64,000 nucleotides of DNA from Rugalucina vietnamica (taxonomy: Eukaryota > Mollusca > Bivalvia > Lucinida > Lucinidae), in the NCBI GenBank assembly GCA_964017185.1, contig OZ024879.1:22695456-22759455 (forward strand). Reading direction: 5' to 3'. Positions 1 to 64,000 of this stretch are shown piece by piece. Below the pieces are notes generated by a model that searched no databases, was not told the DNA's origin, and was given only the letters and a program-made list of their open reading frames with translations. A program made the position numbers and the translations under genes. Numbering within the stretch: position 1 is the first letter of the stretch; each line of letters opens with the position of its first letter.

Positions 1-3000
1 GGCCTAGTGCTTTCAGAGAAGAAGATTTTTTTAGTTTTTTTCCTATTGTAGGTCTATTCAAGGTCACATGACCAAGATGGCCACCATGACTATAAATAGC
101 AAAAACCTTTAAAAATCTTCTTCTCCAGAACCAGAAGGCCTATGATTTTGAAACTTGGCATGAAGCATCAGGCAATGGAGCTCTACAAAGTTTATATAAA
201 TCATGACCCTGGGATGACCTTGACCTTTTTTACGGCAATGTCAACTTGGGTTGCCCACACATTTGAATGGGGAAAATTGTTACAATGTCATTTGAAGGTC
301 AAAACTTGCAGTTAATTGGCAAATGACTGAAACTTTATGATTTAAAAAAGAAATTGACTCCAGAGGTTGCTCTGACCCTGCCCTAGGGTTATATACATGT
401 ATATTACCATTTTGGTCAAACAAGTTTATTGGTATATATCTCAGGTCTCAGGTGAGCGTTTACAGGACCATTGGTCCTCTGGTTTTGAAAACTATTGCAG
501 CCTGAGACCTGAAAAGTGGTAGATGCAAAACAACTAATGAAAGTATGTGATAATTTTGGTCAAGGTCATCTCTTGACCTTGACCGGTCTGTCGTCCATAC
601 GCACTTTTGAAAGATTTTCTTCTCTGAAACCGCATGGCCAATCAAACTGAAATTTTATGTAGAGCATCCATGGGAAGGGGTTGCGAAAGTTTGATCGCCA
701 AATTAGGGTCACATGACCAAGATGGCCGCCACGCCCATATATGGTAAAAACCACTCAAAAATCTTCTTCACCAGAACTGGCAGGCAGATTTTCACGAAAC
801 TTTGTATGTAGCATTTGGGACTTCAGCCCAGAATAGTTGATAAAATGATGACCCTAGGATGACCTTGACCTATTTTACAGCAATGTCAATTTTGGAAACA
901 TAGGCTTTTACATGGGAAAAAGTGAAAACTATGGATTTTTAGCTCACCTGAGCCGTCAGGCTCACAAGGTGAGCTTATAGTATACCCATGCTTCGTCGTC
1001 CGTCGTCCGTCCGTCGTCCGTCGTCCGTCGTCCACCATTTTCAAAGATCTTCTTCTCTGAAACAGCTTGGCCAATCAAAGCCAAATTTTACATGAAGCAT
1101 CTATGGGAAGGGGGAACCAATGTGTATATAAATAATCCAGGTCACATGACCAAGATAGCCGCCATGCCCATATATGGTAAAAACCCTTCAAAAATCTTCT
1201 TCTCCAGAACCGGTGGACTGATTTCAACGAAACTTGGCATGAAGCATTGATGGCTCAAGCACTACAATGTGTATATAAATCATGACCCTGTGATGACCTT
1301 GACTTATTTTACAGCAAGGTCAACATAGGTCGCCAATGCATTTGAATGGGGAAAACTTATAAAATGTCATTTAAAGTCATTTAAAGTGAAAGTCTTGCAG
1401 GAAATGGGCAGTAGGACTGAATATTAATGATTTTCAAAAAAATTGGACCCCAGGGGCTCATATGTCCCCACCCGGGGCAATATACATGTATATTACCATA
1501 ATATTCAAACATCATCTCCTCTGAAACCGCTTGGCCAATCAAAGCCAAATTTTATGTGAAGCATCAATAGGAAGGGGTAATCAATGTGTATATAAATAAT
1601 CCAGGTCACATGACCAAGATGGCCGTGATGCCCATATATGGTAAAAACCCTTCAAAAATCTTCTTCTCCAGAACAGGTGGATCGATTTCAAAGAAACTTG
1701 GCATGAAGCATCAATGGCTCAAGCACTCCAGTGTATATAAATCATGACCCTGTGATGACCTTGACTTATTTTACGGCAAGGTCAACATAGGTCGCCAATG
1801 CATTTGAATGGGGAAAACTTTTAAAATGTCATTTAAAGTGAAAGTCTTGCAGGAAATGGGCAGTAGGACTGAATATTAATGAATCTGAAAAAAATTGGAC
1901 CCCAGGGGCTCATATGTCCACACCCCGGGGCAATATACATGTATATTATCATAATATTCAAACATCTTCTCCTCTAAAACCACTTGGCCAATTGAAGCCA
2001 AATTTTATGTGAAGCATCTATAGGATGGGGGAACCAATGTGTATATTAATAATCTAAGTCACGTGACCAAGATGGCCACCATGCCCATATATGGTAAAAA
2101 CCCTTCAAATATCTTCTTCTCTGAAACCAATAGATTGATTTTAATGAAACTTGGTGTGAAGCATCCATGAACAGAATATTGATTAGTCTGAAAAAAGAAA
2201 ACGGCCCAAGGGCTTCATCTGCTCCTGCACTGGGGTTAAATACCATAATATTCAAACATGTTTATTGGTACATGTATATGCAGCAGACTCAGGTGAGCGT
2301 TTACAGGACCATTGGTCCTCTGGTTTGAAATTTATTGCAGCCTGAGGCCTGAAAAGTGGTAGTTGCAAAACAACTAATGGAATGAAGGTATGTGCTTAAT
2401 TTAGTTCAAGGTCATCTCTTGTCCGTCATCCATACACACTTTTCAAAGATCTTTTTCTCTGAAACAGCTTGGCCAATCAAAGTGAAATTTGTGCAGCATC
2501 CATGGGTAGGGGGAACGAAAGATTGATCGCCAAATCCGGGTCACATGACCAAGATGGACACCACGTCCATATATGGTAAAAACCACTAAAAATCTTCTCT
2601 TGAACCGGCAGGCTGATTTTGTTGAAACTTGGTATGTAGCATTTGCGACTCCAGCCCATCATAGTTTGATCAAATGATGACCCTATGATGACATTGACCT
2701 ATTTTACGGCAAGGTCAATTTTGAAAAAATAGGCTTTTACATGGGAAAAAGTGAAAACAATGGATATTTTGAAAACTATTGCAGCTTGAGACCTGAAAAG
2801 TGGTAGATGCAAACAAATAATAAAGTAGATGAAGGTATGTGATTAATTTAGGTCAAGGTCAATTTTGGAAACATAGGCAAACGTGGAAACATGGGAAAAA
2901 GTGACAACTAGGTCTCAGTTAAGTGTTTACAGGACCAATGATCCTATGGTAACTATTGCATCCATAGACCTGAAACATGACCAAGATGGCCGTCATACCC

Positions 3001-3313
3001 ATTAGTGGTAAAAAATATAAAAAAAATCACTTTGTCCAGTGACTGTACTTGTTGACTCTCAGGTGAGCGATCATTGTCCTTGGGCTACTTCTTAAAATGT
3101 CTTTTTCAGCAGTCTGATCAACAATTACATATCTGTTATCAAAGGTCAGCGGGCACTGTCAAAGAAGCACTATAGCATTTGACATGGTTATTAGCTGACC
3201 TGAGCAGAAGGCTCACAGATAAGCTTATAGGATAGGCAGGCAGGCGGCGTCTATCCGTCGTCTGTCCGTCTGTCGTCGTCCGTCTACAACCACCATTTTC
3301 AAACATCCTCTCC
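1..3313. repeat. Degenerate ~455-bp interspersed/tandem repeat block
   Basis: The motif GACCAAGATGGCCGCC followed by CCATATATGGTAAAAACC recurs near 70, 715, 1148, 1612, 2065 and 2547; the cleanest neighbours are 464 and 453 bp apart. Each unit also carries GACCTTGACCTATTTTAC and CTTCTTCTCCAGAAC. The flanking motif CAGGTGAGCGTTTACAGGAC appears near 431, 2290 and 6928, and AGCTCACCTGAGC with its inverse near 938-976, which looks like the ends of an inverted-repeat element. All small open frames here are incidental and the repeat itself makes their ends. I see no gene. Confidence 0.8.
980..1036. repeat. Short CGTCCGT-rich minisatellite
   Basis: GTCCGTC/GTCGTCC is repeated directly after the AGCTCACCTGAGC hairpin. 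A second weaker copy follows the related hairpin near 3190-3290. This looks like an internal part of the surrounding element. Confidence 0.6.
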
Positions 3314-3318
3314 TCTGA

Positions 3319-6083
3319 CAGGGTTCTCACGCGTCAGGGAAAAGTCAGGGAAAAATGGAATTTTGCAAAAGTCAGGGAATTGTCAGGGAATTTAGATGAG
3401 TGCCCTTCCCTCAGAATTACATGTAAAGACATGTCAAAGACATGTCCTTACGCGTAATGCCAGGAATGCGGAGTATTGGCACATGCTTTTACAGGTTGTG
3501 ACGTAAACACGTAAAAAATGCCAGAATAGCAGTCTGCTAGTGAATCTGTTAAAAATTACAGCTTATGACGTGTAAAAACGTGTCATTACATGTAACTTTT
3601 TACATGTAACTTTTTACATGTCTTTCTAGTTTTACGTGTAAAAAATGCCGTGTAGTCACTCGGTTTCTCCTCTAAAAATGCCAGTAATGCGTAAAATTTT
3701 ACATGTCACTTTTTACATGTAAAAATTTACGCATTCCTGGCAGTAACATGTAAAAATTGCCATGTAGAAATTTAGTTCAAAGGTTAACTAACGGTAATGT
3801 CAGTATACAATAATTACATTTTTATAACCATATGCTTTAAATAGGCTTTATATGACCTAGTACACAATTTCTTTACTAATATGTGTATTGCCCGTGAAAT
3901 TGCAATTTGCAGTTTCAGGGGCACAAATTAGTTATAGTTCAGAGAAGACTTCCAGATCTATGCTGTTAGCACATAAGGAAGGTAATATACAGCCTTCATA
4001 TCATGTGCTACTCAAAGCAATAGTAAAGAGAGAAAAAATAATAATAATACTAATAAATACAAAACTTTTGTCCATTAAAACCATCCTACATTGTACCTCT
4101 TGGATCAGCGCAAATGACTTTACATACCATCAGATGCTTCACAGTTCGATATGCTGACACAAAGCAGAGAATTTATTCAAAATTAAGCATATTTTTGAAA
4201 TTCTTAAACAAAATAAGACAGTTTGATGCTTGAAACACACTTCATTGGTATAACCATGTTGCATATTTATAACTTTTCTTTATATTTGAAAGATTGATCT
4301 AAAATCATGACATGCAGGCAAAATTCATTGCAGTGTATATTGTGTGTCAAGTGCAGTCACATAAAATGGAACAACATAAAAATACAGGCCTCTACATACT
4401 ATAATAAAATAATGTTTAAATACTTACTTTGCTGCTGCACTAACTCTTTCATAGCACTAACTCCTTTATTTAATATGTATGCCAATCAAACTTAAAATAA
4501 TACCATCACATCCACACATTCCCTCCAATATTCAAACACAGGAAATGAGTCATTAAATATGTCTGCCAAATCTTGACTGTTCATTGGATAGATATTTAAA
4601 TACAATTTGGCTACATGGCAAAAAAACTCAGTTTTACATATTTTTACGGGTCGAAAATTTTCTAAGTCCACAAATTGTTCATTTTACAGGCTTGATTTTG
4701 TCTATGTTGAAGTTTTGACGTGTTTTGCCAGATGAAATATTTGTAAGTCCAAGTTTTACGTGTCAAGACATGTAAAATTATAATTTTACACGTAAAGACG
4801 TGTAAAATTTTACGCATTTCGCCAGGTTGGAAGATGCTTTTTTTGTTTTACATGGTATGACACGTTTTTACGTGTAAAATTCATGCTTTGACACGTATTG
4901 ACGGGCTCTTTTACGCGTCATGCCATGTAAATTGGAATTTTACATGTAATTCTGAGGTAAGGGTGTCAGGGAAATTTGAAAAATGAGGCAATAGTCAGGG
5001 AAATGTCAGGGAATTTTGAAACATTGTCAGGGAAATTTGCATTTGGTTGGTTTAATGGTGTTTGGTCTTTGAAGGTTAAGGCAGTGTCATGTTTTTCACA
5101 GTTTTTGTTTTGTATAAAATTATTTTTAATTATTTAAGAAGTCATTATATCTGAAGGGATTCTCAGTTCTTGGGTCCAGAGTCACAGTTTCATACCTTTA
5201 TGGTTATTTAGGCGATCACCCAAATTTGGTAATCAGCATCATTGGTAAAATCGAGGAAGTTCATCAAACTATGTTGTTTTGACAGGGAACAACAGTGCTT
5301 CATTTCTTTGTATAGTCAAAGAGATTTAGAGGTCTGGGATATGTTTGGTTAAGCTTTATGTTTACTGTTTAGTTTGACTAGTTCTCTGTTACAGAAACTT
5401 GACATCATGCTGTTCATACATCTGTTCATGAATTATTTTTATCTAGTGCGGGGACTAGTTTTGTCTGTTTGTCAGTTGTCTGGTATTTTGATGGGCATTT
5501 TAAGTTTGTCATTCCCTGCGGTTTCTATTCCTGCTTTGAAATCCTTCATGCTGATGCTTTGTTTAAGATATTTTACTTAGTCATGATTTAGTACCAAGGA
5601 ATCAGTTGTTCATACCAACGTGATTGAAAAACTGACAAGTTGAATGTTTAGCCCTCAAATATACATTTTATCTATAAAAAAAAATTGACTTGCAATAGTT
5701 TTGGCTTCCGGCAATTAACAAATGTTTGCACTTAATTATGCTGAGCATTTAAAAAACTTAATGCAACAGAATCCCAAATTACATTGACATTGTACATTTA
5801 CTTGGAACAAATTTAAGAACACGCTGTATACATTTTTGTTGGGATTGCCAAAAAGGTGGATAATGAAGGATTTTATTTTTTCAAATAAGTAGACTTAATA
5901 AATCAGTACTTTTATAGGCCCTATAATTAAGCATTTGCTTTGTAATTGTTGGTAAACAGTTGAGTAAGAAGGAAATCATTAGGTTAAAATGTCGATGAAG
6001 TGTCAGGGAAAATCAAATATTTGTCAGGGAAAAGTCAGGGAAATGTCAGGGAATTTTGATACCGCTGGAGCATGGGAACCCTG
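3319..6083. mobile_element. 2.77-kb TIR DNA element with TCTGA target duplication
   Basis: The left end reads CAGGGTTCTCACGC and the right end, reverse-complemented, CAGGGTTCCCATGC. TCTGA lies at 3314-3318 and again at 6084-6088. Sister units of the host repeat read CCTCTGAAACCGCTTGG without interruption, so the empty site is visible in the same window. Subterminal GTCAGGGAA repeats occur at both ends (3333-3393, 4968-5037, 6000-6055). CAGGG ends resemble hAT elements, but hAT normally duplicates 8 bp, so the superfamily is uncertain. No transposase frame is seen; it is non-autonomous. Confidence 0.8.
3403..4963. mobile_element. 1.56-kb TIR element nested in the 3319-6083 element
   Basis: The left end CCCTTCCCTCAGAATTACAT pairs with the right end, whose reverse complement is CCCTTACCTCAGAATTACAT. 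Both arms (about 3403-3770 and 4640-4963) are full of ACATGTAAAA and TTTACGTGTAAA words that are themselves near-palindromic. It lies between GTCAGGG repeats of the outer element. The 89-codon open frame at 3888-4157 has no recognisable features. No target duplication longer than TG is clear. Confidence 0.7.
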
Positions 6084-6162
6084 TCTGAAACTGCTTGGCC
6101 AATCAAAGCCAACTTTTATATGAATCATCTCTGGGAAGGGGAAACCAGTGTGTGTGTAAATA

Positions 6163-6371
6163 CTGTAGATTCGGAAATATTCGCGAGAACTTAATTTTCG
6201 CTAATATTCTCGACTCTGTTGCCTCGCGAATTCAAAGTTCTCACTAATAAAGTGACACTTTAAGCTTTATAGAATAAATAAACACTCACTCGCGAAATCA
6301 AGAACTCGCTAATAAATCGGAAACAGAAAATTCGCGAAATAAAAGTCACGCGAAAATTTCCGAATTTACAG
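6163..6371. mobile_element. 209-bp MITE with TA target duplication
   Basis: The ends CTGTAGATTCGGAAAT and, reverse-complemented, CTGTAAATTCGGAAAT are inverted over about 23 bp, flanked by TA on both sides (6161-6162, 6372-6373). Sister repeat units read AAATAATCCAGG, giving the empty site. TA duplication suggests Tc1/mariner-type mobilisation. The interior holds CGCGAA/TTCGCG inverted words. Confidence 0.85.
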
Positions 6372-6724
6372 TAATCCAGGCCACATGACCAGGATGGTAA
6401 AAACCCTTCTTCTTCTCCAGAACCGGTGGACCAAACAAAACTTGGCATGAAACATTCATGCCTAAAGTACTACAATACATATATAAATCATGATCCTGTG
6501 ATGACCTTGACCTATTTTAAAGCAAGGCATAGATGGGTCCCTATGCATTTGAATTGGGGGGGGGGAAAACTGTTTTTTTAAAATGTGTCATTTGAAGGGA
6601 AATTTTGTCAAATGGGCAGAATGTTGATTATTCTGAAAACAAATGGCCCAATTATTATGGCTTCATCTGCCCCTGCACTTGGGCTTAATACCAAAATATT
6701 CAAACACGTTAACTTTATTGGTAC

Positions 6725-6920
6725 ACCTGGACCTCTTTAGAACATGGTTTGTTACAACACAGTTTTGTATAAAACACGGCTCATTGCTGGGCCCAAAATT
6801 GTCATTTTAGACTAATTTTGCTTTTTATCTATACATTTTACTCTCGTTATAACCCGGAGTGCATAGCTAACACGTAAATTGGCTTGGACCCCAACAATGG
6901 TGTTATAAAGAGGAAGAGGT
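6725..6920. mobile_element. Possible ~195-bp MITE insertion
   Basis: The sequence interrupts TTGGTACA...TGTATATAGCAG of the host repeat (compare 2260-2290). Its ends, ACCTGGACCTCTTTA and ATAAAGAGGAAGAGGT, are imperfect inverted repeats. It resembles the element at 20893-21057 in TATAAC-rich content. Confidence 0.45.
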
Positions 6921-6979
6921 GTATATAGCAGATCTCAAGTGAGCGTTTACAGGACCATTGGTCTTCTGGCTTTACTTAT

Positions 6980-7309
6980 TTATTTTGGTTGGTTCCCTGA
7001 CATCCAAGGTTAACAGCTTGGCCCATTTATGGATGGTACATTATCGACATAGCCACTCTGTTCAAGAGGGAGGCGGGTTTTCAGCCCAAAGTTCACATTT
7101 CTTACACCACTTACTGTCGAATGCTCTGCTTAAATTAACTGTAGTGGAAAAAAAAATGAATTAACTATAGACGAAGAATGGCTGCAGGTCTATTTTGGTG
7201 ACCAAAATTATTCTGGTGATGAGGATTGGTACATTTCATTACAAATTCAATAAGCGACTGATTGTTAAATGCTCCGAGTAAAATTTGTCTATTTTATTTT
7301 AGATGATAA
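6980..7309. other. No feature recognised
   Basis: AT-rich DNA between the repeat block and the next repeat. A 68-codon open frame (6958-7164) overlaps the repeat end and has no coding signature. Confidence 0.5.
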
Positions 7310-7645
7310 ATAAAAATAATTGTTAGATCCTTTGGAAGCAGTAAAACATTCAAAGCGAGAAGATGGGCCATATTGTACAATTTCGAGTAATGAACCTTCA
7401 TCAGTGACCCTTTACAAAAATGGCAGTGAAAGCCAGACATTTTTGCTGCAATTTCAATAATTTACATCTGTGTAGTCTAAATCAAAGACTCGTAATCCCA
7501 AAGGGGCCAAATAATCAAAATACAGTTAAGAAGATTCTTAACGAACAATATATTTTAAATACTCCAAATATATTCACTGATCCCAAAGGATGAAAAGAAA
7601 AATATAATCTGCACTATGGATGATGTATGAGGAGACTTTGACCCA
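7310..7645. repeat. Dispersed repeat related to the piggyBac-like region at 59.5 kb
   Basis: It starts AATTGTTAGATCCTTTGG and ends near GGAGACTTTG, and matches 59512-59851 along its whole length with scattered differences (for example AAGCAGTAAAACATTC). The inner part runs from GATCCTTTGG to CCAAAGGAT, a short inverted pair. It lies about 65 bp before the first zinc-finger exon, so it is probably intronic. Confidence 0.75.
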
Positions 7646-7708
7646 CAACCTGTCATTCTAGGTAGCACCATATTTAAAATGGTTCAATTTTGTCTATTTT
7701 ATTTTTAG

Positions 7709-7917
7709 ATGAGCATTCAACCCAGAACCTAAAAGACAAACTGAAGAACAGGACCTGCCAATATTGCCAGAAAATTTTCCCTGCCCCCTCCCAATTGGCT
7801 TCACATGAGAGACGACATACTGGAGAAAGGCCTTATGAGTGTTCAACGTGTTCTAAGAGATTTTATACCAAAGGAGACTTACATAGACATGAACTCATAC
7901 ACATGAATATAAGCTGA
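7709..7917 (+). CDS. Terminal exon encoding two C2H2 zinc fingers (exon Z1)
   Basis: The exon opens after TTTTATTTTTAG (acceptor AG at 7707-7708). Its first two bases, AT, finish a split codon, so the entry is phase 1, and the frame runs to TGA at 7915-7917. After a ~14-residue basic linker come two standard fingers: one starting CQYCQKIF with histidines in HERRH, then the linker HTGERPYE, then one starting CSTCSKRF with HELIH, then MNIS and stop. Spacing is C-x2-C-x12-H-x3-H in both. There is no start codon in the exon, so it must be joined to an upstream exon. The predicted product is the DNA-binding end of a nuclear transcription factor isoform. The second finger is followed by several decayed copies of itself. 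Alternative: a retired exon; but the frame and all metal ligands are intact. Confidence 0.8.
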
Positions 7918-7946
7918 AACTATTTTCAGTAGTGTTATACTGTGTC

Positions 7947-8025
7947 TGTGCTACATGTTCTAAAAGATTTTTTTACGAAAAGAGACCTACATAGACATAA
8001 GCTCATACACATGAATATAAGCTGA
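7947..8025 (+). pseudogene. Frameshifted duplicate of the last finger of Z1
   Basis: The DNA reads as the second finger of Z1 again (CATCSKRFF, then DLHRHKLIHMNIS and a TGA) if one T is removed from a run of seven Ts near 7974-7980. The start of the finger lies 107 bp after the matching cysteine codon at 7840. As written the frame breaks, so this is a dead copy or an assembly error in the T run. Confidence 0.75.
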
Positions 8026-8122
8026 GGCAATACAAAAACATACCAATGACACAATGATATTTTCATACACATGAATATAAGCTGAGGCAATACAAAAACA
8101 TACCCATGACACAATGATATTT
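8003..8122 (+). repeat. 60-bp tandem duplication of the Z1-copy tail
   Basis: TCATACACATGAATATAAGC through ACACAATGATATT occurs at 8003-8062 and again at 8063-8122 with one or two differences. It duplicates the last codons (HMNIS-stop) and following spacer of the finger copy. Confidence 0.85.
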
Positions 8123-8157
8123 AAAGCTGAAAAATTTGAAGAATTTTTTCATATTTT

Positions 8158-8220
8158 TGCTCAAAACATAGATTGTGGGTACATGTTATGACCAGTACCC
8201 ACAATCTATGTTTTGAATCA
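8158..8220. mobile_element. MITE-A fragment (central palindrome)
   Basis: CTCAAAACATAGATTGTGGG is followed by its inverse, CCCACAATCTATGTTTTGA, around a loop GTACATGTTATGACCAGTA. This is the core of MITE-A without its ends. Confidence 0.75.
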
Positions 8221-8336
8221 ATAATCAGAAAATCTGTATTCTACTGTACACCTGAGTTTTACAATACAAAAGTGAGGTATTTGTTACATGGACATGTTAA
8301 AATAATATATACTAAAGACAGGCCCTTGTCTGTTAC

Positions 8337-8455
8337 ACGAAAGGATACCTGCATAGACATGAGCTTATACACATGGATATAAGTTGATTTTTTTGTGTAA
8401 ATAATCATGTTACTGTCTGTTGTACTTGTTCTAAAACATTTTATACTAAAGGACA
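8337..8455 (+). pseudogene. Two more decayed finger copies
   Basis: At 8337-8387 the frame reads TKGYLHRHELIHMDIS and stop, the second half of the Z1 last finger. At 8418-8455 it reads CCTCSKTFYTKG, the first half. Together with the copy at 7947 they form a decayed array with a unit of roughly 107-115 bp. Zinc ligands are split between fragments. Confidence 0.65.
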
Positions 8456-8469
8456 GACAAGAGCAATTA

Positions 8470-8560
8470 GAAGCATTTGTGGTGTAGTCGTTAATCCAGT
8501 TGCCTTGTAAACCAGTGGTCATGGATAAGACTATAAATCAAGATCCCATGACAATTTTCC
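8470..8560 (+). mobile_element. Degenerate tRNA-Thr-like SINE head
   Basis: GAAGCATTTGTGGTGTAGTC and CTTGTAAACCAGTGGTC match the tRNA-like head of the SINE at 8675-8838 (opposite strand). The B box is degraded. Confidence 0.55.
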
Positions 8561-8674
8561 ACTACAAACTGGTGACAAGGACATACTGTGACTAGGATGT
8601 GCCTAATGTGTTAAGTCCATGGACCTAGTCTTCAGACCTGACTTACACACAAAAACTGTACAGCACACATAGAC

Positions 8675-8838
8675 ATTGGTTGGTTGATTGGGGTTTAACA
8701 TCCCACCAACAGCTAAGGTCATATGGAGATGGGACCTTGGTTTATAGTCCCATCCGACGGACTGGAGAAGCCCAGGATCGAACCTGCGACCCCTGGTTTA
8801 CAAGGCAAGTGACAACCACTGCACCACGGAGGCTTCTA
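8675..8838 (-). mobile_element. tRNA-Thr-derived SINE
   Basis: On the minus strand the head reads GCCTCCGTGGTGCAGTGG (A box), then CTTGTAAACCAGGGGTC (anticodon loop TGT in CTTGTAA, threonine-like), then GGTTCGATCC (B box). The body ends TGTTAAACCCCAATCAACC. It sits inside the decayed finger array. It is not a functional tRNA gene because the acceptor stem does not close. Confidence 0.75.
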
Positions 8839-8843
8839 CACAC

Positions 8844-8975
8844 AGACATGAGCTCATAAACATGGACATTTTTTGTGAATAATCATGTTATTATTGTATG
8901 TTAAACATGTAATTGTTTTTTAAGATTTTATATGAAATTAGAGGGCTCATACACATGAATATAAGCAAGTTTTTT
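8844..8975 (+). pseudogene. Most decayed finger copies of the Z1 array
   Basis: AGACATGAGCTCATAAACAT at 8844-8863 and GGCTCATACACATGAATATA near 8943 match the RHELIHMNI coding DNA of Z1. The spacer GTGAATAATCATGTTATTAT matches the spacer at 8396-8412. Reading frames are destroyed. Confidence 0.55.
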
Positions 8976-8989
8976 GTGGGTAGTGATGC

Positions 8990-9600
8990 AAGAAAACAAG
9001 CATTCTGGGTTCCGACTGTGAGTACATGATAAAACATTTGCGTGGCGGTTCTAGATAATGAGTACACACATTCTAAGTTCTAGAGCAAAACTAAGAAACC
9101 TAAAATACCCTTGTACTATCAGGTCTTACTGTATAAAAGTAGGATATAAGGGAACATGTTATCCAGAGGGCACTTAATGTTCATGGTACATGTAGAAACA
9201 TTGGCCATGTGTTCTATCCTGGACAAGTTTCCTGTTGGCAGGTAACCAGTAGTAAGTGATAATTGCACTTCTTGAATAAGCATACACTACAGGAAGAAAA
9301 ACTGAATAGATGTGTTTTGTGACCAAAACTTTATTCAGTAGAAATTCATATTGACATTAAGGTTCAGCTTGGATCTGAATACAGTCTAGTTTCTGGCCAA
9401 ACTTTGAACCCATGGTTATAACTGGTCCAAAGACTTTGTGTGCACTCAGTTTTCATGCATTTCAAAAATTTTCATTTCTGGTGTAGTGATTCTTGTCTGT
9501 CTTAACTGCTGTTGTTCTTACTACACTTCTGAATACTCACATCTTAGAAAAGCATTGAAGATTTAAAAAGTAAATAATTCTACAAACACTAGCATTTGTC
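8990..9600. other. No feature recognised
   Basis: AT-rich intronic-type DNA between finger exons. I see no open frame with coding character, tRNA or clear inverted repeat. Confidence 0.5.
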
Positions 9601-9618
9601 TTTATTTCTTATACCTGG

Positions 9619-9720
9619 GTGAGAAGCTTTTGTGGGATAGTTGTTAAGCTATTTGCATTGTTAAATATGGGTTTTAGGTTCTATCCCAGAATTTACAAGT
9701 CCTTGAGATTAAACTAAGTT
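9619..9720 (+). mobile_element. Degenerate tRNA-like SINE head
   Basis: GTGAGAAGCTTTTGTGGGAT, CATTGTTAAATATGGGTTTT and AGGTTCTATCCCAG follow the order of A box, anticodon arm and B box of the threonine-like SINE at 8675-8838. Confidence 0.5.
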
Positions 9721-10027
9721 GTGGTCTGATCTCTATTATGACCCGAGTCGTTTGAGTAGGACGTAAAAACCCATATTAGCCAACTTCCTGTTTGGTCTGT
9801 TAATGACCATGGTGTGCAAGGAGATACAGGCGGGAATGATTTGTTTGATTGTATTAAGAATTAACATCCCAGTCAGCAATTTTTCAATCATGTCCGGATG
9901 GAGCCACTGCTTCCAGGGTAGTTACCTCAGCAGGGATCAAGCCTCTGGCACTTGATCTTTGTCTTCCTGGTGAGCTATGCAGTTTCCGTGCATATCCAAA
10001 AAGCATGCTTGTTCCATAAAGCAGTGA

Positions 10028-10200
10028 TTTGAGTGCAGTAGCATAGTGGTAGAGTAGAGCAGGCTGATTCCAGAGGTCCTGGGTTTGTTACTTAACCTAA
10101 ATAATGTAGTTTCCTTGAGCAAGACACTTTAAGCACCCATGATAGTTGTTGCTCATACTTAGGAAGAAATGACTCCTTACTGACATTGACACAACTAAAA
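10028..10200 (+). mobile_element. Degenerate tRNA-derived SINE upstream of exon Z2
   Basis: AGCATAGTGGTAGAGTAGAG resembles an A box and AGAGGTCCTGGGTTTG the start of a B box; TTGAGCAAGACACTTTAAGC is the body sequence shared with the SINEs at 14180 and 18972. The tail is lost. It ends about 75 bp before the Z2 acceptor. Confidence 0.6.
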
Positions 10201-10275
10201 CAATGTTGGCTCGGAGTAAGCCAAAACCAAACCTAATGAACAACAACAAAGATTTTTCTGCTTTTCTAATTGCAG

Positions 10276-11411
10276 TGTTTATGGTGAAAACTGGTGATGG
10301 AGAAACTGCTACAGAACATGTCTTCTCAGACGATTCAGATGACAACACACCATCCAAAGAAATACGTTGGAAACCAGTTCATAACACATTAAAGGTGGAC
10401 ATGCATGATTTGAAACATTCACTAGCTGAGAAACAAGTCAAGCGCAAGAAATATTTATGCATGGTTTGTAATGAAAAATTTCTAAATAAAGGTAACCTTA
10501 AAAGGCACATAGAAAATCAGCACAAAGAAACACCAGTGGAACAGGATGGCAATGGACATGAATCTGGCAATGACACTGACAAAGAACAAGATGCTGACAG
10601 TGATACTACATGCAGTTATGAACAAGCTGACAACGAAACAAAGAAAACAAAACATGAACACTCAAGTATCAATGGTACTGAAGAAAGTAAACACAACCCT
10701 TTGGATGATGTACAGGAATCTGAAAAAGGTGTAAAGCATATTAAGCGAAGAGGCAAATATGAACCCAACAGAAGGTTTCCTTGCGAAGTATGTGGTCGTA
10801 TTTTCCTGTACAGGTCCAAGTATGTAACACACCTGGCAACACATTCCTCTGACAAGCCATATTTATGTACGGGGTGTGGTACATCCTTTAAAACAAAATC
10901 AGGCATGGACAGACATATGAGAAGCATTTGTTTCAAAACTGGTGAAAGTACGAGCGAAAAGAGAAACCCTAGTAAACTTGAATATCCTTGTAGTGAATGT
11001 GAGAAATGTTTCTGGAAAAAGTCTGATTTGGAGTCACATTTTAGGAAACATTCGGGTGAGCAGCCATTTCTTTGTGTTTACTGTGGCGCTCGCTATAAAC
11101 GTAATGCTACTTTGAAGGAGCATGTGGCAATGCACCATGAAAATGGCCCACCCAGGAGTTCTCTGAAACCAAAACTAAGCTGGAAGAAGAGAAATGCCCC
11201 CAAAGTCAGTTGCAATGAATGTGGCAAACTTTTTCACTATACATCAGAATTAACAACTCATATGAGAAAACACACAGGGCAGTGCCCATACCAGTGTCCC
11301 AAATGTGGGTTTTATTTTAAGCGTCATTCTTATCTAGTGAAAAGTCATATGAAAACATGTACTGGTAAGGGTAAGAGGAGTTACAGAGACATAAAACCTA
11401 TTCTGAGATAA
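10276..11411 (+). CDS. Terminal exon encoding seven zinc fingers (exon Z2)
   Basis: An acceptor, TTTTCTAATTGCAG, ends at 10275 and the exon enters with TG completing a split codon (phase 1), the same phase as Z1. An ATG at 10203 is open in frame, but the first 24 codons then overlap the pyrimidine tract, so splicing is the better start. In the 402-residue numbering from that ATG: acidic stretch 41-60, finger 86-107, acidic/charged linker 112-180, fingers 194-214, 222-243 (ends in Cys, C2HC), 263-283, 291-311, 337-357 and 365-386 (C2HC with one extra residue). The charged linker DKEQDADSD is low in complexity. The last half-finger, stop and 3' flank are duplicated in tandem. Predicted role: sequence-specific DNA binding in the nucleus. 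An independent single-exon gene is the alternative. Confidence 0.85.
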
Positions 11412-11603
11412 GGGGTCACAGGGTCGTTGATGTTTGTTGCCCAGCCCCTTTGCTGTGGGTTTTATTTTAAGCGTCATTCTTATCTAGTGAAAAGTCATAT
11501 GAAAACATGTACTGGTAAGGGTAAGAGGAGTTACAGAGACATAAAACCTATTCTGAGATAAGGGGTCACAGGGTCGTTGATGTTTGTTGCCCAGCCCCTT
11601 TGC
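11304..11603 (+). repeat. Perfect 150-bp tandem duplication of the Z2 3' end
   Basis: TGTGGGTTTTATTTTAAGCG through CAGCCCCTTTGCT occurs at 11304-11453 and again at 11454-11603 with no difference seen. The unit holds the second half of finger seven, the basic tail, TGA-type end (ATTCTGAGATAA) and 3' flank. Copy two lies outside the frame's stop and is not translated with the exon. Perfect identity suggests a recent event or an assembly duplication. Confidence 0.9.
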
Positions 11604-11819
11604 TTATGATAAGGCAGTAAAATATGTTTAACCTGTTCCTACATGTAGATCCACAGCAAATTACTGCTTGGCTTCTTGTAATTACTTTTGTTTCATGTGT
11701 CAAATACACTGCATTACTTAATTGTTTCATTTGTAAAATTGTACTCATATAAATTTTCAACCCCTTATTTTTAAAAAAAAACCAACAACATTTGTATGTC
11801 AGAGCTTCTTACTATATTA

Positions 11820-12097
11820 TCATCAGAAAAAATATTTCCGTGTAATATGTATCTATTATACCCCACTTTTATATAGCAAAACTGGGGTATTTAGGGGTAT
11901 ACATTTTTCTTATTTTTACTTCAAAACATAGTTTATGGGTACTCGTTAGAACCGCCTCCGCGAGGCGATCCTAACGTGTACCCACAATTTATGTTTTGAG
12001 CAAATATACGAAAAATATCAAAAATTTTCTAATGAAAATATTTGCATTTTACAGCTCAGGAAAAATCTCTGTTTTTACACGGCGTGTTTTGGTAATG
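11820..12097 (+). mobile_element. MITE-A, near full length
   Basis: It runs from CATCAGAAAAAATATTTCCG through TATACCCCACTTTTATATAG, GGGGTAT and the palindrome (arms AACATAGTTTATGGGTAC and inverse, loop GAACCGCCTCCGCGAGGCG) to GGCGTGTTTTGGTAATG. This is MITE-A in its plus orientation. Confidence 0.8.
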
Positions 12098-12290
12098 TGT
12101 GATATGACTTGAGTGTAATAAAGTTTTTGCTCTCACTTCATGCGTAGTCATTTAATGTCCAAATCAAATATTCTTAAATCATCTTGAGCAGAACGACAAC
12201 TTCCTCAACCCATGTCATGAATAAATGCAGACCCAGCAGCAAACATAAACATGTCTGCTTAATGTATATACCATTATACCCCACATTTAT

Positions 12291-13200
12291 GTTATAGTAC
12301 AACTGGAGTATACTTATTATACCCCTGGCATTTATGGCGACGGGTATATAGCTTTCGCTTTTCCGTCCGTCTGTTCGTATGTTAGTTAGTTTCTTCGTTC
12401 GTAATTCCAGAACTTTCGTGGAATTTACATCAAAGTTTTTATTAAAGTTTCTCTACAGGTGTATATCTCGTGAACCAATGGTCAGAAACCATTCATATTT
12501 GGACCATAGGTACCTTATAGGATTTGCTTTGTTTCCATGAGTTCGGATCCCAGGGCCTATGCCCGGGGGTAGGGCTGGAGGTCAAAATCTAGGTCACCTT
12601 TAAAATATGCTATTAACAATTTTAATGTTTCTTCTCTAAGTCCATATCTTAAAAAACAATCATAGGGATGTATTCTTATTTAGTTCCTAGACACTATATA
12701 GGGTTTGCATTCGATGCTTGGTACCATCTCCAGGGGTGGGGCTAGAGGTCAAAATCTAGGACTTATTTATAATATGATAAATATACCATAATAAATTTTC
12801 TGTAAGTCTATTTTCTTGACATCCACAAAGTCTTGTCAGAAAGCATTTATACTTAGACCATAGGTACCATGTAAGGTTCAGACACTAAGGTCCATGTGCG
12901 GGGGGTCGGGCTAGAGGTCAAAATCTAGAACTTCTTTAAAAATTGTATTTTCTGTACTTTTCATTACCATCATGTTTAGAAATGATTTGTACATGCACCA
13001 AAGGGACTCTATAAGGTTTGCCTTGTTCCTACTGACATTAGACTTTAGGGTCGGTGCCCAGGGTGGGGCTAGAGGTCAAGACCTAGGACATCTTATTTTT
13101 ATTTTTTTAATATTATTGAAGAATGACATTCTACTTTACATCTAGGACCGAGGACCTGACCCTAAATGTCAGCGATCAAGTCCTAGATTGAGTATACAAG
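12291..13200. repeat. Minisatellite element, ~165-bp units (family shared with 32.7-33.4 kb)
   Basis: GGGGCTAGAGGTCAAAATCT-type anchors lie near 12570, 12737, 12907 and 13068, each preceded by ACCATAGGTACC or a variant. The left edge holds CATTTATGGCGACGGGTATA and a CCGTCCGTCTG run. The reverse complement of the unit (CTCTAGCCCCACCCC) is the unit at 32.7-33.4 kb. Confidence 0.7.
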
Positions 13201-13429
13201 TCAGCTCTGTATACTGTTCTAAAATAGATCTGTCATTCTACTACACTCCCCCCACCTTCCCATGGTTTTAGACAGTGCTTTTTGCAAATACAAATTTATA
13301 TTTATAAGATGTACTTGTTGAGGGCGCTCTCTTTCATCAGGAATTGAGGTTCAGTGAGCATGTCTGGATTGGAGGGTGGTGGGATAACGGGTGGGGGCGT
13401 TGGAGGGAGCTACCAGCCGGGGGGTATAC

Positions 13430-13527
13430 ATTGTACGTGCCTCCCAAGGCACTTTTTCTAGTTTTTCTTATTTGGATCTATACTATACTATGTGTACTAA
13501 CTGTGTACCAGCAATTAATGTTTTGAA

Positions 13528-13561
<34 letters not shown>

Positions 13562-13626
13562 AAGAAACTGAACATTTTCAGGGTTTTTCTTACAACTTTA
13601 AAACATGGGCATGTTTTCGTAATGGG
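13430..13626 (+). mobile_element. MITE-A fragment with poly-A expansion
   Basis: It keeps ATGTTTTGAAC, a poly-A run (13529-13559) where other copies have AAAAATA, and the terminus GGGCATGTTTTCGTAATG. The 5' half is replaced by unrelated DNA. Confidence 0.6.
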
Positions 13627-13743
13627 TTCCAAAGCTACATGTATGGCCTCTTTATGTTTTAGGCTGATGCTCTACCACTGAGCTTCCACACTGCTGTGAG
13701 AATATTTTAACACATATTGAACACTTTGACTGCATGTTCAGCA

Positions 13744-13938
13744 CATTAGGAAAGCATGTCCATGTAATGAATACCCTCTCATACCCCACTTTCATATGGT
13801 AAAACTAAAACTAAGGTGAGCAGGGGTATACCGTTTTTTCTTATTCTTGCATTTGAAGGATTTAATCAAGCTGAACATGCAGTCAAAGTGATATAAATTA
13901 TATCAAATGTTCATTACGAAAACTTGCCCATGCATTAT
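13744..13938 (+). mobile_element. MITE-A fragment
   Basis: It starts CATTAGGAAAGCATGTCCAT and TACCCCACTTTCATATGG; an end-type sequence CATTACGAAAACTTGCCCAT follows at 13905. The central palindrome is absent. Confidence 0.6.
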
Positions 13939-13953
13939 ACATTTTACTTTTTT

Positions 13954-14420
13954 GAAAAATTGTTGACTGGGACGTTAAGCCTCAATACAAACAAAAAGGC
14001 CTTTTGCTGACATTTGTATCTTAATGGTGTCTGTTTATTTTATGCCCTGGGATTTAGACTGATCACCGTTTTCTGGTATGTTTTATTAAAGAGCTAGGAA
14101 ACTTCTGCTAGAACCAGAAAAGTCGTATTTATCACAACAGACAAGGGCAAAGATATTATTAAATGAAGTTAAAAGAGGTTTTTGGGGAGCGCGGAGCGAC
14201 GGACTGAATCGAGAGGTCCTGGGTTCGATCTCTACTGGCGTCACCCTCTTGTGTCGTTGAGCAAGATACATTAACTCCCTACAGTACTGGTTAAAGCCAG
14301 GAAGCGTTGGCTCTGTCCCGACATGACTGAAAAATTGTTGACTGGGAAGATAAGCCTCAATTCAAACAAAAAGGCCTTTTGCTGATATTTGTATCTTAAT
14401 GGTGTCTGTTTATTATATCC
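13954..14420. repeat. SINE tail and flank repeated 376 bp apart
   Basis: GAAAAATTGTTGACTGGGA through GGTGTCTGTTTATT is present at 13954-14042 and 14330-14418 with few differences. The intervening DNA includes a SINE head, so a SINE plus flank was duplicated, with only the tail kept in the first copy. Confidence 0.75.
14180..14372 (+). mobile_element. tRNA-derived SINE
   Basis: GAATCGAGAGGTCCTGGGTT and CGATCTC form the anticodon-arm/B-box part, followed by TTGAGCAAGATACATTAACT, CAGGAAGCGTTGGCTC and the tail TTGACTGGGAAGATAAGCC. The A box is degraded. Confidence 0.7.
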
Positions 14421-14576
14421 GTCTGCCTCTGTTTTGCATGTAATCTTTGTTTTTGGAAATGCTAGCTACCTTGTTGGGAAAAAGCTCACCAGGTTAGTTT
14501 ATAGGATACTCATCCATTAAAGATCATTTTAACGCACCGGCTTATAGCAGGGTGTGATATAGGAGTCCAAACTTTT

Positions 14577-14855
14577 GTCCATCCGTTCGTCTGTAAGTTG
14601 GTCCATCAACGTTTACGTCGAATTGTGGTTTTCTATACATCAGTGATACCTGCGAGTGTGAAATTTTCTCGACATACCCTTCAAGCAGGCACCTTGACCT
14701 GGTGCCCTTGACCTATATTTTATGTTTCATTGACTGTTAATTTTTACGTTGAAGTTTGGGTTTCTTTGCATCAGTAATAGCTGAGAGTGTATAGTAATTG
14801 TCCTTGACATACTCTTCAAACATGCACATTGACCCATTGCCCTTGACCTAGCGTT
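14577..14855. repeat. ~165-bp minisatellite, left part
   Basis: Units carry TTTACGTTGAAGTTTGG, TTTCTTTGCATCAGTAATAG, GACATACTCTTCAAACATGC and TTGACCCATTGCCCTTGACC. The same units resume at 16600-17215, so the insertion 14856-16598 splits one array. Confidence 0.75.
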
Positions 14856-15650
14856 CAACCCCTTAAAGTCGATACACCCCTAAAGTCGATACCATATTTG
14901 TTTTGTTCCTTGTCACGTTGGAACATCACCTTTCGTCATGGGAATTTTTTTACTGTCAAAGTATTTTCACTCACAACTCAAAATGAAAGAAAATCTGCTT
15001 CACACAGGTTAAGTTCCATGTCAAAAACTTATTCCCATGCATATTTTAAGTATTTGCACTATTGCCTTTTTTGTCCCAGGCTTAACATTTATTTTTTCAG
15101 AAATAAACAACAGGAAGATTTTGATCTCTGTACGTCTGCTGTTGTTTACATTTCAGCCATGACAGTCTCGCATAACATGTGAAACAAATTAGGCATTTGA
15201 CGAAAAATATGTTTTTATCGGTGTTGTGCTGCTTATTGGTATGGGGGAGAATTTTGGATCTAGAAAAGTTAATTTCCACTCATTTCTATCCGGCTGAGGC
15301 TATCCGCACGACGGTCGTGCCGATAAGCGGCGTTATCCGCACGACGGTCGTGCCGATAAGCGGCGTAATCGGCCCGACCGTCGTGCGGATAGCCAATGCT
15401 ACAGGTATTGGCTATCGGCACGACGGGAGTATAAGATTTTCTAACAAGCTCATTAAATAAATTAATTATGTGTTAAGCTATTGAAATACATTCGAAATAA
15501 TTAATAATTTTGTTAATTATGAATACGAAAACTAGTTTGATTTGATTAATCCAGCTGAAGTAAACCTGAGATAAAGATAAATCTGTATATGTCTCTGTGT
15601 AAACTGAATCACAGTAGATTTCTAACAGCGGAGAAAAATATAGATCTAAT

Positions 15651-15682
<32 letters not shown>

Positions 15683-16598
15683 TGTTACTGAAATGTTTCC
15701 ATACCCCATTAATAAAAATTAAAGGTTGTTCATTCTTTTGGATTATTTTATTACTTAAGTTACGATAATTACTTTCTCATTTACGCATACGCATGAGTGA
15801 TTTTTACAGGTAAATTCACAGGTAAACCAATTTCAGCAAAATAACAATTTTGTCAATTAAAAAGTAAAAAATCCTGCATGTGTAATATTCTGTTCCAGTT
15901 TTGAAGCCAGTGTAATATATTTATCAAGTTAAAATGTATACATTTCTAAACGTTTTTAACATTTGGATATCGATTTCCCTGTCGTGCGGATAACGCCGCT
16001 TATCGGCACGACGGTCGTGCCGATAAGCGGCGTTATCGGCACGACCGTCGTGCGCATAGCCAGTGTCTTTCTATCCACCCCAAAATAGAAAGCTAAATCC
16101 AACCAAATAAATGGCATTGTTGTGATAATTGAGAGAAGTGACTTAGTGTTTATAGCTTGATATCACACCACTTGCAGCTATTCTTTTTAACTGTGCTCAT
16201 CTTCAAGAGGAACAGACACAATACAAAGGCATGCTACTTTTGCATGAATAATTTCCCTCATTCATTCTTGAAGCAGTTTTTATTTGTTTTATTGTGATAC
16301 GGTGCTTCTTAAGTTTCACCTAAACATTTTAAACTAAAAACATTTTCCTTGGCTTCTATAGGATGGGTGATCTCCTGAGGTATCCACTTTAGGGGTCTAG
16401 CAAGTCGCCATTTTGAATTTGGGGTCATCCAGAAAAAAGCTGGTATTGAGGTGTCTTATGTGATTGTTTCAAGTTTATTTATGGACAATAATTGCCTAGG
16501 AGTTGATCTACTTTGGTGAGTGTGGTTTGGGTTTTTTATCATTTGATTTTCATTTTTATAAGAAATAACTTCTTATGGTATCGACTTATGGGGGTTCA
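14856..16598. mobile_element. 1.74-kb TIR insertion splitting the minisatellite
   Basis: The left end CAACCCCTTAAAGTCGATAC (with the box repeated as CCCCTAAAGTCGATACCATA) pairs with the right end, reverse complement GAACCCCCATAAGTCGATAC. Flanks on both sides are minisatellite units (CCTTGACCTA / ATATATTTCACGGTC). It contains the foldback element at 15292-16067. Short open frames inside have no recognisable domains. Confidence 0.6.
15292..16067. mobile_element. GC-rich foldback element with 9-bp direct repeats
   Basis: Both ends consist of GCACGACGGTCGTGCC and GATAAGCGGCGTTATC words, themselves palindromic, repeated two to three times and inverted between ends, around an AT-rich ~560-bp core. 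TTTCTATCC lies at 15283-15291 and again at 16068-16076. Nine-base duplications fit foldback- or Mutator-type insertion. There is no transposase frame. A poly-T run lies at 15653-15676. Confidence 0.75.
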
Positions 16599-16599
16599 A

Positions 16600-17215
16600 G
16601 GATATATTTCACGGTCAATTGACTTTGTTAATTTTTACGTTGAAGTTTGTTTTTCTTTGCATCTGTGATAGCTGAGGGTGTGAAACCTTGCATAGTAATT
16701 GTCCATGACATACTCTTCAAGCACGCACCTTGACCCAGTGCCCTGGGTCAAGGTTCGTGCTTGAAGAGTATGTCAAGGGTCCCCTTGACCTATATTTCAC
16801 GGTCCATTGACTTTGTTACTTATTAAGTAGAAAGTTTTGTTTTCTCTGCATCAGTGACAGCTGGAGTGTGAAACATTGAATAGTAACTGTCCTTGACATC
16901 CCTTCAAGCTTGCACCTTGACCCAGTGCCTTTGGTCTACATTTCACGGTCCACTGAATTTGTGTACTCGAAGCTTGGTTTTCTCTACATCAGTGATAGCT
17001 GCGAGTGTGAAACCTTGACATACGCTTAAAGCACGCACCGTGACCCAGTGCTCTTGACCTATATTTCATGGTTCACTGGCTTTGTTAATTTTACGTCAAA
17101 GTTTGGTTTTCTCTATACAATAGCTGCAAATGTAAAACCTTCCATAGTTATTGTCCTTGACATACCCTTAAAGCACGCTTCTTGACCTTATTTTTCAAGT
17201 TTACAGCTGAAACAA
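16600..17215. repeat. ~165-bp minisatellite, right part
   Basis: Four to five units with TTTTACGTTGAAGTTTG, TGATAGCTGAGGGTGTGAAA, CTTCAAGCACGCACCTTGAC and CCTTGACCTATATTTCACGG. An inverted pair, GACATACTCTTCAAGCACG and its reverse complement, lies at 16708-16726 and 16753-16771. Confidence 0.75.
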
Positions 17216-17359
17216 ATCTGTTTGTATTGCATTGGGCAAGCTTTTGTGAATGGAAAGGAAACTTGGCATGTAGCGTACTAAAATGTGTAAATATAAATCA
17301 TTACGCTGTGATGACTGGCCTGCACAAATGATAATTAACGCCAAATCAGGTTGTCTATA

Positions 17360-17515
17360 TCAGCGCCTTTCTTTTTCGCTACACGGATAGTACAATTCCT
17401 CCTCTACTCATACCCAAAATTTCAAGATTCTAGCTTTCTTCTTAGGCCGGTTTGTGTTGGACCTAGCGGAAATCCCGAAGACCGGTTTCCTGATCTTTGC
17501 CTACTTGTACTTTTT
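17360..17515. mobile_element. Half MITE-B joined to a retroelement 3' end
   Basis: 17360-17487 carries CGCTACACGGATAGTACAAT, AAAATTTCAAGATTCTAGC and GGCCGGTTTGTGTTGGAC, the right half of MITE-B. It is followed at once by TTCCTGATCTTTGCCTACTT, the extreme 3' end of the retroelement seen at 28895, 49535 and 55215. Confidence 0.65.
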
Positions 17516-17578
17516 CATACTGAAACACATTTTTTCTCGGAGACAGCTATGCCAGTTCCTGGATGTTCCCGTTGTCAT

Positions 17579-17813
17579 TTGAGCCGCGACGCCAGAAAAC
17601 CGATCTTCGGGGTTTCCGACCAGCTCCAACACAAACCGACCTGCACTGTCTCATAAATAGGATAGAAGCTTGAAATTTTGTATTTAAATAGAAGGAGGAT
17701 TGTACTATCCATGTAGCGAAAACAAAGACGCTGATCAGCTGTGCAGTAACTGCTCAGCTGATCTGCGCCTTTGTTTTCGCATAGGCAAAAATCCGGTTAT
17801 TCGTGACGCGGCT
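17579..17813 (+). mobile_element. MITE-B, complete, 25 bp before exon Z3
   Basis: The left end TGAGCCGCGACGCCAGAAAA pairs with the right end TTCGTGACGCGGCTCA. The centre is AGCGAAAACAAAGACGCTGA plus its inverse TCTGCGCCTTTGTTTTCGC, around GCTGTGCAGTAACTGCTCAGC. The right end leaves only 25 bp before the exon Z3 boundary, so the Z3 branch point probably lies in the MITE or at its edge. Confidence 0.8.
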
Positions 17814-17838
17814 CATTTTCACATTACTATCTTTTCAG

Positions 17839-18050
17839 GTGCTAAGACAAGCATCACTTATGGCGGAAAAGCTAGAAGACCAGTCTGTGACGTATGTGGT
17901 CTTGTATGCCAGTCTCCAGCCGGATACCAGATTCATCAGCGAGTCCATACGGGAGAGAAACCTTACAGTTGTGAGATATGTGGAAAACGTTTTGCTCAGA
18001 AAAGCAGCGTCAAATCCCACATGGTTACTCATTTGAAAACAGTCATTTGA
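17839..18050 (+). CDS. Terminal exon encoding two C2H2 zinc fingers (exon Z3)
   Basis: The acceptor ACTATCTTTTCAG ends at 17838 and GT completes a split codon, phase 1 as in Z1, Z2 and Z4. An in-frame ATG at 17700 lies inside the MITE and is ignored. The exon has a basic linker of about 17 residues, then CDVCGLVC...HQRVH, HTGEKPYS, CEICGKRF...HMVTH, LKTVI and TGA. The first finger has Cys where the conserved Phe of the hydrophobic core is expected and Tyr for the conserved Leu, so its fold may be weak. The second finger is close to that of Z4 (ICG-x2-FAQK). The last 30 bases are repeated twice downstream. A DNA-binding isoform terminus is the likely role. Confidence 0.8.
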
Positions 18051-18118
18051 TGTGGTTACTCATTTGAAAACAGTCATTTAATATGTCGTAACTCATTTGA
18101 AAACAGTCATTTAATATG
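18028..18118 (+). repeat. Triplicated 3' end of exon Z3
   Basis: ACTCATTTGAAAACAGTCAT occurs three times (starting about 18027, 18058 and 18090). The first copy encodes THLKTVI and the stop; the others lie after the stop. Confidence 0.85.
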
Positions 18119-18151
18119 AGCTGCAACTAGCATGATAAAACCTGTGCATTA

Positions 18152-18430
18152 GAAAACTTGCCCTGGCATCACAGATACAGAGAATTTTTTCAGCATTAAA
18201 AATTAAATTTTCATTGGAAAAATTTGGTTTATTTTAATGTTTGCTCAAAACATAGATTGTGAGTACACCTTAGAACCGCCTCACCGAGGCACATTTTGAT
18301 AGTGTATCTTTACGAAAACATGTCCGTGAAAGGCATACCCCATTACACCCCATTTTCATGTACCAAAACTGGAGTGTGTGAGGGGTATACAGTATTCTGT
18401 TTTGAAGTGGGTACCCGTAAAGTTCTGTAT
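18152..18430 (-). mobile_element. MITE-A fragments
   Basis: Left part (18152-18300) in the minus orientation, with AAAACATAGATTGTGAGTAC and GAACCGCCTCACCGAGGC; then 18305-18400 starts a plus-orientation copy, ACGAAAACATGTCCGTGAAA and TACACCCCATTTTCATG. The junction is ragged. Confidence 0.6.
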
Positions 18431-18433
18431 TCC

Positions 18434-18682
18434 AGGTGACATTTTCATGTAATATATTCCTCCTTATACCCCACTTTTATATAACAAAACTGGGGTATGC
18501 AGGGGTATATTTATTTTTCTTATTTTTGAACCAAACCTTGGATTGTTGGGTACTCGTTAGAACCACCTCTATGAGCAAAATTGTAAAAAATATCATTTTT
18601 TTTTTTTTTTTCAAATGAAATTTTAAACTTTTTGGCTGAAAAAAATCTCTATATTTTGCATGGGCGTGTTCAAGTAATGTTA
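18434..18682 (+). mobile_element. MITE-A, near full length
   Basis: Runs from ATTTTCATGTAATATATTCC through TTATACCCCACTTTTATATA and GGGTACTCGTTAGAACCACC to GCATGGGCGTGTTCAAGTAATG-like end. The right half of the palindrome is deleted and a poly-T run fills 18596-18611. Confidence 0.7.
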
Positions 18683-18971
18683 ACATTATATCTTCACATT
18701 TTATTTTACCTATTTTAGATTGATCAGTCACACAAACATTTCAATTTTATAATTCTATTGATACAACACTATCAACTTCAAATACAACTTACTAACAGCA
18801 AGAAAGACAACATTTTTATTTGGAACAAAACAAAATTAACTTCAAGCAATCAAGGTCATCCATCGATCGAGCAATTTCAACAGGGTATGGGCTGAACCTT
18901 ATTTTGATAGAGCTAACCCACTTGTAAAATACACATAAAAGGCAATAACATATCATTCTAAAACTACAATA

Positions 18972-19240
18972 AGGAAGCACAGTGGTCTGGTGGTAGAGCA
19001 CCAGACTACGAATCGAGAGGTCCTGGGTTCGATCTCCACACGGTGCACTGTGTTGTGTGCTTGAGCAAGACACATAAACTCCCCAGAGTACTGGTTAATA
19101 CTCAGGAAGCGGTGGCTCCATCTTGACATGTCTGAAAAATTGTTGACTGGGATGTTAAACATCAATACCCAGGAAGTGGTGGCTCCATACCGATATGATA
19201 GAAAAATTGTTGACTGGGATGTTAAACGTCAATTCAAACA
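18972..19240 (+). mobile_element. tRNA-Arg-like SINE with duplicated tail
   Basis: GGTCTGGTGGTAGAGCACC (A box), ACTACGAATC (anticodon ACG, arginine-like) and GGTCCTGGGTTCGATCTCC (B box) form the head. The body TTGAGCAAGACACATAAACT and the tail TTGACTGGGATGTTAAAC follow. A second tail copy, with GGTGGCTCCATACCG, lies at 19166-19235. It ends in CAAACAAACAA. Confidence 0.8.
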
Positions 19241-19261
19241 AACAAGTAAAACTACAATAAA

Positions 19262-19472
19262 AATTGAGCATGTGCATGAGAAAACCAACATTATGGGTTC
19301 CTACCAGGTCTGACACAACCCTGGCTGTACAATCACTGAAATTTTGGATTTAAGTAGAAAAAGGATTCTAATATCTTTGAAGCGAAAACAAAGGCGCTGA
19401 TCAGCTTCGCGGAGCTGGTCTGCGCCTTTGTTTTCGCCTATGCAAATTGTTGGTTTTCCCATGCAGCGGCTC
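19262..19472 (+). mobile_element. MITE-B
   Basis: Ends TGAGCATGTGCATGAGAAAA and TTTTCCCATGCAGCGGCTCA, with a central AAGGCGCTGATCAGCTTCGC palindrome and TTTGTTTTCGCC. Confidence 0.8.
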
Positions 19473-19503
19473 ATTTATGTCCAGTGACTGTAGTTAGACA
19501 GCT

Positions 19504-19787
19504 GGGCCCAGTAACTCAAAGGCATCGTAAGTTCCCCTACTTACGACATACTTAAGATGACCACCTTAAAATTTACGCCTTGGCTATTCCAGTTACTCTC
19601 AGCTGTCGTAATTTTTGTCAGATGAAAGGTACTACTTCGTAAGATAAGACGACGCCAAAGTTAAGATGTTGTTAAGTTCTCATCGTAACTTAAGGTCCTT
19701 TTCAGTTATTCACCATAATCCCTAAGAGATACTTAAGTTGGTCGTAAAGTGATCTTAAGCTTAAGATGGCTTTTAGTTACCAACCCC
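19504..19787. mobile_element. 284-bp CTTAAG-rich MITE
   Basis: The left end GGGCCCAGTAACTCAAAGGC pairs with the right end, reverse complement GGGGTTGGTAACTAAAAGCC, over about 28 bp. The interior is packed with CTTAAG, CGTAAG and CTTACG words in both orientations. No target duplication is evident. Confidence 0.65.
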
Positions 19788-19894
19788 TGATCTGTATCAA
19801 AATGCGGATTTGCTTAAGACAGTTGATAAGAATAAATTTGAACAGTATGAATGAATGTGTTTCATTTGAGATTCCATATCCCAAACTTATGGTA

Positions 19895-19925
19895 TCAATA
19901 GTGCATCAGTCATTTGTATCCCAGG
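19895..19925. mobile_element. Terminal fragment of the 22890-23316 MITE family
   Basis: AGTGCATCAGTCATTTGTAT followed by CCCAGG matches the TIR TGCACCAGTCATTTGYATCC of the element at 22890. Confidence 0.45.
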
Positions 19926-20162
19926 TCCCTTGACCCAGACACTTTGAGCTACATGTCTCTGCATCACGACGTGTATTGTTGGTAGAGTAGTCTACATCAT
20001 GCACTTGGTTGCAAATATTAAAACAATTATAATACACGTACGAAGCAAATTCAAATATACAAATTGTAAACTAAAAATATGAACATTCAACGATAAAAAT
20101 ACTGCATGCACCCTACGCTAATTATGTACATGTATATGCAAACTATCGGGATTCACAGTTGA

Positions 20163-20372
20163 GGCGCGACGCGTGAAAACCGGTCTTGTGCCTATGCGAA
20201 AACAAAGGCGCTGACCAGCTGTGCAGTAACTGCACAGCTGATCAGCGCCTTTGTTTTTGCTTCTCAGATAGTACCATTTCTCTTCTTCTTAAATCAGAAA
20301 TTTCAAGCGTCTAGCCTATTTCTGTGATTGTACAGGACTTGGTTGGAAACCCTGATGACCGGTTTTCTCACG
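20163..20372 (+). mobile_element. MITE-B
   Basis: Ends TGAGGCGCGACGCGTGAAAA and TTTTCTCACGGCGCGGCTCA. The centre is AAAGGCGCTGACCAGCTGTG with TGCACAGCTGATCAGCGCC, followed by TCAGATAGTACCATTTC. Confidence 0.8.
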
Positions 20373-20449
20373 GCGCGGCTCAGTTTGTCTTGTTTCATGT
20401 CTAGCCTTATGAATAAGATCAGACAGCATAATTGAGACATCGCACAAGC

Positions 20450-20640
20450 AAACTAACAATCTGCATTTGCGAAAACAACAACACAGATCAGCTACACTGA
20501 TTATGGTGCAATACCCTTTTATGTTGAATCCGAAATTTCAATCTTCAATCTTGCCTTTTTCTGAGACTGGTTTGTGCCAGACCATGTTGGAAACCCAAAC
20601 TGTTGGTTTTCTCATGCCAGTGCTCAGATCTTTTACAGAA
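20450..20640 (+). mobile_element. MITE-B, partial
   Basis: Has ACAATCTGCATTTGCGAAAA, GATCAGCTACACTGATTATG, TCCGAAATTTCAATCTTC, GACTGGTTTGTGCCAGACC and GTTGGTTTTCTCATGCCAGT. The left terminus is eroded. Confidence 0.65.
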
Positions 20641-20657
20641 TCTGACATAATTATGTG

Positions 20658-20880
20658 AGCCGCCTCGTGGGAAAACCAGCAATGTGGTTTCCGAACAGGT
20701 TCGACACAAACCGGGCTGTACTATCACAAAAGATAGCTAGAGACAGGAAATTTTGGATTTAGAAAATAGAGGAATTGTACTATCAGTGTAGTACACTGAT
20801 CAGCTTCGCAGTTACTGCCAAGCTGATCTGCATCTTTGTTTTCGCATATGCAGATTGTTGGTTTTCCCATGAGGCGGCCA
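20658..20880 (+). mobile_element. MITE-B, complete
   Basis: Ends TGAGCCGCCTCGTGGGAAAA and TTTTCCCATGAGGCGGCCA. The order is GGTTTCCGAACAGG, GACACAAACCGGGCTGTAC, AGAAAATAGAGGAATTGTAC, then GATCAGCTTCGCAGTTACTG. Confidence 0.8.
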
Positions 20881-20892
20881 TTCCATGTACAA

Positions 20893-21057
20893 ATCAACCT
20901 CATTATAATGCCATCTATGAAGTACAGTGTTATAAGTTTGTTACCTATGAGGTTATTTACAATAGTCATATAGCAAAATGACTAATTTTGGAGCTATGAC
21001 ATGGCCATGTTATACCAAGAACCACATTATACTGAGGAGCGTTATAATGAGGTTGAT
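20893..21057. mobile_element. 165-bp MITE
   Basis: Left end ATCAACCTCATTATAATGCC; right end GCGTTATAATGAGGTTGAT is its inverse with one mismatch over ~20 bp. TATAAC/GTTATA words fill the interior. It is next to a MITE-B copy. Confidence 0.7.
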
Positions 21058-21196
21058 GGTTTTACAGATATACAAGCCTGACATTCCTTGAAATGTGTCC
21101 ATTACAAAATTATGGTCTCTCTCCCATATGGATTAACAAAATGTGTGAATTTCAAGCCAGCCTTTTTCGCATAGAAGACACGAAAATCAATAAATG

Positions 21197-21462
21197 CCTG
21201 GTCCAGAGGTTATAAAACTTTTTTTCATAAAACTTTTTTTCATGCTCAACTCAGCTGAGCATGAAATTTCAGTTCCTCATAAATACTGAAATGGCCGAAA
21301 TGGTTGAAATTTCAGATTTAGATCACCAAGGACTGTAATTTATCCTGCTAATAAATGTTAAAATGCCACCAGTTGTTGGCATTTAAACATTTATGTGCAG
21401 GCTAAATTTCAGTCTTGGCTAAGATGAGCATGAAAAAAAGTTTTGTAACCTCAGGGCCTGTC
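21197..21462. mobile_element. ~265-bp MITE
   Basis: GGTCCAGAGGTTATAAAACT and CTTTTTTTCATGCTCA on the left pair with TGAGCATGAAAAAAAGTTTT and GTAACCTCAGGGCC on the right. The left arm has an extra CATAAAACTTTTTTT duplication. Confidence 0.65.
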
Positions 21463-21626
21463 TGGTGTTAGTGTGAACCACTATTTGTTTCAGCAGACCT
21501 TTTTCATGCTCAAATCAGCTTAGCCTGAATTCTGTTCTACTCTGCAGCTAATATTACAAATCAAACTGCCAACAATCAATTGACAATTTACTTTTATCTG
21601 AAGATAAATGACTAGTTTCTGCATTT

Positions 21627-22370
21627 TTAAATAGGAAATGGGAAGATTTTAAAAGCTCGTTTTATCGTTACTCCAACATGCCTTGCTATATGCCTCCTAA
21701 GAGGTCTAAAATGGTAAAACTTGCGACTACACAGATCACATGTATTATCCTTGCCATGTATAAGCACATGTTTTACTAGGTATTTATTCATTGAAAAACA
21801 TTTGTTACATATATGACAAATGTATGGTTTCACACTAGAATGCATTGTAGAATGAGTGTACAATGAAGCTGCACAATTAAATCGATCATTGCATTGAGTA
21901 CAAACAAAAGGTCTTTCTTCAGTATGAATTATGTTGTGAATTTTTAGATAACTCTTCCGGGCAAACTTCTCCGAACAAATTTCACAAGCATAGGCTCTCT
22001 TACTATGGTTATTGGCTTTGTGAGAATGTAGCTGACTGTTTGTTCTAAACAATTTCGGGCATAAATTACAACTATAAGGCAAATCACCGGTATGGATTAA
22101 CTTGTGATTTTTTAGACCTTGGGCAAATCTGAATCGTCTTTCACACAGATCACATGCAAACTCTCTGGTGTCAGAATGAATAAGTGAATGTTTCCTCAAA
22201 CTTCGAGCTTCACAAAACTTTTTCTGACATACAGTACAAGAAATAGGTTTCTCCTGATTGTGGCAACACAGCATATGTCGCTTGAGTTGAGAGGCGAATT
22301 CAAATGTTTTTGGACATAGGCCACAGAAAAATTCCTCTGTTTTTGCACTCGGTTCCTCTCTCTGACTCAT
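21627..22370 (-). CDS. Eight-finger C2H2 protein, single-exon coding region
   Basis: The minus-strand frame starts at ATG 22368-22370 (A at -3) and ends after KIFPFPI; 247 residues. An in-frame stop lies about 50 bases upstream of the ATG, so the start is well placed unless a splice junction lies between. Fingers start at residues 16, 45, 73, 101, 129, 157, 185 and 211; the first and fourth have x4 between the two histidines and the others x3. All cysteine and histidine ligands are present. The short N-terminus (MSQREEPSAKTEEF) is acidic. A possible 5'UTR acceptor, GGTCTTACTCACAG, lies upstream. It opposes the plus-strand finger exons and lies in the interval between Z3 and Z4. Predicted role: DNA-binding regulator in the nucleus; target unknown. 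Confidence 0.88.
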   Translation of the reverse strand: MSQREEPSAKTEEFFCGLCPKTFEFASQLKRHMLCCHNQEKPISCTVCQKKFCEARSLRKHSLIHSDTREFACDLCERRFRFAQGLKNHKLIHTGDLPYSCNLCPKLFRTNSQLHSHKANNHSKRAYACEICSEKFARKSYLKIHNIIHTEERPFVCTQCNDRFNCAASLYTHSTMHSSVKPYICHICNKCFSMNKYLVKHVLIHGKDNTCDLCSRKFYHFRPLRRHIARHVGVTIKRAFKIFPFPI

Positions 22371-22399
22371 AATGATATTGTTACTCTTGACATGTTTTA

Positions 22400-22889
22400 G
22401 AATCTGTTTTCAACTTTAGAACAAATTATCTCAGCCCTCAAATCATGTGGTTTTGTTCGATTGGTTGCCTGTGAGTAAGACCAGGTTTTTTCTAGGTGTC
22501 TTTGCTTGTAATGTCAAATGAGAGAGGAACGTCCAAAATGCTTGAGTTTTCTGTATACTTTAGCTTGCAGTATAGGTCTGAAATAAGAAAAAAATATTTG
22601 ATCAAATATGGACAGAAATATGTTATACCAACATATTATAGCTATATATAGATGAATGGGGCCCTTGCAGGGGTTTTGGGGACCAGGGGAGCCAACACAT
22701 TTTTGTGTGTGGGTGTGTTAAGGGAGCAAGGATCTGAGGTAAAACATTTAATAAGAGATCTGGGGAGATCGGGTGTTTTTCTTCCAGGGAGCAGGGAGCT
22801 AAGCTATCCACCCCCCCCCCCCCCCCGATAGGGCCTCATATGATACTACTTTTAACAGAATTAAGTTATCATTATGTTATTCAGTGTAA
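22400..22889. other. Upstream flank of the eight-finger gene
   Basis: Holds a possible 5'UTR intron acceptor on the minus strand near 22488-22502 and a poly-C run at 22810-22826. No other feature is recognised. Confidence 0.4.
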
Positions 22890-23316
22890 TGCACCAGTCA
22901 TTTGCATCCCCGGCTCCCCCGGGGCCGGGGAATAAGCGGGGCTTTTAACTTTTCAATTTTTAAAGCCCGGCTAAAAGCCCGGCACTGCCGGGCAAGAATT
23001 TTGGTAAAACCCCTGCCAAAAGCCCCGGCTCCCCAGGGGCTGACAATAACATGGAACAACAGCTGGGAGTTGTTCTGATGAAACTGAAACATGGGAGAAG
23101 GGCCTCATTTCATGCATGTAAATGTTTAGGTGCATTTGGAAATTAAATAAGTACCATAAAGATAATTAAATGTTAAAAATATCATTAAATTCTAATTTGA
23201 ATTAATGTGACAGTGTATTGGCGGGAAATCATAACCCCGGCAAATCCCCGGCACTGCCGGGACACATCAGAGGTTAAAGCCAGGCACTTTAGCCGGGGAT
23301 ACAAATGACTGGTGCA
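22890..23316. mobile_element. 427-bp MITE with TAA target duplication (Harbinger-like)
   Basis: Left end TGCACCAGTCATTTGCATCC and right end, reverse complement TGCACCAGTCATTTGTATCC, match over about 26 bp. TAA flanks both sides (22887-22889, 23317-23319). Three-base T-A-rich duplications fit PIF/Harbinger. The GC-rich arms are built of CCCGGC/GCCGGG words around an AT-rich core. Confidence 0.8.
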
Positions 23317-23483
23317 TAATTAAAGTCATGCCGCATGTCAAAGTGAGAAACCATGCAGCGCACACGCACAAACACTGAAACAATGCCAATGTGACTGTGT
23401 TTCCTAGTCGTGTCTTTTTTACACATATTTCTAAGCATAAACAAACCAGATTCTTGACAAATCTTATTGAAGACAGGGACCGG

Positions 23484-23720
23484 GTGCATGGCAGCCGGTT
23501 GGTTAGCACCTGAGCACGTTAGTCTCTTGATCAAGGGGTTAGTGATTCGATTCCAACTGGTGTTAGGTTGTGTCCTTGATCACATTTAGGACCCTGTGGT
23601 ACCATCCAGACTACACTGAGAAAATTGGTGACTTAGAGGTTACTGTTATATAACATGTCTAGCACTAGAAGAACGAAGGCACTGGCAGGGCATCAAGCGT
23701 GTTGTCTCCCTTTCATAGAG
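23484..23720 (+). mobile_element. tRNA-derived SINE
   Basis: GCAGCCGGTTGGTTAGCACC (A box), CTCTTGATCAAGGGGTTAG (anticodon-type arm) and GTGATTCGATTCCAACTGG (B box) form a tRNA-like head. The body includes GTTGTGTCCTTGATCACATT. The tail differs from the TTGACTGGGATG family. Confidence 0.65.
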
Positions 23721-24025
23721 CATTCGCTGGTTTCAGTTTCATGCTTGCGAATAAAATATACAGAGAACCGTACAAAGTTTAAAAAATAATGCTAGTTTCA
23801 CAAAATCGGTCGAATAATTTCTCACAAAGTCTGCTTGTATGGTTTGGACAAGAGGACACAAATCCAGGCACCAAAATATTTTAATAATTGCAACTGCAGC
23901 TGAGAACGTGTAAAAACCGGAACCAATCATGCAATGCCCGGGACCATTATTTGGCATTTAAAAGTACCGAGATGTATACAATTGATCACATACTTGTACG
24001 TATACCAAGAACTGCGTAGAATATA

Positions 24026-24167
24026 AGAATCTTACATGAGTGTCAGGTATGGATAGACAAATCTGTCCCGAGGGTCACAGTTTGGCACGAGGCTCGCCGA
24101 GTGATGCCAAACTGTGATCCGAGGGACAGATTTGTCTATCCATACCTGACACGCATGATGGATTCTT
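24026..24167. repeat. Long hairpin GTGTCAGG...CCTGACAC
   Basis: The arms 24040-24093 and 24099-24152 are inverted copies (GTGTCAGGTATGGATAGACA, then AATCTGTCCC and CACAGTTTGGC) with an ACGAGGCTCGCCGAG centre. Outside them AGAATCTTACATGAGTG pairs imperfectly with CGCATGATGGATTCT. The outer sequence resembles that of the hairpin at 42168-42260. Confidence 0.8.
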
Positions 24168-24440
24168 TTTCTTGCACACCTTCAAGTTGTGAAGCTTGAT
24201 TTTCAAACTATTCATCTAGAAAAACGCTACAATCGCGGCATCCGCCATTTTGAATAAGAATGTTTTGACGTCATTATGACGTGTGCGCCGAACGACGAAA
24301 TTACGTGACGTCCTATACAACCAATGTTAAAAAAGAACACTTGAACGCAGGGTGAGCCTGGGGTGAGATAACAAGGGTGAGATGAGAATTTCTCACATGG
24401 GGTAAGACGTAGGATGTCTCTATCTGGTGTGCAAGAACAC
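24168..24440. mobile_element. Possible TIR element with TTCTTGCACACC ends
   Basis: TTCTTGCACACC at 24170-24181 is inverted as GGTGTGCAAGAA at about 24427-24438. It adjoins the hairpin at 24026-24167 and may be part of the same element. The interior includes TGACGTCATTATGACGTG. Confidence 0.45.
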
Positions 24441-24584
24441 ATTTTCCCCTTTTTCAAGATTATTTCAGCTCATATACGAGACGGGCCAATCAGTAGGTGG
24501 AGCAAAAACAAAACGGGACAACCCCGAGAAAAAACACTTGGCACCGTGACCCGCAAAGATAACTTGGCTTGTCTCACATGTGCC

Positions 24585-24678
24585 CCGTGTGGGGCTCGAA
24601 CCCACACCAGACACAGCGGTGAGATGATTGAATGGTTAAGCGCGGTAATCTTAACCACTCAGCTACAAGGGCCGCCCA
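24585..24678 (-). mobile_element. tRNA-like SINE head
   Basis: Minus strand: GCGGCCCTTGTAGCTGAGTG (A box), a long variable-arm-like stretch, and GGTGTGGGTTCGAGCCCCAC (B box stem-loop). The long arm suggests a leucine- or serine-type tRNA ancestor. It lies 90 bp before the acceptor of exon Z4. Confidence 0.6.
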
Positions 24679-24765
24679 AAGAACACTTTAACACCACTTT
24701 AAACGCATATGGTCCACCACTGTGTTACTTTACTCTTCTTTCAAACTATTTTCTTTTCTTTTCAG

Positions 24766-24974
24766 GCCCCCAGATGCCTAGACGCACCGTAGCAGAGGGA
24801 CAACACACCTGCTTCTTTTGTCAAAAGACTTTTCCATACCGGAATGCATTGGAGATGCATCAGAGGATTCACACTGGAGAGAAACCTTACTGTTGTCAAA
24901 TCTGTGGCCGAACCTTTGCACAGAAAGGCAACATGAAAACTCACATGATAACACATGTGAACGACTTGAAATGA
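24766..24974 (+). CDS. Terminal exon encoding two C2H2 zinc fingers (exon Z4)
   Basis: A strong acceptor, TTTTCTTTTCTTTTCAG, ends at 24765 and GC completes a split codon (phase 1). An upstream in-frame ATG at 24414 lies in repeats and is ignored. The exon encodes [14 protein letters not shown], the finger CFFCQKTF...[13 protein letters not shown], the finger CQICGRTF...HMITH, then VNDLK and TGA at 24972-24974. Both fingers keep all ligands and the core Phe and Leu/Met. Finger two matches Z3's (ICG-x2-FAQK, HM-x-TH), so the two exons look like duplicates. MITE-B similarity begins at or just before the stop codon, so the ancestral C-terminus and 3'UTR may have been replaced. Predicted role as for Z1-Z3. 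Confidence 0.83.
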
Positions 24975-25192
24975 ACCGGTCTTTGGGGTTTCTGACAGGG
25001 TCCGACACAAACCAGACTGTGCAATCACAGGAGAAAGCTAGAAACTTGAAATTTCGGATTTGAGAAGAAGAGAGATTGTAGTATCTGTGTAGCGAAAACA
25101 AATGGGCTGATCAGCTGAGCAGTTTTGCACAGCTGATCTGCGCCTTTGTTTCGCCTATACAAGTTGTTGTTTTCTAATGCGACAGCTCAAAT
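24967..25192 (+). mobile_element. MITE-B, 5'-truncated, at the Z4 stop codon
   Basis: Begins at GAAATGAACCGGTCTTTGGG, where full copies read GAGAAAACCGGTCTTCGGGG. It continues GGTCCGACACAAACC and AGCGAAAACAAATGGGCTGA, and ends TTTCTAATGCGACAGCTCA. Confidence 0.75.
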
Positions 25193-25357
25193 GATGTCGT
25201 TATTTATTAGAAATAGATCAGCTGTGATTTGTCAAGTAATAAATCACCGTTTTCGGGAGACAGCTTAAAAATCGAATCTCGAGCGGGTGGAGATGCGGTA
25301 AGAAGCACTTCCTTCCTTCCTGAACAAGTATGTTCATGGAATCATTTTGAAAATCCT

Positions 25358-25472
25358 TTTTACGAAAACTCGCCCATACAGTCTATTCTTTTCAGAAGCA
25401 AAAGCTGAAAATTTCAGTTGAAAAATTGTGATATCTCAACCGAGGCGGTTCTAACGAGTATCCACAATAGGT
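25358..25472 (-). mobile_element. MITE-A fragment
   Basis: TACGAAAACTCGCCCATACA at the left end and CCGAGGCGGTTCTAACGAGT near the right. Confidence 0.6.
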
Positions 25473-25555
25473 ATACGCCGTCAGACACTAAAATCAAGTT
25501 ATTTTGAATACTGCAACAGTATAAAATGAATGAGGTGCAAGAGCTTGGGCATCCG

Positions 25556-25827
25556 GACAACATATCCGTGAAATATATACCCCTTGAATCCCACTTTTAC
25601 ATAGAAAAACTGGGGTTTGCAGGGATATACCTATTTTTCTTGTTTTTGATGCAAAACATACATTGTGGGTACTCGTTAGAATCGCCTCGGCGAGGCGGTT
25701 CTAACATGTACCCACAATGTATGTTTTGAACAAAAATATTAAAACTATCATTTTTTCTGCTGAAATTTTCATATTTTACAGCTGAGAGAAATCTCTGTAT
25801 ATTCCATAGGCACGTTTTCGTAATCGT
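25556..25827 (+). mobile_element. MITE-A, near full length
   Basis: CATATCCGTGAAATATATAC through GGGTACTCGTTAGAATCGCC, the loop CGGCGAGGCG and ACCCACAATGTATGTTTTGA, to GGCACGTTTTCGTAATCG. One of the clearest copies of the central palindrome. Confidence 0.8.
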
Positions 25828-25939
25828 GAGTCGTACATGCGTTATCCAATTTGAGTTTAATACACACCATTGTGTACAAAGAATTTAAGGTACAGGTCTT
25901 GATACAATCAATGATAAAATCCCAACCAAGACTACAGAC

Positions 25940-26102
<163 letters not shown>

Positions 26103-26203
26103 ACAACACGCATGAAGGGCAATGTGGCTAGCTCTTTCCCTACGTGATAACCATCCGGCTAACAACAACCAGATTTAAGGTGACAACAAATGCATTACGA
26201 AAA

Positions 26204-26512
26204 CATGCCCATGTAATATACTGATTTTTCGTAAGTTGTAAAAATTTAAAAACATCAGGAAAACGAGACCGTGAAATAAATACCCCCTTAAACCCCACTT
26301 TTATAAAGTAAAACTGGGGTATGCAGGGGTATTGCTATTTTTTTTATTTTTGCTCCAAAACATAGATTGTGGGTACTCATCAGAGCCGCCTCGGTGAGGC
26401 GTTTCTAACGAGTACCGACAATCTATGTTTTGAGCAAAAATAAGAAAAAAAAAAAAATGTTCACAAAAATTCAAGATAAATATATGTATTACAGGGGCAT
26501 GTTTTCTTAATG
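26204..26512 (+). mobile_element. MITE-A, full length, preceded by an extra end
   Basis: CATTACGAAAACATGCCCAT at 26211 is a partial end; the full copy runs from CATCAGGAAAACGAGACCGT (26254) through TAAACCCCACTTTTATAAAG, the palindrome with loop GCCTCGGTGAGGCG, to GGGGCATGTTTTCTTAATG. Confidence 0.8.
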
Positions 26513-26540
26513 ATTTCTACTGATTATTCTTTTATTTTTT

Positions 26541-26722
26541 TTTGCTCAAAACATAGATTGTTGGAACACGTTAGGTTTCTAACGAGTACATGTACCTACA
26601 ATCTATGTTTTGGACCAAAAATAAGAAAATAATGTATACTCTTGCATACCCCAGTTTCGCTATATAAAAGTGGGGTATAAGGGGGTGTATTTTAATTATA
26701 TGGATATGTTTTCCTGAAAATA
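26541..26722 (-). mobile_element. MITE-A, partial
   Basis: Palindrome with a shortened loop (AACACGTTAGGTTTCTAACG), then ATACCCCAGTTTCGCTATAT and GGATATGTTTTCCTGAAAAT at the end. Confidence 0.7.
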
Positions 26723-26795
26723 AAAGAATGAACAGAAAGCGTGAAGAAAACAGTCTTTGAACCGTCAGTCGAGACATTATTGGAGGGCTTATACC

Positions 26796-26960
26796 GATCC
26801 CGTTAGCGTAATGGTTAGTGTCCGCTTCGGGAGCGGGAGGCCGTCGGCTCGATCCCGGACTGCGTCATACCAAACGCGTAAAAAGGGCAGTAGGATGCCT
26901 TGCTTGCTTGGCGTTCAGCATTATTAGGCAAGCAGTGACTTCAAGTCTCCCAACAAAATA
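26796..26960 (+). mobile_element. tRNA-Pro-like SINE
   Basis: TTAGCGTAATGGTTAGTG (A box), a stem CCGC-TTCGGGA-GCGG with CGG in the anticodon place (proline-like), and GGCTCGATCCCGG (B box). The 5' and 3' flanks do not form an acceptor stem, so this is a SINE head, not a working tRNA gene. The body continues with GTAGGATGCCTTGCTTGC. Confidence 0.65.
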
Positions 26961-27929
26961 TAGCCTCACTAACATCGCATGTCTAGCAACAAATATGAAA
27001 AGTCTTAGTCCAGTAGCCGTCAGCATAACCTGGAAGATGGCGCCGCATGAAATTTTATTGTGGTTTCCGGTTCACTGGGCCATGCTAGTTCAGAAACTGC
27101 ATGATGCCACCCTGGCATCATTGAGCGTTTCGAGAAAAATCAAGATGGCGTCCAAGATGGTCGCCAAAACAAGAAAACAGCACCCCAGGGTTTAATAAAC
27201 TCATTTCTCTGCGTTTAAAATGCTCAATTTACGCTGCAAACAATAATAAAAAAGATAATTCTAAGTTTTGACCCCAATGTCATTATTATGAGGCAAGATG
27301 GCGGACAAGATGGCTGCCACAATTATACTAAAAGCAATATTTTCGTAATTAAACGACATTCAAGTGCTGCATGTATTGTGCTTGGAAGTCCATTTTTGTT
27401 GGGCACATAATACTTAAGTGTTTGGTTTTCAATTATGACCCCACATCATAACAGCGAAACAAGATGGCAACCAAAATGGCCGCCATAATTATGATCTAAA
27501 AGATTCTTTTTTCTGATTAAAACGCCATTCCTGTGCAGAATATACTAAATGTAACGCGTTTGAAATGCTCATATAATGTTTTGAGGAGCATGGTTTATTG
27601 TTTATTCTCACATTATAAAATGATTCAAGATTGTGGCCAAGATATCCGCCATAATCGTAATATATTAGTACATGATTTCTGATTGTATCAGTATTCCAGT
27701 GCTGCATCTGCTCAATGTTTTGTCATTCCAATGTTCAAACTATGTTGACAAATCAAGTGTTTTTGTATAATATTTGACCGAGCATTATAACAATAAAACA
27801 AGATGGTGACCAAGAGGACCACCATATTCATGCTTTAATGTTCTCTGGCTACAACAGCATTCAAGTGCTGCAAAAACTGAATAAATTGTATTTGAAATGA
27901 TCATTTTATGGTGAAAACATCGCAATTTA

Positions 27930-28890
27930 ATTTTCGTGTTTTGTTTTGACACCGCAAAATGATACTAGGGCGTATGTGTCCAACAAAATTATAACATGAC
28001 TTGAGATCTTCACTGATCAAAACATCAGTTTAATGTAAGTGGTACACATTGATTTAGCAGAATAAAGGGAGGGAAGCAAATGAATCTATATCACTACATG
28101 AAAATACTCTTAACATTTACAGTTTAAATATAATAAAGAAGAATAGAGGACTGCATTTTTAAAGATAATTTAGTGAATCCTTCAGTAGAGCTATAAAACG
28201 CTAGGTTCGGTCTGGAGCATATTTGGAAATGATGGAACAGACTGAGAAACACAGATAAAGCTTGTTCACAAAGATGAAAGGAAGAGTCGAACTGACGCTA
28301 ATGCTAAGAACAGAACAGAAAAAAGTTTAAAACGTGCATAGAAACTCTGAATATTGGGAAATACAACATCACAACTTTATATACAATATGCTGTTGTCAC
28401 ATTTCAAATAAATACACGTGTAAACCTTGGCCCAGTCTTCTAAGCGCATGGATTTAAATTGATGGATGAATTTGAAGAAGTTGGCTGGAAAGTTTCCAAA
28501 CTATGATCGCCTGATCACTTCTATGGCTATTACAATGGCGGTACGCAAAACTCATTTAAGTAAAAGCCACAAACGCATTTGAAGCAAAGATTATTTATCC
28601 AAGACACTTCCAGGTAGATTTACCTTACCATGGTATATCCTCGGTGTTGGCTCCCAGCATTCTCCAATGTTGGGGGACAGCGGGGACAAGATGATTACGA
28701 AAACACAACGTGTTTGGAAGCAAAATGTACAAGTTGAGAAATCCACATACACTGCGCTGGCCTATACAGTCGTCGCCGATGGGCTGTGCTATTCTGTGGA
28801 CGACCCATTTGTCACTTTGACTGTAGCATTAAAAGCATATTAACCAAAACTCCTCCAGCAAGACAAGAGGTTTGGCAAAAAGCACAAGCA
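27930..28890. other. Interior of the 4-kb element, nothing recognised
   Basis: AT-rich with no coding frame of note. The other half, 29310-30460, also gives no recognisable protein; the open frame at 29583-29819 (minus) has hydrophobic stretches but no identifiable family. Confidence 0.4.
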
Positions 28891-28894
28891 TTCT

Positions 28895-29306
28895 CATTGA
28901 CTAGTTAGAGATTCACCACGAGGACCGAATAACTAACTAAATGTTATGAACCACTGCAGAAGCTGAGGGTGAGGTTAGGTACCTGTAAAACCGGTTTAAG
29001 CCCGCCAGCAACTTTGTGTTACTGATCTTTCTAAGTCGATACTTCTATTCTGTGGTGGTTCTTTTTGTTTTATGTCTTGGTGTTTAAAATTTTTTGTGCT
29101 GTTAGCGCCTTATGTATGTTTTCATATTTTTAGTTAAGTTAAGGTAACTGAGTGGCCACCTATTGGGAAAATAGCTGCTCATTCGGCTTACGATATGTTT
29201 CATGGTATAAGTACCTGATTGTTAGTTTGGTTTTTTCTCACCTCGGGTTTTGGAGTGGGAATCTTTTTCTGATTGCGCCTTTTCCTGATCTTTGCCTACT
29301 TGTACC
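28895..29306 (+). mobile_element. 5'-truncated retroelement 3' end
   Basis: Begins CATTGACTAGTTAGAGATTC and ends CTGATCTTTGCCTACTTGTA. It is colinear with 50137-50553 and 55407-55817. The left edge is abrupt while the right edge is shared, as expected of incomplete reverse transcription. There is no poly-A tail. Confidence 0.75.
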
Positions 29307-31232
29307 TTTTTCTTAACACTATTCGAACTTCTCAGCAGATGACATCTTTAAAACCTATGTTGAAAAGATACGATGATTTAGGTATTTCATGATTATGCAA
29401 GCAACTGTGACCTTCTCACATTGAAGAAGGGCTGCGATATCACAGACTGATCAAAAGCACACTCGCTTATCGTGTTCGGACCTAATGCTAACGCTGTTCA
29501 GGTGAGACATAGTGTAACAGTGGCAATAAGTGAGATGGTTGCGAACCATTGAGGAAAATGTGTAGGCGTCAAACACGAACGTCTATGTATTGCTGAAGAT
29601 TAAAATATCTGCAATCAATGTAAACCGAAAAGAATAAAAAGTAAAACCAAGTCCCTTTAAGAGCAGAGAAAACATTAATGCGAAAGGGAATGGGCCATAT
29701 AAAAGGGACATTTTTATGACCGTAAATATTGGGTTAAGCGGAAAAAACATCAGACCGTAGTCTGCTTCCTTCTTGCAGTCCAGTTTGAAATCAATGTCAA
29801 AGGGGTTCATACCTGACAAGCTTAATACCAGATAATATCAGGGGAATTATCGCATTTGAAGGATGTTGTGGCAGCAACGTAGAATTATATATGGTTTAAT
29901 GTAAAACTGGTAAGCAAAGGCTAATAAACACTCCCAAGCTTAATGCACATAATCACCATATACACAGTCGTTTACCAAAACAATGTGAAACCAACCATGT
30001 CCAGACATCCATTTCATAATCCACGCTTGGCCAATGGTTCATGGTCTTATATCCAACTTAAGTCAGGTGGTCGAAATAATGTTGAACGGTTCTGAGCGCT
30101 TGTGCCAATTACAACAGCAGACGGTGTGGCTCCAGCAACAGAAAGTATACTTCAAGTAGAATGATTTGTTGTGGGTATGCTTTTGAACAACCATGCTCAT
30201 CATCGAAATATAGGCGCTTCATAAATCAATCAGCCTGTACAGTGTTTTGAAAATGCAATTGAATTGCAGAAACAATTGTTGCAATAGTTGAACAATATAG
30301 CTGATGACTTTGCTAATTATTACAATGGTAATGGCTCAAAAAATACCTAATCTCGGTTTTAGAATAAAATGCCTATTCTATCATTCATGATATGATGTAG
30401 ATTTGCATCCCTCTGTTAATTCTGCTTACTTAAAACTTAACAAATATACATTTAGATAAGCTTTTTGAATCAGAGGCCATTTTCCCTTATACTAAGATTA
30501 AGGCGGCCATTTTGACCACCATCTTGCATCAATGCTATGATGTTGGGTCAGAACTAAACTCAAACTTGAACTGTTAACAAAATAAAGTAAAGTCAAAAAC
30601 AAGACTTTAATGATTTAACAACGCATATAAGATCAAGACCAAGTTCTCTATATCATTTTTTCGGCGGCCATCTTGGTCACCATCTTGCCTTTTTGTTATG
30701 ATTGGAGCGTCAAAACATAAACAAAACTAAATTATGGTGTTTTTGTTAATAAGAATATAAAATGAGCATTTTAAACACAAAACATTGAGTATATGCAACT
30801 CTGGGATGCTGTTTTCTTGTTTATGCCAACCATCTTGGACGCCATGTTGATTTTTTATTTTTTCAAACAATTCATTATGCAGTTTTTGAACTGGCATGGT
30901 CTGATGAACCAGAATAAGACAGTAAGGACAACCAGAGAAGTGAAATTTTTGCTTAACATACATGTATTATGTTGATTTTTGCAATATTTTCCGCCATTTG
31001 TCGGCCATTTTGAATTTTTGAATATTTCAAAATGCTCAATGATGCCAAGGTGGCATCACTCGGATTCTTCATATGAAAGGTATCAAGAAGTGAAATCCAT
31101 AAAAAACATTTAATGCGGCACACATTTCCAGGTCACAGGCCAAATCCATGTTTGGCAATTGGACTATCTACCAGAAAAATAAAAACGTCCGATAACCAAA
31201 GTCTGTATTTACTGGGTGACCGTTTGGATGAC

Positions 31233-31375
31233 TGGCATTTGAGTCGCGACGCGAGAAAACCTGTCTTCGGGGTTTCCGACCAGGTCCGACACAAACCAGC
31301 CTGATATCAGCTTCCAACTAACTGCGAAGCTGATCAACGCCTTTGTTTTCGCATAGGCAAAAATCCGTGTGCTAA
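31233..31375 (+). mobile_element. MITE-B with internal deletion
   Basis: Left end TGAGTCGCGACGCGAGAAAA, then GGTTTCCGACCAGGTCCGAC, then GCGAAGCTGATCAACGCC and GCATAGGCAAAAATCCG. The middle TAGAAAGTAGAGG-type part is missing. Confidence 0.7.
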
Positions 31376-31401
31376 AATACTGTATCCTCTTAAGATATAG
31401 C

Positions 31402-31402
<1 letters not shown>

Positions 31403-31463
<61 letters not shown>
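31403..31463. repeat. (GAT)n microsatellite
   Basis: About 20 uninterrupted GAT triplets. Confidence 0.95.
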
Positions 31464-31465
<2 letters not shown>

Positions 31466-31659
31466 ATTCCAGTCTTCGGTCTAAGTCTGCTGTCATTAAA
31501 CAACAAGTATTCGGCTTTTTCAGAGGCTTCCTAGCTCGTTGATGACTCCATCAGAAATAAGGGCTGTCGCAGGACAGCGTGCTCGACTGCTTCTGACCTT
31601 TGTCAAACATAAGGCCAAACCCGACCAGTAACCCAAAGCAATATGCTCATACATCTTTT

Positions 31660-32600
31660 TGCCTTGATGCAATAAGGCAAAATCACTGAACCATGAAAGT
31701 TAACTATAATTACCTAAGATTTAAAGGTCTCACTCATATTGTGAAAGAAGTGTGTTCATATACCAACTGAGTGCCAAGACACAAGGCAAAATCACTGAAC
31801 CGTGAAAAAAGGTCACACTGACCTATAAGTATTGCAGGGTCAAAGGTCTAGTGATACTTACTCATAATGTGAAAGAAAAATGATCATATACCCATTCAGT
31901 GTTGAGATATAAAGCAAAATCACTGAACCATGAAATAAGGTCATAGTGACCTATAAGTATGTTTGGATTAAAGGTCTGGTCATACTCATTCATAATCAGA
32001 AAGAAGTATGAAAACATACCAACTGAGTGTCGAGATATAAAGCAAAATCACTGAACCATGAAATTAGGTCACAGTGACCCAGGAATACTTTACGGTCAAA
32101 GGCCTTGTCATACTCATACATATCGTGAAAGAAGTATGTTCATATACCAATTGAGTGCCGAGATATAAAGGAAAATCACTGAACCGTGAAATTAGGTCAT
32201 TGACCTAGGACTACTTCAGGGTCAAAGGTCTTGTCATACGCAAACATACTTTGAAAGAAGTTTGTTCATAAACCATTTGAGTACCGAGATATAAGGCAAA
32301 ATCACTGAACCGTGAAATTAGGTCACAGTGACCTATAAGTATATTCGGGTCAAAGGTCTGGTCATACTCGCTCATAATCTGAAAAAGGTATGAAAATATA
32401 CTAATTGAGTGTCAAGATATAAGGCAAAATCACTGAACCGTGAAATTAGGTCACAGTGACCTATAAGTATATTGGGGTCAAAGGCCTGGTCGTACTAACT
32501 CATAATCTGAAAGAAGTAAGAAAATATACTAATTGAGTGTCAAGATATACGGCAAAATCACTGAACCATGGAAAGTAGGTCAACCGACCCTTACCGTCAT
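31660..32600. repeat. 128-bp tandem repeat, about eight copies
   Basis: ATCACTGAACC anchors lie at 31682, 31791, 31919, 32047, 32175, 32301, 32429 and 32557: spacings 109, 128, 128, 128, 126, 128 and 128. Units include AAATTAGGTCACAGTGACCT, GGGTCAAAGGTCTGGTCATA and ATTGAGTGTCAAGATATAAG. Confidence 0.9.
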
Positions 32601-32689
32601 GACACACAAGTCAGTGTCACAAAGTCAAAAGATGAATGACCAACCATCCTCCTAAGTTGTTTTTATTAAGAAATAAAAAGAAAAAAATT

Positions 32690-33440
32690 CGGGGAGTTCT
32701 AGGTTTTGATCTCTAGCCCCGCCCCACTGACTCCGACCCAGAGGTCCGATGTCATGGAACCTAAAGTTGCTTTATGATAAGTTGTTGTCAAGATATGCCT
32801 CCTTGTAAAAGTTACACAGCAGAACATCTATTTTTAGTGTTCTAGTTTTTAACCTCCAGCCCCACCCCCAGGCATGGACCCAGGGGCCCGATGCCATGGA
32901 ATGAAAGCTAACCCTACAGGTTACCTATGGTCCGAGTATGAAAGCACTCTGATAAAAAGTTTTCAAGATATAGACTTCTAGAATACTATATCACAGAAAA
33001 GCCATTATTATTAATGGTGTTCTAGATTTTAACCTCTAGCCCCACCCCCTGGCATGGACCCAGGGATCTGATGCCATGGAATGAAAGCCGACCCTACAGG
33101 GTGTCAATGGCCCAAGTATCAATGCTTTCTGATGAGTGGTTGTCAAGATATGGACTTCTAGAAAACTTTAACACAAGAATTGCCATTTTTGAAGGTGTTC
33201 TAGATTTTAACCTCCAGCCCCACCCCCTAGCCTGGACCCAGGGGTCCGATGCCATGGAATGAAAGCTAACCCTACAGGGTATCTATGGTCCAAGTATGAA
33301 TGCTTTCTGATGAGTGGTTGTCAAGATATGGACTTCTAGAAAACTTTAACGCAAGTGTGACGCGCACGCGCACGGGAACGGGAACGGGAACGTGGACGAC
33401 CGGGGTGACTGCAAGCTCTATGCACTTCGTGCAGTCGAGC
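32690..33440. repeat. ~170-bp tandem repeat, about four copies, inverted relative to 12.5 kb
   Basis: CCTCTAGCCCCACCCCCTGG-type anchors near 32713, 32855, 33035 and 33212, each followed by CCGATGCCATGGAATGAAAG and later GTTGTCAAGATATGGACTTC. The right edge holds GGGAACGGGAACGGGAACGT and TGCACTTCGTGCAGTCGAGC. It follows directly on the 128-bp array, so both may be parts of one element. Confidence 0.8.
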
Positions 33441-33443
33441 TAA

Positions 33444-33730
33444 AAACATGTCCGCGAAATGTATACCTACGTTAACCCCTATTTTATACTGAAGAACTGG
33501 GGTGTTGCAAGGGTATACCTATTTTTCTTATCTTCTCTCAAAACATACGCTGAGGGTACTCATTAAAACGGGATCGGCGAGGCAGTTCTAACGTGCACCC
33601 TCAATCATGTCAATGTATGTTATGAGAGAAAATATATATATAAAAAAAACTTGTTTAATGAAATTTTCATTTTTTTTTTTTCTTATGAAAAACAAATTTT
33701 GTATATTGCGTGGGCAACTTTTCGTAATGT
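33444..33730 (+). mobile_element. MITE-A, near full length
   Basis: AAAACATGTCCGCGAAATGT, GAACTGGGGTGTTGCAAGGG, a diverged palindrome (AACATACGCTGAGGGTACTC) and the end GCGTGGGCAACTTTTCGTAATG-like terminus. Confidence 0.75.
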
Positions 33731-33734
33731 CATT

Positions 33735-34165
33735 AAGAAAACTTGCCCATACAATAAACAGATAATTTTTTTCATTACGGAAACATCTCCGTTTTCACAA
33801 AATATTCTATAAATCAGCTGATTTTGATTTATTTTTGTATTATTTACACTTGTTGTCCATAAAACCATGTATTTTGAGTATATGTTATGATCATCTCATC
33901 GATTCCATGATAACAGATACCCACAATATATGATTTTATGGATTAATATTAAAATTCAACTTTTTCATACCTACCCCTGATTTCCCCCATTTTTTACTAT
34001 ATGTAAGGTGCAAATCTGGGGTAGTTTTCATACGGAGATGTTGCCATGATGTAGCTTTAAAAATGAAAATTTTCAACTATAAAATTTTGATATTTTTCTT
34101 ATTTTTGCTCAAAACATAGATTTCGGATACACGTTAGAACCGCCTCACCGATGCTGAAGCACCAG
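33735..34165. mobile_element. Diverged MITE-A subfamily copy and fragments
   Basis: 33772-34057 has ends CATTACGGAAACATCTCCGT and ACGGAGATGTTGCCATGATG and a different central hairpin (AAAACCATGTATTTTGAGTA with ACCCACAATATATGATTTTA). 33735-33765 and 34060-34165 are fragments of the common type. Confidence 0.65.
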
Positions 34166-34337
34166 CGTAAAAAAACTCTACCTAATCGTGACTTAACTAA
34201 ACCTTTTAGCGTGATATGTTTAATATGTATAGTCTTCTAGCTACCCATACCCCCCTCCCCCCCCAGGGGGAATTTTCTACACTATGATTTTCTAAAAGTA
34301 CATTGAAAAAGCTATCAAACCCTGCTTTCTGCCATCT

Positions 34338-37300
34338 GGAAGTGGAAGCGTTTGCGTTTTATGCTATGTTTCATTATATTACCCTATATATTCAATTTTT
34401 GCGTTTTAATAATGGGGGTACACATAGAAAACTGAAGATATCTCAGTTGTTTCTTATCCTAGACCATTGAACTTGGTCTCATTTTAATGCTTATACATAG
34501 CCCTTTTAACCAATAATAAGTCATGGAAAATATCTAATTTGCATATTCATGAATTTTCATTAAAACATTAAAATGAAAAACGAAACAGTTAAAAATCAGT
34601 TATCCCCATAAAAACTAATTTCAGGCCTAAACTATCATTGTGGCTCATTGTTATTGTACCAGTTATACTATTTGACAAATTTGTTGACGCCATGGACCTT
34701 AATGAAAATTTTCTCATTTGCATTTTCATGAATATTAATGAAAATGACGAAAATAAAAATTTACTCTATTGCCATTTAAGGGTTTGAGTGGGTTGTAGGA
34801 TGTACATTGCAACCTTAGACCAATTGCTCATGGGTTCCAGTTTGGTCAGAGGATCACTTTAATGCCCATTTGAGTGATCACCCCCACCCCTAATAAGCAG
34901 AGGAATTATTGTGGTACACCTCTATTACTACATGTATCTTGGCTACTGATAGACATAGAGAGCTGAAATAGGTATCAAATGATTGCTTTGGCAATGTTTT
35001 ATAATCATGTAATAAGATATATAAACAAGCTGGCTATCTTAATGCTCAAATATTAAAAAGAAGTTCAGATATTAGAAAAGAAACAGATAAAGGAAGGGGT
35101 ATACCAAACAAAATTGCTAATATCTCAGTGACCAAAAACTCTAAGAGAGCTGAAATGTGTATCAAATGATTGGTATGATAATGTTCTATAATCATGTGAT
35201 AAGATACAGAAAGTATCTGACTTTCTTGATGTTCAAATATTGATAAGAACTTTCAATAGAAGAGAAAAATCACAGAACAATGGAGGGGGTATACCTACAG
35301 ATATGTTTATATCTCAGCAACCAAAGGCCATAGAGAGTTGAAACTTATAACAAATGATTGCTATGATAACATTCTAAAACACTGAAATAAGATACATTTA
35401 CAATCAGACTTTTCTGCTGTTCGACTATTGATGAAATCAATAAATATAGTAGAAAAATCACAGAACTTGGATGGGGTTTACCTATAGAAATGTTTATATC
35501 TCAGCAACCAAAAGCCATATAGAGCAGAAATTATTATCAAATGATTGCGTTGACAATTTCTATAACCTTGTAATATGATATATAAACAAGCTGACTTTTT
35601 TGTTGCTCAACTATTTAAGAAAACTTAAGATATAAGAGAAAAATCACTGCCAAATGAAGGGGGTATACCAATGACATTGCTAATATCTCAGTGACCAATC
35701 GCTCTAGAGTGTTGAAATTGGTACCAAATGATTGGTATGATAATGTTCTATAATTGTATGATTAGACATCTAAATAATCTAACTTTCTTGTTGTTCGAAT
35801 ATTGATGAGAACTTTAAATATTAGATAAAAATCAAAGAAAAATGGAGGGGGTATACCAATATAAACGTTTATATCTCAGCAACCAAATGTCCTAGAGTGC
35901 TGAAATGTGTATCAAATGATTTCTTTGACAATATTCTATAACCATGTAATAAGATATATAAACAAGCTTACTTTCTTGTTGCTCAAATATTCAAGAAAAC
36001 ATAAGATATAGCAGAAAAATCACTGCCAAAGGAAGGAGGTATACCAATAAAATTGCTAATATCTCAGTGACCAATAGCTTTAGAAAGCTGAAATTGGTAT
36101 CAAATGATTGGTATGATAATGTTCTATAATCATGTGATAAGATCATGTAATAATCGAACTTTTTTGTTGTTCAAATATTGAAGATAACTTTTAATATTAG
36201 ATAAAACTCAAAGAAAAACGGAGGGGGTATACCAATGTAAACGTTTATATCTCTGCAACCCAATGTCCCAGAGAGCTGAAATTAGTATCAAATGATTGCT
36301 ATGACAATATTCTACAATTATGTAATAAGATATGTAAACAAACTTACTTTCTTGTTGCTCAAATATTTAAGAAAACATAAGTTATAGCAGAAAAATCACT
36401 GCCAAAGGAAGGAGGTATACCAATAAAATTGCTAATATCTCGGTGACCAAGAACTCTAGAGAGCTGAAATTGGTATCAAATCATTGCTAGGATTATGTTC
36501 TATAACCATGTGGTAAGACACACAAACATTCCGACTTTCTTGTTTTTCGAATATTGATAAAAACTTTAAATTTAAGGGAAAAATCGCAGAAAAATGGAGG
36601 GGGTATACCAATGAAAAGGTTAATAACTCAGCAACCAAAAGCTCTAGAGAGCTGAAATTGGTATCAAATAATTGGTATGATAATGTTCTATAATTGTTTG
36701 ATTAAACATATAAATAATCTAACCTTCTTGTTGTTTGAATATTGATGAGAACTTAAAATATTAGATAGAAAATCAAAGAAAAATGGAGGGGGTATACCAA
36801 TATAAACGTTTATATCTCAACAACAAACAACCCTAGAGAGCTGAAATTGGTATCAAATGATAGATATGACAATAATTTATAATTATATAATAAGATACAG
36901 GAAAAAGTTGACTATCTTGTGGCCAAAATTTAAGAAATCTTTAGATATAAGAGAAAAACATAGACAAATGAAGGGAATATACCAATAGAATTGACAATAT
37001 CTCAGCAACCAAAAGCTCTAGAGAACTGAAATTGGTATCAATTGATTGACAGGATCATATTCTATACACAAAAAATATAAAACTAACAGAAATAATCAGA
37101 TACAAGTCATTCTGTAGGTATACCAGTTCATTTTTTCATTATTTCTCTGTGATTTCTAGTTTTCATTAATATTCATGAAAAAATAGATGAGCCTTATATC
37201 CTTAAATACATGTATTATATGTATAAGGGTGATAGAACAGGGTCATAGCATTCATTTGATTCCACATTAGTGTTCCATGTTTATCAACAGCCCAGGTACA

Positions 37301-37738
37301 AATGATACTATATGTATACACCCATTTTTCCAGGATTTTTTACTTTTTAATTAATATTCATGAATATACAAATGAGATAATTTTCACATAGGCTCATGAA
37401 AACAATAAATTTATGAAATATGTCTAAATGGTGCAATATAAATTTGTCACAACGATAGTTTAGGCCTGAAATGAGTTAATTTATGGGTTTTTAATGATTT
37501 TCTACCATTTTCATGTTTTCATTAATATTCATGAATATGCAAAGTAGATATTTTGCATTACTTATCATAGAATAAAAGAGCTATGTCTAAGCTTTAAAAA
37601 AAGACCAAGTTCGATGGTCTAGGATTAGTAACAGCAGAGGTATGATCGATTTTCTACGCCTACCCCCATTATTTCTATACAAAAGATGGTATCAGGTCAT
37701 TTAATAAAACATAGCGTAAAACGCAAACGCTTCCACTT

Positions 37739-37740
<2 letters not shown>
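34338..37740. mobile_element. 3.4-kb element: ~400-bp TIRs around twelve ~187-bp satellite units
   Basis: The left arm starts GGAAGTGGAAGCGTTTGCGT; the right arm, reverse-complemented, starts identically. Arms (about 34338-34760 and 37310-37740) share AATAATGGGGGTA, ATCCTAGACCATNGAACTTG, TTTGCATATTCATGAATNTT and TTTCAGGCCTAAACTATC. Unit anchors (CTGAAAT or variant) lie at 34963, 35150, 35338, 35525, 35712, 35900, 36088, 36276, 36463, 36652, 36841 and 37026, spaced 185-189. Over 35.7-36.5 kb the units alternate between a GCTAATATCTCAGTGACC and a GTTTATATCTCAGCAACC type. No transposase is present. Poly-T (37742-37782) abuts the right end. Confidence 0.88.

Positions 37741-37741
<1 letters not shown>

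Positions 37742-37782
<41 letters not shown>
37742..37782. repeat. Poly-T run
   Basis: Forty-one T residues directly after the right end of the 3.4-kb element. Confidence 0.95.
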
Positions 37783-37783
<1 letters not shown>

Positions 37784-37913
37784 GCGTTAAAGGGACTTAT
37801 GGAATGCAAAAAGGGTAGTAGTATCAAAGGCTTATATATAAATCAATTACAGCTCAAGAAAAATAAGGTATATAGTGCGTTAAATAGATTAGATTGCTCA
37901 ATTTCACCCGTAC

Positions 37914-38195
37914 ACATTACGAAAACACGCCCATGCAATATACAGTGAATTTAAAGTTGTAAAAAATGAAAATTTTCCGGAGAAAATTTTTGATATTTTT
38001 CTTATTTTTGCTAAAAACATAGAATGTGGGTACACGTTAGAACCGCCTCGGCGTGGCGGTTCTAACGAGTACCCACAATCTATGTTTTGGAGCAAAATAA
38101 CAAAAATAGGTATACCCCCTGCATATCCCAATTTTACTATATAAAAGTGGGGTTTAATGGGGTATTCAGTGCACGGGCATTTTTTCCTGATGAAG
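37914..38195 (-). mobile_element. MITE-A, full length
   Basis: CATTACGAAAACACGCCCAT at one end and GGGCATTTTTTCCTGATG at the other. The palindrome has the GC loop AGAACCGCCTCGGCGTGGCG. A good reference copy for both termini. Confidence 0.85.
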
Positions 38196-38204
38196 AATAT
38201 CATT

Positions 38205-38433
38205 TGAGCCTGTGCTAATTGGGTTCCGATCAGGTCCGACACAAACCGGTCTGTACAGTGACATAAGATGGTTAGAGGCTGGAAATTTTGGTTTTAGAAA
38301 GTATCTAGGAAGTGTACTATCTGTGTAGCGAAAACAAAGGTGCTCGACATGTTCGTTGTTACCGCGAAACTGGTCTGCGCCTTTGTTTTCGCATATGCAG
38401 ATTGTTGGTTTTCTTATGCACTGGCTCATTTGG
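38205..38433 (+). mobile_element. MITE-B
   Basis: TTGAGCCTGTGCTAATTGGG at the left, GGTCCGACACAAACCGGTCT, AGCGAAAACAAAGGTGCTCG, GGTCTGCGCCTTTGTTTTCG, and TTCTTATGCACTGGCTCA at the right. It follows the MITE-A copy by about 10 bp. Confidence 0.78.
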
Positions 38434-38534
38434 TATGTGTGTCTAAATGTACCTGTGGGATTTCAGTCTTAATTTTAACCAAATGCTAACGTGCTACTGC
38501 ATCGAATCATTCGCCTCTCGTCCGTACCTTGAAC

Positions 38535-38725
38535 GCCGCTTTTGTATAGCAAAACTGGGGTTCGCAGGGGTTTACCTATTTTTCTTAGTTTTGCTCCAAG
38601 TCATAGATTGTTGGTGCTCGTTAGAACCGCCTCGCCGAAAAATATCAAAATTTTTCCGCTGGAAATTTTCATTTTTTAAAGCTCAAAAAATCTCTGTTTA
38701 TTGCAAGGGCAAGTTTTCATAATGG
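38535..38725 (+). mobile_element. MITE-A, partial
   Basis: TTTTGTATAGCAAAACTGGG, GTTAGAACCGCCTCGCCG with the right palindrome arm deleted, and the end GGGCAAGTTTTCATAATGG. Confidence 0.7.
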
Positions 38726-38817
38726 AATTTCAGTCTTAATCTCAACCAAATGCCAAAGTGCTGCTGCATCGAATCCATCGCTCCTGGTTTACAAGGCAAT
38801 TATGGCAACCACTGTGA

Positions 38818-38886
38818 CATTTACGAAAACTTGTCCATGCAATATACAGATTTTTTTTTTGGTTGTGAAAAATCTGAAATCTCATT

Positions 38887-38917
<31 letters not shown>

Positions 38918-39082
38918 CTTATTTTTTGCTCAAAACATAGATTGTGGGTACACTGACATATTCTATGTTTTGGAGTAAAAATAAGAAAAATAGGTATACC
39001 CCTGCATACCCCAGCTTTACTATATAAAAGTGTGTTTAAGGGGGTATACTTTTCACGCACATGTTTTCCTGATGAAATTGGG
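38818..39082 (-). mobile_element. MITE-A with poly-T expansion
   Basis: Ends CATTTACGAAAACTTGTCCA and CGCACATGTTTTCCTGATG. A poly-T run at 38889-38917 lies in one arm and most of the loop is deleted. Confidence 0.75.
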
Positions 39083-39261
39083 ATGTTTCTAAACATGAAC
39101 ACGGATAACCTAACTTCCTGACACATGGACTACATGGTATCACCAACCACTTGAACAGGAAATATACAATACATGCCCTTCTCGAGCCTAGTCGTACTAT
39201 GGGTTTCAATTGGGTTTAGATATATTGTATGTGATAGAATCTTTAAAAAGGTATTTGTATT

Positions 39262-39462
39262 TTGTAACGAATACCCCATTATACCCCACTTTATATCTGG
39301 GGTAGCAAAACTCGTCGAGGCGGTTCTAGACAGTACCCACAATCTATGTTCTGGAGCAAAATAAAAAAAAAAAATAGGTATACCCCTGCAAACCCCAGTT
39401 TTCCTTTATAAGAGTGGGGTTTAAGGCGGTATACAATTCACGGACATATTCTCCTGATGTGC
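39262..39462 (-). mobile_element. MITE-A, rearranged
   Basis: AATACCCCATTATACCCCAC then CGTCGAGGCGGTTCTAGACA, ACCCACAATCTATGTTCTGG and the end GGACATATTCTCCTGATGT. The first palindrome arm is lost. Confidence 0.65.
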
Positions 39463-39649
39463 CCCTAGTATGTATACACGTAGTTCAATAAAATAAGGTT
39501 CCTCGTTAGTATGTACGTATGATTAAATTGGTTTCAAATTTTCACATTTGACAGTGGTATACATGTATGTAATGGGAGTCACAAATGTTTTTTTCTTGGG
39601 GTTCTCCCGTTTTCGCCCCACGTATACAGTGAAAATGTTAAATATATAA

Positions 39650-39752
39650 TATATATACTGACAGACAAAAGAAACGCTACACCCTAAAACGAGTGACTTT
39701 TTAAACGTAGAAAAATGACGTATCATCTCGTGTACCACCCCCCCCCCCCCCC

Positions 39753-39785
<33 letters not shown>

Positions 39786-40790
39786 ACTTTATAGACAAGG
39801 TCAAGACGGGTGGGTCGAAAATGTACACCCCAAACAAAGAATGATAATGACGCCGATACGAAAACACGTTTTTCGTGATTTAATTTGCACGATAACAACA
39901 AACTTCAAATGTTGCCATATCTATGCAAGCTACACATTATCAGAAACGTCATGCCTCAACAACGTCAGCCGTTAGCGAGTCATTGTGTGCTGGCATTCCC
40001 CTAGATTATGAAGTCATACCCTTTGGTATACACCGAACCACAATAAATCGACTTGCAATCATATTAACATCGGCCTTGACTACAGACGACCAACGAAAAT
40101 CTCAAGGTCACGAGTTACGTCACAAGTGCATGATCGCTACATTTGATTACGTCATTTACGCATTAGGTTTTCAAATGTTGAATCGTCCCTGTTGTCGCTG
40201 GATTAGTTCGAGAATAGTTTTACGTCGACTTGCAGCAGTTGCTTCACGCCCACGTAGGTCAATTCGTGCTCGTTGTCTGACGCACCCTCACTTACGTCAA
40301 CGCATACAATACGGACTTTCTCAGAAGGAACAACATTGATGTTACTCCCGGTGTAATGCTAACTAACCCTATCGCCAAATATGTCACAGACAGAGCTCAT
40401 GGGATCAATAGATAGAAGGATCCGTAAACGTCAACAACAGCCATAGACGTTGAACGACCTTCGAGCTGCCTAGAGGGAATATTCGTAACGCACTCCACAT
40501 TAGTCGGTTAAGTGTCTAAAACCCCTAAATGCGTCGACGAAGAGATTGGTGATGGATGAAAGGGTCATTGACCCATACATGGATGCTTGTGAAAAGTAAA
40601 ATACGGGTAGTTTGACGTCGGACGCTACATGTATTAGCTGAAGTTGATATCAACTTCAAATTCACGTTGTTAATTGAAAAAAAAAGTATCTTTTGTCAAT
40701 TTAATCAATTTTGTTTTGAAATAAATAAGATAGAGATTAAATTTCTTAAAGTAACATCTGTAGCGTTTCTTTGTCAGTCAGTATATATAA
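39650..40790 (+). pseudogene. Tc1-like transposon relic
   Basis: Left end ATATATACTGACAGACAAAA followed by GAAACGCTACA; right end, reverse complement ATATATACTGACTGACAAAG and AAACGCTACA: an inverted pair of about 30 bp. Between them the plus-strand frame at 39923-40339 (138 codons) ends with a region reading WISSRIVLRRLAAVASRPRR then LTHPHLRQRIQYGL, which has the pattern of the second helix-turn-helix region of Tc1-type transposases. No intact DDE domain follows. A poly-C/poly-A tract (39738-39784) interrupts the left part. The element is short (1.14 kb) and dead. A Tc1/mariner assignment rests on memory of the family pattern, not a search. Confidence 0.65.
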
Positions 40791-41383
40791 TATACTCAAG
40801 GACTTTGCAAACGCCTCACTTGTTTTATTGCTCCTTACTCTCAGAATACGGCATGAAATATCAGTAAAAATATTTTTGAAATAAAAAGTACATCTAGTCT
40901 GCTTAACTTCGATACAAAAACTAAAGCGTCAACACCAGTTATTAACGTCATACACGATGGATTCAAGCGTTACCCAGAATTCAACAAAAACAAAGTATGG
41001 GGACGTTAAATATTCATCAGATAAAAAATGATTTCTGGAAAGAAACACCGCAAGCCAAGCAAATGCTGTTGGTTTGCTTTCATTTGCACTAAAACGGAGG
41101 TAGTTACGTCACTTTTACGTTTATTAAGAAAACTTTATTTTATTCGTGTAAAATGAAACGAATTCAAAAGATTTTGTGCATAATGAATAGGCAAGGACTT
41201 ACGTAAAATTACTTTCGACGCTGTAATCGAATGGCTAGAGGTCTTTTGAACACTTACGCTTGACGTCATCAAATAACGTTGGCGCCTCAAACGGCATTGA
41301 AAGAAATCCCTCATTTTGATTTTGCTTTTTCTTGTGCTTAAGGTCGTTAGCTATCACAAGAGACGGTTGTTTTTTTACAAAAA
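40791..41383. other. No feature recognised
   Basis: AT-rich DNA rich in ACGT words; short open frames only. Confidence 0.5.
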
Positions 41384-41728
41384 GGTACAAGTAGGCAAAG
41401 ATCAGGAAAAGGCGCAATCAGAAAAAGATTCCCACTCCAAAAACCGAGGTGGGAAAAAACCAAACTAACAATCAGGTACTTATACCATGAACCATATCGT
41501 AAGCCGAATGAGCAGCTATTTTCCCAATAGGTGGCCACTCAGTTACCTTAACTTAACTAAAACTATAAAAACACACATAAGGCGCCAACAGCACAAAAAA
41601 TAAAAAAATAAACACCAAGACATAAAACAAAAAGAACCACCACAGAAGTATCGCATTGGAACGATCACTGGCGGGCTTAAACCAGTTTTATAGGCGTCTA
41701 ACCTCACCCTCAGCTTCTGTAGTGGTTG
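41384..41728 (-). mobile_element. 5'-truncated retroelement 3' end, minus strand
   Basis: Reads GGTACAAGTAGGCAAAGATC, GTGGCCACTCAGTTACCTTA and AACCTCACCCTCAGCTTCTG, the reverse complement of 28960-29306. Confidence 0.75.
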
Positions 41729-41729
41729 T

Positions 41730-42160
41730 GTTATATACAAATATAAACAAGAAATAAGGAAAATCATGTTGGGAAGATATACATAGGTACCAACGTAAAA
41801 CATGTATAACGGAAAGCAGGGTGAGCAGCTGTTGAAGGTAAGATGGTCACAGTGCTATCTTGGACAGAACATGTAAATGCAGAGGGCTAAGTGAACAGCC
41901 AAATGATATTCGGGTGGCCGTTTTAAGGTTTTCTTGCGTCTCGATGACGTCTGTGAAAACAGCTGTAGCAAACAAACGAGCAAACAATTTTTTATTGATC
42001 TTTATGGATAAACATTGTTTATCGTGTTGGCGTACACGATACTATGTTTATTTTGTACACCCGCTCAACATTAAGGAAGTTTTTAAGCAAAATATAACCG
42101 ATGTACATTGAGGCGTTTTCAAAGTCCTCTAGTATACAAACAGGCTATGCAGTGTAATAA
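41730..42160. other. No feature recognised
   Basis: No repeat match within the window and no coding signal. Open frame 41860-42111 lacks a family pattern. Confidence 0.45.
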
Positions 42161-42167
42161 ATAGAGG

Positions 42168-42260
42168 ATCTTACACGAGTGGTCATTTCATATGAAATTT
42201 ATTAAACGAGCCTACGGCGAGTTTAATAAATTTCATATAAAATGACCACGAGTGTAAGAT
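42168..42260. repeat. Hairpin ATCTTACAC...GTGTAAGAT
   Basis: Arms ATCTTACACGAGTGGTCATT and TCATATGAAATTTATTAAAC with their inverses around CGAGCCTACGGCGAG. The ATCTTACAYGAGTG start is shared with the hairpin at 24026. Confidence 0.85.
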
Positions 42261-42264
42261 TCGT

Positions 42265-43090
42265 TTTATCTTATGACTTCTAAAATAGGTTTTCATCGCT
42301 TTTAAAGTGGACATATTTCCAATGAAAATTTACATTGTTGTTACAGACGTCGTCAATGACGTTACGTATTCCCGCAAAAAGTGTTATTACACGTGTGGTC
42401 ATACGATTTTTATGACATGACGTTATCCACTGGAAAACAGCGGCGTCATATGATAAGTACATGTAACATGTAAGCTATTCCTGTTTATGACGACGATTTT
42501 TACAGCAATCTGTATACTTTAATTTGCTTTTTCCTGGTATTTCAATGAGGGGCTTTGATGATAAAATGCGTTATCATTTTTCCTTCCCTTAAAATCGGTA
42601 ATGCCGGGCACTAAGAAAACGAAATACATGTACTGGCAAAGACACCAGTTCAATTAGGTAATATACATGTATATTTCTGTAAATCTGTCGTGGAACAATC
42701 ACTTATTTGATATTAACCAGCAAATTGCCCAATTTTTAGCTGTATTTCGCCGACTTGGGCCTCGTTGTAACAAAATGCTCAAAGGGAACATTTGTTTTCT
42801 TAACCGGCGGTTACGCATTTAAAGGTTTGTTAGCCGTGTTAGAGGAGCCCTCGGCACAGCATTTACTGATATTTTGCAAAAAAGGCACACAGGCTTTATT
42901 AACAGTTTCAAACACTAGTGTGTGTCTCGCAAGCCATAAGCATTAACTGTTGCCGATTAATAAGCATATGATACTTATTTGAATGGCAGATGATACCGGG
43001 GATACCGGCTTTTATCATATATTTACTGTAAAATACGTTCTTTTTACATATGCGATACAGGCGCAAGTCCTATGCACGTATCGGGACACC
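42265..43090. other. No gene recognised
   Basis: Short open frames only. ACTAGTCTGATAAAT (43181) and ATTTATCAGACTAGT (about 43290) form an inverted pair just downstream. Confidence 0.4.
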
Positions 43091-43092
43091 AT

Positions 43093-43170
43093 ATCTCGAA
43101 AGCTGTATCAGTTCAAAATTTGTCAAAATCCATATCTCCCTAGGGAGATATGGACTCATATCACACCCCC
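43093..43170. repeat. 78-bp repeat, copy 1
   Basis: Identical to 44191-44268. It holds the palindrome CATATCTCCCTAGGGAGATATG and ends ATCACACCCCC. Confidence 0.9.
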
Positions 43171-43673
43171 TAGACTAGCTACTAGTCTGATAAATTGATA
43201 AATAGGTTTTTTGTCCTTTTTTGTAAATTCAAATTTTCTCTTCTTGGAAGCTAGAGCACCAGATATTTTCTGATGTACAAATCTTGGCTAGATTTATCAG
43301 ACTAGTCTTTTCCGAAAATGCTCTGAGAAGAATTTCTGCTGTGATTGACATTTATTAGCCTCATATTGCCCCACATAATCTGATAACAGCCACCAACTCC
43401 AATTTGTTTATTTATCTGAGTTTTAATGGTCTACAGGTGATGTCATACAGCTCAAAGAGGAAAACCACAGAATTTGTTTTCTTCAGTTTACCCAGGAATT
43501 AGCAGCATTTGTTAATAGGTTTAGGATATTTACTTGAATTCAAATTGAGTGAAGCGTCAGGGTTTAAGAGCCAAATACGTGTTGAAACAAGAAAAAAGAT
43601 ATGCTTATTTTTACATCACAAAATTGATATTTGTTTAACAATGCTTTAATTCAAATAAAGATGCAAATATATC

Positions 43674-43822
43674 TGAGCCTTTGCATGAGAAAAACAACTA
43701 TCTGGGTTTCCGACCAGGTCCGACACAAACCAGCCTGTACAGTCACAGAAGAAGGTAGCTGATCCGCGCCTTTGAGTTCGCATAATGTAGATTGTTGGTT
43801 TTGTGATGCAGTGGCTCATCTT
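43674..43822 (+). mobile_element. MITE-B with internal deletion
   Basis: TGAGCCTTTGCATGAGAAAA, GGTTTCCGACCAGGTCCGAC, GCTGATCCGCGCCTTTGAG and TTGTGATGCAGTGGCTCA. Confidence 0.7.
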
Positions 43823-44190
43823 TGAACTAATATCACAAAAACTGCACAGAAAATACAGAACTGGCTTTTGAAGAAAAATGTGTTCCTATGCTCCAGTCTT
43901 TGCTTGTTATCAGTTGCAGTATAAACAATTGGCCTTAAATTCTTATCTCTGATCAGCAACTAGCAGGTTGTTCTGACAGTAATTGGTGGGATCAGATTAC
44001 TCCAGTATTACCCCGTCAGAAGTGGAAGGGGAATATTTTGCCTGGTACTAGGCGTTAAAATCGAGACAGAGGAGTAGACACACATTATGTCCAAATGATG
44101 TACATTTTATATAAAATGATTTTTACCTTTTGTAGATTTGTCATTTTAACGCCTAGTGGCTAGGCTACACACCCCCATATCACACCCCAA

Positions 44191-44268
44191 ATCTCGAAAG
44201 CTGTATCAGTTCAAAATTTGTCAAAATCCATATCTCCCTAGGGAGATATGGACTCATATCACACCCCC
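44191..44268. repeat. 78-bp repeat, copy 2
   Basis: Identical to 43093-43170, about 1.1 kb away, and followed by further CATATCACACCCC repeats. Confidence 0.9.
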
Positions 44269-44549
44269 ATATCACACCCCAAACCTCATATCACATCTCA
44301 CGTGACCCCCACATTCGGAGCGCTCTGTTCTATTCAATAGTACGTTGTAAATTGTTCTCAATTTATAAATCAAATTTTTGTATTTGAATTTTCTGTATTA
44401 ATGGTTAAATGTTATTGAATAAAATTTGTGACCAGAATTTTTTTTTCATTCTTTTTTTCCACTTGAAATTATGTTGGGAATCATTTTGTGCATTGAACTG
44501 TATCAAACACTTTTTTTTTCAATAAAAATATATGATAAGGAGATCATGA

Positions 44550-44712
44550 TATGGCAATTTTCATATCATACCCCGTATCAACCCTCGACTTCCGTATCAG
44601 CCCTCGACTCCCATATCAGCCCTCGGGCCGAAGGCCCGAGGGCTGATATGGGAGTCGAGGGCTGATACGGAAGTCGAGGGTTGATACGGGGTATGATATG
44701 AAAATTGCCATA
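44550..44712. repeat. Perfect 80-bp-arm hairpin with internal ~20-bp repeats
   Basis: Positions 44550-44629 are exactly inverted at 44633-44712 with a three-base GAA loop. Each arm has three CGAGGGCTGATAYGGRAGT-type units. Outside the arms GGAGATCATGA and TGATAATCTC continue an imperfect inverse. Confidence 0.95.
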
Positions 44713-45016
44713 TGATAATCTCTTATTATTTCTTTTTTCAGCTGCAGTTGCAGTTGTATTTTTATAGCTAAATTTACTTACCTTTAGCAGACACGTTGCT
44801 AGCTGAGCAGTTTATCGAATTTGTAAATACCTGGGGGAGGGAGGGAGGACAACTAAGGGGTAATTGTGGTACGGGTGTGTGGCCCAAATTTCTGAAACCT
44901 ACCCCAATCATATACCTGGTCACTGAAAAAATTGACCCATTCATATACTCAGTTGATTGATCAAAATACTGACTCATTCATATACTGCCCTTTGATTTTT
45001 TACACCCATTCATATA

Positions 45017-46217
45017 CAGCTCGGTTTCAAAAATAACATACCCCTGCAATGTCGCAAAATAAATTGACCTCTTCATCTTCATTGCATCGATCATTGCTTG
45101 GGGACTATTGACCTGGTTCAAATAGAACTTCTACATTTTGTGCATATGTTTATGTGTGTTAAAATGGTATAAAATTTAAATTGATCATGAGCAGTCCGAT
45201 CGGACAGGAAGCTGTATTTGGCGTGTACCAAACTTCTGACAGATTTAAAGTCAAGTTTTCAAATTTGAGCGATTGGTATGATGTACGTACTGTGAATATT
45301 GCCACTTTCTGACCTCAGTGCTATTCATGGACATCTATTTTAGATACATTAAAACTTTCACCACATTAGCTTTACATTTTTAAAAGTACTGAAATAATGA
45401 TAAAATAGACACGCATCCTTTCATTACAGGCGTGTGTTAAGGAAGCAAAACTGCTCTTATTGTCCGTTTACATCTTACTGCGTTATCTTGTGCCTGATAT
45501 TTGTTTCGTTGGAGTTTCTCTAGGATGATTTCTTATATAAACCGTCTTGATAAGATGACCAGTCACAGTATTTCAATCAAATATATTCACATACCAACAA
45601 ATGTCTTTTTTTAATACATTATATTCAAGAAGGTCATGGCATTACTTTAACATTGCCATGGGCATATGCGCATTGCATGGGACACAATTCTATAGAAACT
45701 ATCTATAAATAATCATTACGATTATTACTGATATTCTCAGATGCAAATTCATAAAATTGGATAATTTTGAAGAGAATTTTTGTGCTAAAAACATGCATTT
45801 GCAAGATACTTGTATACAAGGTAGTGGGTACATTAAACTTCCACTTTCTGATTCAGTACTGTTTCGAGCGTGGTGCAAGTTTTAAGATGTCTCAAATAGG
45901 TGTCAATGCATAGCATTCAGGTCATAAAGTGGCCAAATTCACAGTACGTACACCATAACATCCACCTAAACTTGAAAACTTGACTTTAAATCTGTCAGAA
46001 TTTTGGTATATGCCAAAGGCAGCTTCCTGTCCAATCGGTCTGTTCATGATCAATATAAAATTAATACCATTTCAACACACATAGCCATATGCACAGAATG
46101 TAGAAGTTTCATTAGTACCAGCTTATTAACCAGCAAGCAATGATTGACTCAATGAAGGTGAAAAGGTCAATTTATTTTGCGACATTGCAGGGGTATGTTA
46201 TTTTTTAAACCGAGCTG
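45017..46217. mobile_element. 1.2-kb foldback element with ~335-bp arms
   Basis: Left arm 45017-45352 starts CAGCTCGGTTTCAAAAATAA; right arm 45888-46217 starts, in reverse complement, CAGCTCGGTTTAAAAAATAA. Both contain CCCCTGCAATGTCGCAAAAT, CTTCTACATT and GACAGATTTAAAGTCAAGTT. The ~535-bp centre has no gene. Confidence 0.85.
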
Positions 46218-46264
46218 TACTGTCCTTTGATTTTTATACCCATTCACATACTAATTGCTTCTTC

Positions 46265-46860
46265 GAAACAAGTTGAAAAACAACAACAGCAGCAACAAAC
46301 AAACATAATAATAAATGTGTCCAACAATTTCACCTCAATAACACCAGTGGATACAGATATGCTTTAAATAATGAATTGGCAGATGCAGGATCATGGGTAT
46401 AGCCTACTTTAAGCATATATATCTTGTATTAGAGCTTAGATTGGTTCAGGTGAGTATACAATATAATGCAATTTAACATTCCCTCTTTGTTGTATGCTAA
46501 TAAGTGTTGATTTTTGTGCTATTGTCCCTCTAGTATTTATCTATTAAAGGTAGCGTAAGTGGCCACCTTTTGGGAAATAGCTGCTCTCTTGGTTTACCAT
46601 ATATCTTTTGCTCACTTGGGTTCTCTTTGTAGCTAAGCAGCACCTTACTTATTGTAATTTTAGTTCATCCCCACCTTATTGTGCTGGCTCTGGATCTTTA
46701 GCACTATTCAATTCAAGCGGGGCATGATAGAGCATGATGTAATGAAGCTAAGCTTTGCCCGCTATGTACTTGTTAAAGGAACATTTCGAGAACATGTAGC
46801 AGTTTGTATCTACTATTTAGCTTGGGCATGCTGTGGTAGTACTTTAAATGACCATTTATC
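46265..46860. other. Mostly unrecognised; small retroelement fragment
   Basis: 46548-46600 reads GTGGCCACCTTTTGGGAAAT, part of the retroelement 3' end of 28895. Open frame 46679-46963 has no family signature. Confidence 0.4.
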
Positions 46861-46865
46861 ATCAT

Positions 46866-48818
46866 TATACCCCCCGCAAAACGAAGTTTTAGGGGGGTAT
46901 ACTGTTTTCAGCCTGTCCGTAATTCCGTCATTCCGTCAACATTTTGACATCTTTGCTGAATAACTTAAGTAGTTTTTGCCCGATGTTCTTCAAATTTTCA
47001 ACACACCTGCACCATTAGACAGCACATGTGTCATATGAATTTAGGGGCCAAAGGGTCAGTTTTGCAAGAGTTATGGGACTTTTTAAATCTATACATAGAA
47101 TGTTTGCCATAGTGCTAATAGTGCATACTTTGTGAAATCAACTCCTACAGCTTTCAATATTCTCTTTTGATACTTTGCAGATATGTGCCAGAGATATTGA
47201 AGATATGCATGAAGAAGTATTATGCTCAAAAAATGAATTTTGACAAATTTACAGCATTTTGAACTTAGCCAATTTTTGATAATTGGCATATTCAACAATG
47301 GTTGGTAGTGCATAGTTTGTGAAATCATCTCCTCCTAGGGTTTTCAGTATTTCTTTTCAATACTTTGCAGACATGTTCCACACATATTGAAGATGTGCAT
47401 GAAGAACTATAATGATGAAAAAAATAATGTTTGACAAATTTACAGCATTTTTCAACATAGACATTTTTTGAACATTGCTTATATACATTAATGGTCGGTG
47501 GTTCATGGTTTGTGAAATCAACTTCTCGGCTTTCAGTATTTCTTTTCAATACTTTGCAGACATGTTCCACACATATTGAAGATGTGCATGAAGAATTATA
47601 ATGATGAAAAAATAATTTTTTGACAAATTTACAGCAATTTTTAACATAGACATTTTTTGACCATAGATTATACAATAATGGTTGGTAGTGCATGTTTTGT
47701 GAAATCAACTCCTCCTAAGGCTTTCAGTATTTCTTTTCAATACTTTGCAGACATGTGCCAGAGATATTGAAGATATGCATGAAGAAGTATTATGCTGAAA
47801 AAATGAATTTTGACAAATTTACAGCATTTTGAACTTAGCCAATTTTCGATAATTGTCATATTCAACAAATGTTGGTAGTGCATAGTTTGTGAAATCAACT
47901 CCTCCTAGGGCTTTCAGTATTTCTTTTCAATACTTTGCAGACATGTTCCACACATATTGAAAATGTGCATGAAGAATTATAATGATGAAAAAATAATTTT
48001 TGACAAATTTACAGCAATTTTTAACATAGCCATTTTTTGACCATTGCTTATACAATAATGGTTGGTAGTGCATGTTTTGTGAAATCAACTTCTCCTAGGG
48101 CTTTCAGTATTTCTTTTCAATACTTTGCAGACATGTTCCACACATATTGAAGATGTGCATGAAGAATTATAATGATGAAAAAAAAATTTTGACAAATTTA
48201 CAGCATTTTTCAACATAGTAATTTTTTACCATTGCTTATATTGCTTATATACAATAATGATTGGTAGTGCATAGTTTGTGAAATCAACTCCTCCTAGGGC
48301 TTTCAGTATTTCTTTTCAATACTTTGCAGACATGTTCCACACATATTGAAGATATGCATGAAGAATTATAATACTGAAAAAGTGATTTTTTTCAATATAG
48401 CCATTTCTTGACAATTGCTTATATACAATAATGGTTGGTAGTGCATACTTTGTGAAATCAGCTTCTCTTAGGGCTTTCAGTGTTTCTTTTAAATTCTTTG
48501 TAGATTTGATCCAGATATATTTTAGATGTGCATGAATAATTTTTATGCTGAAAAGTTATTTTTTGACAAATTTACAGCTTCCATTTAACTTAGCCAATTT
48601 TTTTGCCATTTCTCATGATAAACAATAATGATCATAGTGCATACAGTGAAATCAACCCCAAGCTTTCAATATATTCTTTTAATATCTTATAGATGTGACT
48701 GGCATACTGAGGATGTACATTAAGAATTATAATGCTGAAAAGATATCTTTGACAAATTTTCTGCATGTTTGACTTAGGAAGTTATTGGCCAGCTTCAGAT
48801 AATTTTGCGGGGGGTATA
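46866..48818. mobile_element. TIR element carrying nine ~190-bp satellite units
   Basis: Left end TATACCCCCCGCAAAACG with a hairpin to TTTTAGGGGGGTATAC; right end TTTTGCGGGGGGTATA is its inverse. GTGAAATCA anchors at 47132, 47319, 47512, 47699, 47889, 48079, 48278, 48452 and 48646 give spacings of 174-199. Units include CTTTCAGTATTTCTTTTCAA, ACTTTGCAGACATGTTCCAC and ATTTTTGACAAATTTACAGC. No transposase is seen; minus-strand frames over the units are artefacts. Confidence 0.85.
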
Positions 48819-48902
48819 CTGAAAGCCTTGCTTGCAGCCAATTTCTAGTTAAGCATGTTATGCTGGCCTCTCATAGACCGTGTCACATGCTGAATTTAAA
48901 AG

Positions 48903-49131
48903 AATAAGTGAACCTTCGTGTGACAAAACCAACAATTTTGGTTTCCGACCAGGTTCAGGCACAGAAAATAGTTAGAATCTTGAAATTTCACATTTAGGAA
49001 GTAGAATGAATGTACTATACCTGCATCAAAAACAAAGGCGCTGACCGACTTCTCGGTTATCGCTAAGCTGTGATCTGCGTCTTTGATTTGAGTGTGCAAA
49101 TTGTTGGTTTTCTCATGGGACAATTAAAATG
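48903..49131 (+). mobile_element. MITE-B
   Basis: GTGAACCTTCGTGTGACAAA, GGTTTCCGACCAGGTTCAGG, AAAAACAAAGGCGCTGACCG and TTTTCTCATGGGACAATTA. Confidence 0.72.
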
Positions 49132-49376
49132 TTAAATAGTTATTTCATAGCTAGTATGCTAGTAGCAGCATGAAAATAAAAAATACAACTGTCAACATCA
49201 AAGTGGTGTAATTTAATTCAATGGTGAACTTGCCGAACTATACATGTAAACCCGGGCATGTAAAGTCCTCTAAGTATCAACTTGTACTGCTCCAATTCTT
49301 TTGTCATATAGACTCACATGTAAATTAATTCATTTGATTGATTGAAATCAGGTACTATAATATTCATATTAAATTA

Positions 49377-49520
49377 GCCCCTGCGTGAGAAAACCAACAA
49401 TTTGCATATGCAAAAACAAAATTGCAGATCAGCTACGCAGTAACCGTGAAGCTGATCAGCAATTTTGTTTTCAATACACGGATAGTACAATCCCTATAAT
49501 TCCTGAATATGAAATTTCTT
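49377..49520 (+). mobile_element. MITE-B, partial
   Basis: GCCCCTGCGTGAGAAAACCA, GCATATGCAAAAACAAAATT, GATCAGCTACGCAGTAACCG with its inverse, then ACACGGATAGTACAATCCC. The right end is missing. Confidence 0.7.
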
Positions 49521-49534
49521 ATGAAATCATGTTA

Positions 49535-50553
49535 CAGACTTCAACACTCGAAATAAATCTTTAACGGCCAAACTTCTCCAACAGGGCTATCGGTATCATA
49601 AACTTCGAAAAACCTTTTCTAAATTTTATCGTTAGCACTATGAATTGATTTCCAAATATAGTGTTGGGTTAAAGACTCTTTTAAGTGAGGGTCTTTCGGA
49701 ACCAGAATTTTATGGTGACTTGGTTTACAAATTTAAGAAACTTATAGGAAGTAATGATTTTTCTTTTCAGTTTAGAAAAATCATAACACGTTACAGACGT
49801 ATAGGTTATAACTTGAATGTTATGCCACAGTCTGCATGCTTAGTTTTTAACCCAATCACGGTTGATAACTATGCTGCCTTCTTTAATTGCACGCCGGTGG
49901 GTCGGGCGTCAGACTCTATGATTGCCCCGACTTAAAGCTATTCATTTTAGTTGGTTGGGGCTGGAGCTTCTTGTCTGTTGCTTGGCCCACCGGGGTCCAA
50001 CTGATGTTTTTCTTTAGCTCCGGAGTTAGTAAGTTATTCGGCGCCCAGGGATCTCCATCGTCGGGCAGCTTACTGAATCTGTGAGTCCTGGTTTTTGATT
50101 CATCAGGATGTTTATCATGATTTATTTATTTGTTCTTGATGATTCATTTACTAGTTAGAGATTAACCACGAGCACCGAAGAACTAACTAAATGTTATGAA
50201 CCACTGCAGAAGCTGAGGGTGAGGTTACGGCCGTGTAAAATCGATTTAAACCCGCCAGTAACTTTGTGTTACTGATCGTTCCAAGTCGATACTTCTGTGG
50301 TGGTTCTTTTTGTTTTATGTCTTGGTGTTTAAAATATTTTTGTGCTGTTGCCGCCTTATGTATGTTTGCATATTTTTAGTCAAGTTAAGGTAACTGAGTG
50401 GCCACCTATTTGGGAAAATAGCTGCTCATTCGGCTTCCGAAATGTTTTCATGGTATAAGTACCTGATTGTTGGTTTGTTTTTTCCCACCTCGGTTTTTGG
50501 AGGTGGAGTCTTTTTCTGATTGCGCCTTTTCCTGATCTTTGCCTGCTTGTACC
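49535..50553 (+). pseudogene. Retroelement 3' end with C-terminal coding remnant
   Basis: A frame from about 49580 to 49935 reads QQGYRYHKLRKTFSKFYR, a stop, then an open part with GLSEPEFYGDLVYKFKK and NPITVDNYAAFFNC, ending MIAPT and stop. The 3' flank (about 49940-50553) is shared with 55215-55817, 28895-29306 and, inverted, 41384-41728. Copies with different left edges and one shared right edge fit a retroelement copied from its 3' end. The class is not settled; the peptide recalls the C-terminus of a repeated bivalve retroelement protein, which I cannot check. No poly-A tail. Confidence 0.6.
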
Positions 50554-50554
50554 T

Positions 50555-50640
50555 TACTATCTTCTGTGACTGAACAGCCCAGTTTGTGTCTGACTGCTGG
50601 TCGGAAAACCAAATTGTTGGTTTTGTCATGCGAAGGATCA
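50555..50640 (+). mobile_element. MITE-B right-end fragment
   Basis: CTTCTGTGACTGAACAGCCC, AGTTTGTGTCTGACTGCTGG and GGTTTTGTCATGCGAAGGAT. Confidence 0.6.
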
Positions 50641-50643
50641 TTT

Positions 50644-50828
50644 GAGCCACCTCGTGGTAAACGCGAAGCTGATCAGGGCCTTTGTTTTCGCTACTCGGAT
50701 AGTACAATTCCTCTTCTACTTAAATCCGAAATTTCAAGCGTATAGCTCTTTTCTGTGTTTGTACAGACCGGTTTGTGTCGGACTTGTTCGGAAACCACAT
50801 TGTTGGTTTTCCCAGAGGCGGCTCAAAT
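50644..50828 (+). mobile_element. MITE-B, left half shortened
   Basis: TGAGCCACCTCGTGGTAAAC, then GCGAAGCTGATCAGGGCC, TACTCGGATAGTACAATTCC, AAATCCGAAATTTCAAGCG, and the end CCCAGAGGCGGCTCA. Confidence 0.78.
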
Positions 50829-50962
50829 TTTGTAACAATAAATTTGTGACGTGGGTCTATGACAAAAGAAATATAGCTATATATGCAAAATAAGAAGAAC
50901 ATAACAGTTTTATTGTCAGACACAAACTAATAATAATTAACTATACAGTTTCTACTATCTAA

Positions 50963-51470
50963 AATCTTTCAAAAACCATCTTTTTCAAAAGCATTCTTTT
51001 CTGAAACACATCAGGGAAAATCTGATCATGTCACCCATTTGCATCAAAAAAGTCCTCAAAGTGCCAAAAAAAATTGAGAGTAGGTTTACAAATAAAAAAA
51101 AGTCATGCATATAAAATATTTTGACAAGGGTTTGTGAAAATGTGAGCAAGGGAAGTAACTATTTTCCCAGAAAAAAGTCAATATTGATTATTTTGATTAA
51201 AATGCACCAAACCAAAACAAAGTTTTACTGAGGTCCAAGCACTTAACAATTCACCTTAACTTTGCTTGAATTCCAAATTTAAATACTTTGGATTACCTCA
51301 TTTGTACATACAAAACCCAGTACCCAAGATTGCTTTTGGTCATATTTTTTTTTATTAGTGAGCAGTTTTGAAAAATTTTGGCAAGACTTTTGAGGAGTTT
51401 TGAAATGCAGTGCCATTTTTTGGTGTTTCAGAAAAGGGTGATTTTGAAAAAGGTTGTTTATGAAAGATGC
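50963..51470. mobile_element. ~508-bp MITE with ~50-bp TIRs
   Basis: Left AATCTTTCAAAAACCATCTT, TTCAAAAGCATTCTTTTCTG, AAACAC; right, reverse complement CATCTTTCATAAACAACCTT, TTTCAAAATCACCCTTTTCT, GAAACACC. The interior has no coding frame. Confidence 0.8.
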
Positions 51471-51522
51471 CAGGTCTTTGTCACAGTAGTCAAAATATAC
51501 ATGTACACTGGCAAATAAACAG

Positions 51523-51700
51523 TGTCATGAGAAAATCAGCTTTTTGTTACATGTGAAAACAAAGATGCATATCAGCTATGCAGTAACTACTTTTGTTTTT
51601 GCTACACAGATAGAACAGCCATTCTACTTCCAAAGTACTAACATTAAAGCCCCTAGTTATCTGACTGGTTTGAGGCAAACTATTTCAGAAACCCCAAAAG
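51523..51700 (+). mobile_element. MITE-B, degraded
   Basis: GTGTCATGAGAAAATCAGCT, GAAAACAAAGATGCATATCA, CTACACAGATAGAACAGCC and TTTCAGAAACCCCAAAAG. Confidence 0.55.
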
Positions 51701-51889
51701 ACGATACCTTATCAGAGGGAGTGTCTGAGGTAAAATTAGTATTAGTCCCTGGCTCTCACAAGAGATTCAAACTTGAACACAATCATCTGACAATTCAGTG
51801 GAGGAAATCAAGGAATCAGGGAGTTCATTTGAGCTCCTGATAGTTAAAATAGAATCAATTAAAATTGGCAAAACCACTGGGTAAAACAC

Positions 51890-52150
51890 TAAAACAGTAC
51901 TTGAATAATTTGAGCCGGGACAAGGAAAAAATGGAATTTCGCATACATGACAAAAGCCCTATGACAGGAAGTGTATTGTCTTTCAAATACGCTCTGACCA
52001 ACTGCTGCACAATACCGACAAAATGTTGCAGTGATCTGCAAATACGGTTAATTAAACGATACTAGGTCTTTGTAATCCTCCTACCATTGCACCAAAATTT
52101 CATTGCATCCTTTGTAGCGTGCCAACATGAAAGTTTTTATTATGTCTGTC
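51890..52150 (-). pseudogene. Decayed duplicate of the 52437-52710 exon
   Basis: On the minus strand it reads DRHNKNFHVGTLQRMQ, a stop, NFGA, and further on QITATFCRY, matching DRHNKTFHVGRLQRMQRNFG and QITATFCQY of the intact copy about 470 bp away, with stops and frameshifts. Confidence 0.65.
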
Positions 52151-52436
52151 TATGACAGGTAGTGTATTGTCCTTCGAACACGCCCTGATGCCCTCCGACC
52201 ATCTGTGGATTACGAAGGTACAATAGTTTCGCTGTAGCGTCCATCAAATTCATCCTGCGTTTGCGACCGTCTTCTGCTCTAGATTGTGAATTTGTGACAC
52301 TGCAGCTTCTCTGGAACATACTCTGCACTGTCTCTTTGATGGCATCCTACTCATTATTAGGTATTAAATAATGACCACTTTCGTTTTGATATGATAGATT
52401 TACTCTGACAATAATATCTGATGCCAAAACACTTAC

Positions 52437-52710
52437 CAACTTAAAACCATTTAAAGTGTAACACAGCTCACCGACTTCATAGTACTGACAAAAGGTTGCA
52501 GTAATCTGTTTCAAATATGGTTCATTAAATGAAACTGGGTATTTGTAATCCACTACCCTTGTACCGAAATTTCTTTGCATCCTTTGTAACCTGCCAACGT
52601 GAAAGGTTTTATTATGTCTGTCTATGAAGGTGAAGTCTCCATACAATCCATCTGATGTTGTAGGGGTGCTGGAAACTTGCGGGGCTTCTTTGTGCCTTAC
52701 TCTTACCAAT
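52437..52710 (-). CDS. Internal exon of an unnamed repeated protein family
   Basis: Minus-strand exon with both splice sites: acceptor CATTTTTTTCCAG just above 52710 and donor GTTG|GTAAGT at 52436-52431. The entry is phase 2 (A completes AGA). It encodes LVRVRHKEAPQVSSTP, DGLYGDFTFIDRHNKTFHVG, RLQRMQRNFG, a basic then aromatic stretch with KQITATFCQYYEVGELCY, and NGFKL. Open frame continues past the donor in the 154-codon frame 52347-52811, but the consensus donor is the better end. I do not recognise a catalytic domain. A decayed copy next door and related broken genes at 53.4-57.3 kb suggest a mobile or multicopy family. Whether it is expressed is unknown. Confidence 0.5.
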
Positions 52711-52889
52711 CTGGAAAAAAATGAGGCAAAGCTCTGTAACCCACATCTGGTGAAATTATAACGTTGTTGAGTTATGCTTATAAGCTTTCTGTTATAAACA
52801 GATAAAGACATAAAGTTTGAGACCAGTCCTATTTTTGCTATTCAAATTTTACCCGTATGTCAAAGGTTTTGTCCCTGTCTGATTACAAG

Positions 52890-53100
52890 AAAAAATTATC
52901 AGTTGAAAAAATTTGATACCTTTCTTATTTTTGCTAACATACTAGATTCAGGGTCGATGTTAGAACCGTCTCGGCGAGGCAGTATCCACAACGTATGTTT
53001 TAGAGCAAAAATAACATGAATAAGAAAAACAGGTGTACCTGTGTAAACACGCATAAATGGGGTTTTACCGTATAGTGGGAAATACATTACACATAATACA
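52890..53100 (-). mobile_element. MITE-A, degraded
   Basis: TTCTTATTTTTGCTAACATA, GTTAGAACCGTCTCGGCGAG and ATCCACAACGTATGTTTTAG, then ATAAATGGGGTTTTACCGTA. The palindrome is partly deleted. Confidence 0.6.
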
Positions 53101-53134
53101 TGTTAAGAATCGATGTGCTGCGCATCTAGATTTG

Positions 53135-53353
53135 AGCTGTATAATGAGAAAACCAAACTTTTGCATACATGAAAACCGAGGCCCAGATCAGCTTTGAGAC
53201 TACCTTTGTTTTCGCTACATGGATAGTACAAAAACTCTTCCTAAAGCCAAAATTTTAAGCCCAAGGCAATTTCATTGTGAATGTACAGCCCAGTTAGTGT
53301 CGAAAATTGTTGAAAATTACAATGTTGGTTTTGTGAAGAGACGGCTCATTTAT
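53135..53353 (+). mobile_element. MITE-B
   Basis: TTGAGCTGTATAATGAGAAA, GGCCCAGATCAGCTTTGAG, TTTCGCTACATGGATAGTAC, and GTTTTGTGAAGAGACGGCTC at the end. Confidence 0.72.
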
Positions 53354-53391
53354 GCTTTAAACAACATATGCAGGATTGTTAATATTCACCG

Positions 53392-53509
53392 GTCTTTGGA
53401 CAACTTTGGATCTTCATTAAGAAGCCGTGCGATAGTAGACTTGTACTGCTGACCATAGCCAGGAACTTCCACTGTAGCAGATCCTCGTTGTCTTCTTGGT
53501 GGTGGCGAC
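53392..53509 (-). CDS. Possible exon of the same unnamed family
   Basis: Minus strand: acceptor-like GTATTATGCGCAG ends just above 53509. The frame reads SPPPRRQRGSATVEVPGYG, QQYKSTIARLLNEDPKLSKD, then R at a donor-like CG|GTGAAT or a stop three bases on (53386-53388). The peptide is basic then amphipathic. It lies 40 bp from a MITE-B copy. Family membership with 52437-52710 is inferred from position only. Low certainty that it is used. Confidence 0.35.
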
Positions 53510-53519
53510 CTGCGCATAA

Positions 53520-54185
53520 TACTCAGAAATGAGGGTGATGCGGTATCTATATAGATAGATAACAACAAATTAAAGCCTTCGCTTATAACTGTAAACCAGA
53601 GAGCCAATGGGACTTGATTCCTCACCTAACACAAGGGCCCTTTAGTTTACAATAGCCTGATTAACGCAATATATACACATTAGCTCAATGGTTGGGAGAC
53701 AACCCCCAAAATCTCTTTTGATTTAAAGTAAATCTTCTGTCCATTGCATCATTGCCTGTAAGATTCCACCATCATGTCACCATTTCGAATTCAAATCCAA
53801 AATTTATCAAAATTGTTCTTGCCATGAAAACTAGGTCAGGCCGACAATAAAAATATAGCATAGGATATTTTTCTGGTTTGCAAAAAAAATTAACCTACCT
53901 GTCAAACCCCACTTTCAAAAAATTGATAGGTACGAGCACGGCAAACAAAGAATCATTTAGGGATGGCCTCAAGATCACATCAAGGTCATGAGCAGTCTAA
54001 AAGAAATATCTACATGTATGTCGAGAGATCCCTGTCCCAATGGAATGCCTAATATCTGAGTGGCAATTATTCTTATAAATAAGACCTTACATATGTGAAT
54101 TGGTAATGTCCTCTGTGGCATCAACTGTACTATTCAGGGCATTATTCAAAAGGATTGCCTTTTCTTTTAAGTGGTAGAACATGCC
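53520..54185. other. No feature recognised
   Basis: AT-rich DNA between two gene fragments; no repeat match seen in the window. Confidence 0.45.
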
Positions 54186-54189
54186 ATAA

Positions 54190-55216
54190 CAGCTTTTACA
54201 TGCAAAATTGATACCTTGAACTTGGTACAAGACTCTTTAAATTTCCAGCAAGGTAGTCGTCCTGCAGTTGGTATATGTATGTGTAGATAGCATGGTCGTC
54301 GACATATTTAATGTTGTACCACGAAATAGAGCCCGGAACAACTGATGTAACAGGAGCTCTGTATACTTCCCCATTTTCAAATGTATGTTCCACGTCCTTA
54401 ACCACAAGAAGATGCCTAAGGGGTATGGCTTTTTCTGTTTCCTTATGGGAAGTTAAAAAGGTACAAGTAGGCAAAGCATCCTCAACTAATTTAATGACAT
54501 TCTCAGTGAGGTCGGATACAGTGAGGTATTTTCCTTGCTTTTTTGTCGTGTTAAATACAGTCATGTCTGGGTGTGTTTGATTGAGCACAAGTTTCTAAAT
54601 TTGAATTGTGCTGTCAGGGCTCTCTTCTTTTCTGTTTGTGAGTTTATTTCTTTGAGTCTTTCAAGTGCACTGCTTCTGCTCTACCAAAGGCTGAAGCACT
54701 CAATTTCTTTTGTCAGGTCATCCTTCTCTTGAATGACTTTCAGTCGTTTTCTCTCTTTCTCTGATTCCTTCAGTTTCTGAACTTCAATATTCTTTCTTTA
54801 AATTTTTTTCACCCGTTCCTTGATTTATGATTTGATTTCTTTTCCAACTTTTCTTCCTTGTTGAATAATGGTCTTCAAATCCTCATCATCTTTGCTGGAT
54901 AGCCACTGGATGGTTTTATTGACGGAAAAAGCAATAAAGGCTTCCTTGGCTAGAGTGGTTGCATTTGGTCTTTTCATAATAAGAAGGTCTAGCATTCCAA
55001 AAATTCTCTCCGCAAATTTATTGCGTTTCTGAAATGATCCTGCTTGTTCAATAAGATTATCATCATTGACTTCAGACAAAATTCCGCCCGGCAGATGATC
55101 TTTAACGGCACGTTTCATGTAAGCTGACCATGCTCATAAGACACTGGAAAATTGCACTTACAAATAGGTCATAGTATTGTGGTTTTAGCAAGGCAGAGGC
55201 CATCTGTTTCAACAGT
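54190..55216 (-). pseudogene. C-terminal half of a repeated-family gene, frameshifted
   Basis: From high to low coordinates the minus strand reads: YYDLFVSAIFQCLMSMVSLH (about 55180-55120), a frame change, then the 97-codon frame 55118-54825 with VKDHLPGG, FAERIFGMLDLL and RPNATTLAKEAFIAF; a lysine- and glutamate-rich helix (54822-54600) with a frame change and a stop near 54670, ending KKRALTAQFKFRNLC; and the 130-codon frame 54588-54196 with KQGKYLTVSDLTENVIKLVE and a C-terminal GEVYRAPVTSVVPG, WYNIKYVDD module of Tudor-like pattern. The order matches a large uncharacterised family I recall from corals, fish and bivalves; I cannot name it. Several frame breaks make it a pseudogene. A retroelement interrupts it upstream. 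Confidence 0.65.
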
Positions 55217-55817
55217 TTGGTTGGGGCCGGAGCTTCTTGTCTGTTGCTTGGCCCACCGGGGTCCAACTGGTGTTTTTCTTTTGCTCCGGAGTTAGTAAGT
55301 TATTCGGCGCCCAGGGATCTCCATCGTCGGGCAGCTTACTCAGTCTGTGAGTCCTGGTTTTTTATTCATCAGGATGTTTATCATGATTTATTTGTTTGTT
55401 CTTGATGATTCATTGACTAGTTATAGATTCACCACGAGGACCGAATAACTAACTAAATGTTATGAACCACTGCAGAAGCTGAGGGTGAGGTTATGGCCAT
55501 GTAAAACCGGTTTAAGCCCGCCAGTAACTTTGTGTTACTGATCGTTCCAAGTCGATACTTCTTTGGTGGTTCTTTTTGTTTTATGTCTTGGTGTTTAAAA
55601 ATTTTTTGTGCTGTTGGCGCCTTATGTATGTTTTCATATTTTTAGTTAAGTTAAGGTAACTGAGTGGCCACCTATTGGGAAAATAGCTGCTCATTCGGCT
55701 TACGATTATTTCATGGTATAAGTACCTGATTGTTAGTTTGGTTTTTTCCCACCTCGGTTTTTGGAGTGGGAATCTTTTTCTGATTGCGCCTTTTCCTGAT
55801 CTTTGCCTACTTGTACC
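55215..55817 (+). mobile_element. Retroelement 3' end inserted in the 54-57 kb gene
   Basis: Begins TTTGGTTGGGGCCGGAGCTT and ends TTTGCCTACTTGTACC, colinear with 49955-50553 at high identity. On the minus strand the host protein reads LGGTEKQFTDK up to one edge and resumes near YYDLFVSAIF at the other. Confidence 0.8.
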
Positions 55818-57277
55818 GTTTTATCAGTGAATTGCTTCTCAGTACCCCCGAGTATTCCAGATGGATTTGCAGACATTCTGTCAACTAGATTTGTGTAATG
55901 AGTGTTCAGTGATAGAATTTGAGAATCAGTCTTTATTATTCTCCATAATGGTGTAGCTACGATTTTTTTTCTAGAAGATCAAGTGCTTTGGCTCCAGCTA
56001 GATATTCCTCACACTGTCAATTTGCTAAGGCTGTTCGAAGCTAGCCAAGATTGTTCGAAGTTAGAAATTCGGTGTACCATGTACATTTTTCAAGCAATAT
56101 GAAATATCTTCCAAGTTCTGAATCTATGAACAACACATTGAACCGTTTGCCCTTCAAATTTACCAACTTATTTGTCTTTCCTGTTAATATTAAGTAATCC
56201 GTAAAAGCCATATAGGCACCACTTTTCTAATCTGCTCCCCTTGTGAGAGGTTTACATGCGGTTCGAACAAGGCGTACCGTCCCTGATTCACTTGTATTAT
56301 TGCCCCTTTCACTCGAGTTTGCCATTTGAGCATTTGCATCACACAACAAAACCATGTGTTCCGTAAATCTGAGTTTCTTTTCATGTTGTCCTCAAAGACA
56401 TCTGGATTGATTGATCTGCTGATTTGAGTGACAGCTTCAAACTACATAACCTTTAAAAACGGCCCACTGGTTGCAATTTTACTTTCCTATCTATGAGTAG
56501 CAGCATATGAAGTTTTTAACTTTAATTTGTTTTTCATTTCCAGATCTCTGCTGTTCTGAAGCTTTTTATCTTTCTCTTTAAGTGCTTTGTTTCTATTCCG
56601 TCCGACCATATTCTGTCTCTTTAAGTTCTGTTTACCTTTTCTACCTTGTCTAACTTTTAGTTACTTTATTTAAGTATTTTTAATTCTGCAACTTGTGTGC
56701 AAGATCTTTTTTACTGAATGCATGTCCACCTATTCACACGTACAATCCTCCAAGTATTGCCGCCTTAGTCCCATTGCCTTTGCATAACTTAAAACATCTT
56801 TAATTAAGTCTTTTGGAACAATTTTCTTGGTAGCTCAAAACTTTACATACGTCTGCTCCTGTTAATTTCTTACTTTGAAAAAATTTATATTAATGAAGTA
56901 GTTATTCCGTAGTTATAATTTCTCTCGGTTCTATGGTTGAATTTAGAACTAGGTGTATATATTTTCCGAAGAAATTGTTCTTGATAAAGTTGTTAAAATG
57001 TTTTAAATATCTGTGTCTTTGATTTGTGATTTCAAATTGAATTCCAAGAAAATGGAAGTTGTCTCCAGTTAAATCTGTCTGCGTATTTTTAACATTGCTT
57101 GCCACCACCACAACTTGGTTATTCATACACAAAGATGAATATGGACTAAGTCCTGCTATAATAGTTTGTGATGCTGAAGAGGACACACAAGCAGATGGGC
57201 TAGCAGGTGAGCTAAGTCTCATCTGCTTGCTGAAGTCTATCAGAATATTCCCATGAAGATCGGAAGGTAAGGTCAAA
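55818..57277 (-). pseudogene. N-terminal part of the repeated-family gene, broken
   Basis: An exon-like frame 57277-56902 follows the acceptor TAATATTTATATTTTACAG and encodes a serine-rich stretch, then VVVVASNVKNTQTDLTGDNF and EITNQRHRYLKHFNNFI with a stop. Lower down the frame 56384-56190 reads MKRNSDLRNTWFCCVMQMLK, then RYALFEPHVNLSQGEQIRKV. Frame-shifted readings continue with GKFEGQTVQCVVHRFRTWK and LNTHYTNLVDRMSANPSGIL to the retroelement edge at 55818. No single long frame remains. That these pieces belong to one gene is inferred from order and strand. Confidence 0.45.
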
Positions 57278-57519
57278 CTGTAAAATATAAATATTAGAAG
57301 AACATGCACACCTAAAAACTAATTTAGAAAATATTTTAAGGACATTTTTAAAATAGCACATTGGGCCAGTGAACACATAAATACATTTTGCCCAAACAAA
57401 TACAAGTATATTTATATTGTTTCCAAATAGAATGGGATTTTTGTACAACCATGACATTTTCTACATTACCATTCTTAACAAATGAGTAATAAATTTGATT
57501 TAGACAATGCCAAAGGATT

Positions 57520-57752
57520 CGCCTCGTGAGAAAACGGAAATTCTGCAGGCGCAAATACTAAGGCTCAGATCAGCTTTGCAGTAACTGAGAATACGATCAG
57601 TGCTTTGTTTTCGCTACACGGGTGGTACAATTCCTCTACTTTCTAAATCCAAAACTTCCCGTCCCTAAACATCTTCTGTGCTCGTATAGCTACTTTAGTT
57701 TCGGACTTGTTCGGAAACCACATTGTTGGTTTTCTCATTATGTGGCTCAAAT
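57520..57752 (+). mobile_element. MITE-B
   Basis: TTCGCCTCGTGAGAAAACGG, CTCAGATCAGCTTTGCAGTA, TTCGCTACACGGGTGGTACA, TTTCGGACTTGTTCGGAAAC, TTTCTCATTATGTGGCTCA. Confidence 0.78.
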
Positions 57753-57967
57753 GCTTTACAAACACAATCAGTGTGTTGTTTTGGGCGATAAGACCACATG
57801 ATTGGGAACTGTTCAAGATTCAAAACAAGCGAAATCACTCTATATCACCACTCACTTGAAATTGTGATGACTCCTGGGTGACAAAAACAGCTTCACTTTG
57901 GGAAATTTCAATTTGTGTCTGTGAAAAATGATGTTCATGTTAAATGTAAATAAAATGATATGTATAT

Positions 57968-58014
57968 ATGATCCACATCATGAGAAAACTAACATTTTGC
58001 ATATGGGAAAAAAA
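57968..58014 (+). mobile_element. MITE-B left-end fragment
   Basis: TCCACATCATGAGAAAACTA and TTTTGCATATGGGAAAAAAA, directly abutting the truncated Tc1-like coding relic. Confidence 0.55.
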
Positions 58015-58440
58015 AACACCATTATTCCACCGCCACCCAATCGGTTATGTTCAAGTACGCAGCCCTGAGCAAATGTTTCACCCCGATGCCTGTAAATATG
58101 CACGTTACCGCCGGCAAAGGACATGTTAAACTTGCTTTCCGAGAGGCGTCCGTAAAAAGCAATTCTCGCCATTGTTGTCTGGTCCATCCAACGCGATCGT
58201 TGGCACAGGCAAGACGACAACGCGTTGACGCACAGTCAACACAGGCCCTTTGTAGTAAACAGGCGTGTTGCAACCGGATATAATGGTCCTGGTTTGGCGT
58301 TGTAACTGGTGGTCGCCCGGATCGTGGAAGATCTTCCATCCCTTTTCCTTGTTCAAAACGTCTCCAAACATTTTGAATCGTAACTCTTGAACAGTTCATT
58401 AGTCGGGCAAAGTGACATTTCGGCGTTTTGTACTAGTCCG
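58015..58440 (-). pseudogene. Tc1-like transposase relic
   Basis: Minus strand. The frame ending at 58022 reads KCHFARLMNCSRVTIQNVWR, RFEQGKGMEDLPRSGRPPVT, then WTRQQWRELLFTDASRKASL; a second frame (58220-57978) supplies NVHIYRHRGETFAQGCVLEH, NRLGGGGIMVFF. This is the order of Tc1-type transposases: helix-turn-helix, the GRP hinge motif, and the first catalytic Asp in LFTD. A frameshift near 58140 separates the parts, a ~100-residue piece between hinge and WTRQQW is shortened, and the later catalytic residues are missing because the 3' end is cut at 58015. Confidence 0.8.
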
Positions 58441-58449
58441 ATTGCCCTA

Positions 58450-59510
58450 TTTCTGTCCGCTACATAAAGCTTCCCCATTACGCGTGCGACAAAAATCCGA
58501 CAGTATTTGTGTTGCTGCAACTTGCACTATATCCAGTCAATGTGTGCATAAAAATGTAAAATTTTAACACGTGCATAAAGAGCACGTGCAGCACAACCAT
58601 TTTATACACTTGTGTATCGGTGCATAGGTGGATAGACATTTGTCGATGTATACCACAAGTAATTGATAGATACTAATGTACTGAAACAACACCACAAATT
58701 TCAACTAAAAGGTGGTTACAATTGAAATATTGTAAAGAAACTTATGGTTTCGAGTATATATATTCAATATGAAATTGTTGATTGACTAAAAGGTCAAACA
58801 AGACATACATGTATGCATTGAAATGGAGTTAAACTATTTCAAAATACATGAAAAACTATTTCTTAAAACCCGATTTGTAATACCGTGTGATACTCATACG
58901 TTTGCGTGGTTGCATGTGAACTTTACTTTATCAGACATTTCGGTCTGAAGGATAAGGTGCTCGGGAACGCTTTGCATCCTAACCGTTATTTCAACCTGTA
59001 TGTGAAGCTCAAAATCGCATGGGCTCCCATGCATACTCATCAGTCATATGCGAAAATAATTGGCCCTATCAAGGTTTTTCAACAACAGTTCACTCATACG
59101 TAATCATTTTTTATAGTTCACAGTCCATTCAGTCTTTCTTTTTTTATTCAAATCATTCATTTCGTTTCCACAGTTTTCTAATAATTCAGTTCCCATTCAC
59201 AGTTGTTTGAATGATTCAGTTCCTTTGTTTCCTATATTTGTGGTAAACGTTTCCCAGCATGAACATAATCTTGGGATTCTCTTTCTGATTCTCTTCCTCT
59301 TTGTAATTTGACCCTTGATAATAGTTTCTAGGTTCTTCAGATCCTCCTCCCTATCCGCTTTTGCATATATACCGTCTGGTTGGGTGCGAGGTTGGCACTC
59401 TTAATTAGGGCAGCCATGGATCGGTTCAGTGAGGTATGTGATATGACGTAGAAGGTCTGTGGCCAGTTGAATAGAAGAGAAAAAGCTGTCACAATATACA
59501 TGATAGATAA
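58450..59510. other. No feature recognised
   Basis: AT-rich, short open frames only, with a TTCAGTTCC/TTCACAG-rich stretch at 59090-59235. Confidence 0.45.
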
Positions 59511-59520
59511 TAAAATATAA

Positions 59521-60180
59521 TTGTTAGATCCTTTGGAAGCAGTAAAAACATTCAAAGAGAGAAGGTGGGCCATATTGTACAATTTCGGGTAATGAACCTT
59601 CGTCAGTGACCCTTTACAAAACTGGCAGCGAAAGCCAGACATTCATGATTGCTGCAATTTCTAGAATTTACACAAGTATAGTCTACATCAAAGACTAATA
59701 TTCCAAAAGAGGCCAAATATTTAAACTTCCGTTAAGAAAGTGATTCTTAACATACAATATATTTAATACTCCAAATATTTTTATTGATCTCAAAGGATCA
59801 AAAGAAAAATATAATCTGCACTATGGATGATGTACGGGGAGACTTTTTAGGGCCGCCACACTGCACAACACCAGCTGCAGTAATAGCAAATAAAATATAA
59901 TTGTTAGATCCTTTGGAAGCAGTAAAAACATTCAAAGAGAGAAGGTGGGCCATATTGTACAATTTCGGGTAATGAACCTTCGTCAGTGACCCTTTACAAA
60001 ACTGGCAGCGAAAGCCAGACATTCATGATTGCTGCAATTTCTAGAATTTACACAAGTATAGTCTACATCAAAGACTAATATTCCAAAAGAGGCCAAATAT
60101 TTAAACTTCCGTTAAGAAAGTGATTCTTAACATACAATATATTTAATACTCCAAATATTTTTATTGATCTCAAAGGATCA
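59521..60180. repeat. Tandem duplication, 380-bp period
   Basis: TTGTTAGATCCTTTGGAAGC through CTCAAAGGATCAAAAGAA occurs at 59521-59802 and 59901-60182 without visible differences. A diverged third copy lies at 7319-7600. Minus-strand frames across the two copies are identical (MSGFRCQFCKGSLTKVHY). Confidence 0.9.
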
Positions 60181-60875
60181 AAAGAACTTGTTGAGGAGAT
60201 TTGGTGATGAGAGCAGTTGGCGGACACTCTAATGGCTGAATGCTTCTCCTGGAGGGGCTTGTACTTATCGGCGACCCCTGTATGGTATACATTGTAGGAT
60301 ATAGCAAGTTGTTGTCTCCACCATTAACCAAAGCTTGATCCCAAATTCGGAGTGTTTTGTCGGTATGTACTGCGTCATCACACTTCATTATTTCCCTGGT
60401 GAAATAATGCCATTTGGCGTGTCACCAGTAAACTAAACTATTCAGATTCGTGACCTGGTACCTATAAGACTTTCGTCGACGGAGAGTTGCCGAGACGGAG
60501 TATAAAGGCACTGTGACCTCATGTTAAGATGGTCGATGACTGGCATGAATTTAGCTGCAGGATTATAGCCTGGCTGATTGCGTGCTGGAAAGATTGTGTT
60601 GTCCACAACACGTAAGAACTTGAGCAGTAACTGGAACCTATTACGACTGAACATACGCCTGAACCACGGGGTAGACTGACTGGCCCTTGTTGTCCTCCAG
60701 TACCGCGAAATCTTCGGCTTTTTGTTGAGACCCATGTTGAGATTACTGCCACAAACCCCTTAAACTCTCTCAACGTTATTCTTCCCACTGGAAACCATTG
60801 GCGCACTCTCGATTGCCGAACAAGTCTGTCTCCAATTTGTCTACAATACTGAGTGGCATATCTGAAAGTATACAA
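60180..60875 (-). pseudogene. piggyBac-type transposase relic
   Basis: Minus strand, read across at least three frames: IGDRLVRQSRVRQWFPVGRI and TLREFKGFVAV; then MGLNKKPKISRYWRTT, TPWFRRMFSRNRFQLLLKFL, RVVDN, PVIDHLNMRSQCLYTPSRQL and SVDESLIGTRSRI; then FGIKLWLMVETTTCYILQ. This follows the order of piggyBac transposases (the MG-I-KKP box, the FLLRFLHF-type core, the LSIDES-IGFKGR catalytic Asp box and the FGIK-W box). The Asp of SVDES is kept. Frameshifts near 60735 and 60440 and the loss of the C-terminal Cys-rich domain make it non-functional. Confidence 0.82.
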
Positions 60876-60939
60876 ATATAGAGATTCATGAATATAACGA
60901 CATAAATAGAGATTAAACGTACGCTTAAATGTATGTTGA

Positions 60940-61075
60940 TTGATGTTCTGATGAAATATTGCAAGCGCTTAAATGTTGACATGACCCTTGTTTTGATGAA
61001 ATATGACTCCCGCTTGAATGTTGACATGACATGATGAAAAATTATAAACACGCTTGAATGTTGACATGGCCCAGT
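60940..61075. repeat. Short tandem repeat GCTTGAATGTTGACATG
   Basis: CGCTTAAATGTTGACATGAC, CGCTTGAATGTTGACATGAC and CGCTTGAATGTTGACATGGC occur about 50 bp apart, inside the piggyBac-like element. Confidence 0.7.
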
Positions 61076-61469
61076 CTTCGCCAAAGTTGCCGAAATTTTG
61101 CAGGACACTCGGTCGGTCAGAGTCAAAAAGTTTGTCGGACCGAATAATGTTTTGTCTTATCGAACAAAAGGAGACTGACCGAAAGGATTAGAGATAGAAT
61201 TCGAGTGTTTGAGTAAGCAATAGTCATAAAAACATAGAACAACTGATTTGTATTGATTAATGTGACTTAAATGAATAGATGCTATACTAAATTTTATTTT
61301 GAATTTTTTCTTTCTTCCCAGCTCACATACAATAAGCCTTATCTAGTGGTTAACAGCTACATGTTATTGCCTGGTGGCCGGATGCTTCTCCAAGCTGAGA
61401 CCTTTAAAGCAGGTTGTATTTTTACTGCTTCCAAAGGATCTAACAATTATTTTTATTTCTTAGACCTGA

Positions 61470-61825
61470 ACTGTTGGTGAGACTCAAAACTTTAAAAAAA
61501 GATGAGCAATATGTTGTTAAAACAGTTCACATATAGACATAGTCTCAGTATGAATGAAAAACTGTTACTTGGGACATTATGTCTAAATTCAAATAATTAA
61601 CACAATTAAATGATGACCATCATCTATTTCCTCAACAGTTCTGTAAGACAGCATTTTATGTACATTCCATCCTTGGGTGGTTAAAAGAAGCAATGATCAT
61701 GTTTGTGTCACAACTGGTCAGATTTGTGAATACAGTAGTACACCAAGTCAAAGAAGGCCTGATGATGTTTGAAGATGATGGTTTTGTTTTTGTTTTCAAA
61801 CAGAACTATGTCCAAATACTTGATG
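61470..61825. other. No feature recognised
   Basis: AT-rich; the 67-codon frame at 61693-61896 runs into a MITE-B remnant. Confidence 0.4.
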
Positions 61826-61829
61826 AGCC

Positions 61830-62030
61830 ACAGTTCAAGAAAAATTCATTTCATGTTCACCACAGATCAGCCTGTATAGACACAGATGAAGGCTAGATAT
61901 TTGATATTGTGGATGTAAGAAGAAGAGGGGTAGTATTTTATGTGTGGTGAAAACAAAGACACTGATCAGCTGTGAATCAGCACAGTGATTTGGGCATTTT
62001 ATTTCTTTGGCTAAAATCCATTTTTTTTTC
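61830..62030 (+). mobile_element. MITE-B, degraded
   Basis: TGATGAGCCACAGTTCAAGA, CACCACAGATCAGCCTGTAT, GTGGTGAAAACAAAGACACT, GATCAGCTGTGAATCAGCAC. The right end is lost. Confidence 0.55.
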
Positions 62031-62049
62031 ATGACGACCCATATATTCA

Positions 62050-62410
62050 TAAGGAAAACATGTCCGTGAAATGTATACCCCCCTTAAATAATAAATAAAA
62101 ATAAAGGTTTGATCCTACTTTCATATAGAAAAAACTGGGGTTTGCAGGGGGCGGGCTGAACCTAATGTTGATAGAACTTGTAGCCCAACCCCATTGTACA
62201 TTAAAAGGCAATAAAATATGTTAAAACTAGGTGTATACCTGATTTTCTTATTTTTGATGCAAAACATACATTGTGGGGGTTCTAACCTGTACCCACAATC
62301 TATGGTTTGAGCAAAAATATTTAAAATATCAAAATGTGTCTACTGAAATTTTTAAATTTTTACAGTCTAGGAAAAAATGTATATTGCATGGACATGTTTT
62401 CATAATGGTT
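62050..62410 (+). mobile_element. MITE-A, full length with inserted segment
   Basis: CATAAGGAAAACATGTCCGT to GGACATGTTTTCATAATGG. A ~80-bp segment (about 62150-62230, GGGCTGAACCTAATGTTGAT) not found in other copies lies in the left half; a similar GGGCTGAACCTTATTTTGAT occurs at 18890. Confidence 0.78.
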
Positions 62411-62514
62411 GAATATTTTAAGAAATTTATGAACTTCTGGAAAAGTTCATCAGATAGAGGATATTGAATTCCTCATCCTGAAAGCCTTGGAAAAAGTAAT
62501 CGTCGTCATGGAAT

Positions 62515-62721
62515 TTAGAAACTCGACATCATGCAATAGTTGCTCCTCGTCGTCCACTGCTCATGCTCAGACTCTATATCAGGGTCAGCGTCAACTGATG
62601 TAGAAGAAATTGAAGTTTTCTCAGTCTCAGAGAGATCAATGACTTCTTCATTAACACTCTGCGGCTCCTTATTTGTCGTGCGAGCAGGTTTCCTCTGATA
62701 GGTGGTCCTTTTATCAACTGC
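62515..62721 (-). CDS. Exon-like acidic C-terminal coding segment
   Basis: Minus strand: acceptor ATGTTTAAATTTTCAG just above 62721, then an open frame of 68 codons: AVDKRTTYQRKPARTTNK, EPQSVNEEVIDLSETEK, TSISSTSVDADPDIESEH, then EQWTTRSNYCMMSSF and TAA at 62517-62515. The first third is basic, the middle acidic and serine-rich, typical of a disordered tail. There is no start codon, so it would be a terminal exon of a gene reading in from the right. It could instead be part of a transposon-derived gene together with 63757-63899. Function unknown. Confidence 0.45.
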   Translation of the reverse strand, partial: AVDKRTTYQRKPARTTNKEPQSVNEEVIDLSETEKTSISSTSVDADPDIESEHEQWTTRSNYCMMSSF

Positions 62722-62724
62722 CTG

Positions 62725-63755
62725 AAAATTTAAACATACAAGAAGCTAACACGTACCTTTTTGTTAATGTCTAATTTTAGCTTTAAATAAGAGTAAATAC
62801 TGATTTTTGTCATTTTATTATTAGATTGATTTACTGATTTATGTCCCAGTCAACTGCGTGTATCTTTCAATAAGGCCTGATTGGATAATAAATTTCATCA
62901 TAGTGAAACTATGGTGGACTAGATGAGTGTCATGTCATGAGTGTATTGATGTCATCAAAGTGTTAATTTGTTTGCATGTATTAAATAATAAATCAAGCTT
63001 TGAGAGTGCTTACCATCCACCTATCAATAGCTGCTTATGGACCATACTTCCTAACAGGAGGAGTCTCAGTAGGCTGTTAAGTGTCGTTTCTGTTTAGTGT
63101 CGAGTTCCTCAGTCGCGTCCTTCTACTGCTTAATATATTTGATCCAATTTAGATAATACTAGTCTCTGTATCGACCACCCTGCATAAAGATACACAATTT
63201 CAGTAATTCTCTTTGGCTCCATGGTCACTGACGAGACTTTCATAGTCGAAACCGCGGTATGGCCCATCCCCTTTCTCATAAATGTGTTCGCTGCTCTTAA
63301 AGGATCTCAGTTTTAATTTTTATTTATTAGTTTCATATGTGAAGACGTAGTCTCACATGTCACACTGGTGGGTGGGAGTGTCAGGAGGAGATCAATGATC
63401 ATGTTGGCATTCTTAAAAAAATATCACCGCTATCATACACATCCTTGTCAGCCCAGGATTTGCTTCTTAATTGGGCACCATGCCTAGAACAACAAACAGC
63501 TTTTTCCGTTTACTCAGAGAACAGGGCTGTTGATTCTTTTTTCATTAAAATTGATCTAAACAGTGAATGCACTTAACAGTTGATCATTTTGTATGCACTT
63601 AATAGTTTTATCATTTGTTTGTTTACACTAAAAGATGCTAAACAAAAGTTTATCATTTTGTTTGCACTGAATGTTGAAATCATTCCTGCGTCAGTGTATC
63701 AGAAGTTAATATTCTTCTCATTAATATCTAACATTTGACATGTTGATTTTAACAC
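62725..63755. other. No gene firmly recognised
   Basis: Would be intronic if the two flanking minus-strand exons are joined. AT-rich; no repeat family of this window is recognised. Confidence 0.4.
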
Positions 63756-63756
63756 T

Positions 63757-63899
63757 TCAATTTTTGCTAACATGCCTTTTGTGCATGACTAGTTTCATAA
63801 GTCGCCACTCATTAAGCGCCTCCTCTGAGCTAAACCCGTACTTCATCAGTGTTTGAGAATATCGTTTGAACACAGCTTTTATGTCCTCGATGTCGAAGT
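63757..63899 (-). CDS. Exon-like segment, possible transposase-derived gene
   Basis: Minus strand: acceptor TTTTAAAATTTTCAG ends just above 63899 and the first two bases complete a split codon (phase 1). The frame reads DFDIEDIKAVFKRYSQTLMK, YGFSSEEALNEWRLMKLVMH, KRHVSKN and a stop near 63757, or leaves earlier at a GT. The EALNEWRLMKLV pattern recalls the hAT dimerisation region of ZNF862-like proteins, but this is a weak, remembered resemblance. Same strand as 62515-62721. Confidence 0.4.
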
Positions 63900-64000
63900 C
63901 TGAAAATTTTAAAACAGAGTTGAATTATTGCATACTTCAATACAGAAAATGTTTCAAGTGCAGACTGAAACGCAAACAGCCATGAAACTGACCAAACAGT

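Follow-up and report, generated by a model that had tools for sequence, protein, structure and literature searches.

In the Drosophila gene lola, a constant 5' part can be followed by any one of many unique 3' exons, the majority encoding zinc fingers, and the isoforms number at least 20 in the account given by PMC1947980. Drosophila mod(mdg4) yields at least 30 isoforms that differ C-terminally and involves trans-splicing, as set out in the sections of PMC11426971 drawn on here. The locus described below, on contig C11 of a genome of 1.09 Gb, resembles lola in that a constant 5' part appears to be joined to alternative 3' exons with C2H2 ends, a likeness read here from sequence alone. The constant part of lola carries a BTB domain, whereas in the C11 head neither a BTB domain nor any Pfam match above the cut-off was found. 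Furthermore, unlike lola, the gene plan seen here recurs at many loci of one genome. The endings of mod(mdg4) are mostly FLYWCH and its head is BTB, whereas the C11 locus has C2H2 endings and a non-BTB head.

The clustered protocadherins of vertebrates likewise combine tandem variable exons with a constant part. Their constant part is 3' and their variable exons lie 5' with their own promoters and encode adhesion proteins, whereas the constant part of the present locus is 5'. KRAB zinc-finger clusters consist of tandem C2H2 units with varied contacts and a conserved TGEKP linker. Each KRAB unit is a complete gene, whereas in the present arrangement a single head appears to serve many finger exons.

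Terminal finger exons of the locus

The window is the whole 64,000-nucleotide stretch that was analysed (C11:22695456-22759455); contig position equals window position plus 22695455, and negative positions count leftwards from the window. A sequence-only reading had proposed an array of four exons within it, each with a phase-1 acceptor, C2H2 fingers and a stop. All four were recovered at their proposed places with these features; the proposed extent was too narrow, since three exons of the same design (A1-A3) are present 10 to 16 kb beyond the left edge of the window. The array spans 41 kb and contains seven putative alternative 3' exons, three left of the window and four inside, all on the plus strand. 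The two-finger terminal exons outside the window are A1 (22679043-22679245 on C11, starting at -16412), A2 (22681475-22681695, starting at -13980) and A3 (22684668-22684882, starting at -10787). Inside the window, with C2H2 fingers recognised by Pfam, are the two-finger exons A4 (7709..7917), A6 (17839..18050) and A7 (24766..24974) and the seven-finger exon A5 (10276..11411). Each of the seven has an AG acceptor in phase 1, C2H2 fingers, its own stop and an intact frame. A C2H2 scan covered 100 kb left and 50 kb right of the window, and the 50 kb on the right held no further exon matching the array pattern. Degenerate finger-2 fragments were observed downstream of A4.

The six two-finger exons are 67-73 codons long with a stop 2-9 codons past the last finger, and the shared two-finger design claimed for three of the four window exons was borne out, A4, A6 and A7 having 69-70 codons each. 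A5 has about 378 codons. The four window exons had also been described as lacking a credible start codon, which does not apply throughout. A5 has an in-frame ATG 6 nt past its acceptor and may therefore have its own start, A7 has an early Met, and the frames of both hold more ATGs upstream of the acceptor. No in-frame ATG was present from the preceding stop to the acceptor in A1-A4 and A6.

These features bear on an alternative in which every finger exon terminates a separate small gene that has a 5' exon to itself, such genes having multiplied by tandem duplication. C2H2 genes commonly occur in tandem arrays in animals, and the ATG of A5 near its acceptor is as such small genes would have it; the lack of one in A1-A4 and A6 argues the other way. 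Between the array exons on the plus strand, only one weak 106-nt candidate exon (at 15299) was detected besides A5. The failure of the exon scan to see private 5' exons is weak evidence, because the same scan can pass over short first exons and missed one in the shared front described below (E0); private 5' exons that are short or non-coding may thus be present.

A probable shared front upstream of the array

A shared 5' exon with a phase-1 donor had been predicted, together with a leftward search for a BTB or other N-terminal exon. A front that fits was found left of the window on the plus strand. Codon scoring and a splice-site plus coding scan identified two strong candidate exons, E1 (22661935-22662091 on C11; -33520 to -33364), with a phase-0 acceptor and a phase-1 donor, and E2 (22668691-22669359; -26764 to -26096), which runs from phase 1 to phase 1 and ends in the donor AAAA/GTAAGT. 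The codon and splice-site scans also marked a weaker coding stretch on the plus strand (-18668 to -18384), and a LINE-like element lies left of E1 and E2, around -48 to -43 kb. Since E1 contains no Met, an exon before it was needed. Searching for a first exon by coding score yielded none, and comparison of the DNA upstream of E1 with two paralogues revealed E0 (22661056-22661145 on C11; -34399 to -34310; plus strand), which has 30 codons with an ATG, a phase-0 GTAAGG donor and conservation in paralogues. The E0-E1 junction is in phase 0, phases are compatible throughout E0, E1, E2 and A1-A7, and E1-E2 joined to each of A1-A7 gave a translation open to the stop. E1-E2 was found once in the 214 kb searched.

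The locus is very probably one gene in which a constant E0-E1-E2 front is followed by seven 3' terminal exons that serve as alternatives. One of the seven phase-1 acceptors would be spliced to the phase-1 donor of E2; were E2 skipped, the donor of E1, which has the same phase, would take its place. The product would have a common N-terminus and linker and a differing zinc-finger end, with only one ending per protein because each ending exon has its own stop. Serial joining of array exons in one reading frame is excluded, as every one of them has a stop. Each ending joined to the head would also be expected to use its own poly(A) site; a poly(A) hexamer lies within 300 nt past the stop in four of seven exons, no clear excess over the 1.6 per kb seen locally. 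Two C2H2 fingers read only about six bases, and for this reason the head may join itself or partners, either multimerising or recruiting. The two-finger ends would recognise different short DNA sites.

The E0-E1-E2 head had no Pfam match above the cut-off. The Pfam candidates PAC3 (E 0.067) and aBig_2 (E 0.18, seen in a single one of the 18 members) were rejected and judged chance, as were matches to PDB (best E 0.48); the E1 alignment used for Pfam and PDB comprised 18 of 21 copies. A BTB head was rejected as well, as the Pfam scan of the three plus-strand frames from -70 to -30 kb contained none, so the leftward search yielded an N-terminal front with a phase-1 donor and no BTB. Pfam found no BTB in the translation of E0-E1-E2 plus A7, and none of the BTB matches listed genome-wide (at least 149) was near the locus.

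Recurrence of heads and runs across the genome

Genome searches, in which only the best candidates per query were scored, returned 55 matches for the E1-E2 protein, 68 for E1 and 43 for E0. From the 68 E1 matches 44 were used; a stop-containing match and 23 others that were weaker or partial were dropped. A same-strand E0 lay within 25 kb upstream in 40 of 44 E1 copies, at a median distance of about 1.2 kb, and no E0 match within 25 kb of an E1 was in the wrong order or on the wrong strand. Three E0 matches were not the nearest partner of any E1. The phase-0 acceptor and phase-1 donor were kept in all 21 aligned E1 copies (20 fetched and the local one), with the donor 3 nt earlier in one of them (L071), and E2 ended in a phase-1 GTAAGT donor in 5/5 checked. 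The 1 kb upstream of five E1 copies contained E0 in two, and the genome search placed it farther upstream in the other three. An E0-E1 head family, defined by a same-strand E0 upstream and by E1 phases 0 and 1, is thus present in this genome.

Finger exons were similarly widespread. The A6 and A7 queries gave 162 and 156 matches, each search scoring the best 150 of about 3500-3600 candidates, and a 35-base linker pattern with up to three mismatches gave 462 matches (about 100 of them listed) versus 0 for a control. The union of matches comprised at least 248 places in 18 same-strand runs on C11 and at least 13 in one run on C4, the table of runs being restricted to these two and leaving out matches on other chromosomes. 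These places, at least 261, are similarity sites, some of them partial or within longer frames, and A4 is absent from the match lists behind them; 45 exons were examined in sequence. Some finger-exon matches carry in-frame stops. The nearest-neighbour exon was in the same array for 13 of 45 exons, and shuffled labels gave a mean of 5.2 with 0 of 500 reaching 13. Nearest neighbours therefore tend to share arrays, suggesting local duplication as one source of array growth. Nine further C11 matches were long multi-finger frames related to A5 in the finger region, open for more than 150 residues and located in or beside runs, all nine on the strand of their run; most of these matches cover fingers only, and descent from A5 goes beyond that likeness.

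A same-strand E1 was located within 100 kb on the 5' side of 15 of 19 runs (182 of 261 listed places), the limit having been chosen after the first table of runs, and with E1 strands assigned at random 80 of 20000 trials reached 15 runs. At four runs a same-strand E1 was also present 3' of the run; in three of these cases it heads the run that follows. The E0-E1 unit thus recurs before same-strand runs and answers to the shared 5' exon that had been predicted. This arrangement argues against a private 5' exon for every finger exon, for which the four runs without a detected head can be cited, and such an origin as separate small genes is judged distinctly unlikely.

The four runs without a same-strand head contain 37, 1, 17 and 24 places (79 of 261 listed), the single place being at 30.47 Mb on C11 and the three larger arrays at 30.11-30.29, 30.57-30.66 and 31.20-31.34 Mb. 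Conversely, 5 of 19 heads on C11 have no run (17.88, 22.28, 30.53, 31.77 and 49.43 Mb). Exons of headless arrays could be trans-spliced to heads from elsewhere or from the other strand, which would add to the one-gene model and not replace it. Trans-splicing is known at lola (PMC1947980, PMC11426971) and mod(mdg4) (PMC11426971), as reported in the parts of these sources drawn on here. Two of the three multi-exon headless runs on C11 (37, 17 and 24 places) have an opposite-strand E1 on the 5' side, and the ten exons sampled (nine of them in these three runs, the other at 30.47 Mb) were intact, with acceptors in phase 1. However, missed or diverged heads, inversions, a mis-oriented contig or scaffolding errors would look alike, and trans-splicing of these exons is considered unlikely.

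Acceptor phase and selection

The best-scoring acceptor was in phase 1 in 32 of 35 two-finger exons, versus 101 of 248 AG sites in the leaders; the 35 are duplication relatives and hence not independent observations. Common phase-1 entry exceeds chance. The exons with another best acceptor were L051, A2 (-13980) and A3 (-10787). In A2 and A3, a phase-1 AG 44-50 nt before the first Cys was chosen though another AG outscored it, and the modest scores of these two acceptors count against the one-gene reading. The ten additional exons sampled from headless arrays had a phase-1 acceptor in every case.

Selection ratios are rough, as pS is near saturation and pairs are non-independent, with a pooled pN/pS of 0.27 for E1 copies (pN 0.173, pS 0.643; 210 pairs) and 0.43 for finger exons (pN 0.292, pS 0.676; 595 pairs). 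Contact codons gave pN/pS values of 0.74 and 0.69, remaining finger codons 0.44 and 0.38, and the linker region 0.18 with a low pS of 0.39. On these rough ratios, E1 and the finger exons are under purifying selection, weakest at contact codons. The set of eight contact residues was distinct in 35 of 35 exons, and positions 2 and 6 were the most variable of finger 2. In finger 1 the contacts were no more variable than other free positions, which counts against the one-gene reading. Taken together, the pattern suggests that the exons are translated and under selection and that their DNA reading has diversified, mainly via finger 2.

The same data bear on the proposal that most array exons are duplicates in decay or out of use, with only a few being spliced. 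The degenerate fragments after the exon at 7709 and the in-frame stops in some matches are consistent with decay. The nine closest of 595 finger-exon pairs, with dN of 0.04-0.15 and dS of 0.40-1.34, are not, nor are the intact frames of the seven local exons and of all ten sampled from headless runs, which makes widespread decay highly improbable.

Relationship to lola and TTK-type genes

Comparison with lola/TTK-type genes revealed several C2H2 3' terminal exons of one phase with their own stops (seven), and E2 would provide one common 5' donor of fitting phase, as judged by sequence evidence. No BTB domain was found in constant 5' exons (-70 to -30 kb, plus strand). According to the portions of PMC11426971 drawn on here, TTK-type BTB proteins are specific to Arthropoda, the search made there having detected none with the motif in several phyla including Mollusca. 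As the locus does not belong with the BTB genes and the TTK type is arthropod-specific in that account, its gene plan seems to have arisen independently of theirs. The predicted anatomy of the locus resembles that of lola, but the head is unrelated and the scale far larger. The earlier proposal of lola-like interchangeable endings gains anatomical support from a head with fitting phases and from genome-wide recurrence. More broadly, support for the shared-head reading is anatomical, comprising phases, frames, splice-site sequences, signs of selection and recurrence.

No description of such arrays outside arthropods was found in the literature, judged by titles and the openings of abstracts. 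A wider reading, in which about 40 small heads with an undescribed domain form a modular transcription-factor system that evolved apart from the arthropod BTB genes, a subset of them each with up to about 27 interchangeable two- or many-finger endings and with intact headless arrays of up to 37 endings supplied in trans, is put forward as a speculative minority possibility.

If the one-gene reading is true, a large set of DNA-binding proteins would come from few genes. A shared front with alternative zinc-finger endings is best known from a few fly genes. Another instance, in which the head differs and the candidate endings run into the hundreds, would mark this as a route by which transcription factors can repeatedly diversify, and counting genes in such genomes would leave many DNA-binding specificities out of sight.

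Coding frames surrounding the array

In addition to the seven alternative terminal zinc-finger exons (A1-A7, plus strand), C2H2 frames were detected near the locus on the minus strand. An intact eight-finger open frame at window 21678-22368 lies antisense between A6 (17839..18050) and A7 (24766..24974) and is probably a gene separate from the array. Upstream, at -74812 to -73049 relative to the window, a C2H2 scan of the flanking DNA picked up L011, a large many-finger frame of other design. On the plus strand, between E2, one of the proposed shared 5' exons, and the array, the splice-site and coding scan scored a K- and R-rich frame (TKRKVAQSPAERQRHFRERRDADP...) with phase 1 at both ends, at -18668 to -18384 relative to the window. 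A minus-strand open frame at window 58022-58399 resembles a piece of a Tc1/mariner transposase.

Duplicated pieces were present around two array exons. Behind A4 (7709..7917), window 7930-8980 contains several decayed copies of that exon's second finger and tail, and within window 11297-11610 the end of the seven-finger exon A5 (10276..11411) with its 3' flank is followed directly by a single repeat of itself.

Arrays and head exons elsewhere in the genome

Two-finger exon arrays with no head (shared 5' exons) detected on the array's strand were located on C11, the contig containing the window, at 30.11-30.29 Mb (at least 37 places), 30.57-30.66 Mb (at least 17 places), and 31.20-31.34 Mb (at least 24 places); the exons sampled from these arrays were intact. 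A copy of E0 with 97% identity to the E0 query is present at C11:21847107 (plus strand), and E1 was not found near it among the matches listed in the genome search.

Finger composition and linker variation

Across the 45 array exons examined, the core Phe was replaced by Cys in the first finger of 22 and was kept in the second finger of 43. Among the matches listed in a genome-wide pattern search, the linker carrying one fixed change (CTTATAG) occurred singly on many chromosomes, and this distribution suggests a dispersed repeat containing a piece of a finger exon. Synonymous difference (pS) in 35 array exons was 0.39 in the linker region (TGEKPYSC and neighbours) versus about 0.78-0.80 elsewhere in the fingers, as if gene conversion exchanges the linker, or as if constraint acts at the DNA or RNA level.
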